A stretch of DNA of 64,000 bases, taken from Actinotalea sp. Marseille-Q4924. GTDB taxonomy: Bacteria > Actinomycetota > Actinomycetes > Actinomycetales > Cellulomonadaceae. Below, in pieces: positions 1 through 64,000 of the stretch (its first letter is position 1; each line of letters opens with the position of its first letter). The stretch lies in assembly GCF_916618755.1 (NCBI RefSeq), contig NZ_CAKAKB010000003.1:1178001-1242000 (forward strand). The letters run 5' to 3'. A program made the translations under genes and the position numbers. The notes beneath the pieces were generated by a model that worked only from the letters and a program-made list of their open reading frames with translations, ran no database searches and had not been told where the DNA came from.

Positions 1-45
1 GACCTGCAGGTTCGTCCGCGTCATCGCTACGGCTATCGCCGCTGA
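1..45 (+). CDS. C-terminal tail of an upstream protein (partial)
   Basis: Reading in frame from the first base gives 14 codons and then TGA. The tail is rich in Arg, His and Tyr and ends RHRYGYRR. It lies 41 bases before the next gene on the same strand, so it is probably the end of the preceding gene of the conjugative-element block. The piece is too short to identify, and it could also be chance. Confidence 0.3.
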   Translation, partial: DLQVRPRHRYGYRR

Positions 46-86
46 GCAGCGTCTTCGGTGTCCGTTCGAGACCGGAGGCGACGACG

Positions 87-959
87 ATGACCCACGACAA
101 CACGACACCGGCCGGCGTCTTGCCGGCCCGCGAGCAGCGGGGGGTGACCCGCGACAGGCAGGGGCTTCTCGACGCACTCGCGCTTGTGGACGCGCACGGT
201 TGGGACAGCGAGCCCGCGACCGATCTGCTGACGCAGATCCGGTACGAGCTCATCCGACCGTTGACGATCGACATCGGCCTGCGCGGCACCGCCGCGGCCC
301 AGGCCGAGGCCAGCGCGTGGGAGACGGTGTGGCTCAAGCTGTGCGACCCCCACCTGCGCTCCGCAACTTCTCCGTGGGGAGTGATCTGGCAGACCGCCCG
401 GCGCGCCGTCCTTGCCGAGGTCCTCGCCGCCCGGTGGGGCACGGAGACCCGACGGGCTTGGGAGCACAACGCCGAAGAGCGCACCGGACGACGCGCTCGG
501 CCGATCCGCCTGGAGCCGCTTCTCGCGTCCGGCTACGACACGGCCGACCCGAGCCCACCGCCAGAGCCGGCGCCAGGAGCCCCCGTGGCGTCGGCGCTGC
601 AGTTGGCCGCCGACGCCTTGACCCAGGCCGGCTGGGACGCCGTCGAGGCGAGACGGATCGTCGCCGAGGTGGCCCTCATGGATGAGGCGCTGGGCCGCGG
701 CGCGACCGTCGTGGGATGGCGGCCACTCGCCGCCCGGCTCGCGCTGCCCCCGTGGCAGGCACGCAGGCTGACGTACCTGCTGCGCGGGTCGGTCGACCGC
801 CCCGGCCTGCTCGCACGGCTCATCGCCGAAGGTCCGCACATCATCCACGCCGTGGAGCTGCGTGAGGCGATGGCCGCGACGCGCTCGCGCACGCTGCCCA
901 CACCGACCCAGCGCTGCTTCGCCGCCCGCGGCTCCCGTCCACAGGGGCTCGCGTGCTGA
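87..959 (+). CDS. hypothetical protein of the conjugative-element backbone
   Basis: A 290-residue soluble protein of unknown function. The ATG is preceded by GGAGG at 74-78, which fixes the start. The sequence is alanine/arginine-rich and has no signal peptide or membrane segment. A proline-rich linker (around residues 150-170) separates an N-terminal alpha-helical part with several conserved-looking Trp residues from a C-terminal helical part. The end is basic. I do not recognise a named domain. A DNA-associated role would fit the basic, helical character and the neighbouring conjugation-type genes, but that is inference. The next gene starts 217 bases downstream, after motif copy A. Confidence 0.6.
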   Translation: MTHDNTTPAGVLPAREQRGVTRDRQGLLDALALVDAHGWDSEPATDLLTQIRYELIRPLTIDIGLRGTAAAQAEASAWETVWLKLCDPHLRSATSPWGVIWQTARRAVLAEVLAARWGTETRRAWEHNAEERTGRRARPIRLEPLLASGYDTADPSPPPEPAPGAPVASALQLAADALTQAGWDAVEARRIVAEVALMDEALGRGATVVGWRPLAARLALPPWQARRLTYLLRGSVDRPGLLARLIAEGPHIIHAVELREAMAATRSRTLPTPTQRCFAARGSRPQGLAC

Positions 960-992
960 CCTCCTCCACAGCCCGCGCCCGAGCCGGCCACA

Positions 993-1018
993 TCTTCTCG
1001 GTCCGCGGCGCACACCTG
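993..1018 (+). promoter_or_regulatory. 26-base backbone motif, copy A
   Basis: The site begins TCTTCT and ends CGCACACCTG with ten variable bases between. Copies with the same spacing lie at 32784-32809 (inverted), 32894-32919 and 33462-33487, always upstream of a gene pointing in the motif's direction. Here it lies in a non-coding gap 158 bases before the lipoprotein start. It could be a promoter or an operator for a regulator encoded by the element; its function is unknown. Confidence 0.6.
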
Positions 1019-1176
1019 GTGGCATGAGACCCATCACGTCGCAGAGCAGCCGGGGAACGACTTGGCCGCAGAGTCTGTCACAAACCGGGCTACTCGTGTC
1101 ACAGTGGGCACTTTCACGTCGAGTCCCCACGGCGGGGACGAGACGTAGATCGGGCACCGTCAAGGGGGACGGAATC

Positions 1177-1779
1177 ATGCCGAGACGAACAGGGCTGACA
1201 CCGTACGCAGCGGCACTGGTGTGCGCCGCCGTCATGGGCGCAGGGGGATGCTCGGTCGCCGCGCCCGCTCAGACTCCGGTGCCAACGGCGACGCTCAGGA
1301 CACCCCCGTCGCAGGAGCCAACCCCCACCGCTGAACCGACAGCCACGGTCGACCCAGCCGTGGCCGAGGCGGAGGCGGCCGTGCTCGCGGCATACCGCAC
1401 CTACTGGGAGGTCTCGGCAGCCGCGCTCGCCGACCCCCTCGCTCCCCTGCCACAGGACTTCGATCGCTTCATCGTCGACAAGGCGAGAGCGGGCCTGGCG
1501 GAGTCGCTGCTGTGGGCCGAGCAGAACGACGTCAAGATGGTCGGTGCGCCGATGATCTCGCCGTCGGTCGAATCACTCGTCCTCGAGGGCGAGCAGGCCG
1601 CGCACGTCGTGGACTGCGTGGACTCCACCGACTGGATCCTCACCCATCGCGAGACCGGCGACCCCGCGTCGTCCGCAACCAACCAGAACACTCGAGTGAC
1701 AGCCGACGCGTGGGCCACCGTCTACGACGGTCGCTGGGTCATCCGCGAGGTGACGCTGAACCGGGAGGAGCCGTGCTGA
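1177..1779 (+). CDS. putative secreted lipoprotein
   Basis: A 200-residue predicted lipoprotein. The ATG at 1177 follows GGGGGA about 8 bases upstream. The product begins with a short basic stretch, a hydrophobic segment (YAAALVCAAVMG) and a lipobox-like GAGGC, so the mature protein should start at the Cys near residue 26. A Pro/Thr-rich tether (residues 30-60) leads to a compact alpha+beta domain with the AYRTYWEV-type start seen in small actinobacterial lipoproteins with an NTF2-like or DUF6318-like fold; that family assignment is tentative. Its stop overlaps the GTG of the next gene, so the two are probably translated together. The role is unknown; conjugative elements often carry envelope proteins of this kind. 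Confidence 0.65.
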   Translation: MPRRTGLTPYAAALVCAAVMGAGGCSVAAPAQTPVPTATLRTPPSQEPTPTAEPTATVDPAVAEAEAAVLAAYRTYWEVSAAALADPLAPLPQDFDRFIVDKARAGLAESLLWAEQNDVKMVGAPMISPSVESLVLEGEQAAHVVDCVDSTDWILTHRETGDPASSATNQNTRVTADAWATVYDGRWVIREVTLNREEPC

Positions 1780-2978
1780 GGGGGGTCGCGAGCTGCCTCG
1801 CGGTCACGGCGTCCCTGATCGTCACCGTCGCGTCCCCTGCCCTCGCCGCTCCCGGCGTCGAATGTCCACCCACGATCATCAACTGCGAGATCGAAGCGGA
1901 GACCCCGGGAACGCCTGGCAACTCCGGCCCGAACGCGCCGACCACACCCATCAGCGACGGGCAGTGCAGGACTGCCACCGGCAACGTCGTGCCTTGCTGG
2001 AATGACGAGTGGGGCTGGTTCAACGCGAGCGACTCCTGCTACTACATATTCCGGGAGCCCCAGCCTCCGGGTACCGACCCGGTATGGGAAGGCAACTTCC
2101 CCAAGGGCGCGATCTACGACGTCTCCTGCGCAGACCCGCTCGGAGCGCCGGGGTCGAACGGTGGCTGGACGTGGCTACCGGGCCCACCGGCCGGGTACGG
2201 CGGGGACCCGGCGCAGCTGGCCGAGAAGGCGGTCGAGCGGATGGCGCTGGAGGGACCGGCGATCCGCACGCCACTGGATGGCGAGGAGATCGGCACGGTC
2301 GGGATTCCGCTGTGGCTGTGGACCGAGCAAGGCGCCACGACCTGGGGTCCGACCACGGCAACCGCGTCGGTCCCCGGCTTGTCGGTGACCGCGACGGCGG
2401 AAGCGCGGTGGATCGACTGGGCCCTGGGCGACGGGTCGACGATGCGCTGTGAGGGGCCCGGGACCCCGTTCATCCCCGGTCAGGTGAAGTCCCCGACGTG
2501 CGACCACATCTACACCGTCTCCTCGGCGGGGCAGCCGGGCGACGTCTACACGGTGACGGGCACGACGACGTGGGAGGTGACCTGGTCCGGGGGCGGGATG
2601 TCCGGGGTCCTGCAGGTCACCCGTTCGTCGTCGACGACCGTACCGATCGGCGAGCTACAGGTGCTCGCACGTCGCAGGGCCAGGACGGAGAACAGCAGCG
2701 GCATCAGCGCGACGAAGCCCATGACGACGACGACAAGCAGCAGGTCGCGGATCTGGACGCCGACGATGGCCAGCGGCACCACCGCGAGGGTGAAGGTCAT
2801 GGTGTGGTCGGCGAAGACGCTCGTGACGCCGCTCGTGACTTGTCCGGTGCGGACCACCGACCAGGTCGTGAAGACCTGCGGCAGCGCGGTCATGAACGCC
2901 GTGATGAACAAGCCGCTGACGATCGGTTGCAGGCCCAGCGCGTTGCCGACCTGGCGTGTGCCGGTGACCAGGACGTAG
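1773..2978 (+). CDS. secreted hypothetical protein, 3' end replaced by foreign sequence
   Basis: The GTG start at 1773 overlaps the stop of the lipoprotein gene. The product has a signal peptide (LAVTASLIVTVASPALA, cleavage after ALA), then a Cys-containing secreted domain with many Trp, Gly and Pro residues and a Thr/Ser-rich beta part ending in TTVPIGELQVL. From about base 2,660 the frame runs antisense through the antiporter gene, so the last 100 or so residues (very rich in Thr, Ser, Arg) are not native. The natural stop was probably lost at the junction. The family is often seen in actinobacterial integrative elements, where it carries misleading names; its function is unknown. Exported, probably cell-surface. 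Confidence 0.55.
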   Translation: MLRGVASCLAVTASLIVTVASPALAAPGVECPPTIINCEIEAETPGTPGNSGPNAPTTPISDGQCRTATGNVVPCWNDEWGWFNASDSCYYIFREPQPPGTDPVWEGNFPKGAIYDVSCADPLGAPGSNGGWTWLPGPPAGYGGDPAQLAEKAVERMALEGPAIRTPLDGEEIGTVGIPLWLWTEQGATTWGPTTATASVPGLSVTATAEARWIDWALGDGSTMRCEGPGTPFIPGQVKSPTCDHIYTVSSAGQPGDVYTVTGTTTWEVTWSGGGMSGVLQVTRSSSTTVPIGELQVLARRRARTENSSGISATKPMTTTTSSRSRIWTPTMASGTTARVKVMVWSAKTLVTPLVTCPVRTTDQVVKTCGSAVMNAVMNKPLTIGCRPSALPTWRVPVTRT

Positions 2979-3559
2979 GCGCCGAGAGCCAGTGCGAGTA
3001 CGCCTGCGACGGCCAGCCATGTCTTCCTGGTCGACCACGACACCTCGCCGCGTTCCCCGCCGCGGCCTCTGAGCAGCGCCTGGAGCAGGAAGACGATGTA
3101 GGCGGCGGCGGCGATGAGCCCGTCGATGGGCTGCAGTCCGCGCCACGGGGGCGGCAGCACGAGGACGGCGAACAGTACGACGATCGCCAGGTAGGGCAGC
3201 GCGTCGACGAAGACGGCGTCGCGTTGCACCCGTAGCTGCCCGTTCCCCTCGGCGGGGCGTTCGCCTTGCGAGCGGTTGCGGCGCACGGCGGCGTAGGCGA
3301 CCGCGACGGTGATCGGGATCGAGACGACGGTGGACCCCAGCATGCTGCCCAGCCCGATGGAGGCGGTTCCGGTGATCGCGCTGACGGCGTTGATCCCGAC
3401 GTCCGGGCTGGCGCTCCCGAGCGCGACGAGAGGCCCGCCTGCGGCTCCGGTGAATCCGTACCGCATCCGCACCGCCTTCAGCGGCGCCGCGAGCTGCTCG
3501 GCTCCCCACCGCGCCACGAACGCTGCGATGACCAGACCGGGAACCCACAACCACACCAT
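2546..3559 (-). CDS. CaCA-type sodium/calcium (cation) exchanger, C-terminus truncated
   Basis: Integral-membrane antiporter of the cation/Ca exchanger superfamily with about ten hydrophobic segments. The two alpha repeats are visible: one around GSASPDVGINAVSAITGTAS, a second around GLFITAFMTALPQVFTTWS with acidic and polar residues in the membrane. The ATG is preceded by AGGAGG. The native protein appears to end near LALRRA; the last 35 or so residues are antisense of the neighbouring secreted-protein gene. It is the last gene of the cadC-like operon, about 100 bases after lnt. Family members move Na+/H+ against Ca2+ or other divalent cations; a role in heavy-metal export here is inferred from the neighbours. 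Confidence 0.75.
   Translation of the reverse strand: MVWLWVPGLVIAAFVARWGAEQLAAPLKAVRMRYGFTGAAGGPLVALGSASPDVGINAVSAITGTASIGLGSMLGSTVVSIPITVAVAYAAVRRNRSQGERPAEGNGQLRVQRDAVFVDALPYLAIVVLFAVLVLPPPWRGLQPIDGLIAAAAYIVFLLQALLRGRGGERGEVSWSTRKTWLAVAGVLALALGAYVLVTGTRQVGNALGLQPIVSGLFITAFMTALPQVFTTWSVVRTGQVTSGVTSVFADHTMTFTLAVVPLAIVGVQIRDLLLVVVVMGFVALMPLLFSVLALRRASTCSSPIGTVVDDERVTCRTPDIPPPDQVTSHVVVPVTV
2655..2675. other. recombination junction fusing two truncated convergent genes
   Basis: To the left the plus-strand secreted-protein gene is intact in character up to GELQVL. To the right the minus-strand antiporter is intact in character back to about LALRR. Each reading frame then runs into the antisense of the other gene with no native stop. 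This point separates the conjugative backbone from metal island 1. The exact breakpoint cannot be fixed without an intact homologue. Confidence 0.6.
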
Positions 3560-3660
3560 GGGACCTCCTGATCATCGCTGGCGTTGAGCGGCAGTTCCGG
3601 CGCCCCAAGGACGGCGACTCACAAGGATGCCCGCAGGCGGCGGGGTGTGCATCAGCGCGG

Positions 3661-5372
3661 TTACCCCCCGCTGCCTGGGCCGGACCTGCTCGGACGTCCC
3701 GGCGGGCGGGTGCGCCTCAAGACACCGGCGGTGACGGCGGCTGCCGCCAGCACGTACGCGCCCAGCTCGAGGATCGCCCCCAGGCGGGCTGCGGGTGTCA
3801 GCGTGGTACGCAACGGGAGCGCGGCGACCAGCTCCTCGGCGGTGAACAGCTCGGTGCGCTCCACCACCGCGCCGTCGGGCATGATCACCGCGCTGACGCC
3901 GACCGTGGAGATCTGGATGGTGGCCCGGGCGTGCTCGGCGGCTCGGAAGCGTGACATCGCCAACTGCTGGGTCGACTCCTGCGACCGGCCGAAGGAGGCG
4001 TTGTTGGTGGGGATGACGATCAGCTCCCCGCCCCTGCGCACGCCCTCGCCGATGATGTCGGCGTAGGCGACCTCGAAGCAGATGCCCGTCACGACGGGGA
4101 CGGACCGCGCCAGGCGCTCGATGGGGATGGTGGTGACCGCGGGTGCGGTACCGGCCACCATGTCAGTGGCGATCCGGTCCACCAGAGGGGTGAGCTGGCG
4201 GAAGAACCGGCGGTAGGGCACGTACTCCCCGAAGGGCACCGGGTGCTGCTTCGCGTAGGCACCACGGGCACCCTGACCCGCTTGCCACACGACCATCTCG
4301 TTGAAGCGGACGTCCTGGCCGTCGGGGAACCGCTGGGTCCCCAGGAGCAGCGGCGCCCCGGCGGCCGCTGCTGCGGCGTCCACGAGCGCGGCCTGGGCCG
4401 CATCGACGCGCGGGTCGATGTCGGCCGCGCTCTCCGGCCACAGGATCAGGTCGAGCTGGTCGGCCCCGGCCGATGCCAGGAGTCGTTCGGTGCCGCGCGC
4501 ATGGTTGGCGGTGACCTGCCGGGCCTGATCGGCCCAGTGTGCACCCTGGGCTGGCACGTCACCCTGGACCGCCCCAACCCGAAGGCGCCCTGCCTCCTGC
4601 CCGGCATCGACCGGAAGGAGCCCCGGGCCCAGCGTCAGGGCGACGGCCCCGGCGGCGACCACGACACCAGGCACCCTATGCCCGGTGAGCACCTGCTGCC
4701 AGGACGCTGCCAGCGCGGCGCCGACCAGACCACCACGGCGGAGACCAGGATCTCACCACCGTAGGGCGCCAGCCGCAGCGCCGGCGCATCGGTCTGGGAG
4801 AACGCCAGGTACCCCCACGGGAACCCGCCGAAGGGCCACGACCCGCGCAGCTGCTCCACGGCCACCCATACCACTGCCGCAGTCGCGGCCCGCACCGGCG
4901 GGTGGTCACGAACCCACGCGGCCCGCTGCGCATAGGCCCACAGCACAGCGAATCCGGCGACGTAGGACGCCTGGAACAGGCTCAGTGCGATCCAGGGCAG
5001 GACCGAACCGGTGGCCTCGACCGCCCAGTCGACATGCGGGAGGAAGAAGCACAGTCCCCAGACCAGCCCGGTTCCTGCCGCGCGGCCAGGTCGTGCGCCG
5101 CACAGCGCGATAAGCAGGAGCGCGACACCGACGTAGGCCAGGGGCCACCAGCCACGGTCGGGGAACGCCATGTTGGTCAGCCATCCGCCCAGGGCCGCCA
5201 GGACCACCGCCGTACGGTGCGGGACCGGCGAGGCAGCTGCCCTCACCGGCCGAGAGCCGTGGATATCGAGGTGCCCCGCTTCCGGCGGTGTCAGGAGAGG
5301 GAGCAAGGGCGCTTCTCCGTTGTCAGGGACGGGCAACTCTGGGGGCACCGGCGGGCGGTCAGACGCCGGCAT
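3661..5372 (-). pseudogene. lnt: apolipoprotein N-acyltransferase Lnt, frameshifted
   Basis: Lnt adds the third acyl chain to lipoproteins in the membrane. The N-terminal membrane half (about 214 residues; hydrophobic segments from LAALGGWLTNMAFP to SYVAGFAVLWAYA, then the Lnt-typical SWPFGGFPWGYLAFSQTD) is in one frame. The nitrilase-like half is in another, with WPESAADID, the PFGEYVPYR region and the catalytic-Cys motif GICFEVAY. The break lies near 4,728-4,731, where GTGGTGGTCTGG appears to lack one base; restoring it gives a continuous VVVLVGAALAASW. The ATG overlaps the end of ccsB, so the gene was translationally coupled. Either it is inactive or this is a sequencing error. An intact second copy lies at 53,128-54,753. 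Confidence 0.8.
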
Positions 5373-6333
5373 AGGAGTGCAGGCCGGTGATGAACAGGTT
5401 GACGCCGACGAAGTTGAACAAGAACGCGGCGTAGCCGGCGAGGGCGAGCCACCCGGCCTTGGTGCCGCGCCACCCGGCCGTGGACTGGGCATGCAGGTAC
5501 GCGGCGTACAGCACCCAGGTGATGAAGGCCCAGGTCTCCTTGGGGTCCCACCCCCAGTACCGGCCCCAGGAGTCCTCGGCCCAGATCGCACCCGCCAGGA
5601 CGGCGAACGTCCAGACGGGGAAGGCGAAGAGGTGGGCGGTGTGGGCGACGCGCTCCAGGGCGGCGGCCGCGGGCAGCCTCCCGGCGTAGCCGCGGGTCGC
5701 CTGCCCGCTTGCATCACGCCCGTCGGCCCGCCGGCGTAGCAGGTACAGGCCGGTGGCGGCGGCGCCGACGGTGAAGACGCCGCCGGCGATGATCGCCGCG
5801 GCGACGTGGATGACGAGCCAGTAGGAGTTCAGTGCGGGGACGAGGTCCCCGGCCGGGGTGTACAGGACGGTCACAGCGAGGCCGAGGCTCAGGGTGACCA
5901 GTGCGAGGATCCACACGCCGAGGTCCCGCACGGGTTGACGTCGCAGGAACACCAGGTAGGCCGCGGTGGCCGCGAGGGTGGCGGCGGCGGTGAACTCGTA
6001 CATGTTGCCCCACGGCGCCCGGCCGGCGGCCACGCCACGGGCCAGGACCCCGGCCAGGTGCAGCACGAACGCAAGTGTGGTCAGGGCAGCAGCGACCCGG
6101 TCCAGCCGGCGGGCCGCCGGAGTGGGCCCGCTCACGGCGGCTGAAGTCGTTGCCGACGACGTGGACGTCGCAGGTCCGCCCACGGCGACTGGCTCGGCGA
6201 CACGGGCTCCTTGTCCAAGGGTCCGCGGGCGTCGGGCCGCGTGGTAGGCGTAGGCGAGCATCGCCAGGGCGTAGACGGCGATGGCGCTGTAGATCAGCCG
6301 GTCGCTGAGCTCGGCCAGGATCGGGGTGGGCAC
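5359..6333 (-). CDS. ccsB: cytochrome c biogenesis protein CcsB (ResC), haem handling
   Basis: A 324-residue polytopic membrane protein of the CcsA/CcsB-ResC family, half of the System II cytochrome c synthetase, which delivers haem to apocytochromes outside the membrane. Eight or so hydrophobic segments are present. The haem-binding WWD-type signature is clear near residue 260 (DSWGRYWGWDPKETWAF), with conserved His residues flanking (VIHVAAA, FVLHLAG). The start is GTG, two bases after the resB stop, so the pair is co-translated as in other actinobacteria. Length matches the family. No CXXCH cytochrome is encoded in the window, so its clients must lie elsewhere or the cassette serves another purpose. 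Confidence 0.9.
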   Translation of the reverse strand: MPTPILAELSDRLIYSAIAVYALAMLAYAYHAARRPRTLGQGARVAEPVAVGGPATSTSSATTSAAVSGPTPAARRLDRVAAALTTLAFVLHLAGVLARGVAAGRAPWGNMYEFTAAATLAATAAYLVFLRRQPVRDLGVWILALVTLSLGLAVTVLYTPAGDLVPALNSYWLVIHVAAAIIAGGVFTVGAAATGLYLLRRRADGRDASGQATRGYAGRLPAAAALERVAHTAHLFAFPVWTFAVLAGAIWAEDSWGRYWGWDPKETWAFITWVLYAAYLHAQSTAGWRGTKAGWLALAGYAAFLFNFVGVNLFITGLHSYAGV

Positions 6334-6335
6334 GG

Positions 6336-8063
6336 TCAGTCCTCTCTGTCGTGCATGGACACGTCGGTGGGGTCCGGTTCGGCGCCCGGCAGGGCCGCGA
6401 GCACGGAGGAGAGCTCGTCGGGGACGGCTCCACGGCGGGTCAAGGCGTAGGTGGCGATGTCCACCGTGGGCGCGCCACCACCAGGGGCATGGGCGACGCG
6501 GAGCCAGATTCGGCGTCGGCGCACGGCCAGCGACACCGTCAGGCCGAGCAGAAGGGCGATGGCGGCCGTCAGCGCGATCTCCTTGCCCGGGTCGTGGGCG
6601 ATCTGGAAGTTCGCGAACCGCGAGACCGACTCGAACGTCAAGGTGCCCTGCCCGCCCGGCAAGACCATCGACTCGCCCGGTCGCAGGGCGCGCGCGAACG
6701 GCTGGTCCCCGTTCATCACCTGGGTCAGGTCGTCCTTATCGAGGCGGAACACCGACTGCGGTGCACCGTCGGCCAGACCGAGGTTCCCGGTGTAGGCGGT
6801 GAGCAGCAGCTGGGGGTCGACCAGGTCCGGGTAGAGCGAACGCGGCCCGAGGCCCGGGTCCACGGAGGCGGTGGGCAGGAAGAAGCCTTCGAACCCGAGC
6901 TGGGTGGGTTGGGCGTCCGGGACCTTGATCACGCCTTCGGAGGAGAGGTTGCCGTCGAAGGGCACGAACACGACGGGTCCGGTAAACACCGTCTCTCCGC
7001 GGCCGTCGGTGATGCTGACCACTGGTGCATAGCCGTGACCTGTGAGGAACACCTTGGTTCCCTCGACCTGCAGCGGGTGGTTCACCTCGACTGTGACGTC
7101 CTGCGGGACGCCGCCGGGTGTGCGCAGCACGGTCACGTCGGCCTGGAAGTCCCGGGCGCTGCCGCGTTGGGGGCCGGACATCTCGAACTCCGCGGTGAAG
7201 TCGTCCAGTGTGAGGGAGAACGGGGTCAGCGCCTCGGCGTCGGTCAGGGGACCGGGGGTGAACTCGTCGTACTGCAGTCGGGTGTTGGTGAAGGACGCGC
7301 CCTCCACGACGATCGCTCGTCCCTCGAAGCCGAACAGCGACCCGATCGCCACCCCGAAGAGTAGGACCAGCAGGGAGAGGTGGAACACGAGGTTGCCGAC
7401 CTCGCGCAGGTACCCCTTCTCCGCCCGAACGGAGTTCTCGTCGACCACGACCCGGAATCGTCGGGCGCGCAGGTGCGCGGCCGCGGCGTGCAGGACCTCG
7501 GCCGGTTCCGCGGTCACCGTGGCGCGGCGGTGGTCGTCCAGGCGCGCCAGGTTGCTCGGTGCGCGCGGAGGCTCCGCGCGCACGGACTGCCACAGCCGGG
7601 CGGCGCGGGGCAGGACGCAGCCGGTCATGGAGACCATGAGCAGCAGGTAGATCGCGGCGAACCAGGGTGAGGAGTACACCTCGAAGAACCCCAGGCGGTC
7701 CAGCCAAGGCCCCAGCGTCGGGTTGTCACCGATGAACCGGGTTACGGCGCCCGGGTCGAAGGCGACCCCTCGCTGGGGCAGCAGCGACCCGGGCACGGCA
7801 GCCAGGGCCAGTGCGAGCAGGAGAAGCACCGCGGTGCGCATCGACGTCAGCGTGCGCCACGCCCACCGCGCCCAAGCTGGTGCTCCACCACCGGTCGGTC
7901 GCGGCGGTACCGCCATCACTCCGGCTCGGGTCGCGAGCACCTCGTCCTCGTCCGTAGGCGCCTGCGCCTCGCTCACGGTGGCCGAGTTCGACCCGGGCGC
8001 GGTTGCCTCGGGCGCTGGCGTCCTGGCGGCAGCGGTGCCGGTCGGCCTAGAGGAAGGACTCAC
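6336..8063 (-). CDS. resB: cytochrome c biogenesis protein ResB (Ccs1)
   Basis: ResB family partner of CcsB in System II cytochrome c maturation. It has three N-terminal transmembrane segments (RTAVLLLLALALAAVPGSLLP, WFAAIYLLLMVSMTGCVL, LVFHLSLLVLLFGVAIGSLFG), a long extracytoplasmic domain and a last segment (ALTAAIALLLGLTVSLAV). The start is uncertain. GTG at 8063 overlaps the DUF305 gene but has no good ribosome site. An ATG at 7916 preceded by GGAG would remove about 49 low-complexity residues and may be the true start. It sits in the middle of a tight minus-strand operon with CcdA and a thioredoxin, which normally supply reductant to the same pathway. Confidence 0.88.
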   Translation of the reverse strand: MSPSSRPTGTAAARTPAPEATAPGSNSATVSEAQAPTDEDEVLATRAGVMAVPPRPTGGGAPAWARWAWRTLTSMRTAVLLLLALALAAVPGSLLPQRGVAFDPGAVTRFIGDNPTLGPWLDRLGFFEVYSSPWFAAIYLLLMVSMTGCVLPRAARLWQSVRAEPPRAPSNLARLDDHRRATVTAEPAEVLHAAAAHLRARRFRVVVDENSVRAEKGYLREVGNLVFHLSLLVLLFGVAIGSLFGFEGRAIVVEGASFTNTRLQYDEFTPGPLTDAEALTPFSLTLDDFTAEFEMSGPQRGSARDFQADVTVLRTPGGVPQDVTVEVNHPLQVEGTKVFLTGHGYAPVVSITDGRGETVFTGPVVFVPFDGNLSSEGVIKVPDAQPTQLGFEGFFLPTASVDPGLGPRSLYPDLVDPQLLLTAYTGNLGLADGAPQSVFRLDKDDLTQVMNGDQPFARALRPGESMVLPGGQGTLTFESVSRFANFQIAHDPGKEIALTAAIALLLGLTVSLAVRRRRIWLRVAHAPGGGAPTVDIATYALTRRGAVPDELSSVLAALPGAEPDPTDVSMHDRED

Positions 8064-8727
8064 GCTCGACCAGCATCTGCTCGAGGACCGCGAGCTCCGC
8101 GGTCTGGGAGTCGACGATCGCCTGGGCGAGTCGGCGCACGTCCTGGTCCTCCGCCCGGTCCAGGGCGCCCTGGGCCATGGCGACACCTCCCCGGTGGTGC
8201 GCCACCATGAGCTCCAGGTACCGGGTCTCCGCGTCGACCCCGACGACCTGGTCCAGCTGCTGGAGCTCCTCGTCGGTCGCCATCCCAGGCATGACCACAG
8301 CAGAACCGGGCGCCGGTGTCACGTCCGAGCCGTGGCCCATCGAGGCCATCCCGGAGCCGGCGTGACTCATCCACTGCATCGGTGGGTCGAGGCTGGCCTG
8401 AGGCAGGTCCCACTGCTCGAGCCAGCCGTACATCTGTCCGGCCTGCTGCTGCTGGGTCAGCATGATGTCCAGCGCCAGCGACCTGACCTCGGGGTCGTCG
8501 GTGGCGTCGCGGACCATGACGGACATCTGCACCGCCTGGGCGTGGTGGGCCTGCATGTCCCGGGCGAAGCCCGCCTCGGGCGAGCCGTCCATCGGCCGTG
8601 CGGCGGCGGTCCCTCCACCAGTCAGGGCGGCACCGGCCGCCATGCCGGCTGCCCCGACTGCAGCGGCGACCAGGATGACCAGTGCCGCCGTGGGGATCCT
8701 GCGCCGAGCACCACTGTCCACGCCCAT
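8047..8727 (-). CDS. DUF305 secreted/anchored protein, His/Met-rich
   Basis: DUF305 (ferritin-like four-helix bundle) protein of about 226 residues. An N-terminal membrane anchor (TAALVILVAAAVGAAGMAAGAAL) is followed by two DUF305 repeats, each with His pairs: FARDMQAHHAQAVQMSVM and LELMVAHHRGGVAMAQGAL. The loop between them is Met/His-rich (MQWMSHAGSGMASMGHGSD). Such proteins cluster with copper and other metal-resistance genes and are thought to bind metal outside the membrane. The ATG overlaps the DUF3105 stop by one base (TGATG). Two further DUF305 genes are in the window, at 47,631 and 55,617. Confidence 0.85.
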   Translation of the reverse strand: MGVDSGARRRIPTAALVILVAAAVGAAGMAAGAALTGGGTAAARPMDGSPEAGFARDMQAHHAQAVQMSVMVRDATDDPEVRSLALDIMLTQQQQAGQMYGWLEQWDLPQASLDPPMQWMSHAGSGMASMGHGSDVTPAPGSAVVMPGMATDEELQQLDQVVGVDAETRYLELMVAHHRGGVAMAQGALDRAEDQDVRRLAQAIVDSQTAELAVLEQMLVERESFL

Positions 8728-9362
8728 CAGGCGTCGACCCCACCGGTGCACGGCGCGCCCGGCTCGGGGGTCTGCTCGCCCTGCTGGTACTTGACGAGGA
8801 ACTGCTCCAGGCGCGGGTCGTCCGCGGTCTCCAGCGCCAGCTGGGTGCCCCAGGCACTGGCCACCAGCTCCCCGGTCAGCCCTTCGAAGGGGCTGAGCAG
8901 GACGTAGGCGTTGCCCTGAGCCAGGTCGGTCAGCCGCTGGACCTGCCCGGTCGGCAGGTCGGGGCTGTAGGTGATCCACACGGCGCCGTGCTCCAGGGAG
9001 TGCACCGCCAGCTCGCTGGGGATCGGCTCGGTGTACGTGCCGCAGTTAGCCCACACGCCGGCATGGTCGCCACCGACCGGTGGGCTCTGGTCGTACTGGA
9101 CCGGTTGCTGCACATGGGTCGCGGACAGGTCGGTGAACGTCTGCACCCCGGAGATGTCCCCGGCCGCGGCCTCGGCGACGTCCGCCTGACGCCGCTGCTC
9201 ACCGACGATGACGATCGCGGTCACGCCGATCAGCACGGCGGCGACCAGTGCGCTGACGCCGGTGATCAGCGCCGTGCGGCGACGCTCGGCGCGGCGCTGC
9301 TGCTCGCGGATCTCGGTCAGCCGGGCCGCGCGCTCGGCCTCGTCCTTCTTTCGTGTGCTCAT
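8727..9362 (-). CDS. DUF3105 membrane-anchored protein
   Basis: A 211-residue protein with a charged, probably coiled-coil N-terminus (RKKDEAERAARLTEIREQQRRAERRR), one transmembrane segment (TALITGVSALVAAVLIGVTAIVIV) and an extracytoplasmic DUF3105 domain. The family hallmark HSLEHGAVWITY is present, along with paired cysteines (WANCGTY and PCTGG). Function is unknown; the family commonly neighbours DUF305 and metal or redox genes in actinobacteria. It is co-directional with ccdA (31 bases) and overlaps the DUF305 gene, so it belongs to the same transcript. Confidence 0.85.
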   Translation of the reverse strand: MSTRKKDEAERAARLTEIREQQRRAERRRTALITGVSALVAAVLIGVTAIVIVGEQRRQADVAEAAAGDISGVQTFTDLSATHVQQPVQYDQSPPVGGDHAGVWANCGTYTEPIPSELAVHSLEHGAVWITYSPDLPTGQVQRLTDLAQGNAYVLLSPFEGLTGELVASAWGTQLALETADDPRLEQFLVKYQQGEQTPEPGAPCTGGVDA

Positions 9363-9393
9363 CAGCTCGTGCTGCCTTCCATGTGCGTGGTCG

Positions 9394-10143
9394 TCACAGG
9401 ACCGTGGTGTAGCCGGAGACCGTGGACTGCAGGGCGCGCATCAGCAAGTCCCACACCCCCGTTGCCAGGAGAAGACCGGTGGCGATGAGCATCACCGCGC
9501 CCGCGCGCTTGATCGCCGCGGTGTGCCGTCGCGCCCACGCGGTGGCGCTCAGCGCTCGGCGCATGCCCAGACCAACCGCGATGAACGGCACGCCGAGCCC
9601 GGCGGCGTAGACCCCGGCCAGCGCGGCCCCGCGCCCGGCGCTGGCCTCGGTGAACGCCAAAGTCTGCACCGTGGCGAGGGTTGGGCCCAGGCACGGTGTC
9701 CAGCCCAGTCCGAAGGTGACACCCATCAACGGGGCGCCCACCAGGCCGGACTTCGGACGCAGCCGAGGTAGCAGCTGGCGCTGCGATCCGGGCAACCAAC
9801 CGGCGAAGACCAAGCCCATGATCACGACCACGACGCCCAGGACACGGGTCAGCACGACCTGGGAGGACTGCAGCGCGGCACCGAGGCCGCCGAAGAGGGC
9901 GCCGTAGGCGACGAAGACCGCAGCGAATCCCAGGATGAACAAGGCGGTGCCGACCACGACCGGTCGTCGTCGCGTCGCGGTGCCTTGATCGAGCAGGGGG
10001 CCGCCGGCGACGTAGGACACGTACCCGGGCACCACGGGGAGCACGCACGGGGAGACGAAGGAGACCAGCCCGGCCAGGGCCGCGACTGCCGCAGCCGCAA
10101 GCATCGGGCCGGCCGCGACGATGTCCTGCACGCCCGCGCTCAC
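9394..10143 (-). CDS. ccdA: CcdA/DsbD-type thiol-electron transporter
   Basis: A 249-residue membrane protein with six hydrophobic segments. It has the two redox cysteines of the CcdA family: [14 protein letters not shown] in segment 1 and [13 protein letters not shown] in segment 4. CcdA passes electrons from cytoplasmic thioredoxin to extracytoplasmic thiol reductases such as ResA. The start GTG overlaps the stop of the thioredoxin-like gene by four bases (GTGA), a strong sign that the two work together. The protein serves cytochrome c maturation with ResB/CcsB. It is a different, shorter type from the CcdA-like protein at 61,115. Confidence 0.92.
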
Positions 10144-10817
10144 GACGGCGGCCCCTGGGGCTGCTCGCCCAGGACCGTGTCCAGCAGGGCGGTCAGGGTC
10201 GACTCCTGGACCGCTCCCAGGACGCGCGCCGCCGGGCGCCCGTCGCGGTCCAGGATCAGGGTCACCGGGACCCCCGCAGCGGGAAGGTGCTCGGCCAGGC
10301 TCAGCAGGGCCTGCCCGTCGCTGTCGTCGATGCTGGGATAGGTGATGCCGTAGCTCTCCTCGAACGCGATCGCCGCTGCCGGGTTGTCGCGCACGTTCAC
10401 ACCGAGGAACCGCACCCCCTGGTCCGCGTAGGCGGCGGACGTGGCTGCCAGGATCGGTGCCTCCTCACGGCACGGCGCGCACCACGAACCCCACACGTTG
10501 ATCACCACGACGTCGCCGCGCCAGGCCGCGATGTCGATCGCCTCCCCGGTCAGTCCCGTTCCCGACAGGACCACCGGTTCGGCCCGGTCTGCGGGCGGGT
10601 ACTCCGTCACAGTTCTGCTGCCCGTCGACGGCGAGCCTTGCTCCGCCGCCCCGCCCCCGCCCGTCGACACGAAGCCGGCGAGCTGGGCCACCACCACGGC
10701 TGCGGTGACCACGACCAGGATCAGGACGACGATGCGCGGGCGGGTCAGCAGCAGGCGCGACGTCCTGTGCCCGGCGCTTCCCTGCACCGGCGGCCCACCG
10801 GGGGTCAGATCATCCAC
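10140..10817 (-). CDS. resA: membrane-anchored thioredoxin-like protein (ResA/TlpA type)
   Basis: A 225-residue protein with one N-terminal membrane anchor ([23 protein letters not shown]), a flexible Gly/Ser linker and a TlpA/ResA-like thioredoxin fold. The active site WCAPC follows VVVINVWGS as in the family, and the cis-Pro region [12 protein letters not shown] is visible. It probably reduces disulfides in apocytochromes or metal proteins outside the cell, recharged by CcdA. The start overlaps the end of the upstream ArsR-family gene by eight bases, so expression is presumably tied to that regulator. Confidence 0.9.
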
Positions 10818-11289
10818 GGTGGGGCTGCGGCAACGGTGCGGGCGTCTCGTTCGCGTGGGTGGCTGGCGCCAGATGATCGCGGCGCCGGCGACCGGTCGTT
10901 GCCGTCAGTTCCGGCTGCTCAACCAGCAGAGCCTCACCTGGTGCGGCGACGTCGAGCACGGCGAGCAGCGCCGCGCCGTGCGCCGTCAGTTGGCACATCA
11001 CCAGCTTGCCCTGCCGGCGGGAGGTCACCAGGCCGGCGCGGCGCAGGACGCGCAGGTGGTGCGAGACGAGGTTCGGCGCGGCGCCGACGACCCACGCCAG
11101 ATCGCAGACGCACAGCTCGGCCCCCAGGGCCAGGGCCGTTGCCGTGCGAAGACGCACCGGGTCCGCCAGGGCCTTGGCGGTGTTCGCCAGCACTTGGGAG
11201 CGGTGCGCTTTCGGCAGTGCTGCACGGACCGCCTCCGCGTGCGGCAGGTCCAGGCACAGCAGCTCACACCCATCGGCCGTCATGTACAT
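10810..11289 (-). CDS. CadC-like ArsR/SmtB-family metal-sensing repressor
   Basis: ArsR-type winged-helix repressor of 159 residues. It carries all four ligand cysteines of the Staphylococcus CadC alpha3N site: C8 and C12 in GCELLC, and C60 and C62 in ELCVCD. The recognition helix is PNLVSHHLRVLRRAGLV. CadC binds Cd, Pb, Bi or Zn and then leaves DNA, so this protein should derepress the downstream thioredoxin/ccdA/resB/lnt/antiporter genes. A second ATG lies at 11283. TAGGAT ends seven bases before it, so the mRNA may be leaderless. The last 50 or so residues are a non-family tail. Confidence 0.88.
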   Translation of the reverse strand: MYMTADGCELLCLDLPHAEAVRAALPKAHRSQVLANTAKALADPVRLRTATALALGAELCVCDLAWVVGAAPNLVSHHLRVLRRAGLVTSRRQGKLVMCQLTAHGAALLAVLDVAAPGEALLVEQPELTATTGRRRRDHLAPATHANETPAPLPQPHRG

Positions 11290-11304
11290 ATCCTAACGAC
11301 CGTT
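11290..11304 (-). promoter_or_regulatory. likely promoter/operator of the cadC-like operon
   Basis: On the minus strand a -10-like TAGGAT (11290-11295) sits directly before the first ATG. It adjoins a short perfect palindrome AACG-GT-CGTT (11295-11304). This would place a self-regulating operator over the promoter and give leaderless transcription from the ATG at 11283. Inference from pattern only. Confidence 0.35.
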
Positions 11305-11360
11305 GAGATGTGCGCCGGCCCCCGGTCGCGCTGGTGGCAGTCGCTGGGGGTCGTGCTGGT

Positions 11361-11918
11361 TCAGTCACCCGGTCGGGTGCTCGTGCCGTCCTCGCTGGCA
11401 GTGTGTGCCGAGTGGCGCGGGGCACTGTGTTCCGGGTGGCGCAGTGTGGTCAGCACCAGCAGGGCGGCGCCGGTGACGATGGCGGTGTCGGCGAGGTTGA
11501 AGGTCGGGAACCACCCGCTGTGCAGGTAGTCGGTGACGACCCCGTCGCCGGCCCGGTCCGCGACGTTCGCGATCGCACCACCTAATATCAGGGCGAGGGC
11601 GGGCAACCGCCCTGGCGAGGGGGCGGCGGCGGTCCGCCAGGCGACCACGGCGACTGCAGCGGTGACCAGGGCGGTGACGGTGAGCACGAGCCAGGTCGGC
11701 GCGCCGGCGCCGACGGAGAAGGCCACCCCAGGGTTGTAGGCCAGCCGCAGCTCGACCGGGCCCAGAGGGATGGCCCGCTCCTGCAGCGCACTGACCGCCC
11801 ATGCCTTCGCGCCCAGGTCGACGGCGGCGACCGCGGCAGCGCCCAGCCCTGCCGCCAGGCGTCGGCGGGTTGGACTGGCCAGGCCCCGCTTCTGCTCACG
11901 GGCGGTCGAAGCGGTCAC
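11361..11918 (-). CDS. lspA: lipoprotein signal peptidase LspA (signal peptidase II)
   Basis: A 185-residue membrane aspartyl protease that cuts signal peptides from prolipoproteins. Four hydrophobic segments are present. Both catalytic motifs are visible: the GGAIANVADRAGDG region, with the N..DR aspartate, and FPTFNLADTAIV, with the FNxAD aspartate. The conserved AYNPGVAFSV is also present. The GTG start overlaps the stop of the P-type ATPase gene by four bases. It is the third gene of the cmtR-like/ctpG/lspA operon. An LspA in a metal-resistance operon is unusual and fits the other lipoprotein-processing genes here. The C-terminus is a His/Ser-rich tail. Confidence 0.93.
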   Translation of the reverse strand: MTASTAREQKRGLASPTRRRLAAGLGAAAVAAVDLGAKAWAVSALQERAIPLGPVELRLAYNPGVAFSVGAGAPTWLVLTVTALVTAAVAVVAWRTAAAPSPGRLPALALILGGAIANVADRAGDGVVTDYLHSGWFPTFNLADTAIVTGAALLVLTTLRHPEHSAPRHSAHTASEDGTSTRPGD

Positions 11919-13879
11919 CGGGTGGCCAGCGTCGGGCGCTCGAGGACTGCAGCGGTCCCGGTGGTGGCCTGCGGCAGCGGGCGGGTGCGGCCGGCGCGGA
12001 CACCGTTGGCGATGACGACGATCTCGGCGACCTCGTGGACCAGGACCACCGCGGCAAGGCCCAGGACCCCGAACAGCGCCAGTGGCATGAGCACGACGAT
12101 GATCGCCAGGGACAGGCCGACGTTCTGGAGCATGATGCGCCGGGCCCTGCGGGCGTGGGTGAACGCCTGGGGCAGGTGGCGCAGGTCCTCGCCCATCAGC
12201 GCCACGTCGGCGGTCTCGATCGCCACGTCCGAACCCATCGCGCCCATCGCGATGCCCAGGTCCGCGGTCGCCAGGGCGGGGGCGTCGTTGACGCCGTCGC
12301 CGACCATGGCGGTGCGGCGCCGGGTCCGTAGCTGGGCGACCAGTGCAGCCTTGTCCTCCGGGCGCAGGTCGGCGTGGACCTCCTCGATGCCCGCTTCGCG
12401 GGCCAGGGCGTTGGCGGTCAGGGTGTTGTCGCCGGTGAGCATCGCCACGTGGTACCCGTCGCGGCGCAGCTGGGCCATGACCTGCGCCGCCTCGGGGCGC
12501 AGCTCGTCGCGCACGGCGACCGCCCCCAGGAGCTGTCCGTCCTCCTCGATGAGAACGGCGGTGGCACCGGCCTGCTGCATCCGCTCCACCTCGCCCGCCA
12601 GCGACCCGGACTGCACCCAGCCGGGTCGGCCGAGCCGGACCGGCCGACCGTCGAACGTGCCGGTCAGCCCGGCGCCGGGCACGGCCTCCACGCCAGTTGC
12701 GGGAGTGACCGCCGGGACCGCGGCCAAGATGGCGCGGGCCAGGGGGTGCTCGCTTCGGGCCTCGAGCGCGGCCGCGACCTCCAGGACGCGGTCCTCGCTG
12801 CGCCCGGGTGCAGCGACGACGGCCACGACGGCGGGGTCGTTGCGGGTCAGGGTCCCGGTCTTGTCCAGGGCGACCCCGCGGATAGCGCCGAGGGCCTCCA
12901 CCGCCGCGCCACCCTTGATGAGCACGCCCTGCTTGGACGCGGCGCCCACTGCTGCGACCACGGACACCGGCACGGAGATCGCCAGGGCGCACGGTGAGGC
13001 CGCGACCAGGACGACCAGTGCCCGCTCGATCCAGGTGCCCGGGTCTCCCAGGAGGCTGCCGGCGACGGCGATGAGCGTGGCGGCGATCATCACCCCGGGC
13101 ACCAGCGGCTTGGCGATCCGGTCTGCCAGGCGCTGGGCCTGGCCCTTGCGGGACTGCTCGGCCTCGACGATCCGCACGATCCGCGCCAGGGAGTTGTCCT
13201 CGGCGGTGGTGGTGACCTCGACCTCCAGGGCGCCGGATCCGTTGATCGACCCGGCGTACACCGTCTGGCCCGGTCCGGCCTCCACGGGCACGGACTCACC
13301 GGTGATGGCCGAGACGTCCAGCGCCGTCCGGCCGGTGCGGATCAGCCCATCGGTGGCGACCCGCTCACCCGGCTTGACCAGCATCAGATCCCCGACCCGC
13401 AGGTCACCGGGAGACACGGCGGCCTCCGAGCCGTCGCGCAATACGGTGGCCTGAGCGGGGACCAGGCTCAGCAGCGCCCGAAGGCCGCGCCGGGTGCGGG
13501 CCAGGGAGTACTCCTCCAGGCCCTCGCTGATCGAGAACAAGAACGCCAGCGCGGCCGCCTCGGCGACCTCACCGAGCAGGACCGCGCCGATCGCAGCGAT
13601 CGTCATCAACGTGCCGACGCCGATCTTGCGCTTCGCGAGCCGGCGAATCGTGGAGGGGACGAACGTCCACGCACCGACCAGCAGGGCGACCCAGTTCAGG
13701 ACCAACGCCACGGTGGGCTGCTCCATAGAGCCCGCCACCAGGCCCGCAAGAAGCAGCACGCCGGCGACCGCGGCGAAGCGCAGCTCGCTGACCTCCCACA
13801 GCCGCTCGGCCTCGTGCTCCTCGGCGTCCTGACCGGCAGGCGTGGTCTCGTCGTCGCCGCAACCGCACGCGTCGCTCAT
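11915..13879 (-). CDS. ctpG: CtpG-like heavy-metal (Cd/Zn/Pb) P1B-type ATPase
   Basis: A 654-residue metal-exporting ATPase closely resembling Mycobacterium CtpG in its core. The N-terminus has CGCGDDE, a possible metal site in place of an HMA domain. The transmembrane metal site is SPCALA (S295-P296-C297) rather than CPC. The phosphorylation site is DKTGT with D339, followed by TGDN and GDGVND. The last membrane helix has HEVAE. The SPC motif is known from the P1B-4 group, while the rest looks like the Cd/Zn/Pb group, so specificity is open. The start overlaps the cmtR-like stop (ATGA). Co-transcribed with its sensor and lspA. Confidence 0.9.
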   Translation of the reverse strand: MSDACGCGDDETTPAGQDAEEHEAERLWEVSELRFAAVAGVLLLAGLVAGSMEQPTVALVLNWVALLVGAWTFVPSTIRRLAKRKIGVGTLMTIAAIGAVLLGEVAEAAALAFLFSISEGLEEYSLARTRRGLRALLSLVPAQATVLRDGSEAAVSPGDLRVGDLMLVKPGERVATDGLIRTGRTALDVSAITGESVPVEAGPGQTVYAGSINGSGALEVEVTTTAEDNSLARIVRIVEAEQSRKGQAQRLADRIAKPLVPGVMIAATLIAVAGSLLGDPGTWIERALVVLVAASPCALAISVPVSVVAAVGAASKQGVLIKGGAAVEALGAIRGVALDKTGTLTRNDPAVVAVVAAPGRSEDRVLEVAAALEARSEHPLARAILAAVPAVTPATGVEAVPGAGLTGTFDGRPVRLGRPGWVQSGSLAGEVERMQQAGATAVLIEEDGQLLGAVAVRDELRPEAAQVMAQLRRDGYHVAMLTGDNTLTANALAREAGIEEVHADLRPEDKAALVAQLRTRRRTAMVGDGVNDAPALATADLGIAMGAMGSDVAIETADVALMGEDLRHLPQAFTHARRARRIMLQNVGLSLAIIVVLMPLALFGVLGLAAVVLVHEVAEIVVIANGVRAGRTRPLPQATTGTAAVLERPTLATR

Positions 13880-14277
13880 CGTGCCGTCTCCTTCGTTGCT
13901 GGGGTCGGGTCGTGGTCGTCAGCTGCGGGGTTTGCGTAGGTCGGGCACAGCGCCACGGCGTTGCCGGTCGCCGCCAGCAGACCCTCGCCCGCAGCGAGCA
14001 GGTCCATCAGCTCAGGGTGGGTCAGGTGGTACACCGAGGCGCGACCCTGCGGGCGGTAGTCGACCAGGCCGCAGTCCCGTAGGCAGGCCAGGTGGGTGGA
14101 GACACTCGACTGACCCAGCCCCAGCGCGGTGCACAGGTCCACGACCCGCGCCTCGCCCATCGCGAGCTGACGCACGAGCGCCAACCGGGTCGGGTCACTG
14201 AGGCTGCGGAACAGGGCGACGGCGGGAGCCAGCGCCTCGCGACTCAGCACATCGAGACTTGCAGCGATCATCGACAT
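13876..14277 (-). CDS. cmtR: CmtR-like ArsR-family cadmium/lead sensor
   Basis: A 133-residue ArsR-family repressor. The metal ligands match Mycobacterium CmtR in spacing: C65 and C69 in LACLRDCG of the recognition region, and C111 in VALCPTYA of the tail. The winged helix is clear (VDLCTALGLGQSSVSTHL). CmtR binds Cd(II) or Pb(II) and then releases its operator in front of a ctpG-like exporter, which is exactly the gene that follows with a four-base overlap. The start at 14277 (MSMIAAS) was chosen for family length; the ATG at 14271 is also possible. The divergent promoter region is shared with a methyltransferase gene. Confidence 0.9.
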   Translation of the reverse strand: MSMIAASLDVLSREALAPAVALFRSLSDPTRLALVRQLAMGEARVVDLCTALGLGQSSVSTHLACLRDCGLVDYRPQGRASVYHLTHPELMDLLAAGEGLLAATGNAVALCPTYANPAADDHDPTPATKETAR

Positions 14278-14282
14278 ATGCT

Positions 14283-14296
14283 GATGATACGTCATC
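14283..14296. promoter_or_regulatory. candidate operator between cmtR-like and methyltransferase genes
   Basis: A perfect inverted repeat GATGA-TACG-TCATC lies 6 bases upstream of the cmtR-like start and 37 upstream of the divergent methyltransferase start. It lies beside a CATATG palindrome. The position suits a repressor acting on both directions. The binding protein is inferred, most simply the CmtR-like sensor. Confidence 0.45.
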
Positions 14297-14332
14297 CAAC
14301 TGATGCTTGCGAGGGTCGAACGGAGCAGGGCC

Positions 14333-14956
14333 GTGCTGATGAACCGGGTTGAGACGTTGCTGATGAACAACCCGGTCCGGGCCTGGCTGCAGCGATCCTA
14401 TGAGGTCCCCCTGCTCGAGCGGCTGGGCGTCCGGCTCGCTGGCGCCGACGTGGTCGAGATCGGGTGCGGGCGCGGTGTGGGTACCGAGCTGCTCCTGGAG
14501 CGGTGGGGGGTGGCCCACGTCACCGCGCTCGACCTCGACCCAGCCATGGTCGCCCGCGCGCGGCGTCGCCTGAGCCGCCACGGGGAACGGGTCGACGTTC
14601 GGACCGGTGACGCATCCGAGCTGCCGTTCGCGGACGCCAGTCTCGACGCGGTGGTCGACTTCGGCGTGATCCACCACGTGCCCGCCTGGCGCGACGCGGT
14701 CGCGCAGGCCGTGCGGGTCCTTCGGCCCGGTGGCCAGTTCGTCTTCGAGGAGGTCACCCGCCACGCACTCGAGCGCTGGTCGTATCGCACCTTCCTCGAG
14801 CACCCCGAGCACGACCGGTTCAGCCCGCAGGAGTTCGTGGCCGAGCTCGAGCGGCACGGCTTCGTGCTCCCCGAGCCGGCGGTCACCCGGTTCTTCGGTG
14901 ACTTCGTGATCGGCGTCGCCGTCAAATCGGCGACCACCCCGAGCAGTCCGCTGTGA
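14333..14956 (+). CDS. class I SAM-dependent methyltransferase
   Basis: About 207 residues with a Rossmann methyltransferase fold. Motif I is VVEIGCGRGVGTELL, the acidic end of beta 2 is ALDLDPAMVARA, then DASELPFADASLDAVVDFGVIHHV and RVLRPGGQFVFEE. The GTG at 14333 has GGAG seven bases upstream; the ATG two codons later is the alternative. The substrate is unknown. It is divergent from the cmtR-like sensor and shares its operator region, which suggests metal-linked expression. A similar methyltransferase (46,735-47,322) lies beside the copper operon in island 2. Confidence 0.8.
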   Translation: MLMNRVETLLMNNPVRAWLQRSYEVPLLERLGVRLAGADVVEIGCGRGVGTELLLERWGVAHVTALDLDPAMVARARRRLSRHGERVDVRTGDASELPFADASLDAVVDFGVIHHVPAWRDAVAQAVRVLRPGGQFVFEEVTRHALERWSYRTFLEHPEHDRFSPQEFVAELERHGFVLPEPAVTRFFGDFVIGVAVKSATTPSSPL

Positions 14957-14992
14957 GCAGCCACGCCGATCCTCGGCCTGGCCCTGTTCGCC

Positions 14993-15313
14993 GTGTGGGC
15001 CCTGCTCGCCGGGGTGGGCCCCATGGCCGTCCAGCGGCGGCGCACAGGCGACAGCGGGTTTCGGTTCGCGGCCTCTGCACGAGGTACCCGGCAGTGGTGG
15101 GCCAATCGCATCAGCGGCGCCGGATCGGTCGCCGTCGGCCTCGCCGCACCGATGGCCGACCTTCTCGGGCTCGACCCTGCGGTGTCCCGGCTGACCTTGC
15201 CAACCCTGCGCACCGCAGCGGCCGTGGTGGCCGCTGCGGGACTCGTGGCGACGCACGCGCCGCAGATGGCCATGGGCACGATCGGACGCCTCCGCCCGCC
15301 ACGCCGCCGCTAG
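14993..15313 (+). pseudogene. fragment of an isoprenylcysteine methyltransferase-like membrane protein
   Basis: A 106-residue remnant. It has the QRRRTGDSGFRF start seen after the first membrane helix of bacterial isoprenylcysteine carboxyl methyltransferase-like proteins, a middle hydrophobic helix and the QMAMG element. It then runs into GRLRPPRRR and stops about half way through the usual length. The frame is open back to the stop of the preceding gene, but no convincing start or ribosome site is seen (first candidate GTG at 14993). Most likely a decayed passenger between two metal genes. The family call rests on pattern memory and is tentative. Confidence 0.4.
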
Positions 15314-15358
15314 CCCCGACCGTCCCCTGCCTCACCCTTGAACCCCGAAAGGCCTCCC

Positions 15359-15958
15359 ATGGACCTGGCAGTCGTCGCCCTGCAAGCCGTCGGACTGTTC
15401 CTGGTGACGAACATCGACGACATCATCGTCCTGTCACTGTTCTTCGCCCGCGGCGCCGGCGCTCCCGGCGTCACCGCGAAGATCGTCGCCGGTCAGTACA
15501 TAGGCTTCGGCGCGATCCTGGTGGCCTCGGTCCTGGTCGCGCTTGGCGCCGACGCGTTCCTGCCCGACGACGCGATCCCCTACTTCGGGCTCATCCCCCT
15601 GCTCCTGGGCCTGTACGCCGCCTGGCAGGCATGGCGCAACCGCCACGACGACGATGACGACGACGACCCCGGCAAGGCCGTCGCCGTCTGGACCGTGGCC
15701 GCCGTCACCTTCGCCAATGGCGGGGACAACATCGGCGTCTACGTCCCGGTCTTCCTCACCGTCGGACCCGCAGCGATCGCCGCCTACGCCGCCGTGTTCC
15801 TCGCCCTGGTCGCGGTCCTGGTCCTCGCCGCCCGGTACGTCGCCACCCGCCGACCCATCGCCGAGGTCCTCGAACGCTGGGAGAGCGTCCTGTTCCCCCT
15901 GGTCCTCATCGGCCTGGGCGTCGTGATCCTCGTCGAAGGAGGAGCCTTCGGGCTGTAG
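15359..15958 (+). CDS. cadD: cadmium resistance transporter CadD
   Basis: A 199-residue membrane protein of the CadD family (cadmium export). Six hydrophobic segments are present, with the family opening FLVTNIDDIIVLSLFFARG and the second acidic motif TFANGGDNIGVYVPVF. The loop between them is an unbroken run of seven aspartates after RNRHDD, a plausible cation-collecting site. The ATG at 15359 has GAAAGG upstream and is preferred to the upstream TTG. It is transcribed towards the acr3-type gene, with a weak hairpin between. CadD and the CtpG-like ATPase together suggest that island 1 confers cadmium resistance. Confidence 0.92.
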   Translation: MDLAVVALQAVGLFLVTNIDDIIVLSLFFARGAGAPGVTAKIVAGQYIGFGAILVASVLVALGADAFLPDDAIPYFGLIPLLLGLYAAWQAWRNRHDDDDDDDPGKAVAVWTVAAVTFANGGDNIGVYVPVFLTVGPAAIAAYAAVFLALVAVLVLAARYVATRRPIAEVLERWESVLFPLVLIGLGVVILVEGGAFGL

Positions 15959-16039
15959 GTCCCCGCGTCGTGAGACCCAGCAAGGAGCCGGCTCGCGGTC
16001 CCGCCACGAGCGTGCGGGTCCCGCTGTTGGCGGGGGATG

Positions 16040-16058
16040 GGCCAGGGCCCGGCTGGCC
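16040..16058. terminator. weak hairpin between convergent cadD and acr3-type genes
   Basis: GGCCAG and CTGGCC form a 6-base-pair stem with a 7-base loop, in the gap between two convergent genes. No T-run follows on either strand, so the terminator role is only suggested by position. Confidence 0.25.
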
Positions 16059-16112
16059 GGACGCTCGAGCTCGTCGGGCGCATCCGGCCATCGGGGGGAT
16101 ATCAGGGTTCGG

Positions 16113-17114
16113 TCAGGACTGTGTGCGGACGGGCGCGGGCGCCTCCTGAGGGTCGCGTGCCGGAACCAGACGGGGAACGAGCCGTACGAGGACGACCATG
16201 GCAACGAGCTCGACAGGGGTTTGAGTGACCACAGCCAGCGGGGCCATCTTCAGCGATGCGGGAAGGGCCAGCGCGAGGGGAAGTACGACCAGGAACTTGC
16301 GCGTCGCGGTCGAGAAGACGGCGGCGCGTGTGGAGGGCACATCCAAGCGCGCGAGTCGGCCAGCCAGGCGGCCTACCGTCACGGCGAGGACGGCGAAAGC
16401 AACGTAGAGAGGCACGACGCGAACCAACGTTGACACCTGCGTGCCGACGGCGGCGACCTGGGAACCGATGACCACGACCAGGGTCGCCATCATCAGCGGC
16501 ACCATCGCGCCCGCCATGACTCCTTCGACGACGCGGCCGACCCGGCGACGACTCGCAATCCGCTGCACGAGCGCAGCTGCGCCGAGCGGCAGGACGACCA
16601 AGATCGGGAACGCCTCGACGAATGGCTCGACCTCGACAACGGACAGCACGTCGCCGCCGGCGAATAACAGCAGGTAGAGGGGCAGCAGGAGGAGCTGGCC
16701 GACCATCAGCAACGGCGCGGCCGCGAGCAGGCGAGCGCGGGCGCCTCCCGCGAGGCCCGTGAAGACGACGACATAGTCGATTCACGGCGTCAGGAGCACC
16801 AGCAGCACGCCCAGCAGCAGCCCGCGGTCGTCAGCGACGAACCGGGACAGCGCGAAGGCGATCGCCGGCACGACGATGAAGTTCATGGTCAGGACTGTCC
16901 CAAGGAACCGCAGATCGCGGAACGCGCGGCCGAGCTCGGTCAGTCGCACCGCGAGGAACGTCGCAAACAACAGCAGGGCAAGCACAGGGTTGGTCGCGTC
17001 GGCGAGCCTTGGAGCGAGCTGCGGGCCGACCAGGCCGAGCAGGACACCGAGGACGATCGCCGCGACGTACAACGGGATCTTCCTCTCGTCCCACCAGTCG
17101 ACGGCCCGCTGCAT
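16113..17114 (-). pseudogene. acr3: ACR3-type arsenite/thiolated-anion carrier interrupted by TGA at codon 111
   Basis: Ten-segment membrane carrier of the ACR3/bile-acid symporter family, about 333 codons. The ATG has GGAGGAGG upstream. The reading frame is continuous except for one TGA (16782-16784) within LLTP-stop-IDYVVVFTGLAGG. In ACR3 proteins this position holds the conserved cysteine of the P-C-(I/T)-D motif, which is essential for arsenite transport. One base change (TGC to TGA) would explain it, so the simplest reading is a nonsense pseudogene. Selenocysteine is a remote alternative. The IS21 remnant starts only about 50 bases upstream, so the native promoter is probably gone. Confidence 0.75.
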
Positions 17115-17165
17115 GGGTCCTCCTCCCCGAGCGCGTGTCGATCCGCCTCGCGGTCGTCGCGGGCT

Positions 17166-17990
17166 TCAGACCACGGGCGACTGTCCGGCTCGCTGGGCGC
17201 GGGTGTGGGCGAGCCGGTAGGAGGTGGTGCCGGTCTCGATGATGTTGCCGCCGAAGGTGAGGCGGTCCACGATCGCGGCGCAGAGGCGTGGGTCGGTGAA
17301 GGTCTTGGTCCAGCCCGAGAAGGATTCGTTGGAGGCGATCGCGACGCTGTTGGTCTCTTCGCGTTCGGTCAGGACCTGGAACAGCAGCTCGGCGCCGCGA
17401 CGGTCGAGTTCCATGTAGCCGAGCTCGTCGAGGCAGAGCAGGTCGACCCGGCCGTAGCGGGCGATGGTCTTGGACAGGACCCGCTCGTCGGCGGCTTCCA
17501 CGAGCTCGTTGACGAGCTTGGCGGCCAGGACGTACTTCACGCGGTGCCCGGCCATCGCCGCGGCCGCGCCGAGCCCGATGAGCAGGTGACTCTTACCGGT
17601 CCCGGAGTCACCGATCAGACACAGCGGCTCACCTTTGGTGACCCAGGCGCAGGCGGCGAGCTGGGCGATCACGGCGGGTTGGATGTGGGGGTTGGCGGTG
17701 TAGTCGAAGTCCTGCAGCCACTTCTCCCGGGGGAAGCCGGCTGCGGTGATCCGCCGGGCGGAGCGGCGGCGGTCGCGGTCGTCGCACTCGGCCATGAGGA
17801 GCTCGGCGAGGAACCCGCGGTAGGTCAGCTGCTCGCGTTGTGCGGCGTCGGCGACTTCGGCGAAACGGGCGCACATCGTGGGCAGCCGGAGCATCCGGCA
17901 GGCCTGGTCGACGGCGGCGTCCGCGGCCTGCTCGGTCACCCCGGTGCGGCCGGCCCGGATCGCGGTGGCGCTGCTGGTGGTGGTGGTCAT
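17166..17990 (-). CDS. istB: IS21 IstB transposition helper ATPase
   Basis: A 274-residue AAA+ ATPase that assembles on target DNA and activates the IstA transposase. Walker A is GDSGTGKSHL, Walker B is LLCLDELGY, and the sensor region IASNESFSGW is visible. An N-terminal IstB helical domain precedes these. The ATG overlaps the istA stop by one base (TGATG), normal for IS21. The gene looks intact. It differs from the istB remains at 23,723-24,509, so the two IS21 elements are of different subgroups. Confidence 0.92.
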   Translation of the reverse strand: MTTTTSSATAIRAGRTGVTEQAADAAVDQACRMLRLPTMCARFAEVADAAQREQLTYRGFLAELLMAECDDRDRRRSARRITAAGFPREKWLQDFDYTANPHIQPAVIAQLAACAWVTKGEPLCLIGDSGTGKSHLLIGLGAAAAMAGHRVKYVLAAKLVNELVEAADERVLSKTIARYGRVDLLCLDELGYMELDRRGAELLFQVLTEREETNSVAIASNESFSGWTKTFTDPRLCAAIVDRLTFGGNIIETGTTSYRLAHTRAQRAGQSPVV

Positions 17991-19648
17991 CAGGTTCCTC
18001 GGGTTCCGGTCGCGGGCGGGTGGGTCAGCAGCTCGTCGTACTGAGCGACCGACGGCAACGGCCGCCCGTCGGCGGGCAGGTCCCCGGCGCGGTTGCGGGC
18101 CTCGACCAGGCGGCGTTCGGTCAGGCTCGCGACCCGGTCCCGACGACCGGGGACGACGGGCGGGACCAGGTCGACCGCTTCACCTGGTGAGCCGAAGGTC
18201 GGCGTGGCGCCCCGCAGCTGCGCGGCCTTGCGCGCTTCGACGGCAACCACGTCGGAGCTGGTGGACCCGATCGAGACCGCAGCGGCGAGCCCGGCGATGA
18301 CGTCGCCGTGGGTCAGGTGGCGGTGCAGCAGCAGGACCTCGACCATCGCCCGGGTGCCACCGGCGTCGCCGAGCGACCGGCGGGCCAGCGCCCAGAACGC
18401 GTCATGAGCGGAGGTGAACGTGCCGGCGGCGCGGGCCTGGGCCAGGGCGGTCGCGCCGGGCAGCGCCCCAGGCTTTCGGGCCAGGACCTCCAGGTAGTGG
18501 TCCAGCAGCAGGCTCTGCGAACCCTTACGGACCGACCGGGCGTGGCGGGCGACCTCGGACCGTCCGTCGAAGATGACCAGCTCCGAGGCGCGCAACGACA
18601 CCTTGACCCGCCGGCCGATCAGCCGCGCTGGGACGGAGTAGTACGCCATCCGGACCATCACCCGGGCGTAGCGGTCGACCCGCGGGGTCAACGTCAGCCC
18701 AGGGTCGATGCCCTCGACCGGTAGCGGCCGCAGCAGCGGCTGCTCGAGGACGAAGTCGTGCCCGACCGTCAGGGTGCGGTTGTCGATGCGGCGCCGGTCC
18801 TCGGCGGCGTCAATCTGCTCGAGGCGCGCGTTGAGCTCGGCGAGGCTGGCGACGTCAGGCATCGGCACCAGGTGGTTGCGCCGGAACCGGCCGACCTCAC
18901 CCTCGACCCCGCCCTTCTCGTGGGCGCCCTCGATTCCGGGCATGCAGTAGAAGCTGTCGAAGCCGTAGTGGGAGCGGAAGCTCACCCACCGGTCGGACTC
19001 GGTCCGGTTCCGTCCGAACAGCACCCGCGTCACCGCGCTCTTGAGGTTGTCGTAGCGGATCTTGTCGGTCGGGGTGCCGCCCAGGACCCTGAACGCCTCC
19101 AGGTGGCCCTCGATGAACGCCTCCTGTCCCTGGCTCGCGAACACCCGGTGCACGGCCTTGCCGGAGAACGACAGGCGCAGGGTGAACAGCGCGCACTTGG
19201 TCAGCTCACCGTCCAGACGGACCCACACGTCACCGAAGTCGACCTCGGCCTCCGCGCCGGGCTCGTGGGTCTGCGGCACGAACGCCTGCTCCGCGTCCTT
19301 GCCCGCCGCGGCCCGCACCTGCGGCCGGCGCTTGGCGACGTAGTCGCGGACCGCCGAGTACGTCAGCTCGTTCATGCCGTGCTCATCGACCAGACGGGCA
19401 AGCACCCGCCGCGCCGTGTGCTGCTGCTTGCGCCACGCCGTCAGGTCCTCGACCAGCATCGCGTCGATCAACGGCTTCGCCGCCTCGAGCTTCGGGGCGA
19501 CCCGCACCGGAACCTTCCGCGGCGCCGGGACCGCCGACGCCAGAGCCGCACGAACTGTTCGCCGGTGCACGCCGTGCCGCTCCGACAACGCCCGAATCGA
19601 CAGCTCTTCGCGCCGGGCATCCCGGCGGATCGCTTCGTAGAGCTCCAC
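17990..19648 (-). CDS. istA: IS21 IstA transposase
   Basis: Transposase with an N-terminal helix-turn-helix (LSIRALSERHGVHRRTVRAAL) and an RNase H-like DDE core. The catalytic residues are in AEVDFGD, IRYDNLK and the Glu of KGGVEGEVG. A long C-terminal beta/alpha region follows. The GTG at 19648 gives the usual start VELYEAIRRD; the longer frame upstream to 19723 is probably untranslated. Intact in appearance. Because one end of the element is gone it is unlikely to mobilise itself, but it could act on related ends. Confidence 0.9.
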   Translation of the reverse strand: MELYEAIRRDARREELSIRALSERHGVHRRTVRAALASAVPAPRKVPVRVAPKLEAAKPLIDAMLVEDLTAWRKQQHTARRVLARLVDEHGMNELTYSAVRDYVAKRRPQVRAAAGKDAEQAFVPQTHEPGAEAEVDFGDVWVRLDGELTKCALFTLRLSFSGKAVHRVFASQGQEAFIEGHLEAFRVLGGTPTDKIRYDNLKSAVTRVLFGRNRTESDRWVSFRSHYGFDSFYCMPGIEGAHEKGGVEGEVGRFRRNHLVPMPDVASLAELNARLEQIDAAEDRRRIDNRTLTVGHDFVLEQPLLRPLPVEGIDPGLTLTPRVDRYARVMVRMAYYSVPARLIGRRVKVSLRASELVIFDGRSEVARHARSVRKGSQSLLLDHYLEVLARKPGALPGATALAQARAAGTFTSAHDAFWALARRSLGDAGGTRAMVEVLLLHRHLTHGDVIAGLAAAVSIGSTSSDVVAVEARKAAQLRGATPTFGSPGEAVDLVPPVVPGRRDRVASLTERRLVEARNRAGDLPADGRPLPSVAQYDELLTHPPATGTRGT

Positions 19649-19745
19649 CCGCGTCCCCAACCTGGCCCCCCACCAGAGTCGTTGATCACGACTATGCAGG
19701 CGCGGGCGCACCTCGACCGACAACGACGCCCTGGCGTGTCGGCAA

Positions 19746-19844
19746 GTGGGGCCAGATCAAGCCGTCACACCCTCGACAGATCGCCGAGCGGAACCGGGTG
19801 GGGCCAGATCAAGCCGTCACGGTGGGGCCAGATCAACCTGACAC
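19746..19844. repeat. three IS21 terminal repeats
   Basis: The 15-base core GTGGGGCCAGATCAA occurs at 19746, 19798 and 19822, followed by GCCGTCAC twice and CCTGACAC in the outermost copy. These multiple end repeats are the transposase binding sites typical of IS21 ends. Only this end of the element has them. Confidence 0.8.
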
Positions 19845-20022
19845 AGCCATCGACCAGCAGGTTCACCGCGTAGGCGTCGGCCAGCTCGGCGTCGCTGACC
19901 GGGGCGACCAGCCGGGCGTAGTACGTGCTCGGGGCGATCTGGATGCCGTGAGCGGTGAGCACCCGGCAGATCGGCTCGACCCCGAAACGGTCCCGGAAGG
20001 CGGTGATGTAGTCGCAGATCAC
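19844..20022 (-). pseudogene. IS3 OrfB fragment (N-terminus)
   Basis: The first 60 or so residues of an IS3 OrfB transposase (MICDYITAFRDRFGVEPICRVLTAHGIQIAPSTYYARL), starting four bases inside the orfA stop as is usual for programmed frameshifting. After LLVDG the frame enters the IS21 end and continues meaninglessly. The rve/DDE core is missing, so it is inactive. Confidence 0.8.
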
Positions 20023-20342
20023 TTGAGTCGGCGGTCGAGCTCCGCCTGGGCGAAAAACGCGGACGCGGTCTTGAGGATCTCGTTGGCCCGCCGCAGCTCG
20101 GCGTTCTCCCGCCGCAGCTGCTTCAGCTCGTCCTCGGTCGCGCTGGTCACGCCGGGCCGGGCGCCGGTGTCGATCTCTTCGCGCTCGACCCAGTTCCGCA
20201 GCGTCGCGGGGTTGATGTCCAGCACGGCGCCGACCGCGCGCCGGGCTGTCAGCTTCGACTCACCGAGATCTCGAAGGCGGTCGAAGTACATCCGCACCGC
20301 ACGGGCACGGGTCTCCTCATCGAACTTACGGGGTGCAGACAC
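20019..20342 (-). CDS. IS3-family OrfA (HTH protein)
   Basis: A 107-residue OrfA: a helix-turn-helix of the HTH_Tnp_1 type (TRARAVRMYFDRL to INPATLRNWVER) followed by a leucine-zipper-like coiled coil (DELKQLRRENAELRRANEILKTASAFFAQAEL). OrfA binds the IS ends and normally fuses with OrfB by -1 frameshifting. It is complete, but its partner is truncated. Confidence 0.88.
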   Translation of the reverse strand: MSAPRKFDEETRARAVRMYFDRLRDLGESKLTARRAVGAVLDINPATLRNWVEREEIDTGARPGVTSATEDELKQLRRENAELRRANEILKTASAFFAQAELDRRLK

Positions 20343-20394
20343 TGGCTCAGTCTCCTTGCAGGATCAGAGCCTCTGCCAGACCCAGGACGATTCA

Positions 20395-20527
20395 CTATCG
20401 CCAGGTCTTCACCTCCAACGCCGAACGCACCGCTGCCCTTGCCCCATGGCTCGAGCACTACAACACTCGACGGCGCCACAGTGCTCTCGGAGCCCTCCCG
20501 CCCATCAGCCGCCTGTCAACAACCTGA
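20395..20527 (+). pseudogene. C-terminal scrap of an IS481-family transposase
   Basis: About 43 residues (ERTAALAPWLEHYNTRRRHSALGALPPISRL and a stop) match the usual C-terminus of IS481-type DDE transposases, including the WLEHYNTRRRH signature. The upstream part is cut off exactly where the IS3 end begins. Confidence 0.75.
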
Positions 20528-20540
20528 CGGCCAAGTACAT

Positions 20541-22010
20541 CTAGCCCCTTCGCTCGCGTTCCTGGCGTTGTACATGGTCGTCGACCTGCTCGCGCCACAA
20601 CCGGTACGCCTTCAGCCAACCGACCATTGCGTCCTCCAAGGGCTCCCCGACGTCCTCAGCCCACCTAAGCCCGGCCCCAAGTCGGCCTCGTCCCTCAAGC
20701 CCGGCCGCACCGAGGAACAACCAGGCGCACTTGGGGTGGGATTTGAACCTCTCCGCGAGCCGGTCCCCGATGAAAAGCTCGAGAGCTCGCAGGGCGTCCA
20801 TAGCGGTCCGCGCTTCCGCGCCGCTCGGGCGATACCCGGCATGGACGACGCGGTTGCGGACCCCCGCGACATGCGAGTGCCAAGGTGAGAGCTTCTGACC
20901 TGTCACCGACCATTGGCCCCCCAGTCGAGGGTGGTAGTCGGTTTGGACCCGAGATGTGAGCGGCTTAGAGAAGACCGTCGCAGCCTCGTCAACAGCGGTG
21001 CGCTTCTCCCACATGATTACGCCTAGAACCGCATCAAGCAGGATTTCAGCGGCGATCGCCGTTTGCACCACACTCTCGCCAGGGCGGCCTCCTACATTTG
21101 CCTCAACCACCGCGTCAAGCCGCCGCTCCGCGAAAAGCACAAAGGGGTCGTGCACCGCGGACCGTCTGATGAACTGGTCGATTCGGTGATGCCCGTCTTG
21201 GGTAAGCGGCTCCGGGACGACGCCAGGAATGTTGGCGTGGTTCAGAACCGTAATGCCCATTGGCTGCGGTGGGCCCGGGTCCGCAATATCCCGTTCCAAC
21301 CGCGGGACTAGGGGGTGGAGGCGCTCATAGGTCAACTCGGGGACCCTGACGTCCTCAGCGAGCCGGTACGCCCGGTGGTAGGCGAGCAACTCGTCGATGC
21401 AGCGAGTCAAGTCGTCGCCATCGGCCTCCAGCGACAAGGGCCGCACGCAGGTGACGGCCTCGACGACGGTGACATATGCACCTTCTGGATGCGATGGTGC
21501 CTGAGCTAGCTCCCTGTCGGCGGTGCCGAGAATTTGTCCGATCACTCTCGTCGCGGCAAGTAGCCCGGATGCCATCTCCGTCGGCACCTGCCAGAACTTC
21601 AGCGAGACGAAGTTGGAGCCTTCAGAGGGTCGCGACGCCAGGTGCGGTGTCGGCGCCCACTCCATGCCGGCCAGTTCGGGCACTGCCAGGGCGGGCAGGA
21701 CGCGGGTCCATGTGGAGCCGGGATGCAGGGGAATCGGATCGGGCAAGGTTAGGAGGTAGACCCGAAAGAAACTGCCCGGCTCGTCGGAGTTCTCCACGTC
21801 GATAGCCTGCCCGACCCGCGTCAGTTCGGGAAGCGCCAGGTCAAGGCGGCAGAGGTCGACCACGGGAGCGGCGGGGACGCGCTCTGCATCTGGCCCTGTC
21901 CACCGGTGAGGGCCCGCTGAGCTCGGGACGCGGGGATTGACGAGCGCGTCGAACTGGAGGACGGGCACCTGAAGCTGCGGCCCCGCGCGCCGGCCGGTGA
22001 ACGGGGTCAA
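20541..22010 (-). CDS. orphan protein with C-terminal HEPN-like motif, 5' end uncertain
   Basis: A 490-residue protein of unknown function. No signal peptide or membrane segment is seen. The N-terminal 300 residues are unrecognised. The C-terminal part is helical and contains RNRVVHAG (R385-N386, H390), the R-N-x3-H signature of HEPN ribonucleases as in Apea-like HEPN proteins; it follows a helix with WEKRTAVDEAA. HEPN proteins often act as toxins or phage-defence effectors, so this is a defence candidate, but only the motif supports it. The only start in frame is TTG at 22010, next to the IS256 insertion. The frame is open across the uninterrupted ancestral sequence, so the true 5' end may lie beyond the insertion. 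Confidence 0.6.
   Translation of the reverse strand: MTPFTGRRAGPQLQVPVLQFDALVNPRVPSSAGPHRWTGPDAERVPAAPVVDLCRLDLALPELTRVGQAIDVENSDEPGSFFRVYLLTLPDPIPLHPGSTWTRVLPALAVPELAGMEWAPTPHLASRPSEGSNFVSLKFWQVPTEMASGLLAATRVIGQILGTADRELAQAPSHPEGAYVTVVEAVTCVRPLSLEADGDDLTRCIDELLAYHRAYRLAEDVRVPELTYERLHPLVPRLERDIADPGPPQPMGITVLNHANIPGVVPEPLTQDGHHRIDQFIRRSAVHDPFVLFAERRLDAVVEANVGGRPGESVVQTAIAAEILLDAVLGVIMWEKRTAVDEAATVFSKPLTSRVQTDYHPRLGGQWSVTGQKLSPWHSHVAGVRNRVVHAGYRPSGAEARTAMDALRALELFIGDRLAERFKSHPKCAWLFLGAAGLEGRGRLGAGLRWAEDVGEPLEDAMVGWLKAYRLWREQVDDHVQRQERERRG
21997..22004. repeat. 8-base target duplication, left copy (IS256 element 1)
   Basis: GTGAACGG here and at 23412-23419 flank the IS256 element exactly. This proves a simple insertion and fixes its borders. 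Confidence 0.85.
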
Positions 22011-23411
22011 GTCCCTGGGAGTGGTGTAGCGGTTCGGCGTGACCCTGATGGGTTAGGCGGTCAGGGCCAGGGGTGGGTCGATCACCTCTTCCTCTCCGGG
22101 GACGATGGCCAGGCGGGCCTTGGCGAGGAGCTCGAGGCCGAGGTAGCGGCGTCCTTCGGCCCATTCGTCGTGCTGCTCGGCCAGGACCGCGCCGACGAGG
22201 CGGATGACGGAGGCGCGGTCGGGGAAGATCCCGACGACGTCGGTGCGCCGGCGGATCTCTCGGTTGAGGCGCTCGTTGGGGTTGTTGGACCAGACCTGGC
22301 GCCACAGGCCCTTGGGGACGGCGGTGAACGCCAGGACGTCGGCGCGGGCGGCGTCCAGGTGGGCGGCGACGTCGGGGAGCTTGTCGGCCACGGCGTCCAG
22401 GAGCTTGTCGAACTGGGCCTGGACGTCCGTCGGGGTCGGCTGGTCGTAGACCGAGTGCAGCATCGCCTTCACCGCCGGCCACGACGCCTTCGGGGTCACG
22501 CTCATGAGGTTCGCCGCGTAGTGCGTGCGGCACCTTTGCCAGGTCGCCCCGGGCAGGGTCGCGCCGATCGCGGCCACCAGCCCGGCGTGGGCGTCGGAGG
22601 TGACGAGCTTGACCCCGGACAGGCCGCGGGCGACCAGGTCCTGGAAGAACGTCAACCACGCCGGGCCGGTCTCAGCGGTGGTGACCTGCACCCCCAGGAC
22701 CTCCCGGTGCCCATCGGCATTGACCCCGGTGGCGACCAGGACCACGGCGTTGACCACGCGCCCGGCCTCGCGGACCTTCATCGTCAGCGCGTCCGCGGCG
22801 AGGAACGTGTAGGGCCGGCGTCCAGCGGGCGGGTCCGGAACGCGGTGACCTGGGCGTCCAGGTCCTTGGACATCTCGCTGACCTGCGACCGCGACAGCGA
22901 GGTGATCCCCAACGACTGCACGAGCTTGTCCATCCGCCGGGTGCTCACGCCCAGCAGGTAGCCGGTCGCGACCACCGACGTCAGGGCCGCCTCCGCGCGC
23001 CGGCGACGGGTCAGCAACCACTCCGGGAAGTAGGTCCCGGTGCGCAACTTCGGCACGGCCACGTCGATCGTGCCGACCCGGGTGTCCAGGTCCCGATGGC
23101 GGTAGCCGTTGCGCCGGTTCACCCGATCATCGGAGACCTGGCCCCACCCGGCGCCGCAGACCGCGTCCGCCTCGGCCGACAGCAACGCGTCGATGAACGT
23201 GCTCAACAGCTCACGCATCAGGTCCGGGGATGCCTGGGCCAGCTGCTCGTGCAGGAACCGGGCAGGGTCGATACTCATAGGTGCGGTCATCGCGGAGTCC
23301 TTCTTCGAGTCGGTTGTGAGAGATCACTCGAAGGGTCACGCGGTGACCGCGTCCTCGTCTACGACGACACGATCACCGGGCTACCGGTACACCACTCTGA
23401 CGGACGCAACT
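22005..23411 (-). mobile_element. IS256-family element 1 (1,407 bases), transposase frameshifted
   Basis: Imperfect terminal inverted repeats: left starts GGTCAAGTCCCTGGGAGTGG, right (reversed) AGTTGCGTCCGTCAGAGTGG, sharing GAGTGGTGTA at the inner side. They are bracketed by the 8-base duplication GTGAACGG. One transposase gene fills the element. Confidence 0.88.
22053..23290 (-). pseudogene. IS256-family transposase with a one-base deletion
   Basis: Mutator-type (DDE) transposase of about 412 codons. The first 160 or so residues (MTAPMSIDPARFLHEQ to VTAFRTRPLDAGP) are in one frame. The rest, with the family core LAADALTMKVREAG, VTSDAHAGL, CRTHYAANL and the SNNPNERLNREIRRR signature, is in another. 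The switch is near 22,812-22,818, where GGCCCTACACG lacks one base needed to read GPYTFLAADA. It could be inactivated, or it could be a sequencing error; programmed frameshifting is not known for this family. Confidence 0.85.
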
Positions 23412-23419
23412 GTGAACGG
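23412..23419. repeat. 8-base target duplication, right copy (IS256 element 1)
   Basis: Second copy of GTGAACGG. The 235 bases from here to the next element show no gene. Joined to the left flank they form the upstream part of the HEPN-motif reading frame. Confidence 0.85.
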
Positions 23420-23722
23420 TCTGCAACCGCCTGGACCAACATCACATGCCCTACGACGGCTGGCTTGACCGTGCACGAGCGAAGGAAGCGATCCGTCCAG
23501 GCGCTGAGAACGTGACGAGCGTGGTCCTCAGGTGGTCGCCTCTTCGGACATGAGGTGCTGCGGTGGGCACGGGCTGCGGACGCAACTTTCGGAGGCGGTC
23601 GCTCGAGCATCCGCACATCCGCACATCGGCTACTAGGAGACTTCACGCAGGACCTGTCAACGACGGCTGAAAACGGACCCCTTGGCGACGGGCGAAAGTG
23701 GACCCCCCTCTCGGTGGTGTGG

Positions 23723-24509
23723 TCAGTCGGTCGGGGCCGCTGGTGGGCGGCCGAGGTCTCGGTTCTTGAGCCGGTAGGAGTCGCCCTTGAGGGCGATCAC
23801 GTCGGCGTGGTGGACGAGGCGGTCGATCATCGCGGCGGCGACGGTGTCGTCGCCGAAGACCTCACCCCACCGCCCGAACGGCTTGTTCGAGGTCACGATC
23901 AGCGAGGCGCGTTCGTAGCGGGCTTAGACGAGCTGGAAGAACAGGTTGGCGGCTTCGGGTTCGAAGGGGATGTAGCCGACCTCGTCGATGACCAGCAGCG
24001 GGTAGCGGCCCAGGCGGCGTAGCTCGTCTTGCAGGCGCCCGTCGTGGTGAGCGGTCGCGAGGCGGTCGACCCACTCGGCGGCGGTCGCGAACAGGACCCG
24101 GTGACCGGCTTGGCAGGCGCGGATCGCGATGCCGGTGGCCAGGTGGGTCTTGCCGGTGCCGGGCGGGCCGATCAGGACGACGTTCTCCCGGCCGGCGATG
24201 AAGTCCAGGGTGCCCAGGTGCGCGATCTGCTCACGCTTCAGGCCGCGGGCGTGGTCGTAGTCGAACTCGCTCCAGGGACTTGCGGGCCGGGAACCGCGCG
24301 GCGCGGATCCGGCCTTCGCCGCCGTGGGACTCGCGGGCGGCGACCTCGCGTTGCAGGCAGGCGGCGAGGAACTCCTCGTGGGTCCAGGACTCGGCGCGGG
24401 CGCGGTCGGCGAGCCGGTCCATGGACTCGCGCATCGTGGGCGCCTTGAGCGCCCGGGTCAGGAACGCGAGCTCGGCGGTGACGTCACGGGGCTTGGTCGT
24501 GGTGGACAT
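23723..24509 (-). pseudogene. istB: IstB ATPase, broken by frameshift and nonsense codon
   Basis: The N-terminal part reads MSTTTKPRDVTAELAFLTRALKAPTM to RFPARKSLE. One extra base near 24,269 then shifts the frame; the continuation FDYDHARGLKREQIAHLGTLDF carries Walker A (GPPGTGKTHLA) and Walker B (LLVIDEVGY). A TAA at LFFQLV-stop-ARYERASLIVTSNKPFGRW breaks it again. It ends GRPPAAPTD. Two independent lesions show long decay. Confidence 0.85.
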
Positions 24510-25099
24510 CAGGCCACCTCCGTCAGACCGAACGCGGTGTCGTAGTCGGCCAGGTCACGCTGCTGGACGACCTCGACCGCCGTGGTCGGGGGCCGGTGCG
24601 CAGCCGCGTGGGCCAGGGCCAGCGCTGCGGCGCGGTGCGCGGGGTCGGTGATCGTCTGGTTGCGGGCCCAGCAGCGGTCGTGGACGGCGACGACCCTGGA
24701 CCCCAGACGGACGGTGACCTGCTCCAGGTCGGCGGTGAGCAGCACCTTGCGCCCGACCGCGACCGGGTCCACGGAGTAGTCGTTGGAGTCGATGCGGACG
24801 TAGTGGTCCCGCGGCAGACGCACGGTCGCCTGCCACCCGGTCCGTGGGGCGACCGGCGGCAGGGACAGCATCGCCGCCAGGTCCGCGGCCCAGCGGTCGA
24901 CCGGGCGGGTGCCCAGCGTCCGGTGATGGCGGGCGTTGGCCCGGGTCAGCCAGTCGCTGAGCTGAGTGTTGAAGTCGCCGGGGCCGGTGAAGGTGCGTCC
25001 AGGCAGGAACGAGGTCTCCAGGTAGCCGTTGGCCCGCTCGACCAGGCCCTTGGCCTCCGGGTCGCGCGGGCGGCACTGGTGCACCGAGATCCCCAGCGT

Positions 25100-25107
25100 C
25101 CCGCGGA
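25100..25107. repeat. 8-base target duplication, left copy (IS256 element 2)
   Basis: CCCGCGGA, repeated at 26534-26541, flanks the second IS256 element. Confidence 0.88.
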
Positions 25108-26533
25108 GGGCGTGTCGGAATCTCTGTGTAAGTGCGTGACCTCGACGCTGGGCCGTGCGAGCGGCCCGGGGAGGACACGTAATGAGCGATGTGACCGAGA
25201 CTGCACGGGTGGGACGTCGTGGCCGTGAGCCGGATCCGGAACGCGATGACGGGCTCGTGGATGCCGGGTTGGCCGAGGAACTCGTGGCGCGGGCGCGTGA
25301 GCAGGGCGTGGAGCTGCTGGGCGAGAACGGGCTGCTGCGGCAGATGACGAAGGCGATCCTCGAGCGGGGTCTGGCCGAGGAGCTGACCGAGCACTTGGGC
25401 TACGAACCGCACGAACGGGCCGGGGCTGGGAACGCGCGTAACGGCACGACGCCGAAGAAGTTGCACAGCGAGGCCGGCACGATCGATCTGGACGTCCCGC
25501 GGGACCGGGCGGGCTCGTTCGAGCCGAGGCTGGTGCGCAAGGGCCAGCGGCGCCTGGACGGCATCGACAAGATCGTGATCGGCCTCTACGCGCGCGGGAT
25601 GACCGTGCGGGACATCCGCGCGCACCTGGCGGAGATCTACGACGTGGAGGTCTCGCCCGATCTGATCTCCACGATCACCGACGCGGTCCTGGAGGAGGTC
25701 CGCGAGTGGCAGGCCAGGCCCCTGGACCGGGTCTACCCGGTGATCTTCCTGGACGCGATCATCTGCAAGGTCCGCTCCGAGGGCACCGTGCGCAACAAGG
25801 CCGCTCACCTGGCCGTCGGCGTCGATGTCGATGGCCGCAAGGAGGTCCTGGGCATCTGGGTCGAGCACACCGAGGGCGCGAAGTTCTGGCTGCGGGTGAT
25901 GAACGACCTCAAGGCCCGCGGCGTCGAGGACGTCCTGATCGTCGTCTGCGACGGGCTGACCGGCCTGCCCGCCGCGGTCACGGCCGTGTGGCCGGAGGCG
26001 ATCGTGCAGACGTGCGTGGTCCACCTGGTCCGGTCCTCGATGCGCTGGGTCAACTACAAGGACCGCAAGAAGGTCGCCGCCCAGCTCCGCTCGATCTACG
26101 CGGCCGCGACCGAGCAGGCCGCCCGGGACGCGCTGGATGCCTGGACCGATTCGGACATCGGACGGCAGTACCCGGCGATCAAGCGCCAGTGGGAGGCGGC
26201 CTGGGAGCACGTCATCCCGTTCTTCGAGTTCCCTCCGGAGGTCCGCAAGGTCATCTACACCACCAACATGATCGAGTCGATCAACTACCAGCTCCGGAAG
26301 ATCACCAAGACCCGGGGGCACTTCCCGACCGACGAGGCGCTGGTCAAGCTGCTCTACCTCGGCTGCCGCGAGATCGGCGTCGACCACGCCCGCCAGACCG
26401 CCGGCCGCACCCTGGCCACCGGCTCCTGGCGAGCCGCGCTGAACCAGTTCGACCTGATGTTCCCCGGCCGCCTGGACCGGGCCTGACACCATGAACACCA
26501 GTCACCCACTTACACAGAACGACGGACAGGCCC
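25108..26533 (+). mobile_element. IS256-family element 2 (1,426 bases), apparently intact
   Basis: The inverted repeats share GGGC.TGTC at the tips and CTGTGTAAGTG.GTGAC inside, at left 25108-25140 and right 26501-26533. An exact 8-base duplication flanks it. It carries one full transposase gene and lies inside istA of the older IS21. Confidence 0.92.
25182..26486 (+). CDS. IS256-family (mutator-type) transposase
   Basis: A 434-residue DDE transposase. The ATG has GGGGAGGA about 8 bases upstream. Family landmarks: GARNGTTPKKL-type N-terminal region, VIFLDAIICKVR (first Asp), IVVCDGLTGLP (second Asp), CVVHLVRSSMRWV, and VIYTTNMIESINYQLRK (with the catalytic Glu). Complete, with intact ends and a fresh target duplication, so it is potentially active. 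It is clearly a different subgroup from element 1. Confidence 0.93.
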   Translation: MSDVTETARVGRRGREPDPERDDGLVDAGLAEELVARAREQGVELLGENGLLRQMTKAILERGLAEELTEHLGYEPHERAGAGNARNGTTPKKLHSEAGTIDLDVPRDRAGSFEPRLVRKGQRRLDGIDKIVIGLYARGMTVRDIRAHLAEIYDVEVSPDLISTITDAVLEEVREWQARPLDRVYPVIFLDAIICKVRSEGTVRNKAAHLAVGVDVDGRKEVLGIWVEHTEGAKFWLRVMNDLKARGVEDVLIVVCDGLTGLPAAVTAVWPEAIVQTCVVHLVRSSMRWVNYKDRKKVAAQLRSIYAAATEQAARDALDAWTDSDIGRQYPAIKRQWEAAWEHVIPFFEFPPEVRKVIYTTNMIESINYQLRKITKTRGHFPTDEALVKLLYLGCREIGVDHARQTAGRTLATGSWRAALNQFDLMFPGRLDRA

Positions 26534-26541
26534 CCCGCGGA
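26534..26541. repeat. 8-base target duplication, right copy (IS256 element 2)
   Basis: Second CCCGCGGA. Removing the IS and one copy rejoins istA in frame. Confidence 0.88.
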
Positions 26542-27266
26542 ACGCCTCGAACTCCTCAGTCAGCCGGGGCCGGCCGGCCCGCCAGGACCCGACCGCGGCC
26601 TCGTTGTCCCAGACCAGCTGCGCCGGGACCCCGCCCATCGCCTGCAGCAACTCCCAGTGCCCGGCGATCAGATCCGGGCCCTGCCGGGTCGGCAGCATCC
26701 GAGCGAAGATCGTCCTCGAGTAGCCCGAGACCATCACCAACACCGGTGGGCTGCCCGCCTGACCGGACCCGAGCGGGACCTGCGCCGGCGGGAACCACAG
26801 ATCGCACTGCACCCGCTGGCCCGGGTCATAGGCGGTGCGCGTGGCCGGGTCCGGCGGCAGGTAGTACGGGCGCAGCTCACGGACCCGGTCCTTGAGCACC
26901 GTCAGTGACCGGTCCCACCCGATCCGCTCGGCGATCACCGTCGCCGGCATCCGCGGATGAGCCCGCAGCAGCTCCCGCACCTGGGGCTCTACCGCGTCCA
27001 CGATTGAGCCCCTCGGCGCCCGCTCGTACTTCGGCGGGGCATCCCGGGCCAGCGCCCGGCGCACCGCGTTCCTCGAGACACCCAGCTGGCGGGCGATCGC
27101 CTTGATCGCCATCCCCTCAACCCGGTGCAGCCGGCGGATCTCCGCCCAGTCCTCCACGGTCATCACCCTCCTCAGCGTGGCCGGAGGGGGTCCGTTTTCG
27201 GCCGTCGCTCAGGGGTCAGTTTTCAGGCGTCGCCGACAGGATCGGCGTCCGGCCAGACTCGGTCCA

Positions 27267-27349
27267 GGTGTCCGGCGGGACGCTCTCTTCAGCGGCTGCC
27301 CTCCGGTTCCGGTTGTGGCTCTCATCTGGACTGCGGCCCGTCGGACACC
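27267..27349 (+). ncRNA. candidate IS110 bridge RNA (left-end structured region)
   Basis: Bases 27267-27279 (GGTGTCCGGCGGG) pair with 27337-27349 (CCCGTCGGACACC) over 13 positions with a single G-U pair. They enclose a 57-base internal region rich in short repeats (CCGGTTCCGG). IS110-group elements encode a bridge RNA in exactly this place, upstream of the recombinase; its loops choose target and donor DNA. The loop boundaries and full extent are not resolved by eye. Confidence 0.45.
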
Positions 27350-27444
27350 GTGACGAGGCGTGGCTCAAGAGGGGACTGCCCAGCTCGTAGTAGCACTGCC
27401 CACCTCGCCGTCCCTTACCCGGTTCGAGGAGAGCAGGAGACGCC

Positions 27445-28656
27445 GTGGCGCGCGTGATCATCGGGGTCGATCCCCACAAGTTGTCGGCGACGCTCGAGAT
27501 CGTCGACCAGCACGGTCACCTGCTGGGGACCGGCAGGTTCACCACCGACAGGGCCGGCTACGCCGCGATGCGCAGCTACGTGAGGTCCTGGCCCGAGCGC
27601 GTGTGGGCCATCGAGGGCGCCAACGGTGCCGGCCGCCCGTTGGCGCAGCGGCTGGTCGAGGCCGGTGAGCAGGTCTGGGACGTGCCTGCCAAGCTCGCCG
27701 CCCGGGTCCGCCTGTTCGACACCGGCCACAACCGCAAGACCGACGCCCTGGACGCCCACTCGATCGCCATGGTCGCGGTCCGCACCCGCGGCCTGCGCGT
27801 CGTCGCACCCCACGGTGAGCTGGAGGCTCTGCGGATGCTGGTCGACCGTCGCGATGAGTTGGCGCGGTTGCGGGTGCAGATCGTCAACCGGCTGCAGCGG
27901 CTCCTGTCCGAGCTGATCCCTGGCCAGCGCAAGAAGGACCTCTCCGCCGCCCAGGCCAAGGCGATGCTGGCCACCGTGCGACCCCGAGACATCGCCGGCA
28001 AGACGCGCCGGCGGATGGCCGCGGAGGAGATCGCCGACCTGGTCGCGGTCGACGCGAAGCTGAAGAAGATCAAAGGCGAGCTGCAGGCCGCGGTCCTGGC
28101 CCGTGGCTCGACGCTGCTGGAGGTCTACGGCATCGGACCGGCCGGCGCGGCCCGGATCCTGGCCGATGTCGGTGACGTCGCCCGGTTCGCCGACCGCAAC
28201 CGGTTCGCCTCCTGGACCGGCACCGCACCCCTGGACGTCTCCTCCGGGGAGCAGGTCCGCCACCGGCTCTCCCGCGCCGGGAACAGGCGGATGAACCACG
28301 TCGTGCACGTCGCCGCGATCGTCCAGCTGCGCCATGACACCGAAGGGCGCGCCTACTACCGGCGCAAGCTCGCCGGGGGCAAGACCCCGATGGAAGCGTT
28401 GCGCTGCCCCAAGCGGCGCCTGTCCGACGTGATCTACAGGCGCCTGGTCGCTGACGCCCACACCGCCGCCGCCCGCCTGGCTGACGCGGGCCCGGGAGGG
28501 CACTGCGGGGCGACTCAAGAATCCAGCGCGGTCGACCTGCCCCCGCACATCGACACTTCGGATCAGCCACTTCCCGGACCCGCAGCACCGACGCTACGCC
28601 CCGGCGACCGCACGAGAAAGAGCCTCACCCAGAGGGCCCTCGAACCCGCCTCTTGA
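27445..28656 (+). CDS. IS110-family recombinase/transposase
   Basis: A 403-residue IS110 recombinase with an N-terminal RuvC-like DEDD domain (IIGVDPHKLSATLEIVD, VWAIEGANGAGRPLA, TDALDAHSIA) and a C-terminal Transposase_20 domain (LLEVYGIGPAGAARILADVGDVARFADRNRFASWTGTAP) carrying the catalytic Ser region. GTG start with AGGAG upstream. The last 60 or so residues after RLADAG are non-conserved. Intact in appearance. Confidence 0.93.
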   Translation: MARVIIGVDPHKLSATLEIVDQHGHLLGTGRFTTDRAGYAAMRSYVRSWPERVWAIEGANGAGRPLAQRLVEAGEQVWDVPAKLAARVRLFDTGHNRKTDALDAHSIAMVAVRTRGLRVVAPHGELEALRMLVDRRDELARLRVQIVNRLQRLLSELIPGQRKKDLSAAQAKAMLATVRPRDIAGKTRRRMAAEEIADLVAVDAKLKKIKGELQAAVLARGSTLLEVYGIGPAGAARILADVGDVARFADRNRFASWTGTAPLDVSSGEQVRHRLSRAGNRRMNHVVHVAAIVQLRHDTEGRAYYRRKLAGGKTPMEALRCPKRRLSDVIYRRLVADAHTAAARLADAGPGGHCGATQESSAVDLPPHIDTSDQPLPGPAAPTLRPGDRTRKSLTQRALEPAS

Positions 28657-28688
28657 CACAGAGGGGAGCCAGATCCGGATGTACCGGC

Positions 28689-29081
28689 TCAAGAGATCGC
28701 GCGATGCTCCCCGGGGCGGCATCCGGCCCGCGCCACCCATTCGGCGAGCCTGACTCGTGCGTGGCCGAAGTGTTCGTGCCATGTCAGGGGTGCGTCGCCG
28801 TGGGCGGTGGTCGCGTATGCGGCGTCCCACGCGAGGTGCAGGGCGGAGAGCTCTTCGATGAGTTCCCAGTGCTTGGTCCAGCATTCGGGGACGTATCGGC
28901 GGTCCAGGCGGTAGTGGTGAGCGAGCCAGACGACCCAGGTGTCGAGGGCCTCGAGGTGGTGCTGCTGCTGCTCGAGGGTGTGCGCGGCCCACATGAGCGG
29001 CATCGGGGGTCCGCCGGCCTGATACAGGACGGGCTCAGGGTAGAAGCCGTCGGGTCCGCTCTTCGGCGTTCTGTTGCTCAT
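28689..29081 (-). CDS. hypothetical protein downstream of the relaxase
   Basis: A 130-residue soluble protein with several Trp/His-rich helices (TWVVWLAHHYRLDRRYVPECWTKHWELIEELSALHLAWDAAY). It resembles small actinobacterial conjugation-region proteins in which a Cys-Trp helix precedes a His-rich end, but I cannot name the family with confidence. The ATG overlaps the relaxase stop by four bases (ATGA), so the two are co-translated and it may assist DNA transfer. The IS110 border lies just beyond its stop. Confidence 0.65.
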   Translation of the reverse strand: MSNRTPKSGPDGFYPEPVLYQAGGPPMPLMWAAHTLEQQQHHLEALDTWVVWLAHHYRLDRRYVPECWTKHWELIEELSALHLAWDAAYATTAHGDAPLTWHEHFGHARVRLAEWVARAGCRPGEHRAIS

Positions 29082-32000
29082 CGGGTTGGGCTCCGTTCGG
29101 CGTCGGCGTTCGGGGGCGAGGCGGTCATCAGCGTTGGGGGGCCGGTGGTGGGACCGTCGGGGAGGTCGTCGTGGGCGATGCGTGCGGCGATCGCGTCCCG
29201 CGATCCGGAGCTCAAGCCCGGGTCGGTGGGCGCGGGTGCGAGTGCCAGCGAGTCGGGCAGGTCGCTGAGGGCACCGGCGTCGAGCGCGTGGGTGCGGTCG
29301 GCGATGAGCTGGTCGACGTGGCGCACAAGGTCGGCGATGTCGTCGCGCGCCGCAGTGAGGTCGAGAACTGGCTGGATGGTCGAGGGGTCCCGGACCTGGG
29401 TGTGAAGCCAGTCGCTGACGCGGTGGTGCAGGACGCTGGCGATGTCACCGACGGCGTCGTCCGTGTTGTCGAGTGGTCGGGCGCCGATGAGACCGGCGAG
29501 GACCTGGGGCATGGGGTGGCCGAGGGTGCGGCCGCGTTCCAGGGCGGTGATGAGGGCCCCCCGGGCGGGTGAGGTGCGGATCTCCTCGCACTGCCGTGCG
29601 GTCATCCCGAGGGCGGGGAAGGTCGTGCCCCAGCGGTGTGCGGCGGCGTCGGCGAGGAGCGTCTGCCGGATGGGCTCCAGCCGGTTCAGCGACGCGGCGG
29701 CTGTACGGGAGGCGGCGAGCGTCTCGGTGGCGGACAGCTCCGCACCGGAGGTGGCGAGGATGGTCTCGAGGATCTCTCGTGCTTCGGTGTGGGGCTGCCG
29801 GTCCGGTGGGTGGTCGCAGGTGGGGTCGACGTCGTCCAGGGCGAGGTAGAGGTGGTTGTCGTGACGGCCGCGGGTCATGGCGACGTAGAGGTTCTCCCGG
29901 ACCGTCCCGGGTGCGGCGAGGACGTGGGAGCGGTCCACGGTGATCCCTTGGGCGCGGTGGGTGGTGGTCGCGTACCCGAGGTCGACGTGCTCGGCCACGT
30001 ACCGGGCGGGCAACGTCACCCCTCCCCCGCCCGCCTCGGCCGCAGTCTTCGCGGCGCTGGAGCCGGTCCTGGTCAGCGGGGTGACCACGAGGCCGCCGTC
30101 GGCGGCGACAGCGGTGACATGCCACAGGTCGCCGTTGCGGACGTGCCCGTCCGGGCCGCGCAGTCGCCGGTCGTTGCAGCGGGTCAGGACTCGGTCCCCG
30201 ACGCCGATCCGGGTTCCGTCGGCCTTGACCAGGCACTCGGGGTAGACGAGGCCGTCCGTGACGCGGTCGTTGTGCGCGCGGGTGTTGAGGACGGTGACGG
30301 TGTGGGCCTCGGGGGCGATGAGGATCGCCGCGGTGCCGTGATCCGTGTCGGTCTGCCAAGCGGTATAGGCGTCCTCGCACATGGCCTCCGCCGGGCCGGC
30401 GCTAACACGGTCGTGCCCGAGGTAGGTGTCGATGACCTGGGGGTCTCCGGTGCGCAGGCGCCGGGTGGCGGCGGCTTCCCAGGGGTGGGTGAACCGCCAC
30501 AGCGAGGTCAGGGTCGCCGGGCGGGTGCGTTCGGCGAGGAGGTGGAACGCGCCGCCGGCGTCGACCGCGGACAGCTGGTGGTGGTCCCCGACCAGCAGCA
30601 CCTTCGCCCCGGCCGCCGTCGCCTGCGCGGTCAGGGCGTCCAGGGTGAACGTGCCGGCCAGGGAAGCTTCGTCGACGATGAGGAGCTCATCACGGCGGAG
30701 GCGCCACCGCTGCCCTTGGGCGGTGAGGGTGTTGATTGCGGTATCGATCGTCCGCAACCGTGCCCGCTGGTCCAGGCCGAGCGCGGTGGCACGCTCGGCG
30801 CGCAGGTGGGCCAGCAGGGCGGTGCGGCGGGTGGCGCCAGGGCCGGTGGACTCGTGCAGCCACTTGGCAGTGTTCTCACACCCGATGCCCAGCGCGTGCC
30901 CGAGCTCGGCCGCGGCCGTCGCTGACGGTGCGAGGCCGACGACGGTGCCGCGCCCGTGGGCCTGTTCCCACACGGTGCGTAGCGCCGCGAGGGTGGTGGT
31001 CTTCCCGGTCCCGGCCGGTCCGACCAGGACGTCGACCCGTGTTGGGGAGGTGGCGATGTGGTGGACGGCGTCGGCCTGGTCCTCGGCGAGGGTGACGGTG
31101 CGCCCGTCGGTGCGGTGCACCGGGCGGGAGGTCACGGCCTTGGCCATCCACGCCGGTGCGGTCGGTGCCGCTGTGTCGAGGGTTGCTGCGTCCAGGAGCC
31201 GGGCCTCGGCGTCCAGGACCTGGCGGTGGGTGTACCGGTCCTCCCCGGTTCGGGTGAACTGAGAGGTGCCGTCGGGGCGGGTGTAGGAGGCGGGGACCCG
31301 CAAGGGGTCCGGTGCTTGCAGGCTCACACATGAGGCCAGGGCGACCTCGGTGACGCGCTCCAGCAACGCGGTGCGGTCTGCGGGGCTGGCCATGCGGATC
31401 GCGCGGGTGGCGCGGGCGGCCTCGGCCAGGACGTTCCACCGGGTCCAGGTCGACCGTCGCGTCATCACCTGCCCGATCGTGTGCTGCGCCAACCGGTCGA
31501 TGACAGCCCCCGGGACGTGCCCGGCGCGCAGGGGCACGGTGTGCGAGACGCGCAGGGCGGCGGCGGTCAGCTCGGTCGGGGTCTTACCGGTGCGGCCGGT
31601 GGCGCGGGCTCGCCACAGCGTCATCAGATCGGCTAGCGGGGTGACGTGCTTGTCCGGGCGAACCGAGCGGGTGACCTGCTGACGCAGGCGCGTGACCTCG
31701 ATACGGTTCGGGCCCCGCCCGTGGGTCGCGTAGAACTCGGCCAGGACGTCCGTCATCGCCTCGTCTATCTGGGTGGTGCGGGTGGAGAACTCCGTCATCA
31801 GCGCGTCATCGACCCCCTCCACCTCGAACGCCGGTGTGCGGCGCGGGCCGCGGGCCCGCCAGGCGAACTGCACGGGCAGGCGCCGGGCGAGCTCGTCGGC
31901 GAGGAAGTCGTCGTAGACCTCCGAGACCATCACCACCGCGTGGTGCAGCGCGCGGGAGTCCACCGACAGCCACGCCCCGCCGGGTCCGCGGACCTTGTTC

Positions 32001-32680
32001 GCGATGACCAGGTGGGTGTGCAGGTTCGGGTCCCCGGCGCGGGAGTCCCAGTGGTCGAACCCCGCCGCGATCAGGCCGTCGACGCGGTGCTGCTGGCACC
32101 CGTCCTTCCCGGTCCGGGTGAACGCCGCGGTGTCCTCCAGGAAGCCCAGCGCCTGCTCGACGGCCGCCCGGTGCCCGGCTAGGACCGCCGACTGCGTGTG
32201 GGCGTCGGCGACCGCCCACAGCGCGGACACGGACTTCGTCGGGCTGAACGTGAGGTCGAACCCCGCCACCGCCGACGGGGTCCGCTTGGCCAGCTCCACC
32301 CGGGTGATCACGGCGACCGCCGCCTCGCGTGCTTCGCCGGTCAGCTCGCCAGGGAGGGCTGCGACCTGGGTGGCGATGCGCTCGGCCGCCGGGGTGTAGG
32401 TCCGGTACGCCCGCCCCAACGCCACCCCGGACGTCGGGTCGAGGCCGTGACCGAAGAGGTTCGCCATCTGCGCCTCCTCCACCCGCGCCCCAGCCGTCAC
32501 AGCCTCACCCTCAAGCGCATCCAGGCCCCGGCCGTACCAGCGGCCCGGCGGGTTACCCGAAGCGGTGTAGTACGCCGTCAGGTCCGAACCCGCCGACCGG
32601 TCGCAGTCACCCGAAGCGGTGTGCTTGAGCAGGTACTGGTAGCCGGCACCGGCCGTGAGGCGATGCATCGTCATCACCAC
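29078..32680 (-). CDS. MobF-type conjugative relaxase/helicase (TrwC/TraA family)
   Basis: A 1,200-residue protein that nicks and unwinds plasmid or element DNA for conjugation. The N-terminal TrwC relaxase domain (residues 1-330) has the opening MHRLTAGAGYQYLLKHTASG, the metal-binding His motif GDPNLHTHLVIAN (H221, H223) and an AYYTASG Tyr region. A RecD-like superfamily 1 helicase follows: Walker A GPAGTGKTTT (K560), Walker B LLIVDEASL, QLSAVDAGG, and the late motif GYATTTHRAQGITVDRSHVL. It looks intact. Starts are possible at GTG 32680 or ATG 32674. Motif copy D lies about 104 bases upstream. It is the best evidence that the region belongs to a self-transferable element. Confidence 0.93.
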   Translation of the reverse strand: MVMTMHRLTAGAGYQYLLKHTASGDCDRSAGSDLTAYYTASGNPPGRWYGRGLDALEGEAVTAGARVEEAQMANLFGHGLDPTSGVALGRAYRTYTPAAERIATQVAALPGELTGEAREAAVAVITRVELAKRTPSAVAGFDLTFSPTKSVSALWAVADAHTQSAVLAGHRAAVEQALGFLEDTAAFTRTGKDGCQQHRVDGLIAAGFDHWDSRAGDPNLHTHLVIANKVRGPGGAWLSVDSRALHHAVVMVSEVYDDFLADELARRLPVQFAWRARGPRRTPAFEVEGVDDALMTEFSTRTTQIDEAMTDVLAEFYATHGRGPNRIEVTRLRQQVTRSVRPDKHVTPLADLMTLWRARATGRTGKTPTELTAAALRVSHTVPLRAGHVPGAVIDRLAQHTIGQVMTRRSTWTRWNVLAEAARATRAIRMASPADRTALLERVTEVALASCVSLQAPDPLRVPASYTRPDGTSQFTRTGEDRYTHRQVLDAEARLLDAATLDTAAPTAPAWMAKAVTSRPVHRTDGRTVTLAEDQADAVHHIATSPTRVDVLVGPAGTGKTTTLAALRTVWEQAHGRGTVVGLAPSATAAAELGHALGIGCENTAKWLHESTGPGATRRTALLAHLRAERATALGLDQRARLRTIDTAINTLTAQGQRWRLRRDELLIVDEASLAGTFTLDALTAQATAAGAKVLLVGDHHQLSAVDAGGAFHLLAERTRPATLTSLWRFTHPWEAAATRRLRTGDPQVIDTYLGHDRVSAGPAEAMCEDAYTAWQTDTDHGTAAILIAPEAHTVTVLNTRAHNDRVTDGLVYPECLVKADGTRIGVGDRVLTRCNDRRLRGPDGHVRNGDLWHVTAVAADGGLVVTPLTRTGSSAAKTAAEAGGGGVTLPARYVAEHVDLGYATTTHRAQGITVDRSHVLAAPGTVRENLYVAMTRGRHDNHLYLALDDVDPTCDHPPDRQPHTEAREILETILATSGAELSATETLAASRTAAASLNRLEPIRQTLLADAAAHRWGTTFPALGMTARQCEEIRTSPARGALITALERGRTLGHPMPQVLAGLIGARPLDNTDDAVGDIASVLHHRVSDWLHTQVRDPSTIQPVLDLTAARDDIADLVRHVDQLIADRTHALDAGALSDLPDSLALAPAPTDPGLSSGSRDAIAARIAHDDLPDGPTTGPPTLMTASPPNADAERSPTR

Positions 32681-32783
32681 CGCCGCTCACCACCCGCGGT
32701 TCTGGCGGTGCGAAGCGACGTCGACCGGTGAAGGCGGCGCGCGGCCGTCGTGGTCGGCGTGGTCGGACGGGTCCTCATGCCTA

Positions 32784-32809
32784 CAGGTGTGCGAACTGCG
32801 GCCAGAAGA
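32784..32809 (-). promoter_or_regulatory. 26-base backbone motif, copy D (relaxase side)
   Basis: Reads TCTTCT, ten variable bases, CGCACACCTG on the minus strand, pointing at the relaxase gene about 104 bases away. It is back to back with copy B, which serves the opposite strand. The 336-base gap holding both copies has no other gene and is also a reasonable place to look for the transfer origin. Confidence 0.6.
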
Positions 32810-32893
32810 TTCGCGACCTCGCCGCCGAACCCGGCCCCGCTCAGACCCCAGATGCCAGAAGTGTCATGGCTCCTCGTGCCCGCGGACCGGCGA

Positions 32894-32919
32894 TGTTCTC
32901 CGTCCTCCGCGCACACCTG
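32894..32919 (+). promoter_or_regulatory. 26-base backbone motif, copy B
   Basis: TGTTCT, ten variable bases, CGCACACCTG, 98 bases before the start at 33017. Confidence 0.6.
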
Positions 32920-33016
32920 CCGTCGACGGGGCCTCGTCAACAGCCCCGGCCGCGCAGACCCCGACGGGGCGCAGGGGATGACGACCCTCGAGAACGGGCG
33001 GACACGGGAGGGTGCG

Positions 33017-33445
33017 ATGGACGAGCGGGGACGGATCGAGGTCGCCGCGAGGTTGCGGGAGTGGGCACGCGGGTCGCTCCCGATGGGAGCCGGCGTCGAG
33101 CTGTTGCTGCGCGCCTTCGACGGGAGGTTCGCCGACCCCTCGTGTCGGTGGGTCATCAGCGAACCGGACGGGCGCGCGTGGGTCGAAGTCGACGCCCTGA
33201 ACGCCGGCACCGGGGTGCTGTCCGGCGGGGAACGCCGGGTTTTGGCCATGGTCGCCGCGCTCATCGGGGAGACGACGGTCGACGTCGTCGACATCGTCAC
33301 CGGGCTGGACCGGACCCACCTGCACCTGATCCTGGCGGCCCTGGCCCATGCCGCGGCATCCCACGAGCACACCGACGTCGTCGTCGACCCCGACGGTGTC
33401 GCGCACCTGTCCCGCCCCGGCGCGCTGGTCCGGTGGCCGACGTGA
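33017..33445 (+). CDS. hypothetical backbone protein
   Basis: A 142-residue soluble protein of unknown function. The ATG at 33017 has GGGAGG upstream and is preferred to the longer frame. The sequence has an N-terminal helical part (MDERGRIEVAARLREWARG), a central WVISEPDGRAWVEVDALNAGTGVLSGGERRVLAMVAALIG and a C-terminal VVDIVTGLDRTHLHLILAALAHAA. No membrane segment. Divergent from the relaxase and preceded by motif copy B, so it is probably part of the transfer or maintenance module. Confidence 0.6.
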   Translation: MDERGRIEVAARLREWARGSLPMGAGVELLLRAFDGRFADPSCRWVISEPDGRAWVEVDALNAGTGVLSGGERRVLAMVAALIGETTVDVVDIVTGLDRTHLHLILAALAHAAASHEHTDVVVDPDGVAHLSRPGALVRWPT

Positions 33446-33461
33446 CGCGCGCGCCTCGAAA

Positions 33462-33487
33462 TCTTCTCCCTCCGGTGCGCACACCTG
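33462..33487 (+). promoter_or_regulatory. 26-base backbone motif, copy C
   Basis: TCTTCT, ten variable bases, CGCACACCTG, 52 bases before the start at 33540 and just after the stop of the previous gene. Confidence 0.6.
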
Positions 33488-33539
33488 CTGTCAGGAGGGC
33501 CCCGGCGCCCTCGAGCACCACGGAGGAAGGACGCAGGCG

Positions 33540-33965
33540 ATGAGCACGACGTGGACACAACCGGCCCGAAAGTTGATCGCCAGCGCCGCGACTGGGTGGG
33601 ACGGCATCTGGTCACTCACCTACGCCGCCGGGTTCGGCGCCCTGAACCTGGCGATGAGCGTCCCCCTGGGCGTCGGGGTGTCGATCTCCTACGCGGCGAT
33701 GGACTTCCGCGACGCCCAGGACGAGCTCGAATGGGCACGCCCAGGCCTCCGGTCCACCGCCGACGCCGTCCGCCTCGGCGGCGTCCACACAGCCCAGGAC
33801 TCCGCCGAGGCCCGGACGGTCCTGGACCAGCTCGCCGCCGCCGCTCTGGAGCGCGCCGCAGCCCTCGCCGTGGTCGAGCAGGACCTCGCCGACCAGGCCG
33901 CGCTGTCGCGGGTGATGGCCCGCCTGATCACCGCCCGCGCCAAGGTCACCGGGCACTGGGCATGA
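33540..33965 (+). CDS. hypothetical small protein with one hydrophobic stretch
   Basis: A 141-residue protein; the ATG has GGAGGAAGG upstream. Residues 22-48 (LTYAAGFGALNLAMSVPLGVGVSI) are hydrophobic enough for one membrane segment. The remainder is an alanine-rich, acidic helical region (ARTVLDQLAAAALERAAALAVVEQDLADQ) that could form a coiled coil. Function unknown. Its stop overlaps the next ATG by four bases, so the pair is coupled. Confidence 0.6.
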   Translation: MSTTWTQPARKLIASAATGWDGIWSLTYAAGFGALNLAMSVPLGVGVSISYAAMDFRDAQDELEWARPGLRSTADAVRLGGVHTAQDSAEARTVLDQLAAAALERAAALAVVEQDLADQAALSRVMARLITARAKVTGHWA

Positions 33966-35335
33966 CCACCTACGGCGACCTGCTGACAGCCTCCGCAGAG
34001 CATCTGCGCCAGGGCAACACACGACTGGCCACCGACAGGTTCTGGACCGTCGACGAGGCCTTCGACGCGATCGCGGACTTTCACGGGATGCTCCACGCCA
34101 TCGCGGCTCACACCCGCCGGCTCCTGTGGCCGGCAAAGTCCGTCCGGCCGGGTATGAGCCGCCAGGTCGCCGATCTCTCCCCTACCGAACAAGCCGCCGC
34201 CCACCTGGCCACCGGGATCGACGCCTTCATCGGCGCTGGAACACCGCACCCCGCCCAGCTCGTGCCGGTAACCACACCCTGGCGGCGCGCAGCGATGCAC
34301 CTGCGCGCCGCGTCCGACCTCGTCGCTGTGCACTACCGCCCCGACGGCAGCGCACGCACCCCCCACGCAGCCGCCACCGACGTGAGGGCACTCGAGGCCG
34401 GCGTGGTGGACCTGGCGCACCTGGCCGCCCTCACCCTCGCGGCCGAGGAACCACTCGCGCTGCGCGCCTTGCAGGCCGGCGCCAACAAGGACGCGGTCAC
34501 GCGGCACCTTCCCGGGCTGGGACACCTCAGCGACCTCGCGCACACCGTCGCCGACAACCCCGCATCTCGCGACCTTGGTGCTCGAACACGCCTGGCGACC
34601 CTCGGGCCCACGGTGACACCGATCCGTGCCGACGACCCAGTCACCGAACTGAGCGACCGCATGCAACGGCTACGCCAGACGACCTGGGATCTGAATGCCA
34701 CCAGTGGAGACCCTCTGGCAACGCTCCGGGACGTGACCACGATCGGCATCGCCATCCACGCCCACACGGCCGCGTTCCACGGCGCGCAAACGTTCACCGT
34801 TGCAGAACCCCCGCCCACCGCCCGCGGCGCGCGAGCACTCCTCGTGCGGGGCCGTGCCTGGCAGGCACTGCACCGCGACCTCTCCCACTTCCTCACCCTC
34901 GCCCCACCGGTCGGCACCGTCCGGGACGACCTCACCGCTCTTGCCCGCATACTCCCCGCCCTCGCCCCCCTCGACGCCAGAACGAGCCGCGCGACAAGCG
35001 CGGACCCGGCATCGCGCCGCATCGGAGCCGCGCTGAACGGCGCCGTCGCCACGATGACCGACATCGCACAGCACACCGCCGTCGCGTTCACAAAGCTTGC
35101 GGAAACCGGAGCGCTACGCCTCAACGCACGCGACCTGCCACGGCACCTGGTCAGCGCGGATCCCGCGCTTGCGAGCGACCGGCTACGCGGCGCACTCGTC
35201 CACCCACCCGAGGAAGTGCTCAACAGGATCCGAGGCGAGCTCAGCATCGTCACCGATCACCCTGTCGCTCAGATCGGCACCTGCCTCGGACGCGTTTCAC
35301 ACGGAGCTAGCGGCCTCGTTCCTACGGACAACTGA
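33962..35335 (+). CDS. large hypothetical backbone protein
   Basis: A 457-residue, mostly helical, alanine/threonine-rich soluble protein starting within the stop codon of the previous gene. No signal, membrane segment or catalytic motif is recognised. Repeated amphipathic helices (LAHLAALTLAAEEPLALRALQAG, WQALHRDLSHFLTL) suggest a helical scaffold. It is the last gene of the conjugative block; about 320 non-coding bases follow before an unrelated transporter operon. Confidence 0.6.
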   Translation: MTTYGDLLTASAEHLRQGNTRLATDRFWTVDEAFDAIADFHGMLHAIAAHTRRLLWPAKSVRPGMSRQVADLSPTEQAAAHLATGIDAFIGAGTPHPAQLVPVTTPWRRAAMHLRAASDLVAVHYRPDGSARTPHAAATDVRALEAGVVDLAHLAALTLAAEEPLALRALQAGANKDAVTRHLPGLGHLSDLAHTVADNPASRDLGARTRLATLGPTVTPIRADDPVTELSDRMQRLRQTTWDLNATSGDPLATLRDVTTIGIAIHAHTAAFHGAQTFTVAEPPPTARGARALLVRGRAWQALHRDLSHFLTLAPPVGTVRDDLTALARILPALAPLDARTSRATSADPASRRIGAALNGAVATMTDIAQHTAVAFTKLAETGALRLNARDLPRHLVSADPALASDRLRGALVHPPEEVLNRIRGELSIVTDHPVAQIGTCLGRVSHGASGLVPTDN

Positions 35336-35658
35336 GAACTGCCGCGAGTTTGGAGTACACCATCTGCGCGTAGCGCCTGTCGGGCAGAAGGTCCTGTCGG
35401 GTACGGACGTCGCTGTGGTGCACTGTGCTCCATGCGCCCCTTCGTGCCTGGTGAGCCGTGTTGTTCCGGCCATGTGCGCACGTCGTGTTGTCCGGGTCCG
35501 CGCCTTTCCTAGCCCCGCAGGCGACCGGTCCTGAGCTGGTCTACCACCGAGCGAGCCCGCCCGTGTCCGGCGCTTGGCGCCTGGACCTCCCTGCGCGCGC
35601 GACCTCTACCCCTTTGTCCAAGACGCCAACCGGCGCATGCGTCCCCCGAAGGATCACC
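35336..35658. other. non-coding gap at the right edge of the conjugative block
   Basis: 323 bases with no convincing reading frame, RNA gene or repeat of the 26-base motif. It lies between element genes and a chromosomal-style transporter, so it is the likely place for an element border, but no attachment-site repeat was recognised. Confidence 0.4.
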
Positions 35659-36486
35659 ATGACCAGGTTTGTCCGGAAGTCCTCCCTGACCGTGGCCACC
35701 GCCGCCCTCGCCCTCGCCGTCACGGGCTGCTCGACGGCCGCCGACGACGACGCCGCGACCGTCGAGGGCACCCGGGAGGACAGCTCCTGGTCCGACGTGC
35801 AGGAGGCCGGCGTGCTCGTGGTCGGCACGGAGGGCACCTACCGGCCGTTCTCGTTCCACGAGGAGGGCTCCGGCGACCTCGTCGGCTACGACGTCGAGGT
35901 CATCGAGGCCGTCGCCGAGGAGCTCGGCGTGGACGTCGAGTTCGAGGAGACCCAGTGGGACGCGATCTTCGCGGGCCTGGAGGCGGGGCGCTTCGACGTC
36001 ATCGCCAACCAGGTGTCGATCACCCCGGAGCGTGAAGAGGCGTACACGTTCACCGAGCCGTACACCGTCTCCAACGGCGTCGTCGTCGTCCGGGCCGACG
36101 AGGACTCCATCGACTCCTTCGAGTCGCTCGACGGCAAGGTGACCGCGCAGTCCCTGACGAGCAACTGGAAGGCGCTGGCCGAGGAGAGCGGCGCGCGGAT
36201 CGAGGCCGTCGAGGGCTGGGCGCAGGCCGTCGCGCTGGTCGAGCAGGAGCGCGTCGATGCGACGATCAACGACAAGCTGACGTTCCTGGACTACGCGAAG
36301 AACAACGACGCCTCTGGGCTGAAGGTCGCCGCCGAGACCGACGAGCAGTCCTACAGCGCCTTCGCCCTGGCGCAGGGCCGTGACGAGCTCGCCCGGGCGA
36401 TCGACGAGGCCCTGGCCACCCTCGCGGAGAACGGCACGCTGGCCGAGATCTCGGAGAAGCACTTCGGCGCCGATGTCACCCGCTGA
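35659..36486 (+). CDS. amino-acid ABC transporter substrate-binding lipoprotein
   Basis: A 275-residue lipoprotein: signal with lipobox LAVTGC, then a type-3 (SBP_bac_3) periplasmic-binding fold (GVLVVGTEGTYRPFSF, LVGYDVEVIEAVAEELGVDVEFEETQWDAIFAGLEAGRFDVIAN). The pattern resembles cystine or polar amino-acid binders such as TcyJ/FliY. The ATG is preceded by AAGGA. It is first in an operon with permease and ATPase. The gene shows no sign of mobility and is probably ordinary nutrition. Confidence 0.9.
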   Translation: MTRFVRKSSLTVATAALALAVTGCSTAADDDAATVEGTREDSSWSDVQEAGVLVVGTEGTYRPFSFHEEGSGDLVGYDVEVIEAVAEELGVDVEFEETQWDAIFAGLEAGRFDVIANQVSITPEREEAYTFTEPYTVSNGVVVVRADEDSIDSFESLDGKVTAQSLTSNWKALAEESGARIEAVEGWAQAVALVEQERVDATINDKLTFLDYAKNNDASGLKVAAETDEQSYSAFALAQGRDELARAIDEALATLAENGTLAEISEKHFGADVTR

Positions 36487-36507
36487 TCAGTACGGGAGTC
36501 GGCGACC

Positions 36508-37176
36508 GTGAGCCCGGAGACCCTAGAGCTCGTCACCGACTCGCTGTGGCCGATCGTCCGCGGCGCGATCACCGGCACGATCCCGCTGACGCTGATGTCG
36601 TTCGCGGTGGGGCTGGTGATCGCGCTCCTGGTCGCCCTGATGCGGCTGTCCCGGAAGCGGTGGCTGTCCGCGCCGGCACGCGCGTACGTGTCGGTGGTGC
36701 GCGGCACCCCGTTGCTGGTGCAGCTGTTCGTGATCTTCTACGGCCTGCCGTCCATCGGGGTGGTCATCGACCCGTGGCCCAGCGCCGTCGTCGCCTTCTC
36801 GATCAACGTCGGCGGGTACGCCGCCGAGGTGATCCGGGCGGCGATCCTCTCCGTGCCCAAGGGGCAGTGGGAGGCCGCGCACATGGTCGGGATGTCGCAC
36901 CAGCTCGCGCTGCGGCGGATCATCCTGCCCCAGGCGGTCCGGGTGTCCGTGCCGCCCCTGTCGAACACGTTCATCAGCCTGGTCAAGGACACGTCCCTGG
37001 CGTCGCTCATCCTCGTCACGGAGCTGTTCCGGGAGGCCCAGCAGATCGCGGCGTTCAGCCAGGAGTTCATGGTGCTCTACCTGGAGGCGGCAGCCGTGTA
37101 CTGGGTCATCTGCCTCGCCCTGTCCGCCGGGCAGAGCCGGTTGGAGCGACGATTGGACCGCTATGTCGCCCGGTGA
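36508..37176 (+). CDS. amino-acid ABC transporter permease
   Basis: A 222-residue HisM/TcyL-type permease with five hydrophobic segments and the EAA loop EAAHMVGMSHQLALRRIILPQA that contacts the ATPase. The conserved VRGTPLLVQLFVIFYGLP is present. GTG start 21 bases after the binding-protein gene. Its end overlaps the ATPase start by 14 bases. Confidence 0.92.
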   Translation: MSPETLELVTDSLWPIVRGAITGTIPLTLMSFAVGLVIALLVALMRLSRKRWLSAPARAYVSVVRGTPLLVQLFVIFYGLPSIGVVIDPWPSAVVAFSINVGGYAAEVIRAAILSVPKGQWEAAHMVGMSHQLALRRIILPQAVRVSVPPLSNTFISLVKDTSLASLILVTELFREAQQIAAFSQEFMVLYLEAAAVYWVICLALSAGQSRLERRLDRYVAR

Positions 37177-37978
37177 CCACGACGTCCTCGAGCCGCCCGG
37201 CGGCCACCCGCCCGGCTCCGCCCACGAGCCCCTGCTCCTTGTCGACGGGCTCGGGAAGCGGTTCGGCGACCACGAGGTGCTGCGGTCGGTGGACCTGCGC
37301 GTGGCACGCGGGCAGGTGCTCGCGCTCATCGGCCCCTCCGGCTCGGGCAAGACGACGGCGCTGCGGTGCCTAAACGGGCTCGAGCGCCCGGACGCCGGGC
37401 GCGTCGCCGTCGGCCCCGACCTGCTCGTGGACTTCTCCCGCGGTGCGTCCAAGCAGCAGGTCGCCGCCCTGCGGGACTGCTCGGCGATGGTGTTCCAGCA
37501 CTACAACCTCTTCCCGCACAAGACCGTGCTGGAGAACGTCATCGAGGGCCCGGTCGTCGTGCAGCGCCGCCCCAGGGCCCAGGTGACGGCCGAGGCGACC
37601 GAGCTGCTCGACCGGGTCGGGCTCGCCGCGAGGAAGGACGCCTACCCCTTCGAGCTGTCCGGGGGGCAGCAGCAGCGGGTCGGCATCGTCCGCGCCCTCG
37701 CGCTGCGGCCCACCCTGCTCCTCTTCGACGAGCCGACCTCAGCCCTGGACCCCGAGCTCGACGGCGACGTCCTCGGGCTCATCAAGGAGCTCGCGGACGA
37801 GGGCTGGACCATGGTGATCGTCACCCACGAGCTGCAGTTCGCCCGTGAGGTCGCCGACCAGGTCGCGTTCATCGACGGCGGCACGATCGTCGAGCACGGC
37901 CACCCGGACCGGGTCCTGCGCGACCCCCGCGAGGAGCGCACCCGGCAGTTCGTCCAGCGGCTCCTGCACCCCTTCTAG
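37163..37978 (+). CDS. amino-acid ABC transporter ATP-binding protein
   Basis: A 271-residue GlnQ/TcyN-type ATPase: Walker A GPSGSGKTTAL, Q-loop MVFQHYNLFPHKTVLENV, signature LSGGQQQRV, Walker B LLLFDEPTSALDPE, H-loop VTHE. It completes the importer, probably for cystine or another polar amino acid. The N-terminus carries about 25 extra Pro/Gly residues before the domain, so a later start is possible. Confidence 0.93.
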   Translation: MSPGDHDVLEPPGGHPPGSAHEPLLLVDGLGKRFGDHEVLRSVDLRVARGQVLALIGPSGSGKTTALRCLNGLERPDAGRVAVGPDLLVDFSRGASKQQVAALRDCSAMVFQHYNLFPHKTVLENVIEGPVVVQRRPRAQVTAEATELLDRVGLAARKDAYPFELSGGQQQRVGIVRALALRPTLLLFDEPTSALDPELDGDVLGLIKELADEGWTMVIVTHELQFAREVADQVAFIDGGTIVEHGHPDRVLRDPREERTRQFVQRLLHPF

Positions 37979-38067
37979 GTCCCGATCGCGGATGGGTCCC
38001 CGTCGCGCAAGACGCCCGTGACGCCCGAGGGCGCGCCGCCATACCGCCGAGGGAAAATGGTTAGCCT

Positions 38068-38085
38068 CTTCAGCGAACCTTGACG
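38068..38085 (+). promoter_or_regulatory. CopR-like tandem repeat, site 1
   Basis: CTTCAGCGAACCTTGACG matches 14 of 18 positions of the consensus CTTCATCGRACCTTCATC (half-sites 11 bases apart). It lies 76 bases before the Lgt-like fusion gene. This is the most degenerate site of the seven together with 52555 and 62495. Confidence 0.45.
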
Positions 38086-38161
38086 CTTCCCGAGTGAGCA
38101 GCGCAGGGTTCCCTCGGCATCGTGGGGCCGGCATCTGTTCCAGGTCCTACGAGAGGCGACC

Positions 38162-39592
38162 ATGGCACGTCGATCAGCCAAGAGGCGAGCCCCGGGGGCG
38201 CGGAAGACTTCGCCGGCACGTCCCCGATCAGAGACCCCCCGGTCTGACCGCTCGGCACACGATACGGCTCATCCTCCGGCACAGGCGCCGATCCATCCAC
38301 TGCCGCTCCGTGTCCCCCTGCTCGCTGTTCCCCGGCCGGGCGCTTCCCAGCGCCAGGCACCTCCACCCGACGTACCCCGGCCGAAGAACACCAGCACAGC
38401 CAGTAGCACCTCCGTCGGCCGCACTCCGAGCCTGGCCCCGGGGCCGGCACCGTTGCCTGCCGCACAGCCGATGCCGCGGCTGGCACGGGTCAGCGGTGCG
38501 GGCGGCACAGCAGGCGCTGTGGAGTTCGTCAAGGCACCGTTCCCCTTCATGGGCGAGCTGCGACCCCATGCCTTAGGCATCACCTACTGGTTCGATCCTC
38601 CGACCATGCCGGTTCCGTATGAGGTGGTGGTCCGCCTCACCGGCCGTCGCCTCGACGTCGAAGGTGCCCGGACCCCCTCCGATGACTTCGTCGTTGTGGC
38701 GACGCTCGCAGAGGTCCGGCCAACCAGCGGTCGGACGGCCTTGACGCAACGCGTTGTGGGGAAGGCTCCTGGGCGCTGGCACGTCACGGCGGACGCCCTG
38801 GCGAGGGTGAGCTCCGGTGGCGACCGCAAGGAGGTCGTGCGACTGCCCTCTGCGGAGGCCGTCGGAGCGTCGACCTTCACGGCGGTGGCAACGATGCGGG
38901 CGCCGGGGGTTCTGCTGGGTGCCTGGCCTGCGATGGTCGGCCTCGGGGTTGTGATGGCCATCATCCTGCAAAGCGTCCTTGCACGGGTCCACGGCCTCGC
39001 ATCCGGCAAGGTCCTGGGCGTTGCCCTCGTAGCCAGCGTCCTGGGCGCTCTCGGCGCGAAGGTGTACTACCGGCTTACTCACCTGAAGGAGCGCGCGAGG
39101 CCAGTGTTCTCGGGCCTGAGCGTTCAAGGTTTCGTCATCGTCGCCACAGCCACCTTCGTCGTCGGCGGAGCCGTTCAAGGCCTCGCTGTCGGGCACCTCC
39201 TGGACGCCACGGTGCCCGCACTCCTCGTCGGTCAGGCCGTCGGCCGGCTCGGCTGTCTCCTTGCCGGATGTTGTGCCGGGGTCCCTACGAGCTCGCGATG
39301 GGGTCTTTGGTCATCCGACCGTCGCGTGGGGACCCGTCGCCTGCCGGTGCAGCTCATGGAGGCGGCTGCGGCCGCAAGCCTCGCGGTAGTGACCACAGTC
39401 ATCGCGTGGCGGGTACCGCCGTCGTGGGCAGGCCTTCTCTTCATCGGTGGGCTCGCGGGATACGTCCTCGCACGCCAGCTCCTGTTCCCTCTTCGCGGGC
39501 TCCCACGATCGACCCGGCACGGGCGCCACGTCACCATGACGTTGGCTGCGCTGACGCTGGTCGGCACACTCGGGGCAGCTTTGGTCGCCTGA
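38162..39592 (+). CDS. prolipoprotein diacylglyceryl transferase-like protein with N-terminal extension
   Basis: A 476-residue protein, far longer than Lgt (about 270). A basic, Pro/Ser-rich stretch (1-110) is followed by a soluble beta-rich domain (about 120-240; PFPFMGELRPHALGITYWFDPPTMPVPYEVVVRLTGRRLDVE) and then a membrane part of six to seven helices. That part contains VGRLGCLLAGCCAG, WGLWSSDRR and RRLPVQLMEA, the divergent Lgt signature seen in Lgt-like proteins. GAGAGG precedes the ATG. Lgt transfers diacylglycerol to the lipobox Cys. Whether this version does so is unclear; the double CC in the active region and the fused outer domain hint at a metal or redox role. Confidence 0.7.
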   Translation: MARRSAKRRAPGARKTSPARPRSETPRSDRSAHDTAHPPAQAPIHPLPLRVPLLAVPRPGASQRQAPPPDVPRPKNTSTASSTSVGRTPSLAPGPAPLPAAQPMPRLARVSGAGGTAGAVEFVKAPFPFMGELRPHALGITYWFDPPTMPVPYEVVVRLTGRRLDVEGARTPSDDFVVVATLAEVRPTSGRTALTQRVVGKAPGRWHVTADALARVSSGGDRKEVVRLPSAEAVGASTFTAVATMRAPGVLLGAWPAMVGLGVVMAIILQSVLARVHGLASGKVLGVALVASVLGALGAKVYYRLTHLKERARPVFSGLSVQGFVIVATATFVVGGAVQGLAVGHLLDATVPALLVGQAVGRLGCLLAGCCAGVPTSSRWGLWSSDRRVGTRRLPVQLMEAAAAASLAVVTTVIAWRVPPSWAGLLFIGGLAGYVLARQLLFPLRGLPRSTRHGRHVTMTLAALTLVGTLGAALVA

Positions 39593-39863
39593 CGCGGCCG
39601 GATCGCGCGCGCATGAGCCGCTGCCTCCTTGCCGGTGTGCTGCGGCTCGGCAACTTTGTCCACCACGGTCCGGCCACAGCCCGCGATGCCGCTGACGGCG
39701 TCGGTCGCCGTCAACGGACCGCGAAGTCGGCCCGTCCATATCCAGGCCTCCCAGTCCCGTCGCCGGCCATCGCTCCCGCGAACAGCCGCGCCAACTTCGA
39801 TGGAACCCTTGGCTCCCGCCATCCGGATTACGGACGGACAGCTCTGAAGGCGGTCGCCGGGAC

Positions 39864-40262
39864 TCACTCCAGATGTCGTCGCAGGAACGCAAGCAACTCC
39901 AAGCCCTCGGGAGTGGGCACCGACCCACGACCGGCGCAGTCTGGGCACGGGCGGCTCCGCGGCTCGTCTGGGCGTGCGCCTGCATGAGCGGTCAACCGCT
40001 CCTCGATCAGTCGCTGCAAGACGGGCTCCTGCAGCGCGCCCTCCCACATCTTCGCCAGTGGGACGCGTTCGCGGTCCCAGCGTTCCCAGACCTCGCTAGG
40101 CAGGTCCCCCATGCCGTCACACGACGAACACCACTGCTCGAAGCGGGCGGCGAGTGGTTCGTCTGCGAACGAAAAGCCGGTCACGTCGCCCTGGCCCTGT
40201 CGGCACTGCACCGAGGTAGCTGTTCGAGAAGGTTGCGTCGCCTCAGACGCGTCCCACGGCAC
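39864..40262 (-). CDS. small protein with two CxxCxGxG zinc-finger motifs
   Basis: A 132-residue hypothetical protein. It contains two DnaJ-type cysteine motifs, CSSCDGMGD (about residue 44) and CPDCAGRG (about residue 107), which could form one zinc site. The N-terminal 25 residues look non-native. A neighbouring frame upstream (to 40,474) has plausible protein sequence (LAPAQLRLLEREIERP), so the gene may be frameshifted near 40,200-40,260. Function unknown. Confidence 0.45.
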   Translation of the reverse strand: MPWDASEATQPSRTATSVQCRQGQGDVTGFSFADEPLAARFEQWCSSCDGMGDLPSEVWERWDRERVPLAKMWEGALQEPVLQRLIEERLTAHAGARPDEPRSRPCPDCAGRGSVPTPEGLELLAFLRRHLE

Positions 40263-40475
40263 AGCGGCTCGGGACGCCCTCCGCCACTCGGGTCCCCTGA
40301 GGCGTCAGGTTCTTGGGCAGCGACGAACTGGTGCAGCGTCAGGGGACGTGACCGTCCGCCAGAGGCGGGGCGCTCGATCTCACGCTCCAGGAGCCTGAGC
40401 TGTGCGGGGGCCAGGAGACCGGCCACTACGCCTGGTGCGCCATCGACGGCCGCACGGACCGGGGCGGGCGCCATG

Positions 40476-42932
40476 TCATCGGATGCCGGCGGGAGCTGGT
40501 GCAGGCTCCCGATCGGTCGTTGCGCCCTGCGACGCAGCCGGAGGGTGCACGGGCAACCGAAGACGCTTGAGGAGCAGGGCGTTAGCAGTGACGATCACCG
40601 TGGATCCCGACATCGACAGGGCCGCGATCTCGGGCCGCAGCATCAGCCCGAACGCGGGATAGAACACCCCAGCGGCGATGGGCAGTGCGATGGCGTTGTA
40701 GCCGATCGCCCAGGCGAGGTTCTGCCGTTCCTTGTGCACCGTGCCGCGGCCGATACGCAGGGCCACGGACACGTCAAGGGGGTCGGAGCGCATCAGGACG
40801 ATGTCGGCCGTCTCGATCGCCACGTCCGTCCCCGCCCCGATCGCAATGCCGACGTCGGCCTGGGCCAACGCGGGGGCGTCGTTCACGCCGTCGCCGACCA
40901 TCGCCACAGTCTTGCCCGCCGCCTGCAGCTCGATGACCTTGTCCGCCTTGTCGCCGGGCAGGACCTCGGCGATGACGCTGTCTATTCCCAGTTGGCCGGC
41001 GATCCGGCGGGCGGTGGCCTCGTTGTCACCGGTGAGCATGACGACCTCGATCCCCGACTCGTGCAATGCGGCGACGGCCGCGGCGGCGGTCTCGCGGGGG
41101 GCGTCGGCCAGGGCGATGACGCCCACAGCGCGTCCGTCCACGGCAGCGAGCACCGCTGTGCGGCCCGACGCCGCCAGCTCCTCGCGAGGCGCGGCGAGTT
41201 CGCCGAGGTCGACGCCCTCCTTCGTCATGAGGCGCAGGTTGCCCACCAGCACCCGCCGACCGTCGACCACTGCCGAGGCGCCGTGTCCTGGCACGTTGAG
41301 AAACTCGTCGACGTCAGCCACGAGGACGCCCCGCTGGGCGGCGTGGCTCTCGATCGCCCGGGCCAGGGGGTGCTCCGACTCGCGTTCGACCGCTGCGACC
41401 AGCCCGAGGACCTCCTCCTCGCTCATCCCGGCCACGACGACGTCGGTGACCTCGGGCTCGCCCTTGGTCAGGGTGCCGGTCTTGTCCAGGACCACCGTGT
41501 CAACCCGCGCAGTGCCCTCGAGGGCGGTGGCGTTCTTGAACAGCACCCCGCGCTGAGCGCCCAGCCCGGTCCCGACCATGATGGCCGTGGGCGTGGCCAG
41601 GCCCAGCGCGTCCGGGCAGGTGATCACGACGACCGTGATCGCGAACAGCATCGCCAGCGCCACATCCGCGCCGGCGAGCATCCAGACCGCGAAGGTGACC
41701 GCACCACCGATCAAGGCCACGAAGACGAGCCAGAACGCGGCGCGGTCGGCCAGCCGCTGCCCAGGTGCCTTGGAGTTCTGGGCCTCCTGGACCAGCTTGA
41801 CGATCTGCGCCAACGCCGTATCGGCGCCGACCTTCGTCGCCCGGGCCCGCAGGGTGCCCGTGGTGTTGATGGACGCGCCGATCAGCTCCGCCCCCGGCGC
41901 CTTGGCCACGGGCATGGACTCTCCGGTCACCATCGACTCGTCGACCTCGGACTCCCCGTCCTCCACCACCGCGTCGACGGGGATCTTCGACCCAGGCCGC
42001 ACGAGCAGAAGGTCTCCGACGACCACCTCGGATGTCCGCACCTCGACCGGCTCGCCATCACGCACGACCACGGCCTGCGCCGGCGCGAGCTCGAGCAGCG
42101 TGCGGACAGCGTCGTTGGCGCCGCCCCGGGCTCGCATCTCCAACCAGTGGCCGAGCAGGACGAAGGTGGTCAGGACCGTCGCTGCCTCGTAGAACACCTC
42201 CCCGCCACCGACAAGGGTGACCACCACGCTGTACAACCAGCCCGCGCCGACAGCCACAGCGACCAGGACCATCATGTCCAGGGTCCGGGCCTTCAGGGCC
42301 CGATAGGCACCGTCGAAGAAGATCCAGGCCGAGTAGAAGACGACGGGTACGGACAGGATCAGCGAGAAGACGTCATCCCGGAGACCGAAGGGCGCCGGAG
42401 CGGTGAACCCCAGGACCTCACGTCCGATGGGCGACCAGAACAAGATCACCAAAGAGAGGATCGCGGCGACCAGGAACCGGTTGCGCATGTCCCGGGCCAT
42501 GTCCGCCATCGACCCGCCGTGTCCGCCGTGCCCCATGGCCTCGTGGGAGGAGCGATCAGTCTGAGCGCCGCCGCCGTGGCTGTCGTGCTCAGCGGACCCA
42601 CGCCCCGCGGAACCGTGACCGACGTCAGGCTGCGCCTTGGCGTGCGTGTGGTCCGAGGCAAGCGACTCGGTCGGGGCCGGCTCCGTCAACGGGTGGCACA
42701 GGTGGCCCGGGACCGACTGTCCCCTGCAGTGGTACCCGCAGTCGTTGACCCAGCTCACCAGGTGGGCCACGGAGGTCTGATCTGGGTCGTAGGTGACGGT
42801 GGCCGTCTGCGAGACAGCACTCGCCTCGACCGCGAGCACTCCTTGCTGGCGCATGAGGGTGTTCTCGATGACCGCCTCGGAGGTGGCCCAGTGCAGACCA
42901 CCCACCTCCAGCACCGTGGACTGACGACCCAT
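40476..42932 (-). CDS. copB: copper-type P1B ATPase with CPD metal motif and degenerate HMA domain
   Basis: An 818-residue metal ATPase. Residues 5-65 look like an HMA domain, but the CxxC metal site is replaced (GGLHWATSEAVIENTL). A His/Gly-rich segment (residues 90-145, ending HEAMGHGGHGGSM) follows. The membrane motif is ITCPDALGLATPT (C439-P-D441) instead of CPC or CPH. Phosphorylation is at DKTGT (D483), and GDGVNDAPALA is intact. The His-rich N-terminus recalls CopB-type pumps. It is the last gene of the minus-strand operon, 44 bases after csoR, so copper export is the likely role. The symbol is by resemblance. Confidence 0.85.
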   Translation of the reverse strand: MGRQSTVLEVGGLHWATSEAVIENTLMRQQGVLAVEASAVSQTATVTYDPDQTSVAHLVSWVNDCGYHCRGQSVPGHLCHPLTEPAPTESLASDHTHAKAQPDVGHGSAGRGSAEHDSHGGGAQTDRSSHEAMGHGGHGGSMADMARDMRNRFLVAAILSLVILFWSPIGREVLGFTAPAPFGLRDDVFSLILSVPVVFYSAWIFFDGAYRALKARTLDMMVLVAVAVGAGWLYSVVVTLVGGGEVFYEAATVLTTFVLLGHWLEMRARGGANDAVRTLLELAPAQAVVVRDGEPVEVRTSEVVVGDLLLVRPGSKIPVDAVVEDGESEVDESMVTGESMPVAKAPGAELIGASINTTGTLRARATKVGADTALAQIVKLVQEAQNSKAPGQRLADRAAFWLVFVALIGGAVTFAVWMLAGADVALAMLFAITVVVITCPDALGLATPTAIMVGTGLGAQRGVLFKNATALEGTARVDTVVLDKTGTLTKGEPEVTDVVVAGMSEEEVLGLVAAVERESEHPLARAIESHAAQRGVLVADVDEFLNVPGHGASAVVDGRRVLVGNLRLMTKEGVDLGELAAPREELAASGRTAVLAAVDGRAVGVIALADAPRETAAAAVAALHESGIEVVMLTGDNEATARRIAGQLGIDSVIAEVLPGDKADKVIELQAAGKTVAMVGDGVNDAPALAQADVGIAIGAGTDVAIETADIVLMRSDPLDVSVALRIGRGTVHKERQNLAWAIGYNAIALPIAAGVFYPAFGLMLRPEIAALSMSGSTVIVTANALLLKRLRLPVHPPAASQGATTDREPAPAPAGIR

Positions 42933-42976
42933 GATCGTGTCTTCCCTTCGTCGCTTGCTGGCTCCGGGGTGACGCC

Positions 42977-43255
42977 CTAGCTCCGCACGAGCCGGGCGAT
43001 GGCGTCGGTGGCTTCCTTGAGCTTGGCGTCCTTCTCCTGCCCACCGGCCTGTGCGGCGTCGACCAGGCAGTGGCTCATGTGGTCCGCGAGCAGTCCCAGC
43101 GCCACGGCCTGCAGTGCACGTGAGGCGGCAGAGACCTGCGTGAGGATGTCGATGCAGTACTTGTCGTCTTCGACCATACGGGCGATCCCGCGGACCTGGC
43201 CCTCGATGCGGTGCAACCGGACCAGCAGGTCCTGCTTCGGGTCGGTGTCGGTCAT
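42977..43255 (-). CDS. csoR: CsoR copper-sensing repressor
   Basis: A 92-residue all-helical CsoR/RcnR-family repressor. The Cu(I) ligands are in place: C34 (KYCIDILTQ), H59 and C63 (ADHMSHCL). The DNA-facing LLVRLHRIEGQVRGI is conserved. The ATG at 43255 follows AGGAGG; the longer frame is not needed. It lies between two copper ATPase genes in the same operon and should autoregulate through the ATACC..GGTAT box at 46365-46381. Confidence 0.95.
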   Translation of the reverse strand: MTDTDPKQDLLVRLHRIEGQVRGIARMVEDDKYCIDILTQVSAASRALQAVALGLLADHMSHCLVDAAQAGGQEKDAKLKEATDAIARLVRS

Positions 43256-43329
43256 CACGTCCTCCTGCCGGAAGGTCCCCGGGGCGCCGCGGCTGTCACC
43301 TCCCGCGACGCCCCGGGGCTTCACCGGGG

Positions 43330-46107
43330 TCACGGCGCCACGGCGGTGGTGTAGCGGGCGGGGTCAGCGCGGAAGCTGTCCGCGCAGTGGTCGGAGCAGA
43401 AGTGGTAGGTCTGGCCCTCGTGCTGGGCGGTGCCGGCTGCCGAGGCAGGGTCGATCCTCATCCCGCAGACCGGGTCGGTCACCTTCTGGGGCTTGTCGGA
43501 CATGGCGTGCTCCGTTCCGTCGTGAGCGTCGTTCCCTATCTCCACCACCGGGTCGGTGGCGGCGACCTGGACGGCCTCGGGCAGCGGCCGTGGGGTGAAG
43601 GTGCGCAGGCGGTTGGCGTTTGCGACCACCGACAGCGAGGACAAGGCCATGGCCGCCGCGGCGATGATCGGGCTGAGCGTCCAGCCCAGTGCCGGGTACA
43701 GCACACCCGCCGCGATCGGGATGCCGATCGCGTTGTACATGAACGCGAAGACCAGGTTCTGGCGGATGTTGCGCATGGTGGCCCGGGACAGGTCGACCGC
43801 GGTGACCAGACCGGAGAGCGCACCGGAGATCAAGGTGATGTCGGAGGACTCGATCGCCACGTCGGTGCCGGTGCCGATCGCCGATCCGACGTCCGCCTGG
43901 GCCAGGGCCGGTGCATCGTTGATGCCGTCCCCGACCATCCCGACCACACGCCCCTCGGCCTGGAGCCGCTGCACCTCGGCCGCCTTGTGCTCAGGCATGA
44001 CCTCGGCCACGACGCGCGTGATGCCGACCTGACGAGCGATCGCGGCGGCGGTGGCCCGGTTGTCCCCGGTCATCATGATCACGTCGATGCCGCGCATCTG
44101 CAGCGCGGCGATGGCGACCGCGGAGCCTTCCTTGAGGGTGTCGGCCACGCCGATCACGCCGGCGAACCGCCCGTCGACGACCGCGAACATCGGGGTCTTG
44201 CCGTCGGCGGCGAGGCGGTCCGCATCGCGGGTCCGGGCGGTGACACCGACGCCGTCGAGCAGGCGCCTGTTCCCGACCAGGACCTCGCGGCCCTGGACCA
44301 GGGCGCGGACGCCTTGACCGGTCACCGCGTCGAAGGCGCTGGCCTCCGGCAGCTGGATCCCGCTGTTCAGAGCGCTGGTCACGATCGCCGCCGCCAACGG
44401 GTGCTCGGAGGAGCGCTCCACCGCCGCGACCAGGGTGAGGAGCTCGACGTCGGTGAACCCGCCTGCGGGGAGCACGTCGGTCAGCGCCGGGGCGCCCTTG
44501 GTGATGGTCCCGGTCTTGTCCAGCACGACGGTGTCGAGCTTGTGGGCCGACTCCAGCGCCTCGGCGGAGCGGATGAGGATGCCGGCCGTCGCACCCTTGC
44601 CCGTGCCGACCGTGATCGACAGCGGTGTTGCCAGCCCCAGGGCGCAGGGGCAGGCGATGATCAGTACGGACACGGCCGCCACCAGCGCGAAGACTGAAGC
44701 CGGCGGTGGGCCCACCAAGGCCCAGATCACGAAGGTCCAGATCGCGATGCCGATGACCGCCGGGACGAAGTAGCTCGAGACCCGGTCCACCAGACGCTGG
44801 ATGGGCGCCTTGGAGCCCTGCGCCTGGCGCACGAGGCGGATGATCTGCGCCAGCATCGTGTCCGCACCGACCTTGGTCGCGGTGTACCGGAAGGCCCCGG
44901 TCTGGTTGATCGTCGCGCCGATCACGGGGTCACCCGGGCCCTTGGTGACCGCGATCGGCTCACCGGTCACCATGGACTCGTCGACCGCGGACGCGCCCTC
45001 CACCACCTCCCCGTCGACGGGAAGCTTCTCCCCGGGCCGGACCACCACCACGTCCCCGACGACGACCTCGTCGAACGGCACCTCGAGCTCGTCGCCGTCA
45101 CGGATCACCCGTGCGGTCCGCGGCTGCAAACCGATCAGCGTCCGGATCGCCTCCCCGGTGCCGGCCTTGGCCTTGGTCTCCAGCAACCGGCCCAGCAGGA
45201 TCAGCGTGATGATCACCCCGACGGCCTCGTAGTACACCTCCCGGGTCTCCTCAGGCAGCAGCCCCGGGGCGAACGTCACCACCAGGCTGTAGCCGAAGGC
45301 TGCGATGGTGCCCAGCGTGATCAGGGAGTTCATGTCCGCGGTGCGGTGCGACAGCGCAAGCCAGCCGGTCTTGTGGATGGGCCAGCCGGTGTAGAGCATC
45401 ACCGGGGAGATGAGGACCATCTGCAGCCACGGGTTCATCAACGCGTCAGGAACCCACATGGCATTGAAGAGCTCCATCGCCATGACCGCCACCAGCACCG
45501 GCAGGGTCAGCACCGTCCCGGCGACCACCCGACGACGCAGGTCCGCGATCTCGGCGGCACGCTCCCGCTCCTCGGAATCCGCATCCTCGGTCACGGCGGG
45601 CGGCTGCTCGGGGCGCGACGGCTCGTGCCCGGCCGGACCGCGCGTGGATGCACCGTCGTCGAGGGCGCTGTCGCGGCCGGCCAGCCGCTCAGCGAGCGCA
45701 ACACCACCACCACCGGTCCCCGGCTGGGGCGACTCGCTGACGACTCGTACCCGCCCGTGCAGCATGTTCATCCCACACGCGAAGGCGTACTCCCCCGGCA
45801 CAGTCGACGTGAACTCCACGGCGGTCGTCGCGTACGCAGGTAGACTTTGGTTGATCTTGAAGTCCGGGAGCAACACGCGAGACGAGCAGTCACCGCTCTC
45901 CTGCCGGTCGAACACCAGGCGCACCGGAACACCGGACACGACCTCGACGAGGTCAGGGCTGTAGCCGCCGCGCACCGTGACCACGACCTGCTGCAACCCA
46001 TCGGCGACGTCAGCGCGCCTGGACTTCTTCGGACCGAAGAAGTACCACCCCAGCAGCGCCGTGAGGACGACACCACCCACAACCACTGACAACTCGAAAC
46101 CGCTCAT
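43330..46107 (-). CDS. copA: CopA-like copper ATPase fused to cupredoxin (N) and YHS (C) domains
   Basis: A 925-residue three-part protein. (1) An N-terminal membrane anchor ([17 protein letters not shown]) and a cupredoxin-like domain (about residues 35-125) with a likely Cu site ([12 protein letters not shown] to [11 protein letters not shown]). (2) A full Cu ATPase core: [12 protein letters not shown] (C486, C488), DKTGT (D530), [28 protein letters not shown], and the copper-pump signatures [15 protein letters not shown] and [16 protein letters not shown]. (3) A C-terminal YHS domain ([22 protein letters not shown]). No HMA domain is present; the separate HMA protein encoded just upstream with an overlapping stop may supply copper. 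Probably exports Cu(I). Confidence 0.92.
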
Positions 46108-46352
46108 CTCGGCACCTCCGCGGACTCGGTCGACTTCGGGGCGGTCAACGAGAACCCAGCGTCCTCGACCACTGCCTGCACAGTCCGGCGCTCAGGGGTC
46201 GAGCCAGCGAGGACAACCAAGCGGGATGCACCACCGGCGACAAGTTCGACCCGGACCCACCGCACTCCGGCCAACGAGCGAACCCGCTCCATCAACAAGG
46301 CCAGGCAGGCGCCACACGTCAGACCCCAGACCCTGTAGCTCTTCCGTCTCAC
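46104..46352 (-). CDS. copZ: HMA-domain copper chaperone (CopZ-like)
   Basis: An 82-residue protein made almost entirely of one heavy-metal-associated domain: metal loop GLTCGACLA, then [29 protein letters not shown]. It lacks the usual Met before the first Cys. The GTG at 46352 has GGAGGTGG about 5 bases upstream. Its stop overlaps the start of the copA-like gene. It is the first gene of the copper operon and likely delivers Cu(I) to the pump that follows. Confidence 0.85.
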
Positions 46353-46364
46353 TGCGCCACCTCC

Positions 46365-46381
46365 ATACCCCTGGTCGGTAT
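46365..46381 (-). promoter_or_regulatory. CsoR box
   Basis: ATACC-CCTGGTC-GGTAT, an inverted repeat 13 bases upstream of the copZ-like start, directly before its ribosome site. The arms match the known actinobacterial CsoR operator type. It suggests CsoR represses the copZ/copA/csoR/copB operon when copper is scarce. Confidence 0.6.
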
Positions 46382-46423
46382 CTCCAGGGGACGCCCTCCA
46401 CGTCTTGGAAGCCCCATCGAAGC

Positions 46424-46441
46424 GATGAAGGTCCGATGAAG
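46424..46441 (-). promoter_or_regulatory. CopR-like tandem repeat, site 2
   Basis: GATGAAGGTCCGATGAAG on the plus strand (CTTCATCGGACCTTCATC on the minus), a perfect 7-base direct repeat with an 11-base period. It is 72 bases upstream of the copper operon, behind the CsoR box. The operon may thus be activated by the two-component system and repressed by CsoR. The rest of this 380-base gap shows no gene. Confidence 0.65.
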
Positions 46442-46734
46442 AACGGACGGCCGGACAGGTGAGAGCTGACCCCGGCCCCCGGTAGGGGGCTGTCGAGAGA
46501 TCGAGGCCGGGCCGGTAGCCCGTTTCGAGTGAGTGAGCGGACGACGCGGTGGCCGCCAGGCGCGTTCGAGGAGCGGGCACCTTCCGGAGATCGGACCGGT
46601 ACGCGAGCCGGCCGGTGGTCACGCCTTTCGAACCCAGGACAGGTGGGCCCTCGGCGACATCGCCACCGTCGAGTCGCTGTTCTCGATGCCACCAGCCGCG
46701 CCGCCGGCCAGATACGTGCAGGCCGTACTTGCTG

Positions 46735-47322
46735 TCAGGGAAGACGGATCGCCGTGAACCGGACCAGGTGTTCCCGGGCCGAGATGTCCAAGTGGTCCAG
46801 CCTCAGTCCGACGCTCTCGAACACGGTCAGTAGTTCGCCGGTGGACACAAGTCGGTGAGGCGAGCGATCGACCCAGTGCACCAGGCGGGCCAGCATCGTC
46901 CGCGTCAGGTCGTAGCCGACGAAGACGCCGCCTGGACGAAGGACCCGAGCGACCTCCGCGACCGCCGTCTCCCAGTCGTGGAGATGATGGAGCATCAGGT
47001 AGCTCGTGACACAGTCGAACGAGCCATCCGAGAACGGCAGAGCGGTCGCGTCCGCCTGCCGAGCCTGCGCATTGGGCAGTCGACGCAGCCGCTGCCGCGC
47101 CGACGGCACCATGACCGGGTCGATGTCGGTCGTGGTCACACCGCTGCTCGGGAACAAGCGGGCCAGCTCCGCGGCCATCGTCCCTGTCCCGCGACCGATG
47201 TCCAGGACCTCGCCGTCCACGCGCAGGCCCCGCACGGTCCACGGCAGGACATGTCGTCGAGTGAACCAGTCCCACAGCGTGTTCCGACAGACCACCCGCT
47301 CTAGCCGCGACATGGCGGGCAT
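46735..47322 (-). CDS. class I SAM-dependent methyltransferase
   Basis: About 195 residues. Motif I reads VLDIGRGTGTMA, with Arg where Cys is usual; then TTDIDPVMVPSA, ADATALPFSDGSFDCVTSYLMLHHL, and RVLRPGGVFVGYDLTRTMLA. The ATG pair at 47322-47325 follows AGGAGG. Substrate unknown. It resembles the island 1 methyltransferase in size and in its position beside a metal operon. The order sensor/pump plus methyltransferase occurs in both islands. Confidence 0.78.
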   Translation of the reverse strand: MPAMSRLERVVCRNTLWDWFTRRHVLPWTVRGLRVDGEVLDIGRGTGTMAAELARLFPSSGVTTTDIDPVMVPSARQRLRRLPNAQARQADATALPFSDGSFDCVTSYLMLHHLHDWETAVAEVARVLRPGGVFVGYDLTRTMLARLVHWVDRSPHRLVSTGELLTVFESVGLRLDHLDISAREHLVRFTAIRLP

Positions 47323-47325
47323 CAT

Positions 47326-47630
47326 CAACCTCCTCGACACGACGATCGTCGAGCCGTCGTCGGAGAGCGACCGATGAGCGATGCGAGGCGTGGGTGGGCC
47401 GTGGAGTCGGCCGACCGGCATGCGGGCCGGAGAGGGGACGAGATCGGCTGTGCTTCCTCCGTGCAGCAGACCGCGGCCACAAGCCACCCGACCCGGTGCC
47501 GCACAGTTGCGGTGCCGGCGTTCATGCCCCCCGGCGGTGACGCCTCTGAGCCGCCGCCCAGGATCCCTTAGCGCGTGCTCAGCGCGTGCTCATTCCTTCT
47601 CGGGCGCAGGCGCTGCTCCATGCTTCGGAC
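47326..47630. other. non-coding gap
   Basis: 305 bases without a supported gene. A tandem 11-base repeat (GCGCGTGCTCA twice, 47571-47592) lies near the end of the downstream DUF305 gene. No hairpin terminator was recognised. Confidence 0.3.
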
Positions 47631-48236
47631 CTAGTCCGTCGTGCAGGTGCGCTCGGCCACAGCCGGGAAGTCCGGGACCTGACGCGCCTGAGCTTGCTCA
47701 GTCGTCGTCGCCGGGCCATTGCGCTCGATGTCCTGGATCAGCCAGTCCATCTCGTCGATCTCCCGGCGCTGCGCCTCGCTGATCTCCACTGCCAGCTCGC
47801 ACACCCGCACATCATCGATCTGCGCCCGCTCGGAGCGGGTGATCGCCAGGGAGTGGTGCGGGATCATCGCACTCATCCACGACTGGTCCTGCACGGTGAC
47901 CTGACTGCGGTCCAGGGCCACGCCCGTACCCAGCAGCAGGACGCTCGCGACGACGACGGCGACATTCGCCTTGGTGCTCTTGTACATGTTGAGCATCCAG
48001 GCGAACATCACCAGGCCCATGGCCCCACCCATGGTCAAAGCCATGAAGAGCCGCGACTCGCTCCAGCGCACATGGTCCCACTGGTAGGTGCCGACGAACA
48101 TCGTGGCGTACATGACGACCATCCCGGTGAGGATCATCGCCGCGAAACGCAGGTACATCATCCGCATCTGGCGCTGCTGGTCCTGCGCATCCTGCTGCTG
48201 GTCCTGGTCGACGTGCTGGTCCTCGTTCGGCTGCAT
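47631..48236 (-). CDS. membrane-embedded DUF305 protein
   Basis: A 201-residue protein. A Gln/Asp-rich start (MQPNEDQHVDQDQQQDAQDQQ) is followed by three to four membrane helices (FAAMILTGMVVMYATMFVGTY, LFMALTMGGAMGLVMFAWMLNMY, VAVVVASVLLLGTGVAL) and then one DUF305 unit (QSWMSAMIPHHSLAITRSERAQI). The helices are rich in Met, which suits copper handling. It differs from the two lipoprotein/anchored DUF305 proteins in having a full membrane domain. It follows the Cys-rich gene (78 bases) and is probably co-transcribed. Confidence 0.82.
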   Translation of the reverse strand: MQPNEDQHVDQDQQQDAQDQQRQMRMMYLRFAAMILTGMVVMYATMFVGTYQWDHVRWSESRLFMALTMGGAMGLVMFAWMLNMYKSTKANVAVVVASVLLLGTGVALDRSQVTVQDQSWMSAMIPHHSLAITRSERAQIDDVRVCELAVEISEAQRREIDEMDWLIQDIERNGPATTTEQAQARQVPDFPAVAERTCTTD

Positions 48237-48314
48237 GAAACCCGTCCCTTCAGTCTTGTCGGAGCCGATCAGGCGGCGCACGTGCCCCCCGGGCGCGTGC
48301 GCCGCCGTTCGCCG

Positions 48315-48713
48315 TCAGAGGGCATTCAGCAGCTCGGTGCAGGCTTCCTCACAGGCGCGGCACGCGTCGGCGCAGACTCGGCAGTGCTCATGCATCCCGG
48401 CGTGCTGGGAGCACTCGTCCCCGCATGCGCGGCAGGCAGCGATGCAGGCCTCGAGGTGCGCGCGGGTCAGGTTGGCGTCGTAACCGGTGTGCCGGGACAG
48501 GATGCGCGCGGTGGCCGCACAGCTGTCCGCGCAGTCCAGGTTGGTGCGGATGCACTTGCGTAGATCAGCGACCATCTCTTCGCTCAGGCACGCGTCGGCG
48601 CAGGCGGTGCACGCTTGCGAGCACTCCACGAGCGCATCGACGACGCGCGCCAGGAGCTGGCGGTCGAGGTTGATCTCGGCTGGATAGGTCTCCATCATCT
48701 CGTTCGTCTTCAT
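48315..48713 (-). CDS. four-helix-bundle copper-binding (Csp-like) protein
   Basis: A 132-residue Cys-rich helical protein of the DUF326/copper-storage type. Cysteines line the helices (LVECSQACTACADACLSEE, CIRTNLDCADSCAATA, HLEACIAACRACGDECSQHAG, HCRVCADACRACEEAC), about 19 in all, with His residues nearby. Csp proteins bind many Cu(I) ions in the bundle core. No signal peptide, so probably cytosolic storage. The ATG follows GAGGAGA. A CopR-like repeat lies 106 bases upstream. Confidence 0.92.
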   Translation of the reverse strand: MKTNEMMETYPAEINLDRQLLARVVDALVECSQACTACADACLSEEMVADLRKCIRTNLDCADSCAATARILSRHTGYDANLTRAHLEACIAACRACGDECSQHAGMHEHCRVCADACRACEEACTELLNAL

Positions 48714-48818
48714 CGTGTCTCCTCGGGTCGGTCGGACGGCGGCTGCCATATGCCGTCGATGACCTCTCGACGCTATGGACACGCTCGACGGCGCGCACGC
48801 CGAGGAACCATGACGACG

Positions 48819-48836
48819 ATGAAGATCCGATGAAGC
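48819..48836 (-). promoter_or_regulatory. CopR-like tandem repeat, site 3
   Basis: GATGAAGATCCGATGAAG on the plus strand, differing from site 2 in one base. It is 106 bases upstream of the copper-storage gene on the minus strand. The remaining part of this 355-base gap holds no supported gene. Confidence 0.65.
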
Positions 48837-49068
48837 CCGGCGGCATACGCGGCGCCCGCGGAGACAATGAGGTCCCCGTCCGCGGACGGTGGACCGTGGC
48901 CGTGGAAGGTCACGGACAGCCTCGAGATCCCCGTCGTCGAGCGCACCGACTTCCATCACCGACGCCAGCACGGCGCGATCGAACTCATCCCACACGCCAG
49001 GACGAGGCCAACCACTACCCCGGGCTACGGTCGGTGCGTCAGGGTGCCTCCGCTGAGCCCGGGGCGGT

Positions 49069-49998
49069 TCACCCGAAGCTTGCGGCGTTCTCGACGAACT
49101 CGCGCTTGCAGCCTTCGGAGCAGAACCAGATCCTCCCGCCTTGCCCGTCGACGTGGGCGCCGGTGGTTTCGACCGCCATCCTGCAGACAGGGTCGACTGC
49201 CATCGAGGTGAGGGGGCGGAACTGCCCGTCCTCCAGCCACAAAACGCGGTCGGCAATCTCGCGAAGGCGTTCGTCGTGGCTCACGATCACGACCGAGCAG
49301 CGGTCTTCACGAGCCAGGCTCCGGAGCAGGCGAGCGAGGTCCCGGCCGCGGGAGGCGTCGAGGTTCGCCGTGGGCTCGTCGGCGAGCAGGACGGGTGGGT
49401 CGTTCGCGAGCGCGCGGGCGACGGCGACTCGCTGTTGTTCGCCTCCAGACATCTGCGACGGGCGCGCGGTCGCCCGGTGGGCCAGGCCGACCCGGTCGAG
49501 CAGCTTGGTCGCCCGGTGGCTGGCAGCTGCCCCTGTCGTGCCGGCGAGGTTTGCCGCGACGGCGATGTTCTCGGTGGCGGTGAGCGCGTCGATGAGGGCG
49601 TAGTCCTGGAAGATGAATCCGAACGTGTGAGAGCGCAATGCCGGGAGCTGCTTCTCGGGCGCGGTGGCGATGTCCGTCTCTCGATGGTCGCGGTAGCTGA
49701 CCATGATCGAGCCAGAGCTCGGGCGGAGCAGTGCCCCGAGCATCAGCAGCAGAGTCGTCTTGCCCGACCCCGATGGCCCCATGACGAGCAGCACCTCACC
49801 GGAGGCGACGTCGAGGTCTACAGAACGGACCGCGGCAACAGCGGTATCGCCGAGACCGTAGGTCTTCGTGAGCCCTCGAACCCTCAGGACCGGTACCCCG
49901 CCGGCTGCTGCCGGAGCAGCCTGGGAGGCTCCCGTCGAGCCCGAGCCCGCTGCGGCTCCGGAGCCGATGGCGGCGCGGGTGCCTTCGAAGGTGTTCAT
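49069..49998 (-). CDS. MacB/LolD-type ABC exporter ATPase with C-terminal YHS domain
   Basis: A 309-residue ATPase: a Gly/Ala/Ser-rich N-terminal stretch, then the domain VLRVRGLTKTYGLGDTAVAAVRSVDL with Walker A GPSGSGKTTLL, Q-loop FIFQDYALIDALTATEN, signature MSGGEQQRV, Walker B LLADEPTANLD and H-loop VSHD. The last 45 residues form a YHS domain (DPVCRMAVETTGAH, WFCSEGCKREF), a Cys-based metal-binding module. YHS on an ABC ATPase is unusual and suggests metal-dependent control. Its ATG overlaps the stop of the permease gene (ATGA). Confidence 0.9.
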   Translation of the reverse strand: MNTFEGTRAAIGSGAAAGSGSTGASQAAPAAAGGVPVLRVRGLTKTYGLGDTAVAAVRSVDLDVASGEVLLVMGPSGSGKTTLLLMLGALLRPSSGSIMVSYRDHRETDIATAPEKQLPALRSHTFGFIFQDYALIDALTATENIAVAANLAGTTGAAASHRATKLLDRVGLAHRATARPSQMSGGEQQRVAVARALANDPPVLLADEPTANLDASRGRDLARLLRSLAREDRCSVVIVSHDERLREIADRVLWLEDGQFRPLTSMAVDPVCRMAVETTGAHVDGQGGRIWFCSEGCKREFVENAASFG

Positions 49999-51167
49999 CG
50001 GGTCTCCCGGAAGGCGGTCGCCGCGTCGATGGCGGCGATGCGTCGGAGCGGCCACAGGGCGGCGATCAGACCGACCGGGAGCGCCGTGGCAGTGGTCTGC
50101 GCGACCGCGGTTGCCGTGATGGTCACCTGGACGGCAGGAGCCGCCGTCGGAAGAAGCCAGGCAAGTGCCAACGCAGCCGTCGTGGCCACCGCCGAGGCCA
50201 GGACGACGGTCAGGACGACTTGCATGGCGACCGCACCGGCGAGGCGCGGGGTGCGGGCGCCGAGGGCTTTCAGCACGGCGAAGTCCCGCAGCCGGTTCAA
50301 GGTGGCGGTCATCAGCCCGAGAGCAATGACAGCGAGCGCGATGACCAGCCCGATGGTGGACATCAGTCGGAGCAGGTCGGCGCTCATGTCGGTGACGACG
50401 CGCGCCTCGGACTCAGCGAACCGCTCCCGGCTCTGCACGGTGACTCCGTGGACCTCTGCCCGGATGCGGTCGGCCACGGTTCTCGGGTCGGCACCTGCGT
50501 CGAGGCCTGCGAGCACGTAGGAGACCCGGTCGTCGTGGATGCGAGCGAACTCGGCGCGGTCCACGAACACGGTGGTGTTGGTGATGCTGCTGCCGCCGGT
50601 GGAGAACCCGACGGCACGCACCGGCATGCCCATCACCGTGAACCGGTCTCCCAGGCGGATGCCGAGCCGCTCCGCAGCCTGTTCGTCGAGGATCGCCTCC
50701 CCGGCGCCTGGGGCGCGGCCGGCCACCAGCCCACTCGGGCCACCGCGACCTGCGCGGGTGTCGTAGCCGATCAGGTATGTCAGTTGGCGCCCCTGAGGTC
50801 CGCCTGCAGAGCCGGAGGCAAATGCGATCGGTGCGGCCCAGGCAACGCCCGCCACTTGGGCGATGCGCGCGGGTGCGTCGCCTGGGAGCGTCGAGGCAGA
50901 CATGTGCATCGTCCGCACCCCGGCCTGCGAGACGAACACGTCGGCCGGCGAGGTACGGATGTAGTACGTCACCCGGTCGACGGCGCCGGCGAAGATGCCA
51001 CCGAGGACAAAGACAAGCAGCAAGGACGCCGCCACGCCGAGGACGGTCAACGTGGCGCGCCGCCGGTCCGCAAAGAGGAAGCGCCGCCCCACAGGCACAG
51101 ATCCGGTCCGGCGTGACCGCCGGGTCCGGCTTGGCGGCGGCACCGCAGGGACGGACGTGGTGGTCAT
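49995..51167 (-). CDS. ABC exporter permease (FtsX/MacB type) 1
   Basis: A 390-residue permease with one N-terminal membrane helix (LTVLGVAASLLLVFVLGGIF), a large extracytoplasmic domain, and three C-terminal helices of the FtsX family (IGLVIALAVIALGLMTATLNRLRDFAVLKALGA). It starts four bases inside the stop of permease 2. With permease 2 and the YHS-ATPase it forms a complete exporter; MacB-type systems move lipoproteins, peptides or metal complexes rather than free ions. Confidence 0.88.
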   Translation of the reverse strand: MTTTSVPAVPPPSRTRRSRRTGSVPVGRRFLFADRRRATLTVLGVAASLLLVFVLGGIFAGAVDRVTYYIRTSPADVFVSQAGVRTMHMSASTLPGDAPARIAQVAGVAWAAPIAFASGSAGGPQGRQLTYLIGYDTRAGRGGPSGLVAGRAPGAGEAILDEQAAERLGIRLGDRFTVMGMPVRAVGFSTGGSSITNTTVFVDRAEFARIHDDRVSYVLAGLDAGADPRTVADRIRAEVHGVTVQSRERFAESEARVVTDMSADLLRLMSTIGLVIALAVIALGLMTATLNRLRDFAVLKALGARTPRLAGAVAMQVVLTVVLASAVATTAALALAWLLPTAAPAVQVTITATAVAQTTATALPVGLIAALWPLRRIAAIDAATAFRETR

Positions 51168-52285
51168 CGTCCGCTCCGGAATGCTGAGGCGGCATCGAGC
51201 CGGCTGAGCCGGTGCACTGGCAACCATGCCGCTAGCACCGCCATCACGGCCGCTGCAGCGGCGGTCTGCGCCATCGTGCGGGCGGTCAGCAGGACGGGGA
51301 AGGCTGGCCGCCACCACGCGAGGATCTCCCTGGTGAGCACCAGGAGGACGACGGCGGCGAGCGTGCCGAGGACCGTCAGGGTTACCGTCTGCGCCACGGC
51401 GATCCGCCGCAGTCGCGCTGGGGTAGCGCCGAGAGCCTTGAGGACGCCGAGGTCGCGTTCCTGCTCGGTGACGCGGGTGTAGGCCACGAGCGCGACGATG
51501 AGGGTGCCGGCGACGAAAGCGACCCCGACCATGAGCCGGACCGGCGAGCCGTAGATGTCCGTGGCGAGCTGCAGCGACGCTTCCCTCAGCTGTGCCGGAG
51601 TCCGCACGGAATACCCCTCGGCCCGCAGACGTGCTGCGACGGCTGCGGGTTCGTCGGTGGTGACGAGAACCGCGCCGGTCGTGCCGGTGGCCCCCAGCAT
51701 CTGGTCCATGCCGGAGGTGCTGGTGAACAGCAAAGGGGTCATGAAGAGGGCGGTGTCGTCGGTCAGCCCGACCACGTTCATCTGGTGTCCGAGGATCGGC
51801 AGCAGGTCGCCGATCTCGATGTTGTGCTGGTCGGCCCACAGGACGTCCACGACCACCTCGTCGGCGGCCCGAGGAGCCCTACCGGCGCTGAGCGCCCACG
51901 GGCCGCCCAGACCACTGGTGGGATCGAAGGCGACCGCGGCGACGGCGGCTTTGCCGTGCGGCAGCTCGAGGATCTGGTAAGCCGTCCGCAGTGGCGCTGC
52001 TGCCGTCACGCCCGGTGTCTGGGCGACGCGGTCCACCGTGGGTGCGGGCAACACACCGGGGTCGGCGAAGAGGCTGCGGGTGCCGGCCGGGACGACGACC
52101 AGGTCGGCACCGAGGTGGTCGTCGTAGGTGGTGACGCGGTCCTGGACGCCGACCCAGAGGCCGGCGAGCAGCAGCATCAGCATCAGTGCGAGCCCGATCC
52201 CACTGGCACCCGCCGCTGTGAGCACCGGACGGGAGATGAGGAAGCGACGGCTTATCGGGACCGGTCCATCGCTGCGGCGTGTCAT
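51164..52285 (-). CDS. ABC exporter permease (FtsX/MacB type) 2
   Basis: A 373-residue permease with the same architecture: N-terminal helix (LALMLMLLLAGLWVGVQ), an extracytoplasmic domain (MacB-like, with GADLVVVPAGTRSLFA), and FtsX helices near VAYTRVTEQERDLGVLKALGATPARL. First gene of the three-gene exporter operon. The site at 52555-52572 lies 270 bases upstream. Confidence 0.88.
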   Translation of the reverse strand: MTRRSDGPVPISRRFLISRPVLTAAGASGIGLALMLMLLLAGLWVGVQDRVTTYDDHLGADLVVVPAGTRSLFADPGVLPAPTVDRVAQTPGVTAAAPLRTAYQILELPHGKAAVAAVAFDPTSGLGGPWALSAGRAPRAADEVVVDVLWADQHNIEIGDLLPILGHQMNVVGLTDDTALFMTPLLFTSTSGMDQMLGATGTTGAVLVTTDEPAAVAARLRAEGYSVRTPAQLREASLQLATDIYGSPVRLMVGVAFVAGTLIVALVAYTRVTEQERDLGVLKALGATPARLRRIAVAQTVTLTVLGTLAAVVLLVLTREILAWWRPAFPVLLTARTMAQTAAAAAVMAVLAAWLPVHRLSRLDAASAFRSGR

Positions 52286-52554
52286 GTCGGCTCACGTTCC
52301 TAGGCCGAGTATCGACTCGGGCTCGTACTACCGCTGTCGACCGTGTCGGGGGCCGCGCCCTCTGCCGCCGCTCCGACCAGCAGGAGGATGCCCACCACAG
52401 CGCCCAGCCCCGCCGACAAAGGTGCGACCTGCTCGCTCGGCGGGAGTGATGTCGATCCTCCAAGGGCTGCTCACGACGACCCTCCACCTTCCCGCAGACC
52501 AACCGGGCCCACCGTCAGCGTCCCGCCCACGGGTGAAGGTGACCGCGGGGATGG

Positions 52555-52572
52555 TGTGAAGGTTCGTTGAAG
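52555..52572. promoter_or_regulatory. CopR-like tandem repeat, site 4
   Basis: TGTGAAGGTTCGTTGAAG, 14 of 18 positions of the consensus (reverse orientation). It lies in the 399-base divergent gap between the exporter operon and the small membrane-protein gene 113 bases downstream. Nothing else is seen in the gap. Confidence 0.5.
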
Positions 52573-52684
52573 GCAAGGGCGACCGCCGAGCGCACCTTCG
52601 ACAGCCGATCGCCGGCCGCGGAAGTTGACCGCACCTTGAGCCCGCGTCAGTGCGCCCTTCACGACGACCCGTCACGATGGAAGC

Positions 52685-53107
52685 ATGATCGTCGAGCGCA
52701 TCCTTCAAACACCGCCGCCGCGGGCGGCGAGCGCTCGCGAGCCTCACCGCACGGCCTCGACCGCGGCAACCGGTGTGCTGGGTGCGGCGAGCGGTGTGGC
52801 TCCCCACGTCTTGCATCACGTCGGGCCTCTCGTCGGCACAGCCGTCGTCGCAGGCGCGGGTGGAACGGTGCTCTTCGGTGTCCTCGGGCTCGTTGCCTCC
52901 GTGCCGTTGCTGCTCAGGCTGAGGCGTCGATTCCGCAGCTGGTGGGCCCCGAGTTTGGCGTTGCTCCTCTTCTCGGCGCTCTTTCTCTTCTCGTCCTTCG
53001 TTGTCGGACCTCTCATCAGCGGCGCGGAAGAGCGACCCGTGACGGTGGACTCACCGGCCCACGACTCTCACCACAAGTTAGCGTCGCCGGCAGCGGGACC
53101 CGCTTGA
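52685..53107 (+). CDS. small hypothetical membrane protein
   Basis: A 140-residue protein with two to three hydrophobic segments (VGTAVVAGAGGTVLFGVLGLVASVPLLL, WWAPSLALLLFSALFLFSSFVVGPLI) and a His-bearing N-terminal region (GVAPHVLHHVGPLV) and tail (AHDSHHK). Function unknown. The His-rich ends and the CopR-like site upstream suggest a metal-related role. Convergent with the lnt gene, 20 bases apart. Confidence 0.7.
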   Translation: MIVERILQTPPPRAASAREPHRTASTAATGVLGAASGVAPHVLHHVGPLVGTAVVAGAGGTVLFGVLGLVASVPLLLRLRRRFRSWWAPSLALLLFSALFLFSSFVVGPLISGAEERPVTVDSPAHDSHHKLASPAAGPA

Positions 53108-53127
53108 CATGACGGCCCCGCTTGGCG

Positions 53128-54753
53128 TCACGCCCTTCCGCCCCCTCCGCGCAGTCGAGACCGGCCGAAGGCGGCGGTGGCCAGAAGCGTCAGCGCGGCA
53201 GCGTCGATCATCCCCGTCGGCCAGGCACCGAGGCGGTCCGCCAGGGTCAGGGTCGTCCGGAGCGGCAGGTCCGCAATCATCTGATCGCTGGTGAACAGCG
53301 CGGTGCGGTCGAGGACCGCACCGTCCGGCGCGATCACGGCGCTGACGCCCACGGTCGACACCTGGACGGTCGCCCGGCCGTGCTCGACGGCGCGGAACCG
53401 CGACATGGCCAGCTGCTGGGTCGACTCCTGCGTCAGACCGAAGGAGGCGTTGTTGGTCGGGATGACGATGAGCTCGCCGCCGGCGACGACGGACTCGCGG
53501 ATGAGGTCGCCGTATGCGACCTCGAAGCAGATCGCGGTGGCGACCCGGACCGGCCGACCGAGCGCGGCGATCGGCACGTCGAGCACACCCGTCGCGCCGC
53601 CGGCGGCCATGTCGGTGGTGACCCGGTCGACATCGGGTGAAAGTCGCCGGAAGAAGTCGCGGCACGGGATGTACTCACCGAACGGCACGGGCCGCTGCTT
53701 GGTGTAGGCGTCGGTGCCACGTGAACCAGGTGGCCACACGAGGTAGTCGTTGTACCGGGCGCGGTCGGCGAACCGCTGGGTGCCGAGCAGGATGGGGGCG
53801 CCCGCGTCGCGGGCGATCGAGTCGATGGCACCCGCGAGCTCGTCGTCCGTGCGGGGGTCGATGTCCGAGGCGCTCTCCGGCCAGACGACGAGGTCCAGGG
53901 CTCCCACCCCGGCGTCGCGCAGCAGCGCGCGGGTACCCGCCACGTGGTTTGCGGCCACCGCCCGTGCCTGTGAGGTCGCATCGGCGCCGCGGGTGGGAAC
54001 GTTACCTTGGATCGCACCCACGACCAGGGTCCCGGACTCCGCCGCCGTGGGCGTTGGCACCAGCGACGGGGCGAACGTGAGGACGACGGCGGTCGCCAGC
54101 GGGGTCGCGATCCGACCGACCGGGGCGCGGCACAGCCAGCGCGTCGCACCGACGGCGAGGAGCGCACCGATCGCGGCAGTGACTGCGCTGACCACCGTCG
54201 TGCCCCCGACCGACGCGAGCGGCATCAGGGGACCGTCGGTCTGGGAGAACGCGAGAAGTCCCCAGGGGAAGCCACCGAAGGGGACCCGCCCACGGAGCTG
54301 CTCGATCGCCGTCCAGAGGATCGCCACGACGGCGACCTGCACCAGGTCATGCCGGGCGACGAACCGCGTACGGCGCACCGCGACCCATGCCGCACCGAAG
54401 AGCCCCACGGCGGTCGACTGCAAGGCGGCGAGCGCGATCCACCCGATGGGCGCTCCCACGGCTGCGTCGGCCCACCAGAGGTGTGGCAGGAAGAACGCGA
54501 GTCCGAAGACCGCAGCAGTGATGAAGCCGCGCGGGATCGAGTCCCGCCGCAGCGCGAGGACCAGCAGCGCCATGCCCACGTACGCCATAGGCCACCAGGA
54601 CTTGCTCGGGAACGCGGTCTCGGTGACTAGTCCGCCCAGGGCCCCCGTGCACAGAGCCGCCCATGGCGGGAGGGCGCGCCATGGACGGCTCTGAGCGACC
54701 GGAGGTGCCGGCGAGGCGCGACGACGCTCAGTGGTGCTGGTGCTCAATGGCAC
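53128..54753 (-). CDS. lnt: apolipoprotein N-acyltransferase Lnt (intact copy)
   Basis: A 541-residue Lnt of full family length. About seven membrane helices are followed by the GRVPFGGFPWGLLAFSQTDGP motif and a nitrilase-fold domain holding the Glu-Lys-Cys catalytic set: VVWPESASDID, DAYTKQRPVPFGEY and TAICFEVAYG. It N-acylates lipoproteins at the outer face of the membrane. The GTG start overlaps the small His-tailed membrane protein gene. It closely resembles the frameshifted copy at 3,661-5,372 in motif wording. It likely matures the DUF305 lipoprotein encoded nearby. Confidence 0.93.
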   Translation of the reverse strand: MPLSTSTTERRRASPAPPVAQSRPWRALPPWAALCTGALGGLVTETAFPSKSWWPMAYVGMALLVLALRRDSIPRGFITAAVFGLAFFLPHLWWADAAVGAPIGWIALAALQSTAVGLFGAAWVAVRRTRFVARHDLVQVAVVAILWTAIEQLRGRVPFGGFPWGLLAFSQTDGPLMPLASVGGTTVVSAVTAAIGALLAVGATRWLCRAPVGRIATPLATAVVLTFAPSLVPTPTAAESGTLVVGAIQGNVPTRGADATSQARAVAANHVAGTRALLRDAGVGALDLVVWPESASDIDPRTDDELAGAIDSIARDAGAPILLGTQRFADRARYNDYLVWPPGSRGTDAYTKQRPVPFGEYIPCRDFFRRLSPDVDRVTTDMAAGGATGVLDVPIAALGRPVRVATAICFEVAYGDLIRESVVAGGELIVIPTNNASFGLTQESTQQLAMSRFRAVEHGRATVQVSTVGVSAVIAPDGAVLDRTALFTSDQMIADLPLRTTLTLADRLGAWPTGMIDAAALTLLATAAFGRSRLRGGGGRA

Positions 54754-54976
54754 CGTCGCGGTCCCTCACCTCGGTGTCCGGCCGGTCCTGAGCGGCACCC
54801 TGACCACTGTGGCCTGCGTGACCGCGGCTCATCATCCACATCATGCCGACCATCATGAGCGGGCAGACCAGCAAGATCGCCCACAGGCCGGCGTTCCCCA
54901 CGTCGACGCCTGCGACCAGGAGCGCGGCGAAGATGACGGCTCCCCCGATCAGCATGTGCTTCGAATGACCTTTCAT
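54728..54976 (-). CDS. small Met/His-rich membrane protein (DUF2933-like)
   Basis: An 82-residue protein: a basic start (MKGHSKHML), two membrane helices (LIGGAVIFAALLVAGVDV, LWAILLVCPLMMVGMMWMMSRGHAGHSG) dense in Met, and a His-ended tail (GAIEHQHH). DUF2933-type proteins of this sort sit in copper and multi-metal clusters. The role is unknown but metal binding is plausible. The ATG overlaps the upstream SHOCT-protein stop (ATGA). Confidence 0.75.
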   Translation of the reverse strand: MKGHSKHMLIGGAVIFAALLVAGVDVGNAGLWAILLVCPLMMVGMMWMMSRGHAGHSGQGAAQDRPDTEVRDRDGAIEHQHH

Positions 54977-55215
54977 GGTCTTCCTCCCGTTGTTGTCGCG
55001 GACTGCGCCGCGAGCTCCTCCCGGACGGCCCGGTAGGTCGCCGGATCGATGTCACCGGCGGCCAGGCGCGCGTCCAGGATCGAGCGTGCGTCCGCCACAG
55101 GCTGTGCCGGGAAGAGTCGACTGACACCCCACACGACGACCACGACGACGACGACCCAGAAAGCAATCATGGACAGCCAACCGCCGGCGCCCATCTGGCC
55201 GCACCAAGGACCCAT
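54973..55215 (-). CDS. small membrane protein with C-terminal SHOCT domain
   Basis: An 80-residue protein. A short start (MGPWCGQMGAGGWLS) and one helix (MIAFWVVVVVVVVWGVSRLF) are followed by a SHOCT motif (ARSILDARLAAGDIDPATYRAVREELA). Such proteins are frequent next to DUF305 and copper genes. ATG chosen at 55215 (GGTGGAGA upstream) rather than the longer frame. First gene of the SHOCT/DUF2933/lnt operon. Confidence 0.8.
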   Translation of the reverse strand: MGPWCGQMGAGGWLSMIAFWVVVVVVVVWGVSRLFPAQPVADARSILDARLAAGDIDPATYRAVREELAAQSATTTGGRP

Positions 55216-55483
55216 TGCCGTCTCCACCTGTTCCCGAGGCGCCGGGGTCGGCACCTGCAGCCACCCTCGCCGAGTCGGATCAAGAACCCGCACCTGTCCC
55301 GTGAAGACTTGCTGAAGGTCAAGACGTGGTGCCTCGTTCACGTACGGCGAAGCGCCCTCGACCGTGGCTCGTGGCTTGAATCGTCGGCCCGCCTACCGGC
55401 TCCCCGGCGTCCGGGATGCTGGCCCACCAGTCGGCCACCACGCCTTGGCAGTGATGTGTGTGTGTCGCTCAACCCCACGGCGC

Positions 55484-55501
55484 CTTCATCGAACCTTCAT
55501 C
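55484..55501. promoter_or_regulatory. CopR-like tandem repeat, site 5
   Basis: CTTCATCGAACCTTCATC, matching the consensus at all positions, 116 bases before the DUF305 lipoprotein gene. It sits in the 401-base divergent gap shared with the SHOCT/lnt operon on the other strand. No gene is seen in the gap. Confidence 0.68.
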
Positions 55502-55616
55502 GGCCGTGGTGGGGATCGCGGTCCTCCGTGACGCAGTCTGAGGAATGTTCCAGGCCCGTTCGAGCCCATCACAGAGGGATCACCGTCCGGCCACTGACCC
55601 GAGGAGCCCACTTCCG

Positions 55617-56249
55617 ATGACTCACGCACGCCGCTCGTCCCGTGCTGCCGCAGCGGCCACAGCGTTCCTGCTGACACTGACGCTGGCCGCATGTGGCAGC
55701 GCAACGGTCGATGAGGAGACCGCACCGACCGCCCCGTCCCCGTCGCCTGCAGCCCAGGACGCCGCGGCGGCCGAGGTCTACAACGACGCCGACACCGAGT
55801 TCGCCCAGATGATGATCGTGCACCACGAGGGTGCGGTGGAGATGGCCGAGCTCGCAATCGAGAAGGCCGAGGGCGACGAGGTCCACGCCCTTGCCCAGCG
55901 CATCGCCGCCGCGCAGGGCCCGGAGATCGAGGCGCTCACCGGCTGGCTCGACGCGTGGGGCCAGGAGCTGCCGGGCGAGATGGACATGGGCGGCATGGAC
56001 CACGGTGCGATGCAGATGGACGGGATGGATCAGGAGACGGTCATGGCCGAGCTCTCCGGTCTGTCCGGCAGCGACTTCGACCGCCGGTTCCTCGAGGTGA
56101 TGGTCGAGCACCACCGCGGTGCGATCGAGATGGCCGAAGAGCACCGGGGCGAGGGCGAGAACGCTGAAGCCCTCCGCCTCTCCGGGTCGATCATCGACGC
56201 CCAGACACTGGAGATCACAGAGATGGAGAACCTGCTCCGCGGTCTATGA
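55617..56249 (+). CDS. DUF305 lipoprotein
   Basis: A 210-residue lipoprotein (signal with lipobox LTLAAC, then a Pro/Ala linker) carrying two DUF305 repeats: FAQMMIVHHEGAVEMAELAIEKA and FLEVMVEHHRGAIEMAEEHRGEG. Between them is a Met/His-rich hinge (EMDMGGMDHGAMQMDGMDQE). It is a likely extracytoplasmic copper binder and a natural client of the nearby Lgt and Lnt. The ATG has GAGGAG upstream. It is controlled, by position, from site 5. Confidence 0.9.
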   Translation: MTHARRSSRAAAAATAFLLTLTLAACGSATVDEETAPTAPSPSPAAQDAAAAEVYNDADTEFAQMMIVHHEGAVEMAELAIEKAEGDEVHALAQRIAAAQGPEIEALTGWLDAWGQELPGEMDMGGMDHGAMQMDGMDQETVMAELSGLSGSDFDRRFLEVMVEHHRGAIEMAEEHRGEGENAEALRLSGSIIDAQTLEITEMENLLRGL

Positions 56250-56300
56250 CCGGATTGCTCCGGCGCCGTCCCACCCGCGAGCGCTTCGCTGCGCGCCGTT

Positions 56301-56318
56301 CTTCATCGAGCCTTGATC
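56301..56318 (+). promoter_or_regulatory. CopR-like tandem repeat, site 6
   Basis: CTTCATCGAGCCTTGATC, 17 of 18 positions of the consensus, 107 bases upstream of lgt. Confidence 0.6.
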
Positions 56319-56424
56319 GCCCGCCGCGTGATCCTTCATCACCCCAGGAAACGCTGGAGGCGTCCGCAGCGAGGGGCGCGCACCCGGCGCGCCACCGACG
56401 GACCCACCGGCGGGAACTCCACCG

Positions 56425-57243
56425 ATGCAACCTGTCCTCTTCTCCGTCCTGGGCCTGGACATCCAGACCTACGGCCTCAGCAAGGCGCTCGCCGCAGTGG
56501 TCGGGGCATTCCTCCTGGGTCGCGCCTTCCAGCGCCGCGGGTACAGCAAGGACGTCGCCCACAGCCTGGTGCTGTGGGCGACTGTCGTCGGTTTCGCGGC
56601 CGCGAAACTCTACTACCTCGCCGAGCAGCTGCCCGACGTCACCGCTCACGACTTCGCCGGCACCGGGTTCACCTGGTACGGCGGGCTCCTGGGCGGCGTC
56701 GCAGCGGCGCTGGTCGTCGCCCGGCGCAACGGCCTGCCCATCCCCGACGTCGCCGGCCTCGCGGCCGTGCCGTTGACAGTCGCGTACGGCATCGGCCGAC
56801 TCGGCTGCCTGCTGTCCGGTGACGGGACCTACGGCAGGCCCACGGACCTGCCCTGGGGCATGGCCTTCCCGAACGGTGCGGTCCCCACCGACGTGCCGGT
56901 GCACCCCACTCCGTTGTACGAGGCGCTGGCCGCCGTGGTGATCGCACTGCTGCTCACGCGGTTCGCGCGCCACGTCCGCCTGCCGGTGGTCTTCGCCGGG
57001 TACCTCGTGCTCAGTGGTGCTGCCCGCTTCCTGGTCGAGAACCTGAGGATCAACGACTCCGCACTCCTCGGCATGACCCAGCCGCAGCTGTGGGCGCTGC
57101 TCAGCATCGCCGTCGGGCTCGCCGTGATGCTCAGCGCTGCGCGCGCAGAGGCGCGGTCGCGACCGCGCAGGGGCGGGCCTCCGGCCGGCGCAGGTGGGAC
57201 GGTCCTCGAGGGGTCCGAGGCTGCGGTTGCGGGCGGGCGGTGA
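56425..57243 (+). CDS. lgt: prolipoprotein diacylglyceryl transferase Lgt
   Basis: A 272-residue membrane enzyme that attaches diacylglycerol to the lipobox Cys, the first step of lipoprotein maturation. The Lgt signature is clear: GIGRLGCLLSGDGTYGRPTDLPWGMAFPNGA, plus VPVHPTPLYEAL and the C-terminal RFLVENLRIND. Seven hydrophobic segments. Normal family length, unlike the fusion at 38,162. The C-terminal 40 residues are low complexity. The next reading frame begins at its stop. Confidence 0.92.
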   Translation: MQPVLFSVLGLDIQTYGLSKALAAVVGAFLLGRAFQRRGYSKDVAHSLVLWATVVGFAAAKLYYLAEQLPDVTAHDFAGTGFTWYGGLLGGVAAALVVARRNGLPIPDVAGLAAVPLTVAYGIGRLGCLLSGDGTYGRPTDLPWGMAFPNGAVPTDVPVHPTPLYEALAAVVIALLLTRFARHVRLPVVFAGYLVLSGAARFLVENLRINDSALLGMTQPQLWALLSIAVGLAVMLSAARAEARSRPRRGGPPAGAGGTVLEGSEAAVAGGR

Positions 57244-57647
57244 TGGACACCGGCGTCATGGCCCGGGTTCTCACCGGTCGCCGCTCGCTCGCCCGCCGGG
57301 ACACCTGGACCCGGGAGGAGCTCCTGGCATTCCAGCAGCACCGTCTGGAGGCCGTGCGCGTCCACGGGTTGCAACGGTCACCGTTCTACCGACGCCAGCT
57401 GACCGGTCGGGAATCGGCACCACTGAACGATCTGCCCCCGGTCTCCAAGGCTGCCCTCATGGCCCAGTTCGACGACGTCCCGACCACGCGCGACATCCGG
57501 CTCGCGGATGTCGAAGGGCATCTCCGGGACCTGACCACGACCGATGGTGACCCGGGGCGACCGCTGCATCACCGATGGTGGACAGCTGCGACCGCGGGCA
57601 CGACAGGGCGCCGCGGCGTCTTCCTCTGGGACCGGCGAATGCTGTGA
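57243..57647 (+). pseudogene. N-terminal fragment of a PaaK-like adenylate-forming enzyme
   Basis: 134 residues with the start of phenylacetate-CoA ligase-like enzymes: LLAFQQHRLEAVRVHGLQRSPFYRRQL, LPPVSKAALMAQFDDVPTTRDI and an ATP-loop-like TAGTTGRRGVFLWDRRML. It then stops at about one third of the usual length, before the acyl-adenylate core. The ATG at 57243 follows directly on lgt. Probably a decayed passenger captured between lgt and yibE/F; a shortened functional protein cannot be excluded. Confidence 0.6.
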
Positions 57648-57664
57648 CACCACGCCCAGGGGTC

Positions 57665-58969
57665 ATGCCCAGCGACGGCGCGCACGATGTGACCAGCCGC
57701 TCTGACGGTGCAGCCGGGGGTGCGCCTGTCGCACAGAGGAGGCGTCGGCGGTTTCATCGCACGACGCTGGTCCTGGCGACGCTCCTGGCCCCGATCGCCG
57801 CTCTGACGGGCCTCGGACTGGGAGAGTTCTGGCCCACCGACGACCCGCCGGCGACAGGCGTCGTCGCGGTGGCCGCCGAGTACCCCCAGGCCGAGGTCGT
57901 CGATGCGTCCAGCGAGATGTGTGGCGGCTCGAACGAGGACCGCCGACCGGACGGGTCCATCCCTGCGGAAGTGGACTGCACCCTTGTCACCGCACGGGTC
58001 ACCACCTCCGACGCTGTCGGGCAGACGGTCCAGGTCTGGGCCCCGGCTCTGATCCGCCCGCAGGACCTCGCGCCCGGGACCACGGTCGTCCTGGTCAGGT
58101 ACCTGCAGACCGCTGACGAGCCGGAGGCATGGGCGTGGTACGACTACGCCCGCACCGTGCCGCTGGGGGTCCTGGCTGTGTTGTACGGGGTCGTCGCCGT
58201 CGCCGGGATGCGGGGACTGCGCGCTCTCCTCGGTCTGGGCTTCGCTTCGGTCGTCATCGCCGTGTTCGTGCTTCCGGCTCTCCTCCAAGGCAGCGATCCG
58301 CTGCTCGTGGGGCTCACTGGCTCCTCCGCGATCATGTTCGTCGTCCTGTACCTCGCCCATGGACTCTCACGACGGACGACAACGGCACTGCTGGGCACCT
58401 TCGCCGGGCTGGGCGCGACCGCAGTGCTCGGTGTGGTCGCGGCAAGGTCGGCACGGATCAGCGGCATCTCGGTCGAGGAGAACTATCGCCTGGCGCAGCT
58501 GACCGGGAACCTGGACGGCACAGCACTGCGCGGCCTGTTCCTGGCCAGCGTCGTACTGGCAGGCCTGGGAGTCCTGAATGACGTGACGATCACTCAGGCC
58601 TCCGCCGTCTGGGAGCTGCGTGCAGCGGACCCCGATGCGGGTGTCGGCGACCTGTTCTCGCGCGGCATGCGTATCGGGCGTGACCACATCGCCTCCACGG
58701 TGTACACGATCGCGTTCGCCTACGCCGGCGCAGCGCTGCCCGTCCTCCTCCTCGTCCAGGTGTACCGCCTGCCGGTCATGCAGATGATCGGGAGCGGAGA
58801 GTTCGCCGAAGAGATCGCACGCACCCTTGTCGGCTCGATCGGGCTGGTCCTCGCCATCCCACTGACCACGATCATCGCTGCACTGGTCGTCGCTACCGAG
58901 CCCGAGCGCCGCGGCCGCCACACTCAGCCAGGCAGTGGGGGGCACGGCCACTCCCACGCCGGTCATTGA
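57665..58969 (+). CDS. YibE/F-family membrane protein
   Basis: A 434-residue protein. One N-terminal helix (TTLVLATLLAPIAALTGLGL) is followed by an extracytoplasmic domain with a Cys pair (SEMCGG, VDCTL), then about seven helices of the YibE/F family (TVPLGVLAVLYGVVAVAGMRG, NDVTITQASAVWELRA, GRDHIASTVYTIAFAYAGAALPVLLL). The tail is His-rich (GGHGHSHAGH). Transport substrate unknown. The His tail and regulon context suggest metal-linked transport. The ATG at 57665 has AGGGG upstream; an in-frame GTG at 57644 is possible. Confidence 0.85.
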   Translation: MPSDGAHDVTSRSDGAAGGAPVAQRRRRRFHRTTLVLATLLAPIAALTGLGLGEFWPTDDPPATGVVAVAAEYPQAEVVDASSEMCGGSNEDRRPDGSIPAEVDCTLVTARVTTSDAVGQTVQVWAPALIRPQDLAPGTTVVLVRYLQTADEPEAWAWYDYARTVPLGVLAVLYGVVAVAGMRGLRALLGLGFASVVIAVFVLPALLQGSDPLLVGLTGSSAIMFVVLYLAHGLSRRTTTALLGTFAGLGATAVLGVVAARSARISGISVEENYRLAQLTGNLDGTALRGLFLASVVLAGLGVLNDVTITQASAVWELRAADPDAGVGDLFSRGMRIGRDHIASTVYTIAFAYAGAALPVLLLVQVYRLPVMQMIGSGEFAEEIARTLVGSIGLVLAIPLTTIIAALVVATEPERRGRHTQPGSGGHGHSHAGH

Positions 58970-59090
58970 GCGGACCTCATGCAGCACCCGGAACAACGCA
59001 GTTCGTTGACTCCTGCCAAGGGTTCCGCCCCGACGGCGGCGAGCAGTTGCCGCGAGCGGCCTGGCGACCTGGCGCCGTTCGCCTCTGGGC

Positions 59091-59972
59091 TCATCTACCG
59101 GCTGATGTGCAGGAGCCCATTCGGGTGGCGTATGTCGTGAACACCGCTGGTAGGTCGTCCTGGCCCGTGTCGAGGTGCTCCGCGAGTCTCATGGCGAGCG
59201 AGTCGGCCGCTCGGGCGAGGGCGGTACCGGCGAGCCGCACCTCGCGGTTGTCCGACCGCTGGGCGGTCTCGGCCAGTTCGTAGGTGTAGGGCACCGTGCA
59301 GGCGATGTTGATGCTCGGGTCCGCTTCAACAAAGTAGAACGTCTCGGCGTACTGCGTCAGGTCGACTCGGACTTGCGCCAGCCCTTCTGCGACGCCTTCG
59401 ATGAGGCGCGCGCCGGCCTGGTCGTTGCCCTTGATCGCTTCGTGCAACCCTGCGTCGCGCAGGTTCGCAATCCGCTGTGCCAGGGCCCGACGTCGAGTCA
59501 GGGCGGGGTAGAGCTGCAGGACCCAGGTGGCCGAGGCGGTGAGCAGAGCGAAGCTGATCAATGCTTGGAGGGGGGTGAGGACACGCAGCCACGAGGTCGT
59601 GGGCACGATGTCCCCGAAGCCAAGGGTCGCGGTGGTGACCAGCGACAAATAGACCGCGTCCACCAGCTCGGTGCCGCGGCCCGGTGACAGTCCCGGACTG
59701 TAGCTGAACGAACCTGGCAGGTGCGGCCAGTACGTCAGGGCGCCGCCCGCCACCACCAGAGCAAGCCACGTGCTGATGATCACCGCAACCGCAGCCGGCC
59801 CGGCAAGTTCTCGGAGCTCCGGACTACGGCGTCTGAAGACCCGCCAGACCACGCGACTCAGAACGCCGCTGAGCCCCCCCTGGCCGGTGGGGTGCCACAG
59901 AGTGTGGAACACGTCGCGCAACGCGAGCACAATCAGCAGGCCACCGGTTACCGAGATCAGTCCACGCAACAT
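59091..59972 (-). CDS. two-helix ion channel (Ion_trans_2) with TLGFGD filter
   Basis: A 293-residue membrane protein. An N-terminal helix (LISVTGGLLIVLALRDVFHTLW) and a membrane helix (AVAVIISTWLALVVAGGALTYW) precede a pore loop TTATLGFGDIVPTT and the inner helix LQALISFALLTASATWVLQL; a cytoplasmic helical domain follows. The filter TLGFGD departs from the K+ signature TVGYGD but is seen in some K+ channels. The ATG at 59972 follows AGGAG. Role here unknown; possibly membrane-potential control under metal stress. Confidence 0.82.
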   Translation of the reverse strand: MLRGLISVTGGLLIVLALRDVFHTLWHPTGQGGLSGVLSRVVWRVFRRRSPELRELAGPAAVAVIISTWLALVVAGGALTYWPHLPGSFSYSPGLSPGRGTELVDAVYLSLVTTATLGFGDIVPTTSWLRVLTPLQALISFALLTASATWVLQLYPALTRRRALAQRIANLRDAGLHEAIKGNDQAGARLIEGVAEGLAQVRVDLTQYAETFYFVEADPSINIACTVPYTYELAETAQRSDNREVRLAGTALARAADSLAMRLAEHLDTGQDDLPAVFTTYATRMGSCTSAGR

Positions 59973-60257
59973 GTGCTCCTCCTGTGGTTCGGGCCCTCGC
60001 AAGTCTCGGCCGCGGGGCGATGCCCCTCAACCGGTGACCGTGCCACGCACGGCAGGTCCGGGAAGATCACCTCCCTTGACTCGATCGGTGTTCATCGGCC
60101 GAGGGCTGGAAGCCGAGAGCCGTTCCCCGGGAGCGTCCTCCTCGCTCTCTCGGGAGGGCCGCCCTGCGGCCGAGGCCTCGTGGTTGTCCGTGCGCGGATG
60201 ACGCCGACTTCGGTCCGCAAGCTCCGCGGGTCGTCGCTCGCACCGGGGACACACGTC

Positions 60258-60282
60258 GGTCCGACCCGCACGGGGTCGGACC
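60258..60282 (-). terminator. strong hairpin after the Cys-rich peptide gene
   Basis: GGTCCGACCC pairs perfectly with GGGTCGGACC (10 base pairs) around a 5-base loop, 29 bases after the stop of the Cys-rich peptide gene on the minus strand. No T-run follows. Likely ends the glutaredoxin/ccdA/redoxin operon. The rest of the 338-base gap to the channel gene holds nothing recognised. Confidence 0.6.
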
Positions 60283-60310
60283 AACTGTCAGGTGGCGGCT
60301 CGTGGTCGTC

Positions 60311-60451
60311 TCAGTGCGCGGACCGACCACCCCCGCAGCACGCGTGGCTCTTCGCACTCGTCGCTTCGGCCTCCGGCTCAACCTCGGAGCCGTCACTGAC
60401 CTTTGCGGCGCGGCAGCACTCGCCGGTCTCCTCGGTACAACAGGTGCTCAT
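60311..60451 (-). CDS. 46-residue Cys-rich peptide (metallothionein-like)
   Basis: A tiny gene at the end of the redox operon. The product has three CC pairs and a His near the end: MSTCCTEETGECCRAA, a Glu-rich middle, and SHACCGGGRSAH. GAGAGGA lies about 9 bases before the ATG, the gene is 40 bases after the redoxin stop, and a strong hairpin follows the stop. Six Cys in 46 residues suggest binding of soft metals such as Cu(I), like a small metallothionein. No family was recognised. Its size would make automatic annotation likely to miss it. Confidence 0.6.
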   Translation of the reverse strand: MSTCCTEETGECCRAAKVSDGSEVEPEAEATSAKSHACCGGGRSAH

Positions 60452-60491
60452 CGCACTGTCCTCTCGTTCGCAGATGAAGAATGTCGGTGGC

Positions 60492-61118
60492 TCACAGCCG
60501 GCTCTGCACCTCCTTGAGGAGGTCTTGCGGCGCGAGCCACATGGACGGGTAGTTGCCGTACCACTGCTGGACGCCCTCGGCGTCGATCAGGATGAACCCG
60601 TGACCGGGCAACCCTTCGTGCATCCCGGTGCCGAGCGTGCCGTACTGCTCCGACACGGTGCCGTCGTCGAGGAGGAAGTCCGCGGTCACGCCCAGGCGTG
60701 CTCGCTCGGCGTTGATCTGCTCTGCGGTGTTCATCACGATCGGCAGCACGGTGATCCCCGCTTCCGCGAAGGCGGGATCCTTCTCGATCTCGGCCATCTG
60801 CATGAGGCAGGAGTCGCAGCCGGCGCCCTCGTTGAAGTAAAGGACAACCGGCGAGCCCCGCAGTGAGGACAGGGTCACCGTCTGTCCGCTCGAGGTCGGG
60901 AGAGTGAAATCGGGTGCGACGCGGGCCTCGGATGACATGACCGGTCGGGAGGAGATGAGCGCCGCTGCCACAAGGGTGACGACGATGACAAGCGCGGCAC
61001 CCCATGCGGCCAGGCTGATGCGGTGCCGGCGTTTGGCGACAGCTTCCTGCGCGTGGCGAATCTCGTCGAGCATCTGCTGGCGCTCGGCCAAGCGTCGCGT
61101 CGCTGTTCCGGATGTCAT
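60492..61118 (-). CDS. membrane-anchored redoxin (AhpC/TlpA-like)
   Basis: A 208-residue protein: a charged helical start (RRLAERQQMLDEIRHAQEAVAKRRHR), one membrane helix (ISLAAWGAALVIVVTLVAAALIS) and a redoxin domain (APDFTLPTSSGQTVTLSSLRGSPVVLYFNEGAGCDSCLMQM) with a CDSC active site instead of the usual WCxxC. C-terminal HGFILIDAEGVQQW. Probably a thiol reductase or copper-loading factor outside the membrane, supplied by the CcdA-like protein whose gene overlaps its start. Confidence 0.85.
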   Translation of the reverse strand: MTSGTATRRLAERQQMLDEIRHAQEAVAKRRHRISLAAWGAALVIVVTLVAAALISSRPVMSSEARVAPDFTLPTSSGQTVTLSSLRGSPVVLYFNEGAGCDSCLMQMAEIEKDPAFAEAGITVLPIVMNTAEQINAERARLGVTADFLLDDGTVSEQYGTLGTGMHEGLPGHGFILIDAEGVQQWYGNYPSMWLAPQDLLKEVQSRL

Positions 61119-62110
61119 GGGACCACTTCTTCCTCGGTGGCGGTGCTGTGGCAGGTGGGTGCACTGGTGCTGCTGGGAACGTCATCCACTGCGGCCTCGC
61201 CGTCAGAGCCGTGGGTCATGGAAGTGACGTTCGCCGCCCCGTGCCGCTGTCGGCGACGATCAGCGAGAGTGACCCACACGAACGCGGTCGCCACTGCGAG
61301 CAGACCGAGTCCGAGCACCGGCTCGGGGACGGGGCTCACCCAGGTCTGAACCGCCAGGAACGCGTTGGTCAGAGTGCTCGCGGCGACGTCCTGCGCTTCG
61401 GTCCCGCCGGTCATGTCCGTGTCACCGGCGAGGGCGATGACGAAGGCACCCATGACGACGAACCCGACCGACACGGCGATGTTGAGCGTGTTCGTGACGA
61501 TCGTGCGTCCGGCGATCCGGAGTCGGACCGGGCGCGCCCGCAGAGCCTTGCGCTCCCCGAGCCGGGCCTTGTCCCAGATCAGGGCCATGACGAACAGGGG
61601 GAAGACCATGCCGAAGACGTAGGCGAGGCCCAGGGCGAGGCCCCCGACGGCCGAGCCGGACAAGACCGAGAGGGTCATCACGCCGGCCAGGACGGGTGCG
61701 CAGCAGCTCGAGGCGATTCCGGAGAACACCCCGAGTGAGAAGAAGCTGGCGCTGTCCCCGCGTGAGGTGTCGGGAGCGCGCAAGAAGCTGGGCAGCGACC
61801 ACATGGTGCCGGAGAAGGACAGGACCGCCAAGGCGAACATCAGCACGCCGCCGGCGATGTAGAGCGGGACGTGGTACCGGGCGATCGCACCGGCCAGCAG
61901 GCTCATGCCGAGGGTGATGGGGACCAGGACGACAGCCAGACCCGCAGCGAAGATAAAGGTGAGCGGCAGCAGCCGCCAGCGGCGGTTCTTCACCGCGCCG
62001 GCCAGGTAGCTGGGCGCCAGGAACACGATGCAGCACGGCGCGAACAATGCGACCCCGCCGGCGAGGAACGCCGCCAGGATGCTGCCCGTGGTCAACAGCT
62101 CGGCGCCCAC
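61115..62110 (-). CDS. CcdA/DsbD-like transporter with paired cysteines
   Basis: A 331-residue polytopic protein with about eight hydrophobic segments. The two CcdA-type redox motifs appear as CC pairs: FAPCCIVFLAPSYLAG (where CcdA has SPCVLP) and ASSCCAPVLAGVMTL. The cytoplasmic tail is His/Ser/Glu-rich (SSTSAPTCHSTATEEEVV). The GTG start is one base after the glutaredoxin-like stop. It may shuttle electrons, or Cu(I), to the redoxin encoded next. The paired cysteines set it apart from classic CcdA. Confidence 0.82.
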   Translation of the reverse strand: MGAELLTTGSILAAFLAGGVALFAPCCIVFLAPSYLAGAVKNRRWRLLPLTFIFAAGLAVVLVPITLGMSLLAGAIARYHVPLYIAGGVLMFALAVLSFSGTMWSLPSFLRAPDTSRGDSASFFSLGVFSGIASSCCAPVLAGVMTLSVLSGSAVGGLALGLAYVFGMVFPLFVMALIWDKARLGERKALRARPVRLRIAGRTIVTNTLNIAVSVGFVVMGAFVIALAGDTDMTGGTEAQDVAASTLTNAFLAVQTWVSPVPEPVLGLGLLAVATAFVWVTLADRRRQRHGAANVTSMTHGSDGEAAVDDVPSSTSAPTCHSTATEEEVVP

Positions 62111-62111
62111 C

Positions 62112-62420
62112 TCACACGCTCACGGCGGAGGCGGACGCGCTCGGGAGTACGCGGCCGGTCAGCAGCTTGACCAACTTCTTGCGCGGCAGTCGGCCCGAGC
62201 TGAAGTACGCACCGTCGACCACGACGAGCGGGTTCATCGCGGGCCGGTGCTGCGCGACGAGCAACGCTCCTTCGGTCGACTCCAGCTCCACGACCCGTAC
62301 CGTCAGGGGCCACCTCTGCCCGAGGTCAGCCAGGGCGTCAACGGCGTCTTCGCAGAGGTGGCACGCCGGCGCATGGACGACGGTCACGTGGACCGGCGCG
62401 GACTCAGGTGGCGAGGTCAT
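62112..62420 (-). CDS. glutaredoxin-like thiol protein
   Basis: A 102-residue glutaredoxin-fold protein (VHVTVVHAPACHLCEDAVDALADLG, active site CHLC; later MNPLVVVDGAYFSSGRLPRKKLVKLL with the cis-Pro region). It likely reduces or relays thiols in the cytoplasm for the CcdA-like transporter. The ATG at 62420 has GGAG upstream. First gene of the minus-strand redox operon; a CopR-like site is 75 bases upstream. Confidence 0.85.
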   Translation of the reverse strand: MTSPPESAPVHVTVVHAPACHLCEDAVDALADLGQRWPLTVRVVELESTEGALLVAQHRPAMNPLVVVDGAYFSSGRLPRKKLVKLLTGRVLPSASASAVSV

Positions 62421-62494
62421 GGAGGTCTCCAGAGGCAAAGGGTGGTCGATCCCCACCAGGTTCCCGACGTCGTGCTGCGCCCCGGTCTTCGTTC

Positions 62495-62512
62495 GATCAA
62501 CGTTCGGTGAAT
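62495..62512. promoter_or_regulatory. CopR-like tandem repeat, site 7
   Basis: GATCAACGTTCGGTGAAT, 13 of 18 positions of the consensus (reverse orientation). It is in the divergent gap between the glutaredoxin operon (75 bases) and the response-regulator gene (61 bases). Suggests autoregulation. Confidence 0.45.
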
Positions 62513-62572
62513 CCGCGCCGGACGTCGCCCTGAGCGCCCGCCCGGTGCGCGGTCCACCCGCACAATGGGCGC

Positions 62573-63280
62573 ATGCCATCTGAGACGATCCGCCGCGCCC
62601 TGGTCATCGACGACGAACGCGCGCTGGCGTCAGTCGTCGCCAGTTACCTGGAGCGGGACGGTTTCGAGGTGCACCTCGCCTTCGACGGGCCCGAAGGGCT
62701 GGACTCGGCCCGGTCCGTCGACCCGGACGTCGTCGTCCTCGACCTGGGTCTGCCGCGCATGGACGGCGTGGAGGTCTGCCGTCAGCTGCGGACCTTCTCC
62801 GACTGCTACGTCGTGATGCTGACGGCGCGAACCGATGAGATCGACACACTGATCGGGCTCTCGGTCGGCGCGGACGACTACATCACCAAGCCGTTCAGCC
62901 CACGTGAGCTGATGGCCCGGATCACAGCACTGCTGCGCCGTCCGCGCCGGGCGGAGGCCACGCCCGCGTCCGCAGAGCCGTTGACCCTGGGCGACCTCAC
63001 CGTGGACCTCGAGTCGCGGGAGGTGCACCTTGACGGCGCCCTGGTGCCGTTGACCAGGACGGAGTTCGACGTCCTGAGTACGCTCGCCAAGAGCCCCAAC
63101 CGGGTGTTCAGCCGACGCGCCCTCATCGAGGACGTGTGGGGGGCGACTTGGGTGGGGGACGAGCACCTCGTCGACGTCCACGTGCTTCACGTCCGACAGA
63201 AGCTCGGTGACACCGTCGCCGAGCAGCGGTTCATCCGCACGGTCCGTGGCGTCGGCTACCGGGTCGGGCCGGGGACATGA
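62573..63280 (+). CDS. copR: OmpR-family response regulator (CopR-like)
   Basis: A 235-residue regulator. The receiver domain (ALVIDDERALASVVASYLE, phospho-acceptor in VVVLDLGLPRMDG, Lys switch in DDYITKPFSPREL) is joined to a winged-helix effector (TRTEFDVLSTLAKSPNRVFSRRALIEDVWG, HVLHVRQKLGD, RTVRGVGYR). OmpR-type dimers bind direct repeats about one helical turn apart, as in the seven tandem sites found in this island. Overlaps the sensor gene by four bases (ATGA). The copper assignment comes from the regulon, not from the protein itself. Confidence 0.92.
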   Translation: MPSETIRRALVIDDERALASVVASYLERDGFEVHLAFDGPEGLDSARSVDPDVVVLDLGLPRMDGVEVCRQLRTFSDCYVVMLTARTDEIDTLIGLSVGADDYITKPFSPRELMARITALLRRPRRAEATPASAEPLTLGDLTVDLESREVHLDGALVPLTRTEFDVLSTLAKSPNRVFSRRALIEDVWGATWVGDEHLVDVHVLHVRQKLGDTVAEQRFIRTVRGVGYRVGPGT

Positions 63281-64000
63281 CCGAAGACGGTTGGTCTCCG
63301 GGCCCCGGCCTCGGGGGTCGGCTCATGGCAGCGCTGGCCCTGGTGGTGCTCGCGGGCGGGCTGACTGCGTGGCTCGTGGCGGGAGCGGTCGGCCCCGTCG
63401 TGTTCCACGCGCACATGCTCGAGGCCGGTTTGCGCGAGGAGACGCCCACGGTGCTCCACGCGGAGGCGGCCTTTCGTTCGGCCAGCGCATTGGCGCTGAC
63501 CATCGCTCTTGGCGCATCCGTCCTGGCCTCGCTGGCGGTGAGCGTGTTCTTGACCCGTCGCATCGCCACCTCGCTCGGTGCCCTGGCTGCGGCGGTCACC
63601 CGGATCTCCACGGGTGAGTTCGACGCGCGCGTCGCCAGCCCGAAGTTGGGCGCCGAGTTCGAGCAGCTCGCCCAGGCGTTCAACGACATGGCCGACCGCC
63701 TGCATGACAGCGATGCCCTCCGTCAGCGACTACTGGCCGACGTCGCCCACGAGGTGCGCACACCGGTCGCGGTCATCAACGCCTACCTCGAGGGCGTCGA
63801 GGACGGCGTGGAGAGCCTGACGCCGCAGACCGTCGCGGTGCTGCGTGATCAGGGATCCCGCCTGACGCGGCTCGCCGACGACCTGGCGGCCGTCACACGA
63901 GCCGAGCGCGGCGACCTCGGGCTGGTCCGCCACGCGACGACCGCCCGCGATCTTGTCGAGCGGGCGTACACGGCTGCTCTGGAACACTTCGCGGCGCGCG
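63277..64000 (+). CDS. copS: sensor histidine kinase (CopS-like), 3' end outside the window
   Basis: Partial membrane kinase: helix 1 (LMAALALVVLAGGLTAWLVAG), a short outer loop with possible metal ligands (VVFHAHMLEAG), and helix 2 (SALALTIALGASVLASLAVSVFL). A HAMP domain (RRIATSLGALAAAVTRISTGEFDARV) and the H-box DVAHEVRTPVAVINAY with the phospho-acceptor His follow. The ATPase domain runs off the end. It should phosphorylate the linked regulator. The small outer loop suggests direct sensing of a metal at the membrane face. Confidence 0.92.
   Translation, partial: MTEDGWSPGPGLGGRLMAALALVVLAGGLTAWLVAGAVGPVVFHAHMLEAGLREETPTVLHAEAAFRSASALALTIALGASVLASLAVSVFLTRRIATSLGALAAAVTRISTGEFDARVASPKLGAEFEQLAQAFNDMADRLHDSDALRQRLLADVAHEVRTPVAVINAYLEGVEDGVESLTPQTVAVLRDQGSRLTRLADDLAAVTRAERGDLGLVRHATTARDLVERAYTAALEHFAAR

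What the first reader, a model, noticed from the sequence alone, without database searches (positions are those of the whole stretch)
38068..62512. A seven-site CopR-like tandem-repeat regulon spanning island 2
An 18-base direct repeat (consensus CTTCATCGRACCTTCATC, half-sites 11 bases apart) occurs at 38068, 46424, 48819, 52555, 55484, 56301 and 62495. Each is in a promoter gap 61-116 bases from a start codon. It precedes the Lgt-like fusion, the copper-pump operon, the Csp-like gene, the small membrane protein/exporter, the DUF305 lipoprotein, lgt, and the glutaredoxin operon/response regulator. The half-site spacing suits an OmpR-type dimer, and the TGAAG core recalls the tandem CopR box of Corynebacterium. 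This ties Lgt, Lnt, YibE/F, the YHS-exporter and the Cys-rich peptide into one stress response.
Basis: partly seen in the sequence, partly recalled or inferred. Interest (0 to 1): 0.85.

Follow-up and report, generated by a model that had tools for sequence, protein, structure and literature searches.

The report
Copper regulon including lipoprotein-processing genes
In an actinobacterium, one type of DNA tag, like the known binding site of a copper-responsive switch, sits in front of copper pumps and copper-binding proteins and also of a spare set of enzymes that attach fats to surface proteins, which would make an old suspected link between copper and protein lipidation testable.

Summary
The genome has 14 matches at up to 3 mismatches and none for the reversed pattern; 11 of the 14 lie at metal loci, including a second locus with a 75%-identical regulator. 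In 44 loci of this genome and relatives, 176 sites were found, none inside a matched gene. The matrix also finds, one base off, the CopR box of Corynebacterium glutamicum on plasmid pLEW279b. Best reading: a CopRS-type copper regulon, larger than the single-site one described in C. glutamicum.

The new part is content. A box lies 84-145 bp before 11 of 12 copies of a divergent, island-type Lgt (10 of them at 23.8 bits or more) but before 0 of 29 housekeeping-type Lgt copies; the eighth site heads an operon ending in Lnt. Copper-induced lit2/lgt2 in Listeria is a precedent, so this is a new variant of a known kind. Binding, copper response and effects on lipidation are inferred, not shown; silver, cadmium or zinc response is unsupported.

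The parts
38068..38085 (+). CopR-like box 1, before the Lgt-like fusion gene
   Evidence: 27.0 bits; 22.4 with the outside matrix
38162..39592 (+). Lgt-like fusion (LGT domain at residues 257-451)
   Evidence: PF01790
40476..42932 (-). P-type ATPase with HMA domain, last gene of the pump operon (no CPC/CPH motif found)
42977..43333 (-). CsoR-type metal-sensing repressor
   Evidence: PF02583
43330..46107 (-). P-type ATPase (CPC motif) with cupredoxin-like and YHS domains
46104..46352 (-). CopZ-like small protein, first gene after box 2
   Evidence: HMA E 0.0004 but under Pfam's cut-off; GLTCGAC
46424..46441 (-). CopR-like box 2, before the copper-pump operon
   Evidence: 36.4 bits
47631..48281 (-). 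membrane protein with DUF305 domain
   Evidence: PF03713
48315..48713 (-). DUF326 (Csp-like, Cys-rich) protein
   Evidence: PF03860 E 1e-16; start chosen
48818..48835 (-). CopR-like box 3, before the DUF326 gene
   Evidence: 31.5 bits
49069..50055 (-). ABC ATPase; weak YHS match at its C-terminus (under Pfam's cut-off)
51164..52285 (-). FtsX-type permease
   Evidence: PF02687
52555..52572 (-). CopR-like box 4, before a small uncertain ORF and the FtsX/ABC genes
   Evidence: 27.4 bits
53128..54753 (-). Lnt, with Glu, Lys and Cys that fit the catalytic triad
   Evidence: PF20154 and PF00795; residues read (triad recalled)
54728..54976 (-). small His/Met-rich membrane protein, overlaps the lnt reading frame
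   Evidence: no Pfam match
54973..55215 (-). SHOCT-like small membrane protein, first gene of the lnt operon
   Evidence: homology; SHOCT match only sub-threshold (E 0.014)
55300..55317 (-).
   Evidence: 24.0 bits; 27.0 bits with the outside matrix; same place in relatives
55484..55501 (+). CopR-like box 6, before the DUF305 lipoprotein
   Evidence: 35.2 bits
55545..56249 (+). DUF305 protein with lipobox LAAC (start may be the second Met, 55617)
   Evidence: PF03713 E 7e-46; sequence
56301..56318 (+). CopR-like box 7, before the second Lgt
   Evidence: 33.7 bits
56425..57243 (+). divergent, island-type Lgt
   Evidence: PF01790 E 6e-48
57575..58969 (+). YibE/F protein, downstream of lgt, no own box here
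   Evidence: PF07907
60492..61118 (-). redoxin, third gene of the Grx-CcdA-redoxin group
   Evidence: PF00578
61115..62110 (-). CcdA-like transmembrane protein
   Evidence: PF02683 hit just under Pfam's cut-off
62112..62459 (-). glutaredoxin-like protein (start uncertain)
   Evidence: sub-threshold Glrx-like match; its C2 homologue passes PF05768's cut-off
62495..62512 (-). CopR-like box 8, between Grx and the response regulator
   Evidence: 30.2 bits
62573..63280 (+). OmpR-family response regulator, CopR-like
   Evidence: PF00072 and PF00486; tree
63277..64000 (+). CopS-like histidine kinase, runs past the window end
   Evidence: L012:1277-2389

Best explanation
The repeats are operator boxes of a CopRS-type copper two-component system. 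The kinase beside the window's response regulator (short outer loop with conserved histidines) senses copper outside the membrane; the phosphorylated regulator binds as a head-to-tail dimer to two TTCA half-sites 11 bp (one helical turn) apart, upstream of the promoter, and activates transcription. In this genome it controls copper pumps (P-type ATPases), a CopZ-like chaperone, DUF305 and Cys-rich proteins, an exporter, a glutaredoxin/CcdA/redoxin set, its own genes, and a second lipoprotein-processing set: a divergent Lgt, an Lgt-like fusion and an Lnt. The likely purpose of the last is to lipidate and N-acylate copper-binding lipoproteins made under copper stress, the N-acylation also removing a copper-binding free amine at the membrane surface. 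Shown by computation: the boxes, their placement, conservation and link to this type of regulator. Inferred: binding, copper as the signal, activation, and the purpose of Lgt and Lnt.
For: Genome: 14 matches at up to 3 mismatches vs 0 for the reversed pattern, 11 of the 14 at metal loci. A matrix from 6 outside sites ranks the window sites first, and a matrix from the 7 window sites finds the 5 sites of the C2 locus and the C1 site. 176 sites of 18 bits or more in 44 loci, 762 kb (13 of them training sites, one counted twice because L012 overlaps the window): 136 within 400 bp of a matched module gene start, 0 inside a matched gene; reversed matrix 0 hits, shuffled columns 0,0,0,10,2,0. Orientation is fixed for several genes: Lgt 9 of 9 and Grx 20 of 20 in the same sense, RR 0 of 31. 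Known CopR box recovered on pLEW279b, one base from the EMSA-defined box. Of 34 regulators in a tree, 17 have a box of 17 bits or more upstream: all 4 of the CopR group, all 12 of the window's group and one neighbour. In 37 family genomes the motif occurs in 13 of 16 with an RR of at least 65% identity and 0 of 21 without (Fisher 1.6e-7). Kinase loop FHxHM...HAE shared with CopS. Copper genes around: CPC/CPH pumps, CsoR, DUF305, multicopper oxidases in relatives.
Against: No binding or expression data. The regulator is only 55.6% identical to that of pLEW279b, and their two groups are not joined in the tree (unresolved fork; the window's group has 84/89 support). By eye the DNA-recognition helix does not single out box-bearing regulators. 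A third related regulator in the genome (55%) has no box at its own promoter but might still bind. Six places of 18.2-22.4 bits outside the metal loci turned up among those examined; no full matrix scan of the genome was possible, and weak sites such as that at the HMA gene (L012:2729, 18.1 bits) are doubtful. Relatives' stretches were chosen because they hold the box or the regulator. 40 of 176 sites had no matched gene within 400 bp. P-ATPase sites face either way (4 same, 12 opposite).
Confidence: 0.85

Rival explanations
1. The boxes belong to a wider envelope or thiol stress regulon whose signal is not copper itself but silver, cadmium, zinc or oxidised thiols.
For: Glutaredoxin, CcdA and redoxin genes are in the regulon; M23 peptidase and FtsX permeases are envelope genes; CPC pumps can also move zinc or cadmium (recalled).
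Against: The kinase loop matches CopS, four CPC pumps carry MxxSS and one pump is CPH (copper link recalled), DUF305 binds copper in Synechocystis, and the C. glutamicum copRS deletion is reported sensitive to copper only (passages).
Confidence: 0.1
2. The boxes are bound mainly by the paralogous regulator on C2 or by the third regulator (C3:1250109), and the window regulator is a secondary copy acquired with the island.
For: The C2 regulator is 75% identical and has two boxes at its own promoter; both loci share one box type, so cross-binding is expected.
Against: The window regulator has its own box and kinase, and a 95% identical counterpart in G143; the third regulator lies apart in the tree with no box (7.0 bits).
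Confidence: 0.25
3. Lgt, Lnt and the Lgt fusion are co-regulated passengers of the island with no copper role.
For: Clustering by horizontal transfer can bring unrelated genes under shared promoters; the Lnt and fusion boxes were seen in one genus only; the fusion departs from the usual Lgt sequence.
Against: The island Lgt has its box at a similar distance in four genera while housekeeping-type Lgt copies have none (0 of 29); a Cellulomonas plasmid carries the same gene set; copper-induced lit2/lgt2 in Listeria and copper accumulation on Lnt depletion in E. coli (passage) point to function.
Confidence: 0.25
4. The repeat is a mobile-element remnant or chance in GC-rich DNA.
For: Direct repeats can come from insertions, and the window has an IS trace (ALIL element).
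Against: 0.06 expected vs 5; 97 matches vs 0 control in 200 genomes; little information outside the box in 53 de-replicated sites; sites lie before genes.
Confidence: 0.01

Closest known systems
CopRS of Corynebacterium glutamicum (PMC3140484 and PMC3353115, passages read)
   Same: OmpR-type regulator and short-loop kinase, tandem box with TGAAG cores 11 bp apart, box between the regulator and a divergent copper operon; P-type ATPase, multicopper oxidase and thioredoxin-like partners.
   Different: The published regulon has one box in the genome; here 14 at three loci plus one past the window. Regulator 55.6% identical to the pLEW279b copy. In the passages read, no Lgt, Lnt, DUF305, YibE/F or Csp-like gene is named in the CopR operons.
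Copper-induced lit2-lgt2 element of Listeria and Enterococcus (Armbruster 2019, not held; known from passages of PMC8275575, PMC8689077, PMC7387801)
   Same: A second lgt and an enzyme that modifies the lipoprotein N-terminus travel with copper-resistance genes on mobile DNA and are induced by copper.
   Different: N-acylation there is by Lit2 (intramolecular transfer); here by an Lnt-type enzyme. Different phylum. At E 1e-12 the island Lgt hits one plasmid record only, from Cellulomonas.
CopMRS of Synechocystis (PMC4335983, passages read)
   Same: Copper two-component system controlling a DUF305 copper-binding protein.
   Different: Efflux by an RND system; no lipoprotein-processing genes mentioned in the passages read.
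Copper cluster of Pseudarthrobacter AG30 (PMC6256500, whole text read)
   Same: Multicopper oxidase, prolipoprotein diacylglyceryl transferase and CopD genes beside a csoR-copZ-copA operon in an actinobacterium.
   Different: Gene list only; no box, response regulator or Lnt described.
CsoR regulon (recalled)
   Same: A csoR gene lies in the pump operon.
   Different: CsoR is recalled to repress from inverted repeats; the boxes here are direct repeats tied to a response regulator.

Membership tests
CopR (C. glutamicum-type) regulon | tandem direct-repeat box with TGAAG cores 11 bp apart | tested here: met
   matrix trained on this genome finds the pLEW279b box, one base from the published one
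CopR (C. glutamicum-type) regulon | OmpR-family regulator with the box at its own promoter | tested here: met
   PF00072 and PF00486; box of 30.2 bits at its promoter
CopR (C. glutamicum-type) regulon | regulator groups with CopR in a tree | tested here: inconclusive
   two separate groups (98/99 and 84/89) at one unresolved fork
CopR (C. glutamicum-type) regulon | kinase with short histidine-bearing outer loop | tested here: met
   VFHAHM and HAEAAF aligned with LFHDHM and HAEQAY; the pLEW279b loop equals the published CopS loop letter for letter
CopR (C. glutamicum-type) regulon | copper-dependent binding and activation | not testable with these tools
   needs EMSA and reporter assays
copper-induced lipoprotein-modification element | extra lgt beside copper genes under copper control | tested here: inconclusive
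   extra lgt and box present; copper control inferred only
copper-induced lipoprotein-modification element | Lit-type transacylase present | not tested
   no search for Lit was made; an Lnt is present
Lnt family | LNT_N plus CN_hydrolase domains with E-K-C triad | tested here: met
   both domains over cut-off; VVWPES, YTKQ, AICF, matched to the triad from memory
CsoR operator | inverted repeat (recalled) | tested here: not met
   the site is a direct repeat

The most novel reading that the evidence does not exclude
Some Actinobacteria carry a copper-switched second lipoprotein-maturation pathway: CopR-type boxes turn on a dedicated Lgt clade and an Lnt, so that under copper stress newly made copper-binding lipoproteins are fully N-acylated and the surface amine that can hold copper is masked. 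It would be a separately evolved counterpart of Listeria Lit2 and would help explain why E. coli lnt was first found as the copper gene cutE.
Probability: 0.4. Interest if true: 0.78.

Novelty: new variant of a known kind. Interest (0 to 1): 0.62.

Why it matters
It extends the single-site CopR box of C. glutamicum to a many-site regulon found in several actinobacterial families, so that membership can be proposed from sequence. It places lipoprotein-lipidation enzymes under that box, beside lipoproteins of a copper-binding family. That gives a testable system for the published but unproven idea that lipoprotein N-acylation protects cells from copper (PMC7387801 discussion passage).

Tried and rejected
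Controls: reversed pattern 0 of 1 genome, 0 in 200 genomes, 1 match in 394 genomes; reversed and shuffled matrices. At low thresholds the matrix is not specific: at 8 bits 102 hits vs 17 reversed and 11-49 shuffled. A relaxed core pattern with 2 mismatches was too loose (200 hits vs 49 control); only its 0-mismatch class was used, 7 of 7 of which are boxes at metal loci (places compared). Rfam found no RNA element at the boxes and ARAGORN no tRNA.

Considered and dropped: CsoR as the binder (direct, not inverted repeat); RR2 (C3:1250109) as the main regulator (no box at its promoter). Comparing recognition helices by eye did not discriminate. A -10-like signal downstream of same-sense sites (A in 22 of 53 and T in 30 of 53 de-replicated sites) fits activator placement but was not tested against local composition. 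The plasmid search with the island Lgt found one record of 72,556 at E 1e-12, too strict to judge descent from Listeria lgt2. Papers: searches listed no title or abstract describing a CopR-type box before lgt or lnt in Actinobacteria; the library lacks most subscription papers. A first pass at Lgt/Lnt upstream regions assumed a wrong locus orientation and was redone. Structure prediction was not used. For the regulator tree 17 of the 80 loci were used, and 13 of the 70 plasmid records were fetched.
Full report
OBSERVATION. The pattern CTTCATCGRACCTTCATC occurs five times in the window at up to 3 mismatches (0.06 expected in shuffles); the other two listed sites match with 4. In the whole genome (3.64 Mb, 6 contigs) there are 14 matches at up to 3 mismatches and none for the reversed pattern. 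Eleven of the 14 lie at metal loci: five in the window, five at a second locus on C2 (L009), and one before a CPH-type P-ATPase on C1 (L010). The other three (C1:879129, C3:269465, C4:363168) score 21.8-22.4 bits and look like background; C3:269465 lies inside a gene that reads, by eye, as an isoleucyl-tRNA synthetase. The C2 locus holds a DUF305 lipoprotein, a P-type ATPase, a regulator 75% identical to the window's, a glutaredoxin and CcdA.

INDEPENDENT TEST. A 23-column matrix from the six sites outside the window puts the seven reported sites and one new site (55297-55319, minus; core 55300-55317) in the first eight places of the window (20.7-33.8 bits; next 19.9). It gives 24 places of 14 bits or more against 2 for the reversed matrix. 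The matrix from the seven window sites finds the five C2 sites and the C1 site. The new site lies 93 bp before a SHOCT-like gene that is followed by a small His/Met-rich membrane protein and Lnt. The SHOCT name rests on homology to genes so annotated; the Pfam match is sub-threshold. The same order and spacing recur in G107, G143 and G154 (L200, L205, L209), and box, SHOCT-like gene and small protein without Lnt in L214, L217, L223 and L230. With it the genome has 14 boxes at three loci (8 window, 5 on C2, 1 on C1), plus one of 23.5 bits before an M23 peptidase past the window (L012:7335).

RELATIVES. In 200 genomes of the family (own included), 47 have a match at up to one mismatch, 97 matches by my count, none for the control. 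In 394 genomes of the class (own included) it is 15, with one control match. Among the 37 family genomes covered, the motif occurs in 13 of 16 with a regulator of at least 65% identity and in 0 of 21 without (Fisher 1.6e-7; relatedness not corrected). The three exceptions (G125, G005, G016) have boxes by matrix (L222, L230, L231). I read 40 stretches of relatives plus four stretches of this genome: 176 sites of at least 18 bits (13 training sites, one of them counted twice), 136 with a matched module gene starting within 400 bp, 40 without, none inside a matched gene; reversed matrix 0, shuffled 0,0,0,10,2,0. Genes outside my reference set were not called, so 'inside a gene' covers matched genes only. 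The stretches were chosen for holding a box or the regulator. Orientation is fixed for Lgt, Grx and RR, nearly so for the SHOCT-like (22 of 23) and DUF326 (14 of 15) genes, and mixed for P-ATPases (4 same, 12 opposite).

LINK TO CopR. The C. glutamicum CopR box is TGAAGATTTgaTGAAGATTT, defined by EMSA with mutated fragments (PMC3140484, passages). [quoted passage not shown] On 13 annotated plasmid stretches, checked by eye, 19 sites of 20 bits or more fall between annotated genes (15) or over the annotated 5' end of a regulator or SHOCT gene (4). Three of the 13 (Kocuria, C. halotolerans, S. mirabilis) have no good box at the regulator, and Cryobacterium only a weak one (17.0 bits). In a tree of 34 regulators, 17 have a box of at least 17 bits upstream: all four of the CopR group, all twelve of the window's group, and Janibacter; the other 17 do not (highest 16.3). 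The two groups meet at an unresolved fork, so common descent apart from the others is not shown. The kinase loop shares FHxHM and HAE with CopS; the pLEW279b loop equals the published C. glutamicum loop.

LIPOPROTEIN ENZYMES. This genome has three LGT-domain and four LNT_N hits. In G000 and 24 relatives there are 53 LGT hits; I examined 49 upstream regions, leaving out three low-scoring hits for which no locus was given and a truncated one (G151). Housekeeping-type copies (209-233 bits): 0 of 29 have a box within 1000 bp. Island-type copies (156-184 bits): 11 of 12 have one 84-145 bp upstream in the same sense, ten of them at 23.8 bits or more and one (G147) at only 18.1; the twelfth has its nearest 921 bp upstream, before DUF305. 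Low-scoring copies (77-108 bits, fusions among them): 3 of 8, at 656-866 bp from the domain match, which fits an N-terminal extension (Fisher 3.8e-9 for 11 of 12 vs 0 of 29). The island type was seen with its box in four genera (g1, g6, g18, g20). In a tree of 34 Lgt it forms a fully supported clade with that of Cellulomonas plasmid p110066. That plasmid carries the same cassette: lgt, YibE/F, RR-HK, Grx-CcdA-redoxin, DUF305, P-ATPase-lnt, multicopper oxidase, metal-sensitive regulator. Of 30 LNT_N hits in G000 and 12 relatives (three with under 600 bp of upstream sequence), 8 have a site of at least 18 bits 180-972 bp upstream, all in genus g1; the one at 972 bp may belong to another gene. 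On plasmids, 24 of the 40 listed lnt records are also among the 60 listed regulator records, mostly Rhodococcus and so not independent; in the one read (L191) the lnt has no strong box.

MECHANISM. Shown: box, placement, conservation, link to the regulator type. Inferred: copper sensing by the kinase, dimer binding, activation. For Lgt and Lnt the likeliest use is lipidation and N-acylation of induced copper-binding lipoproteins, with masking of the N-terminal amine, an idea proposed for Listeria Lit2 (PMC8689077 and PMC7387801 passages). A DUF305 protein binds copper in Synechocystis (PMC4335983 passages).

NOVELTY. The box, the two-component system and a copper-linked lgt are each known (also a gene-list mention in Pseudarthrobacter). 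The many-site regulon and an Lgt-Lnt pair under CopR-type boxes did not appear in the listings. Hence a new variant of a known kind.

Noticed in passing
window 3775-5195 (-): A further lnt-like match in the left part of the window comes in two separate pieces, with DUF305 and a P-type ATPase match nearby (8071-13726) but no CopR-like box of 18 bits or more; it may be interrupted.
   Followed up: no
L012:7335-7357 (-), genome C3 just past the window: A 23.5-bit box 121 bp before an M23 peptidase gene; sites also stand before M23 genes in L209, L214, L215 and L236: the regulon probably includes a cell-wall peptidase.
   Followed up: partly
window 19930-20061 (-): Rfam ALIL pseudoknot (RF01497, 79.5 bits), an insertion-sequence frameshift element by recall.
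   Followed up: no
L104, C2:269032-269060: A 22.4-bit site with a weaker one 11 bp away, outside the known metal loci; gene context not examined.
   Followed up: no
L012:10022-11886: A second response regulator/kinase pair (55% identical regulator) close to the first, with no box at its promoter; what it controls is unknown.
   Followed up: partly
window 38162-39592: Lgt-like fusion with an N-terminal extension of about 250 residues and a divergent LGT domain; boxed here and in some relatives, possibly a changed activity.
   Followed up: partly
L192, L193 (Kocuria and C. halotolerans plasmids): CopR-like regulators without a box, near genes annotated as heparan-alpha-glucosaminide N-acetyltransferase-like; they may use another operator.
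   Followed up: no
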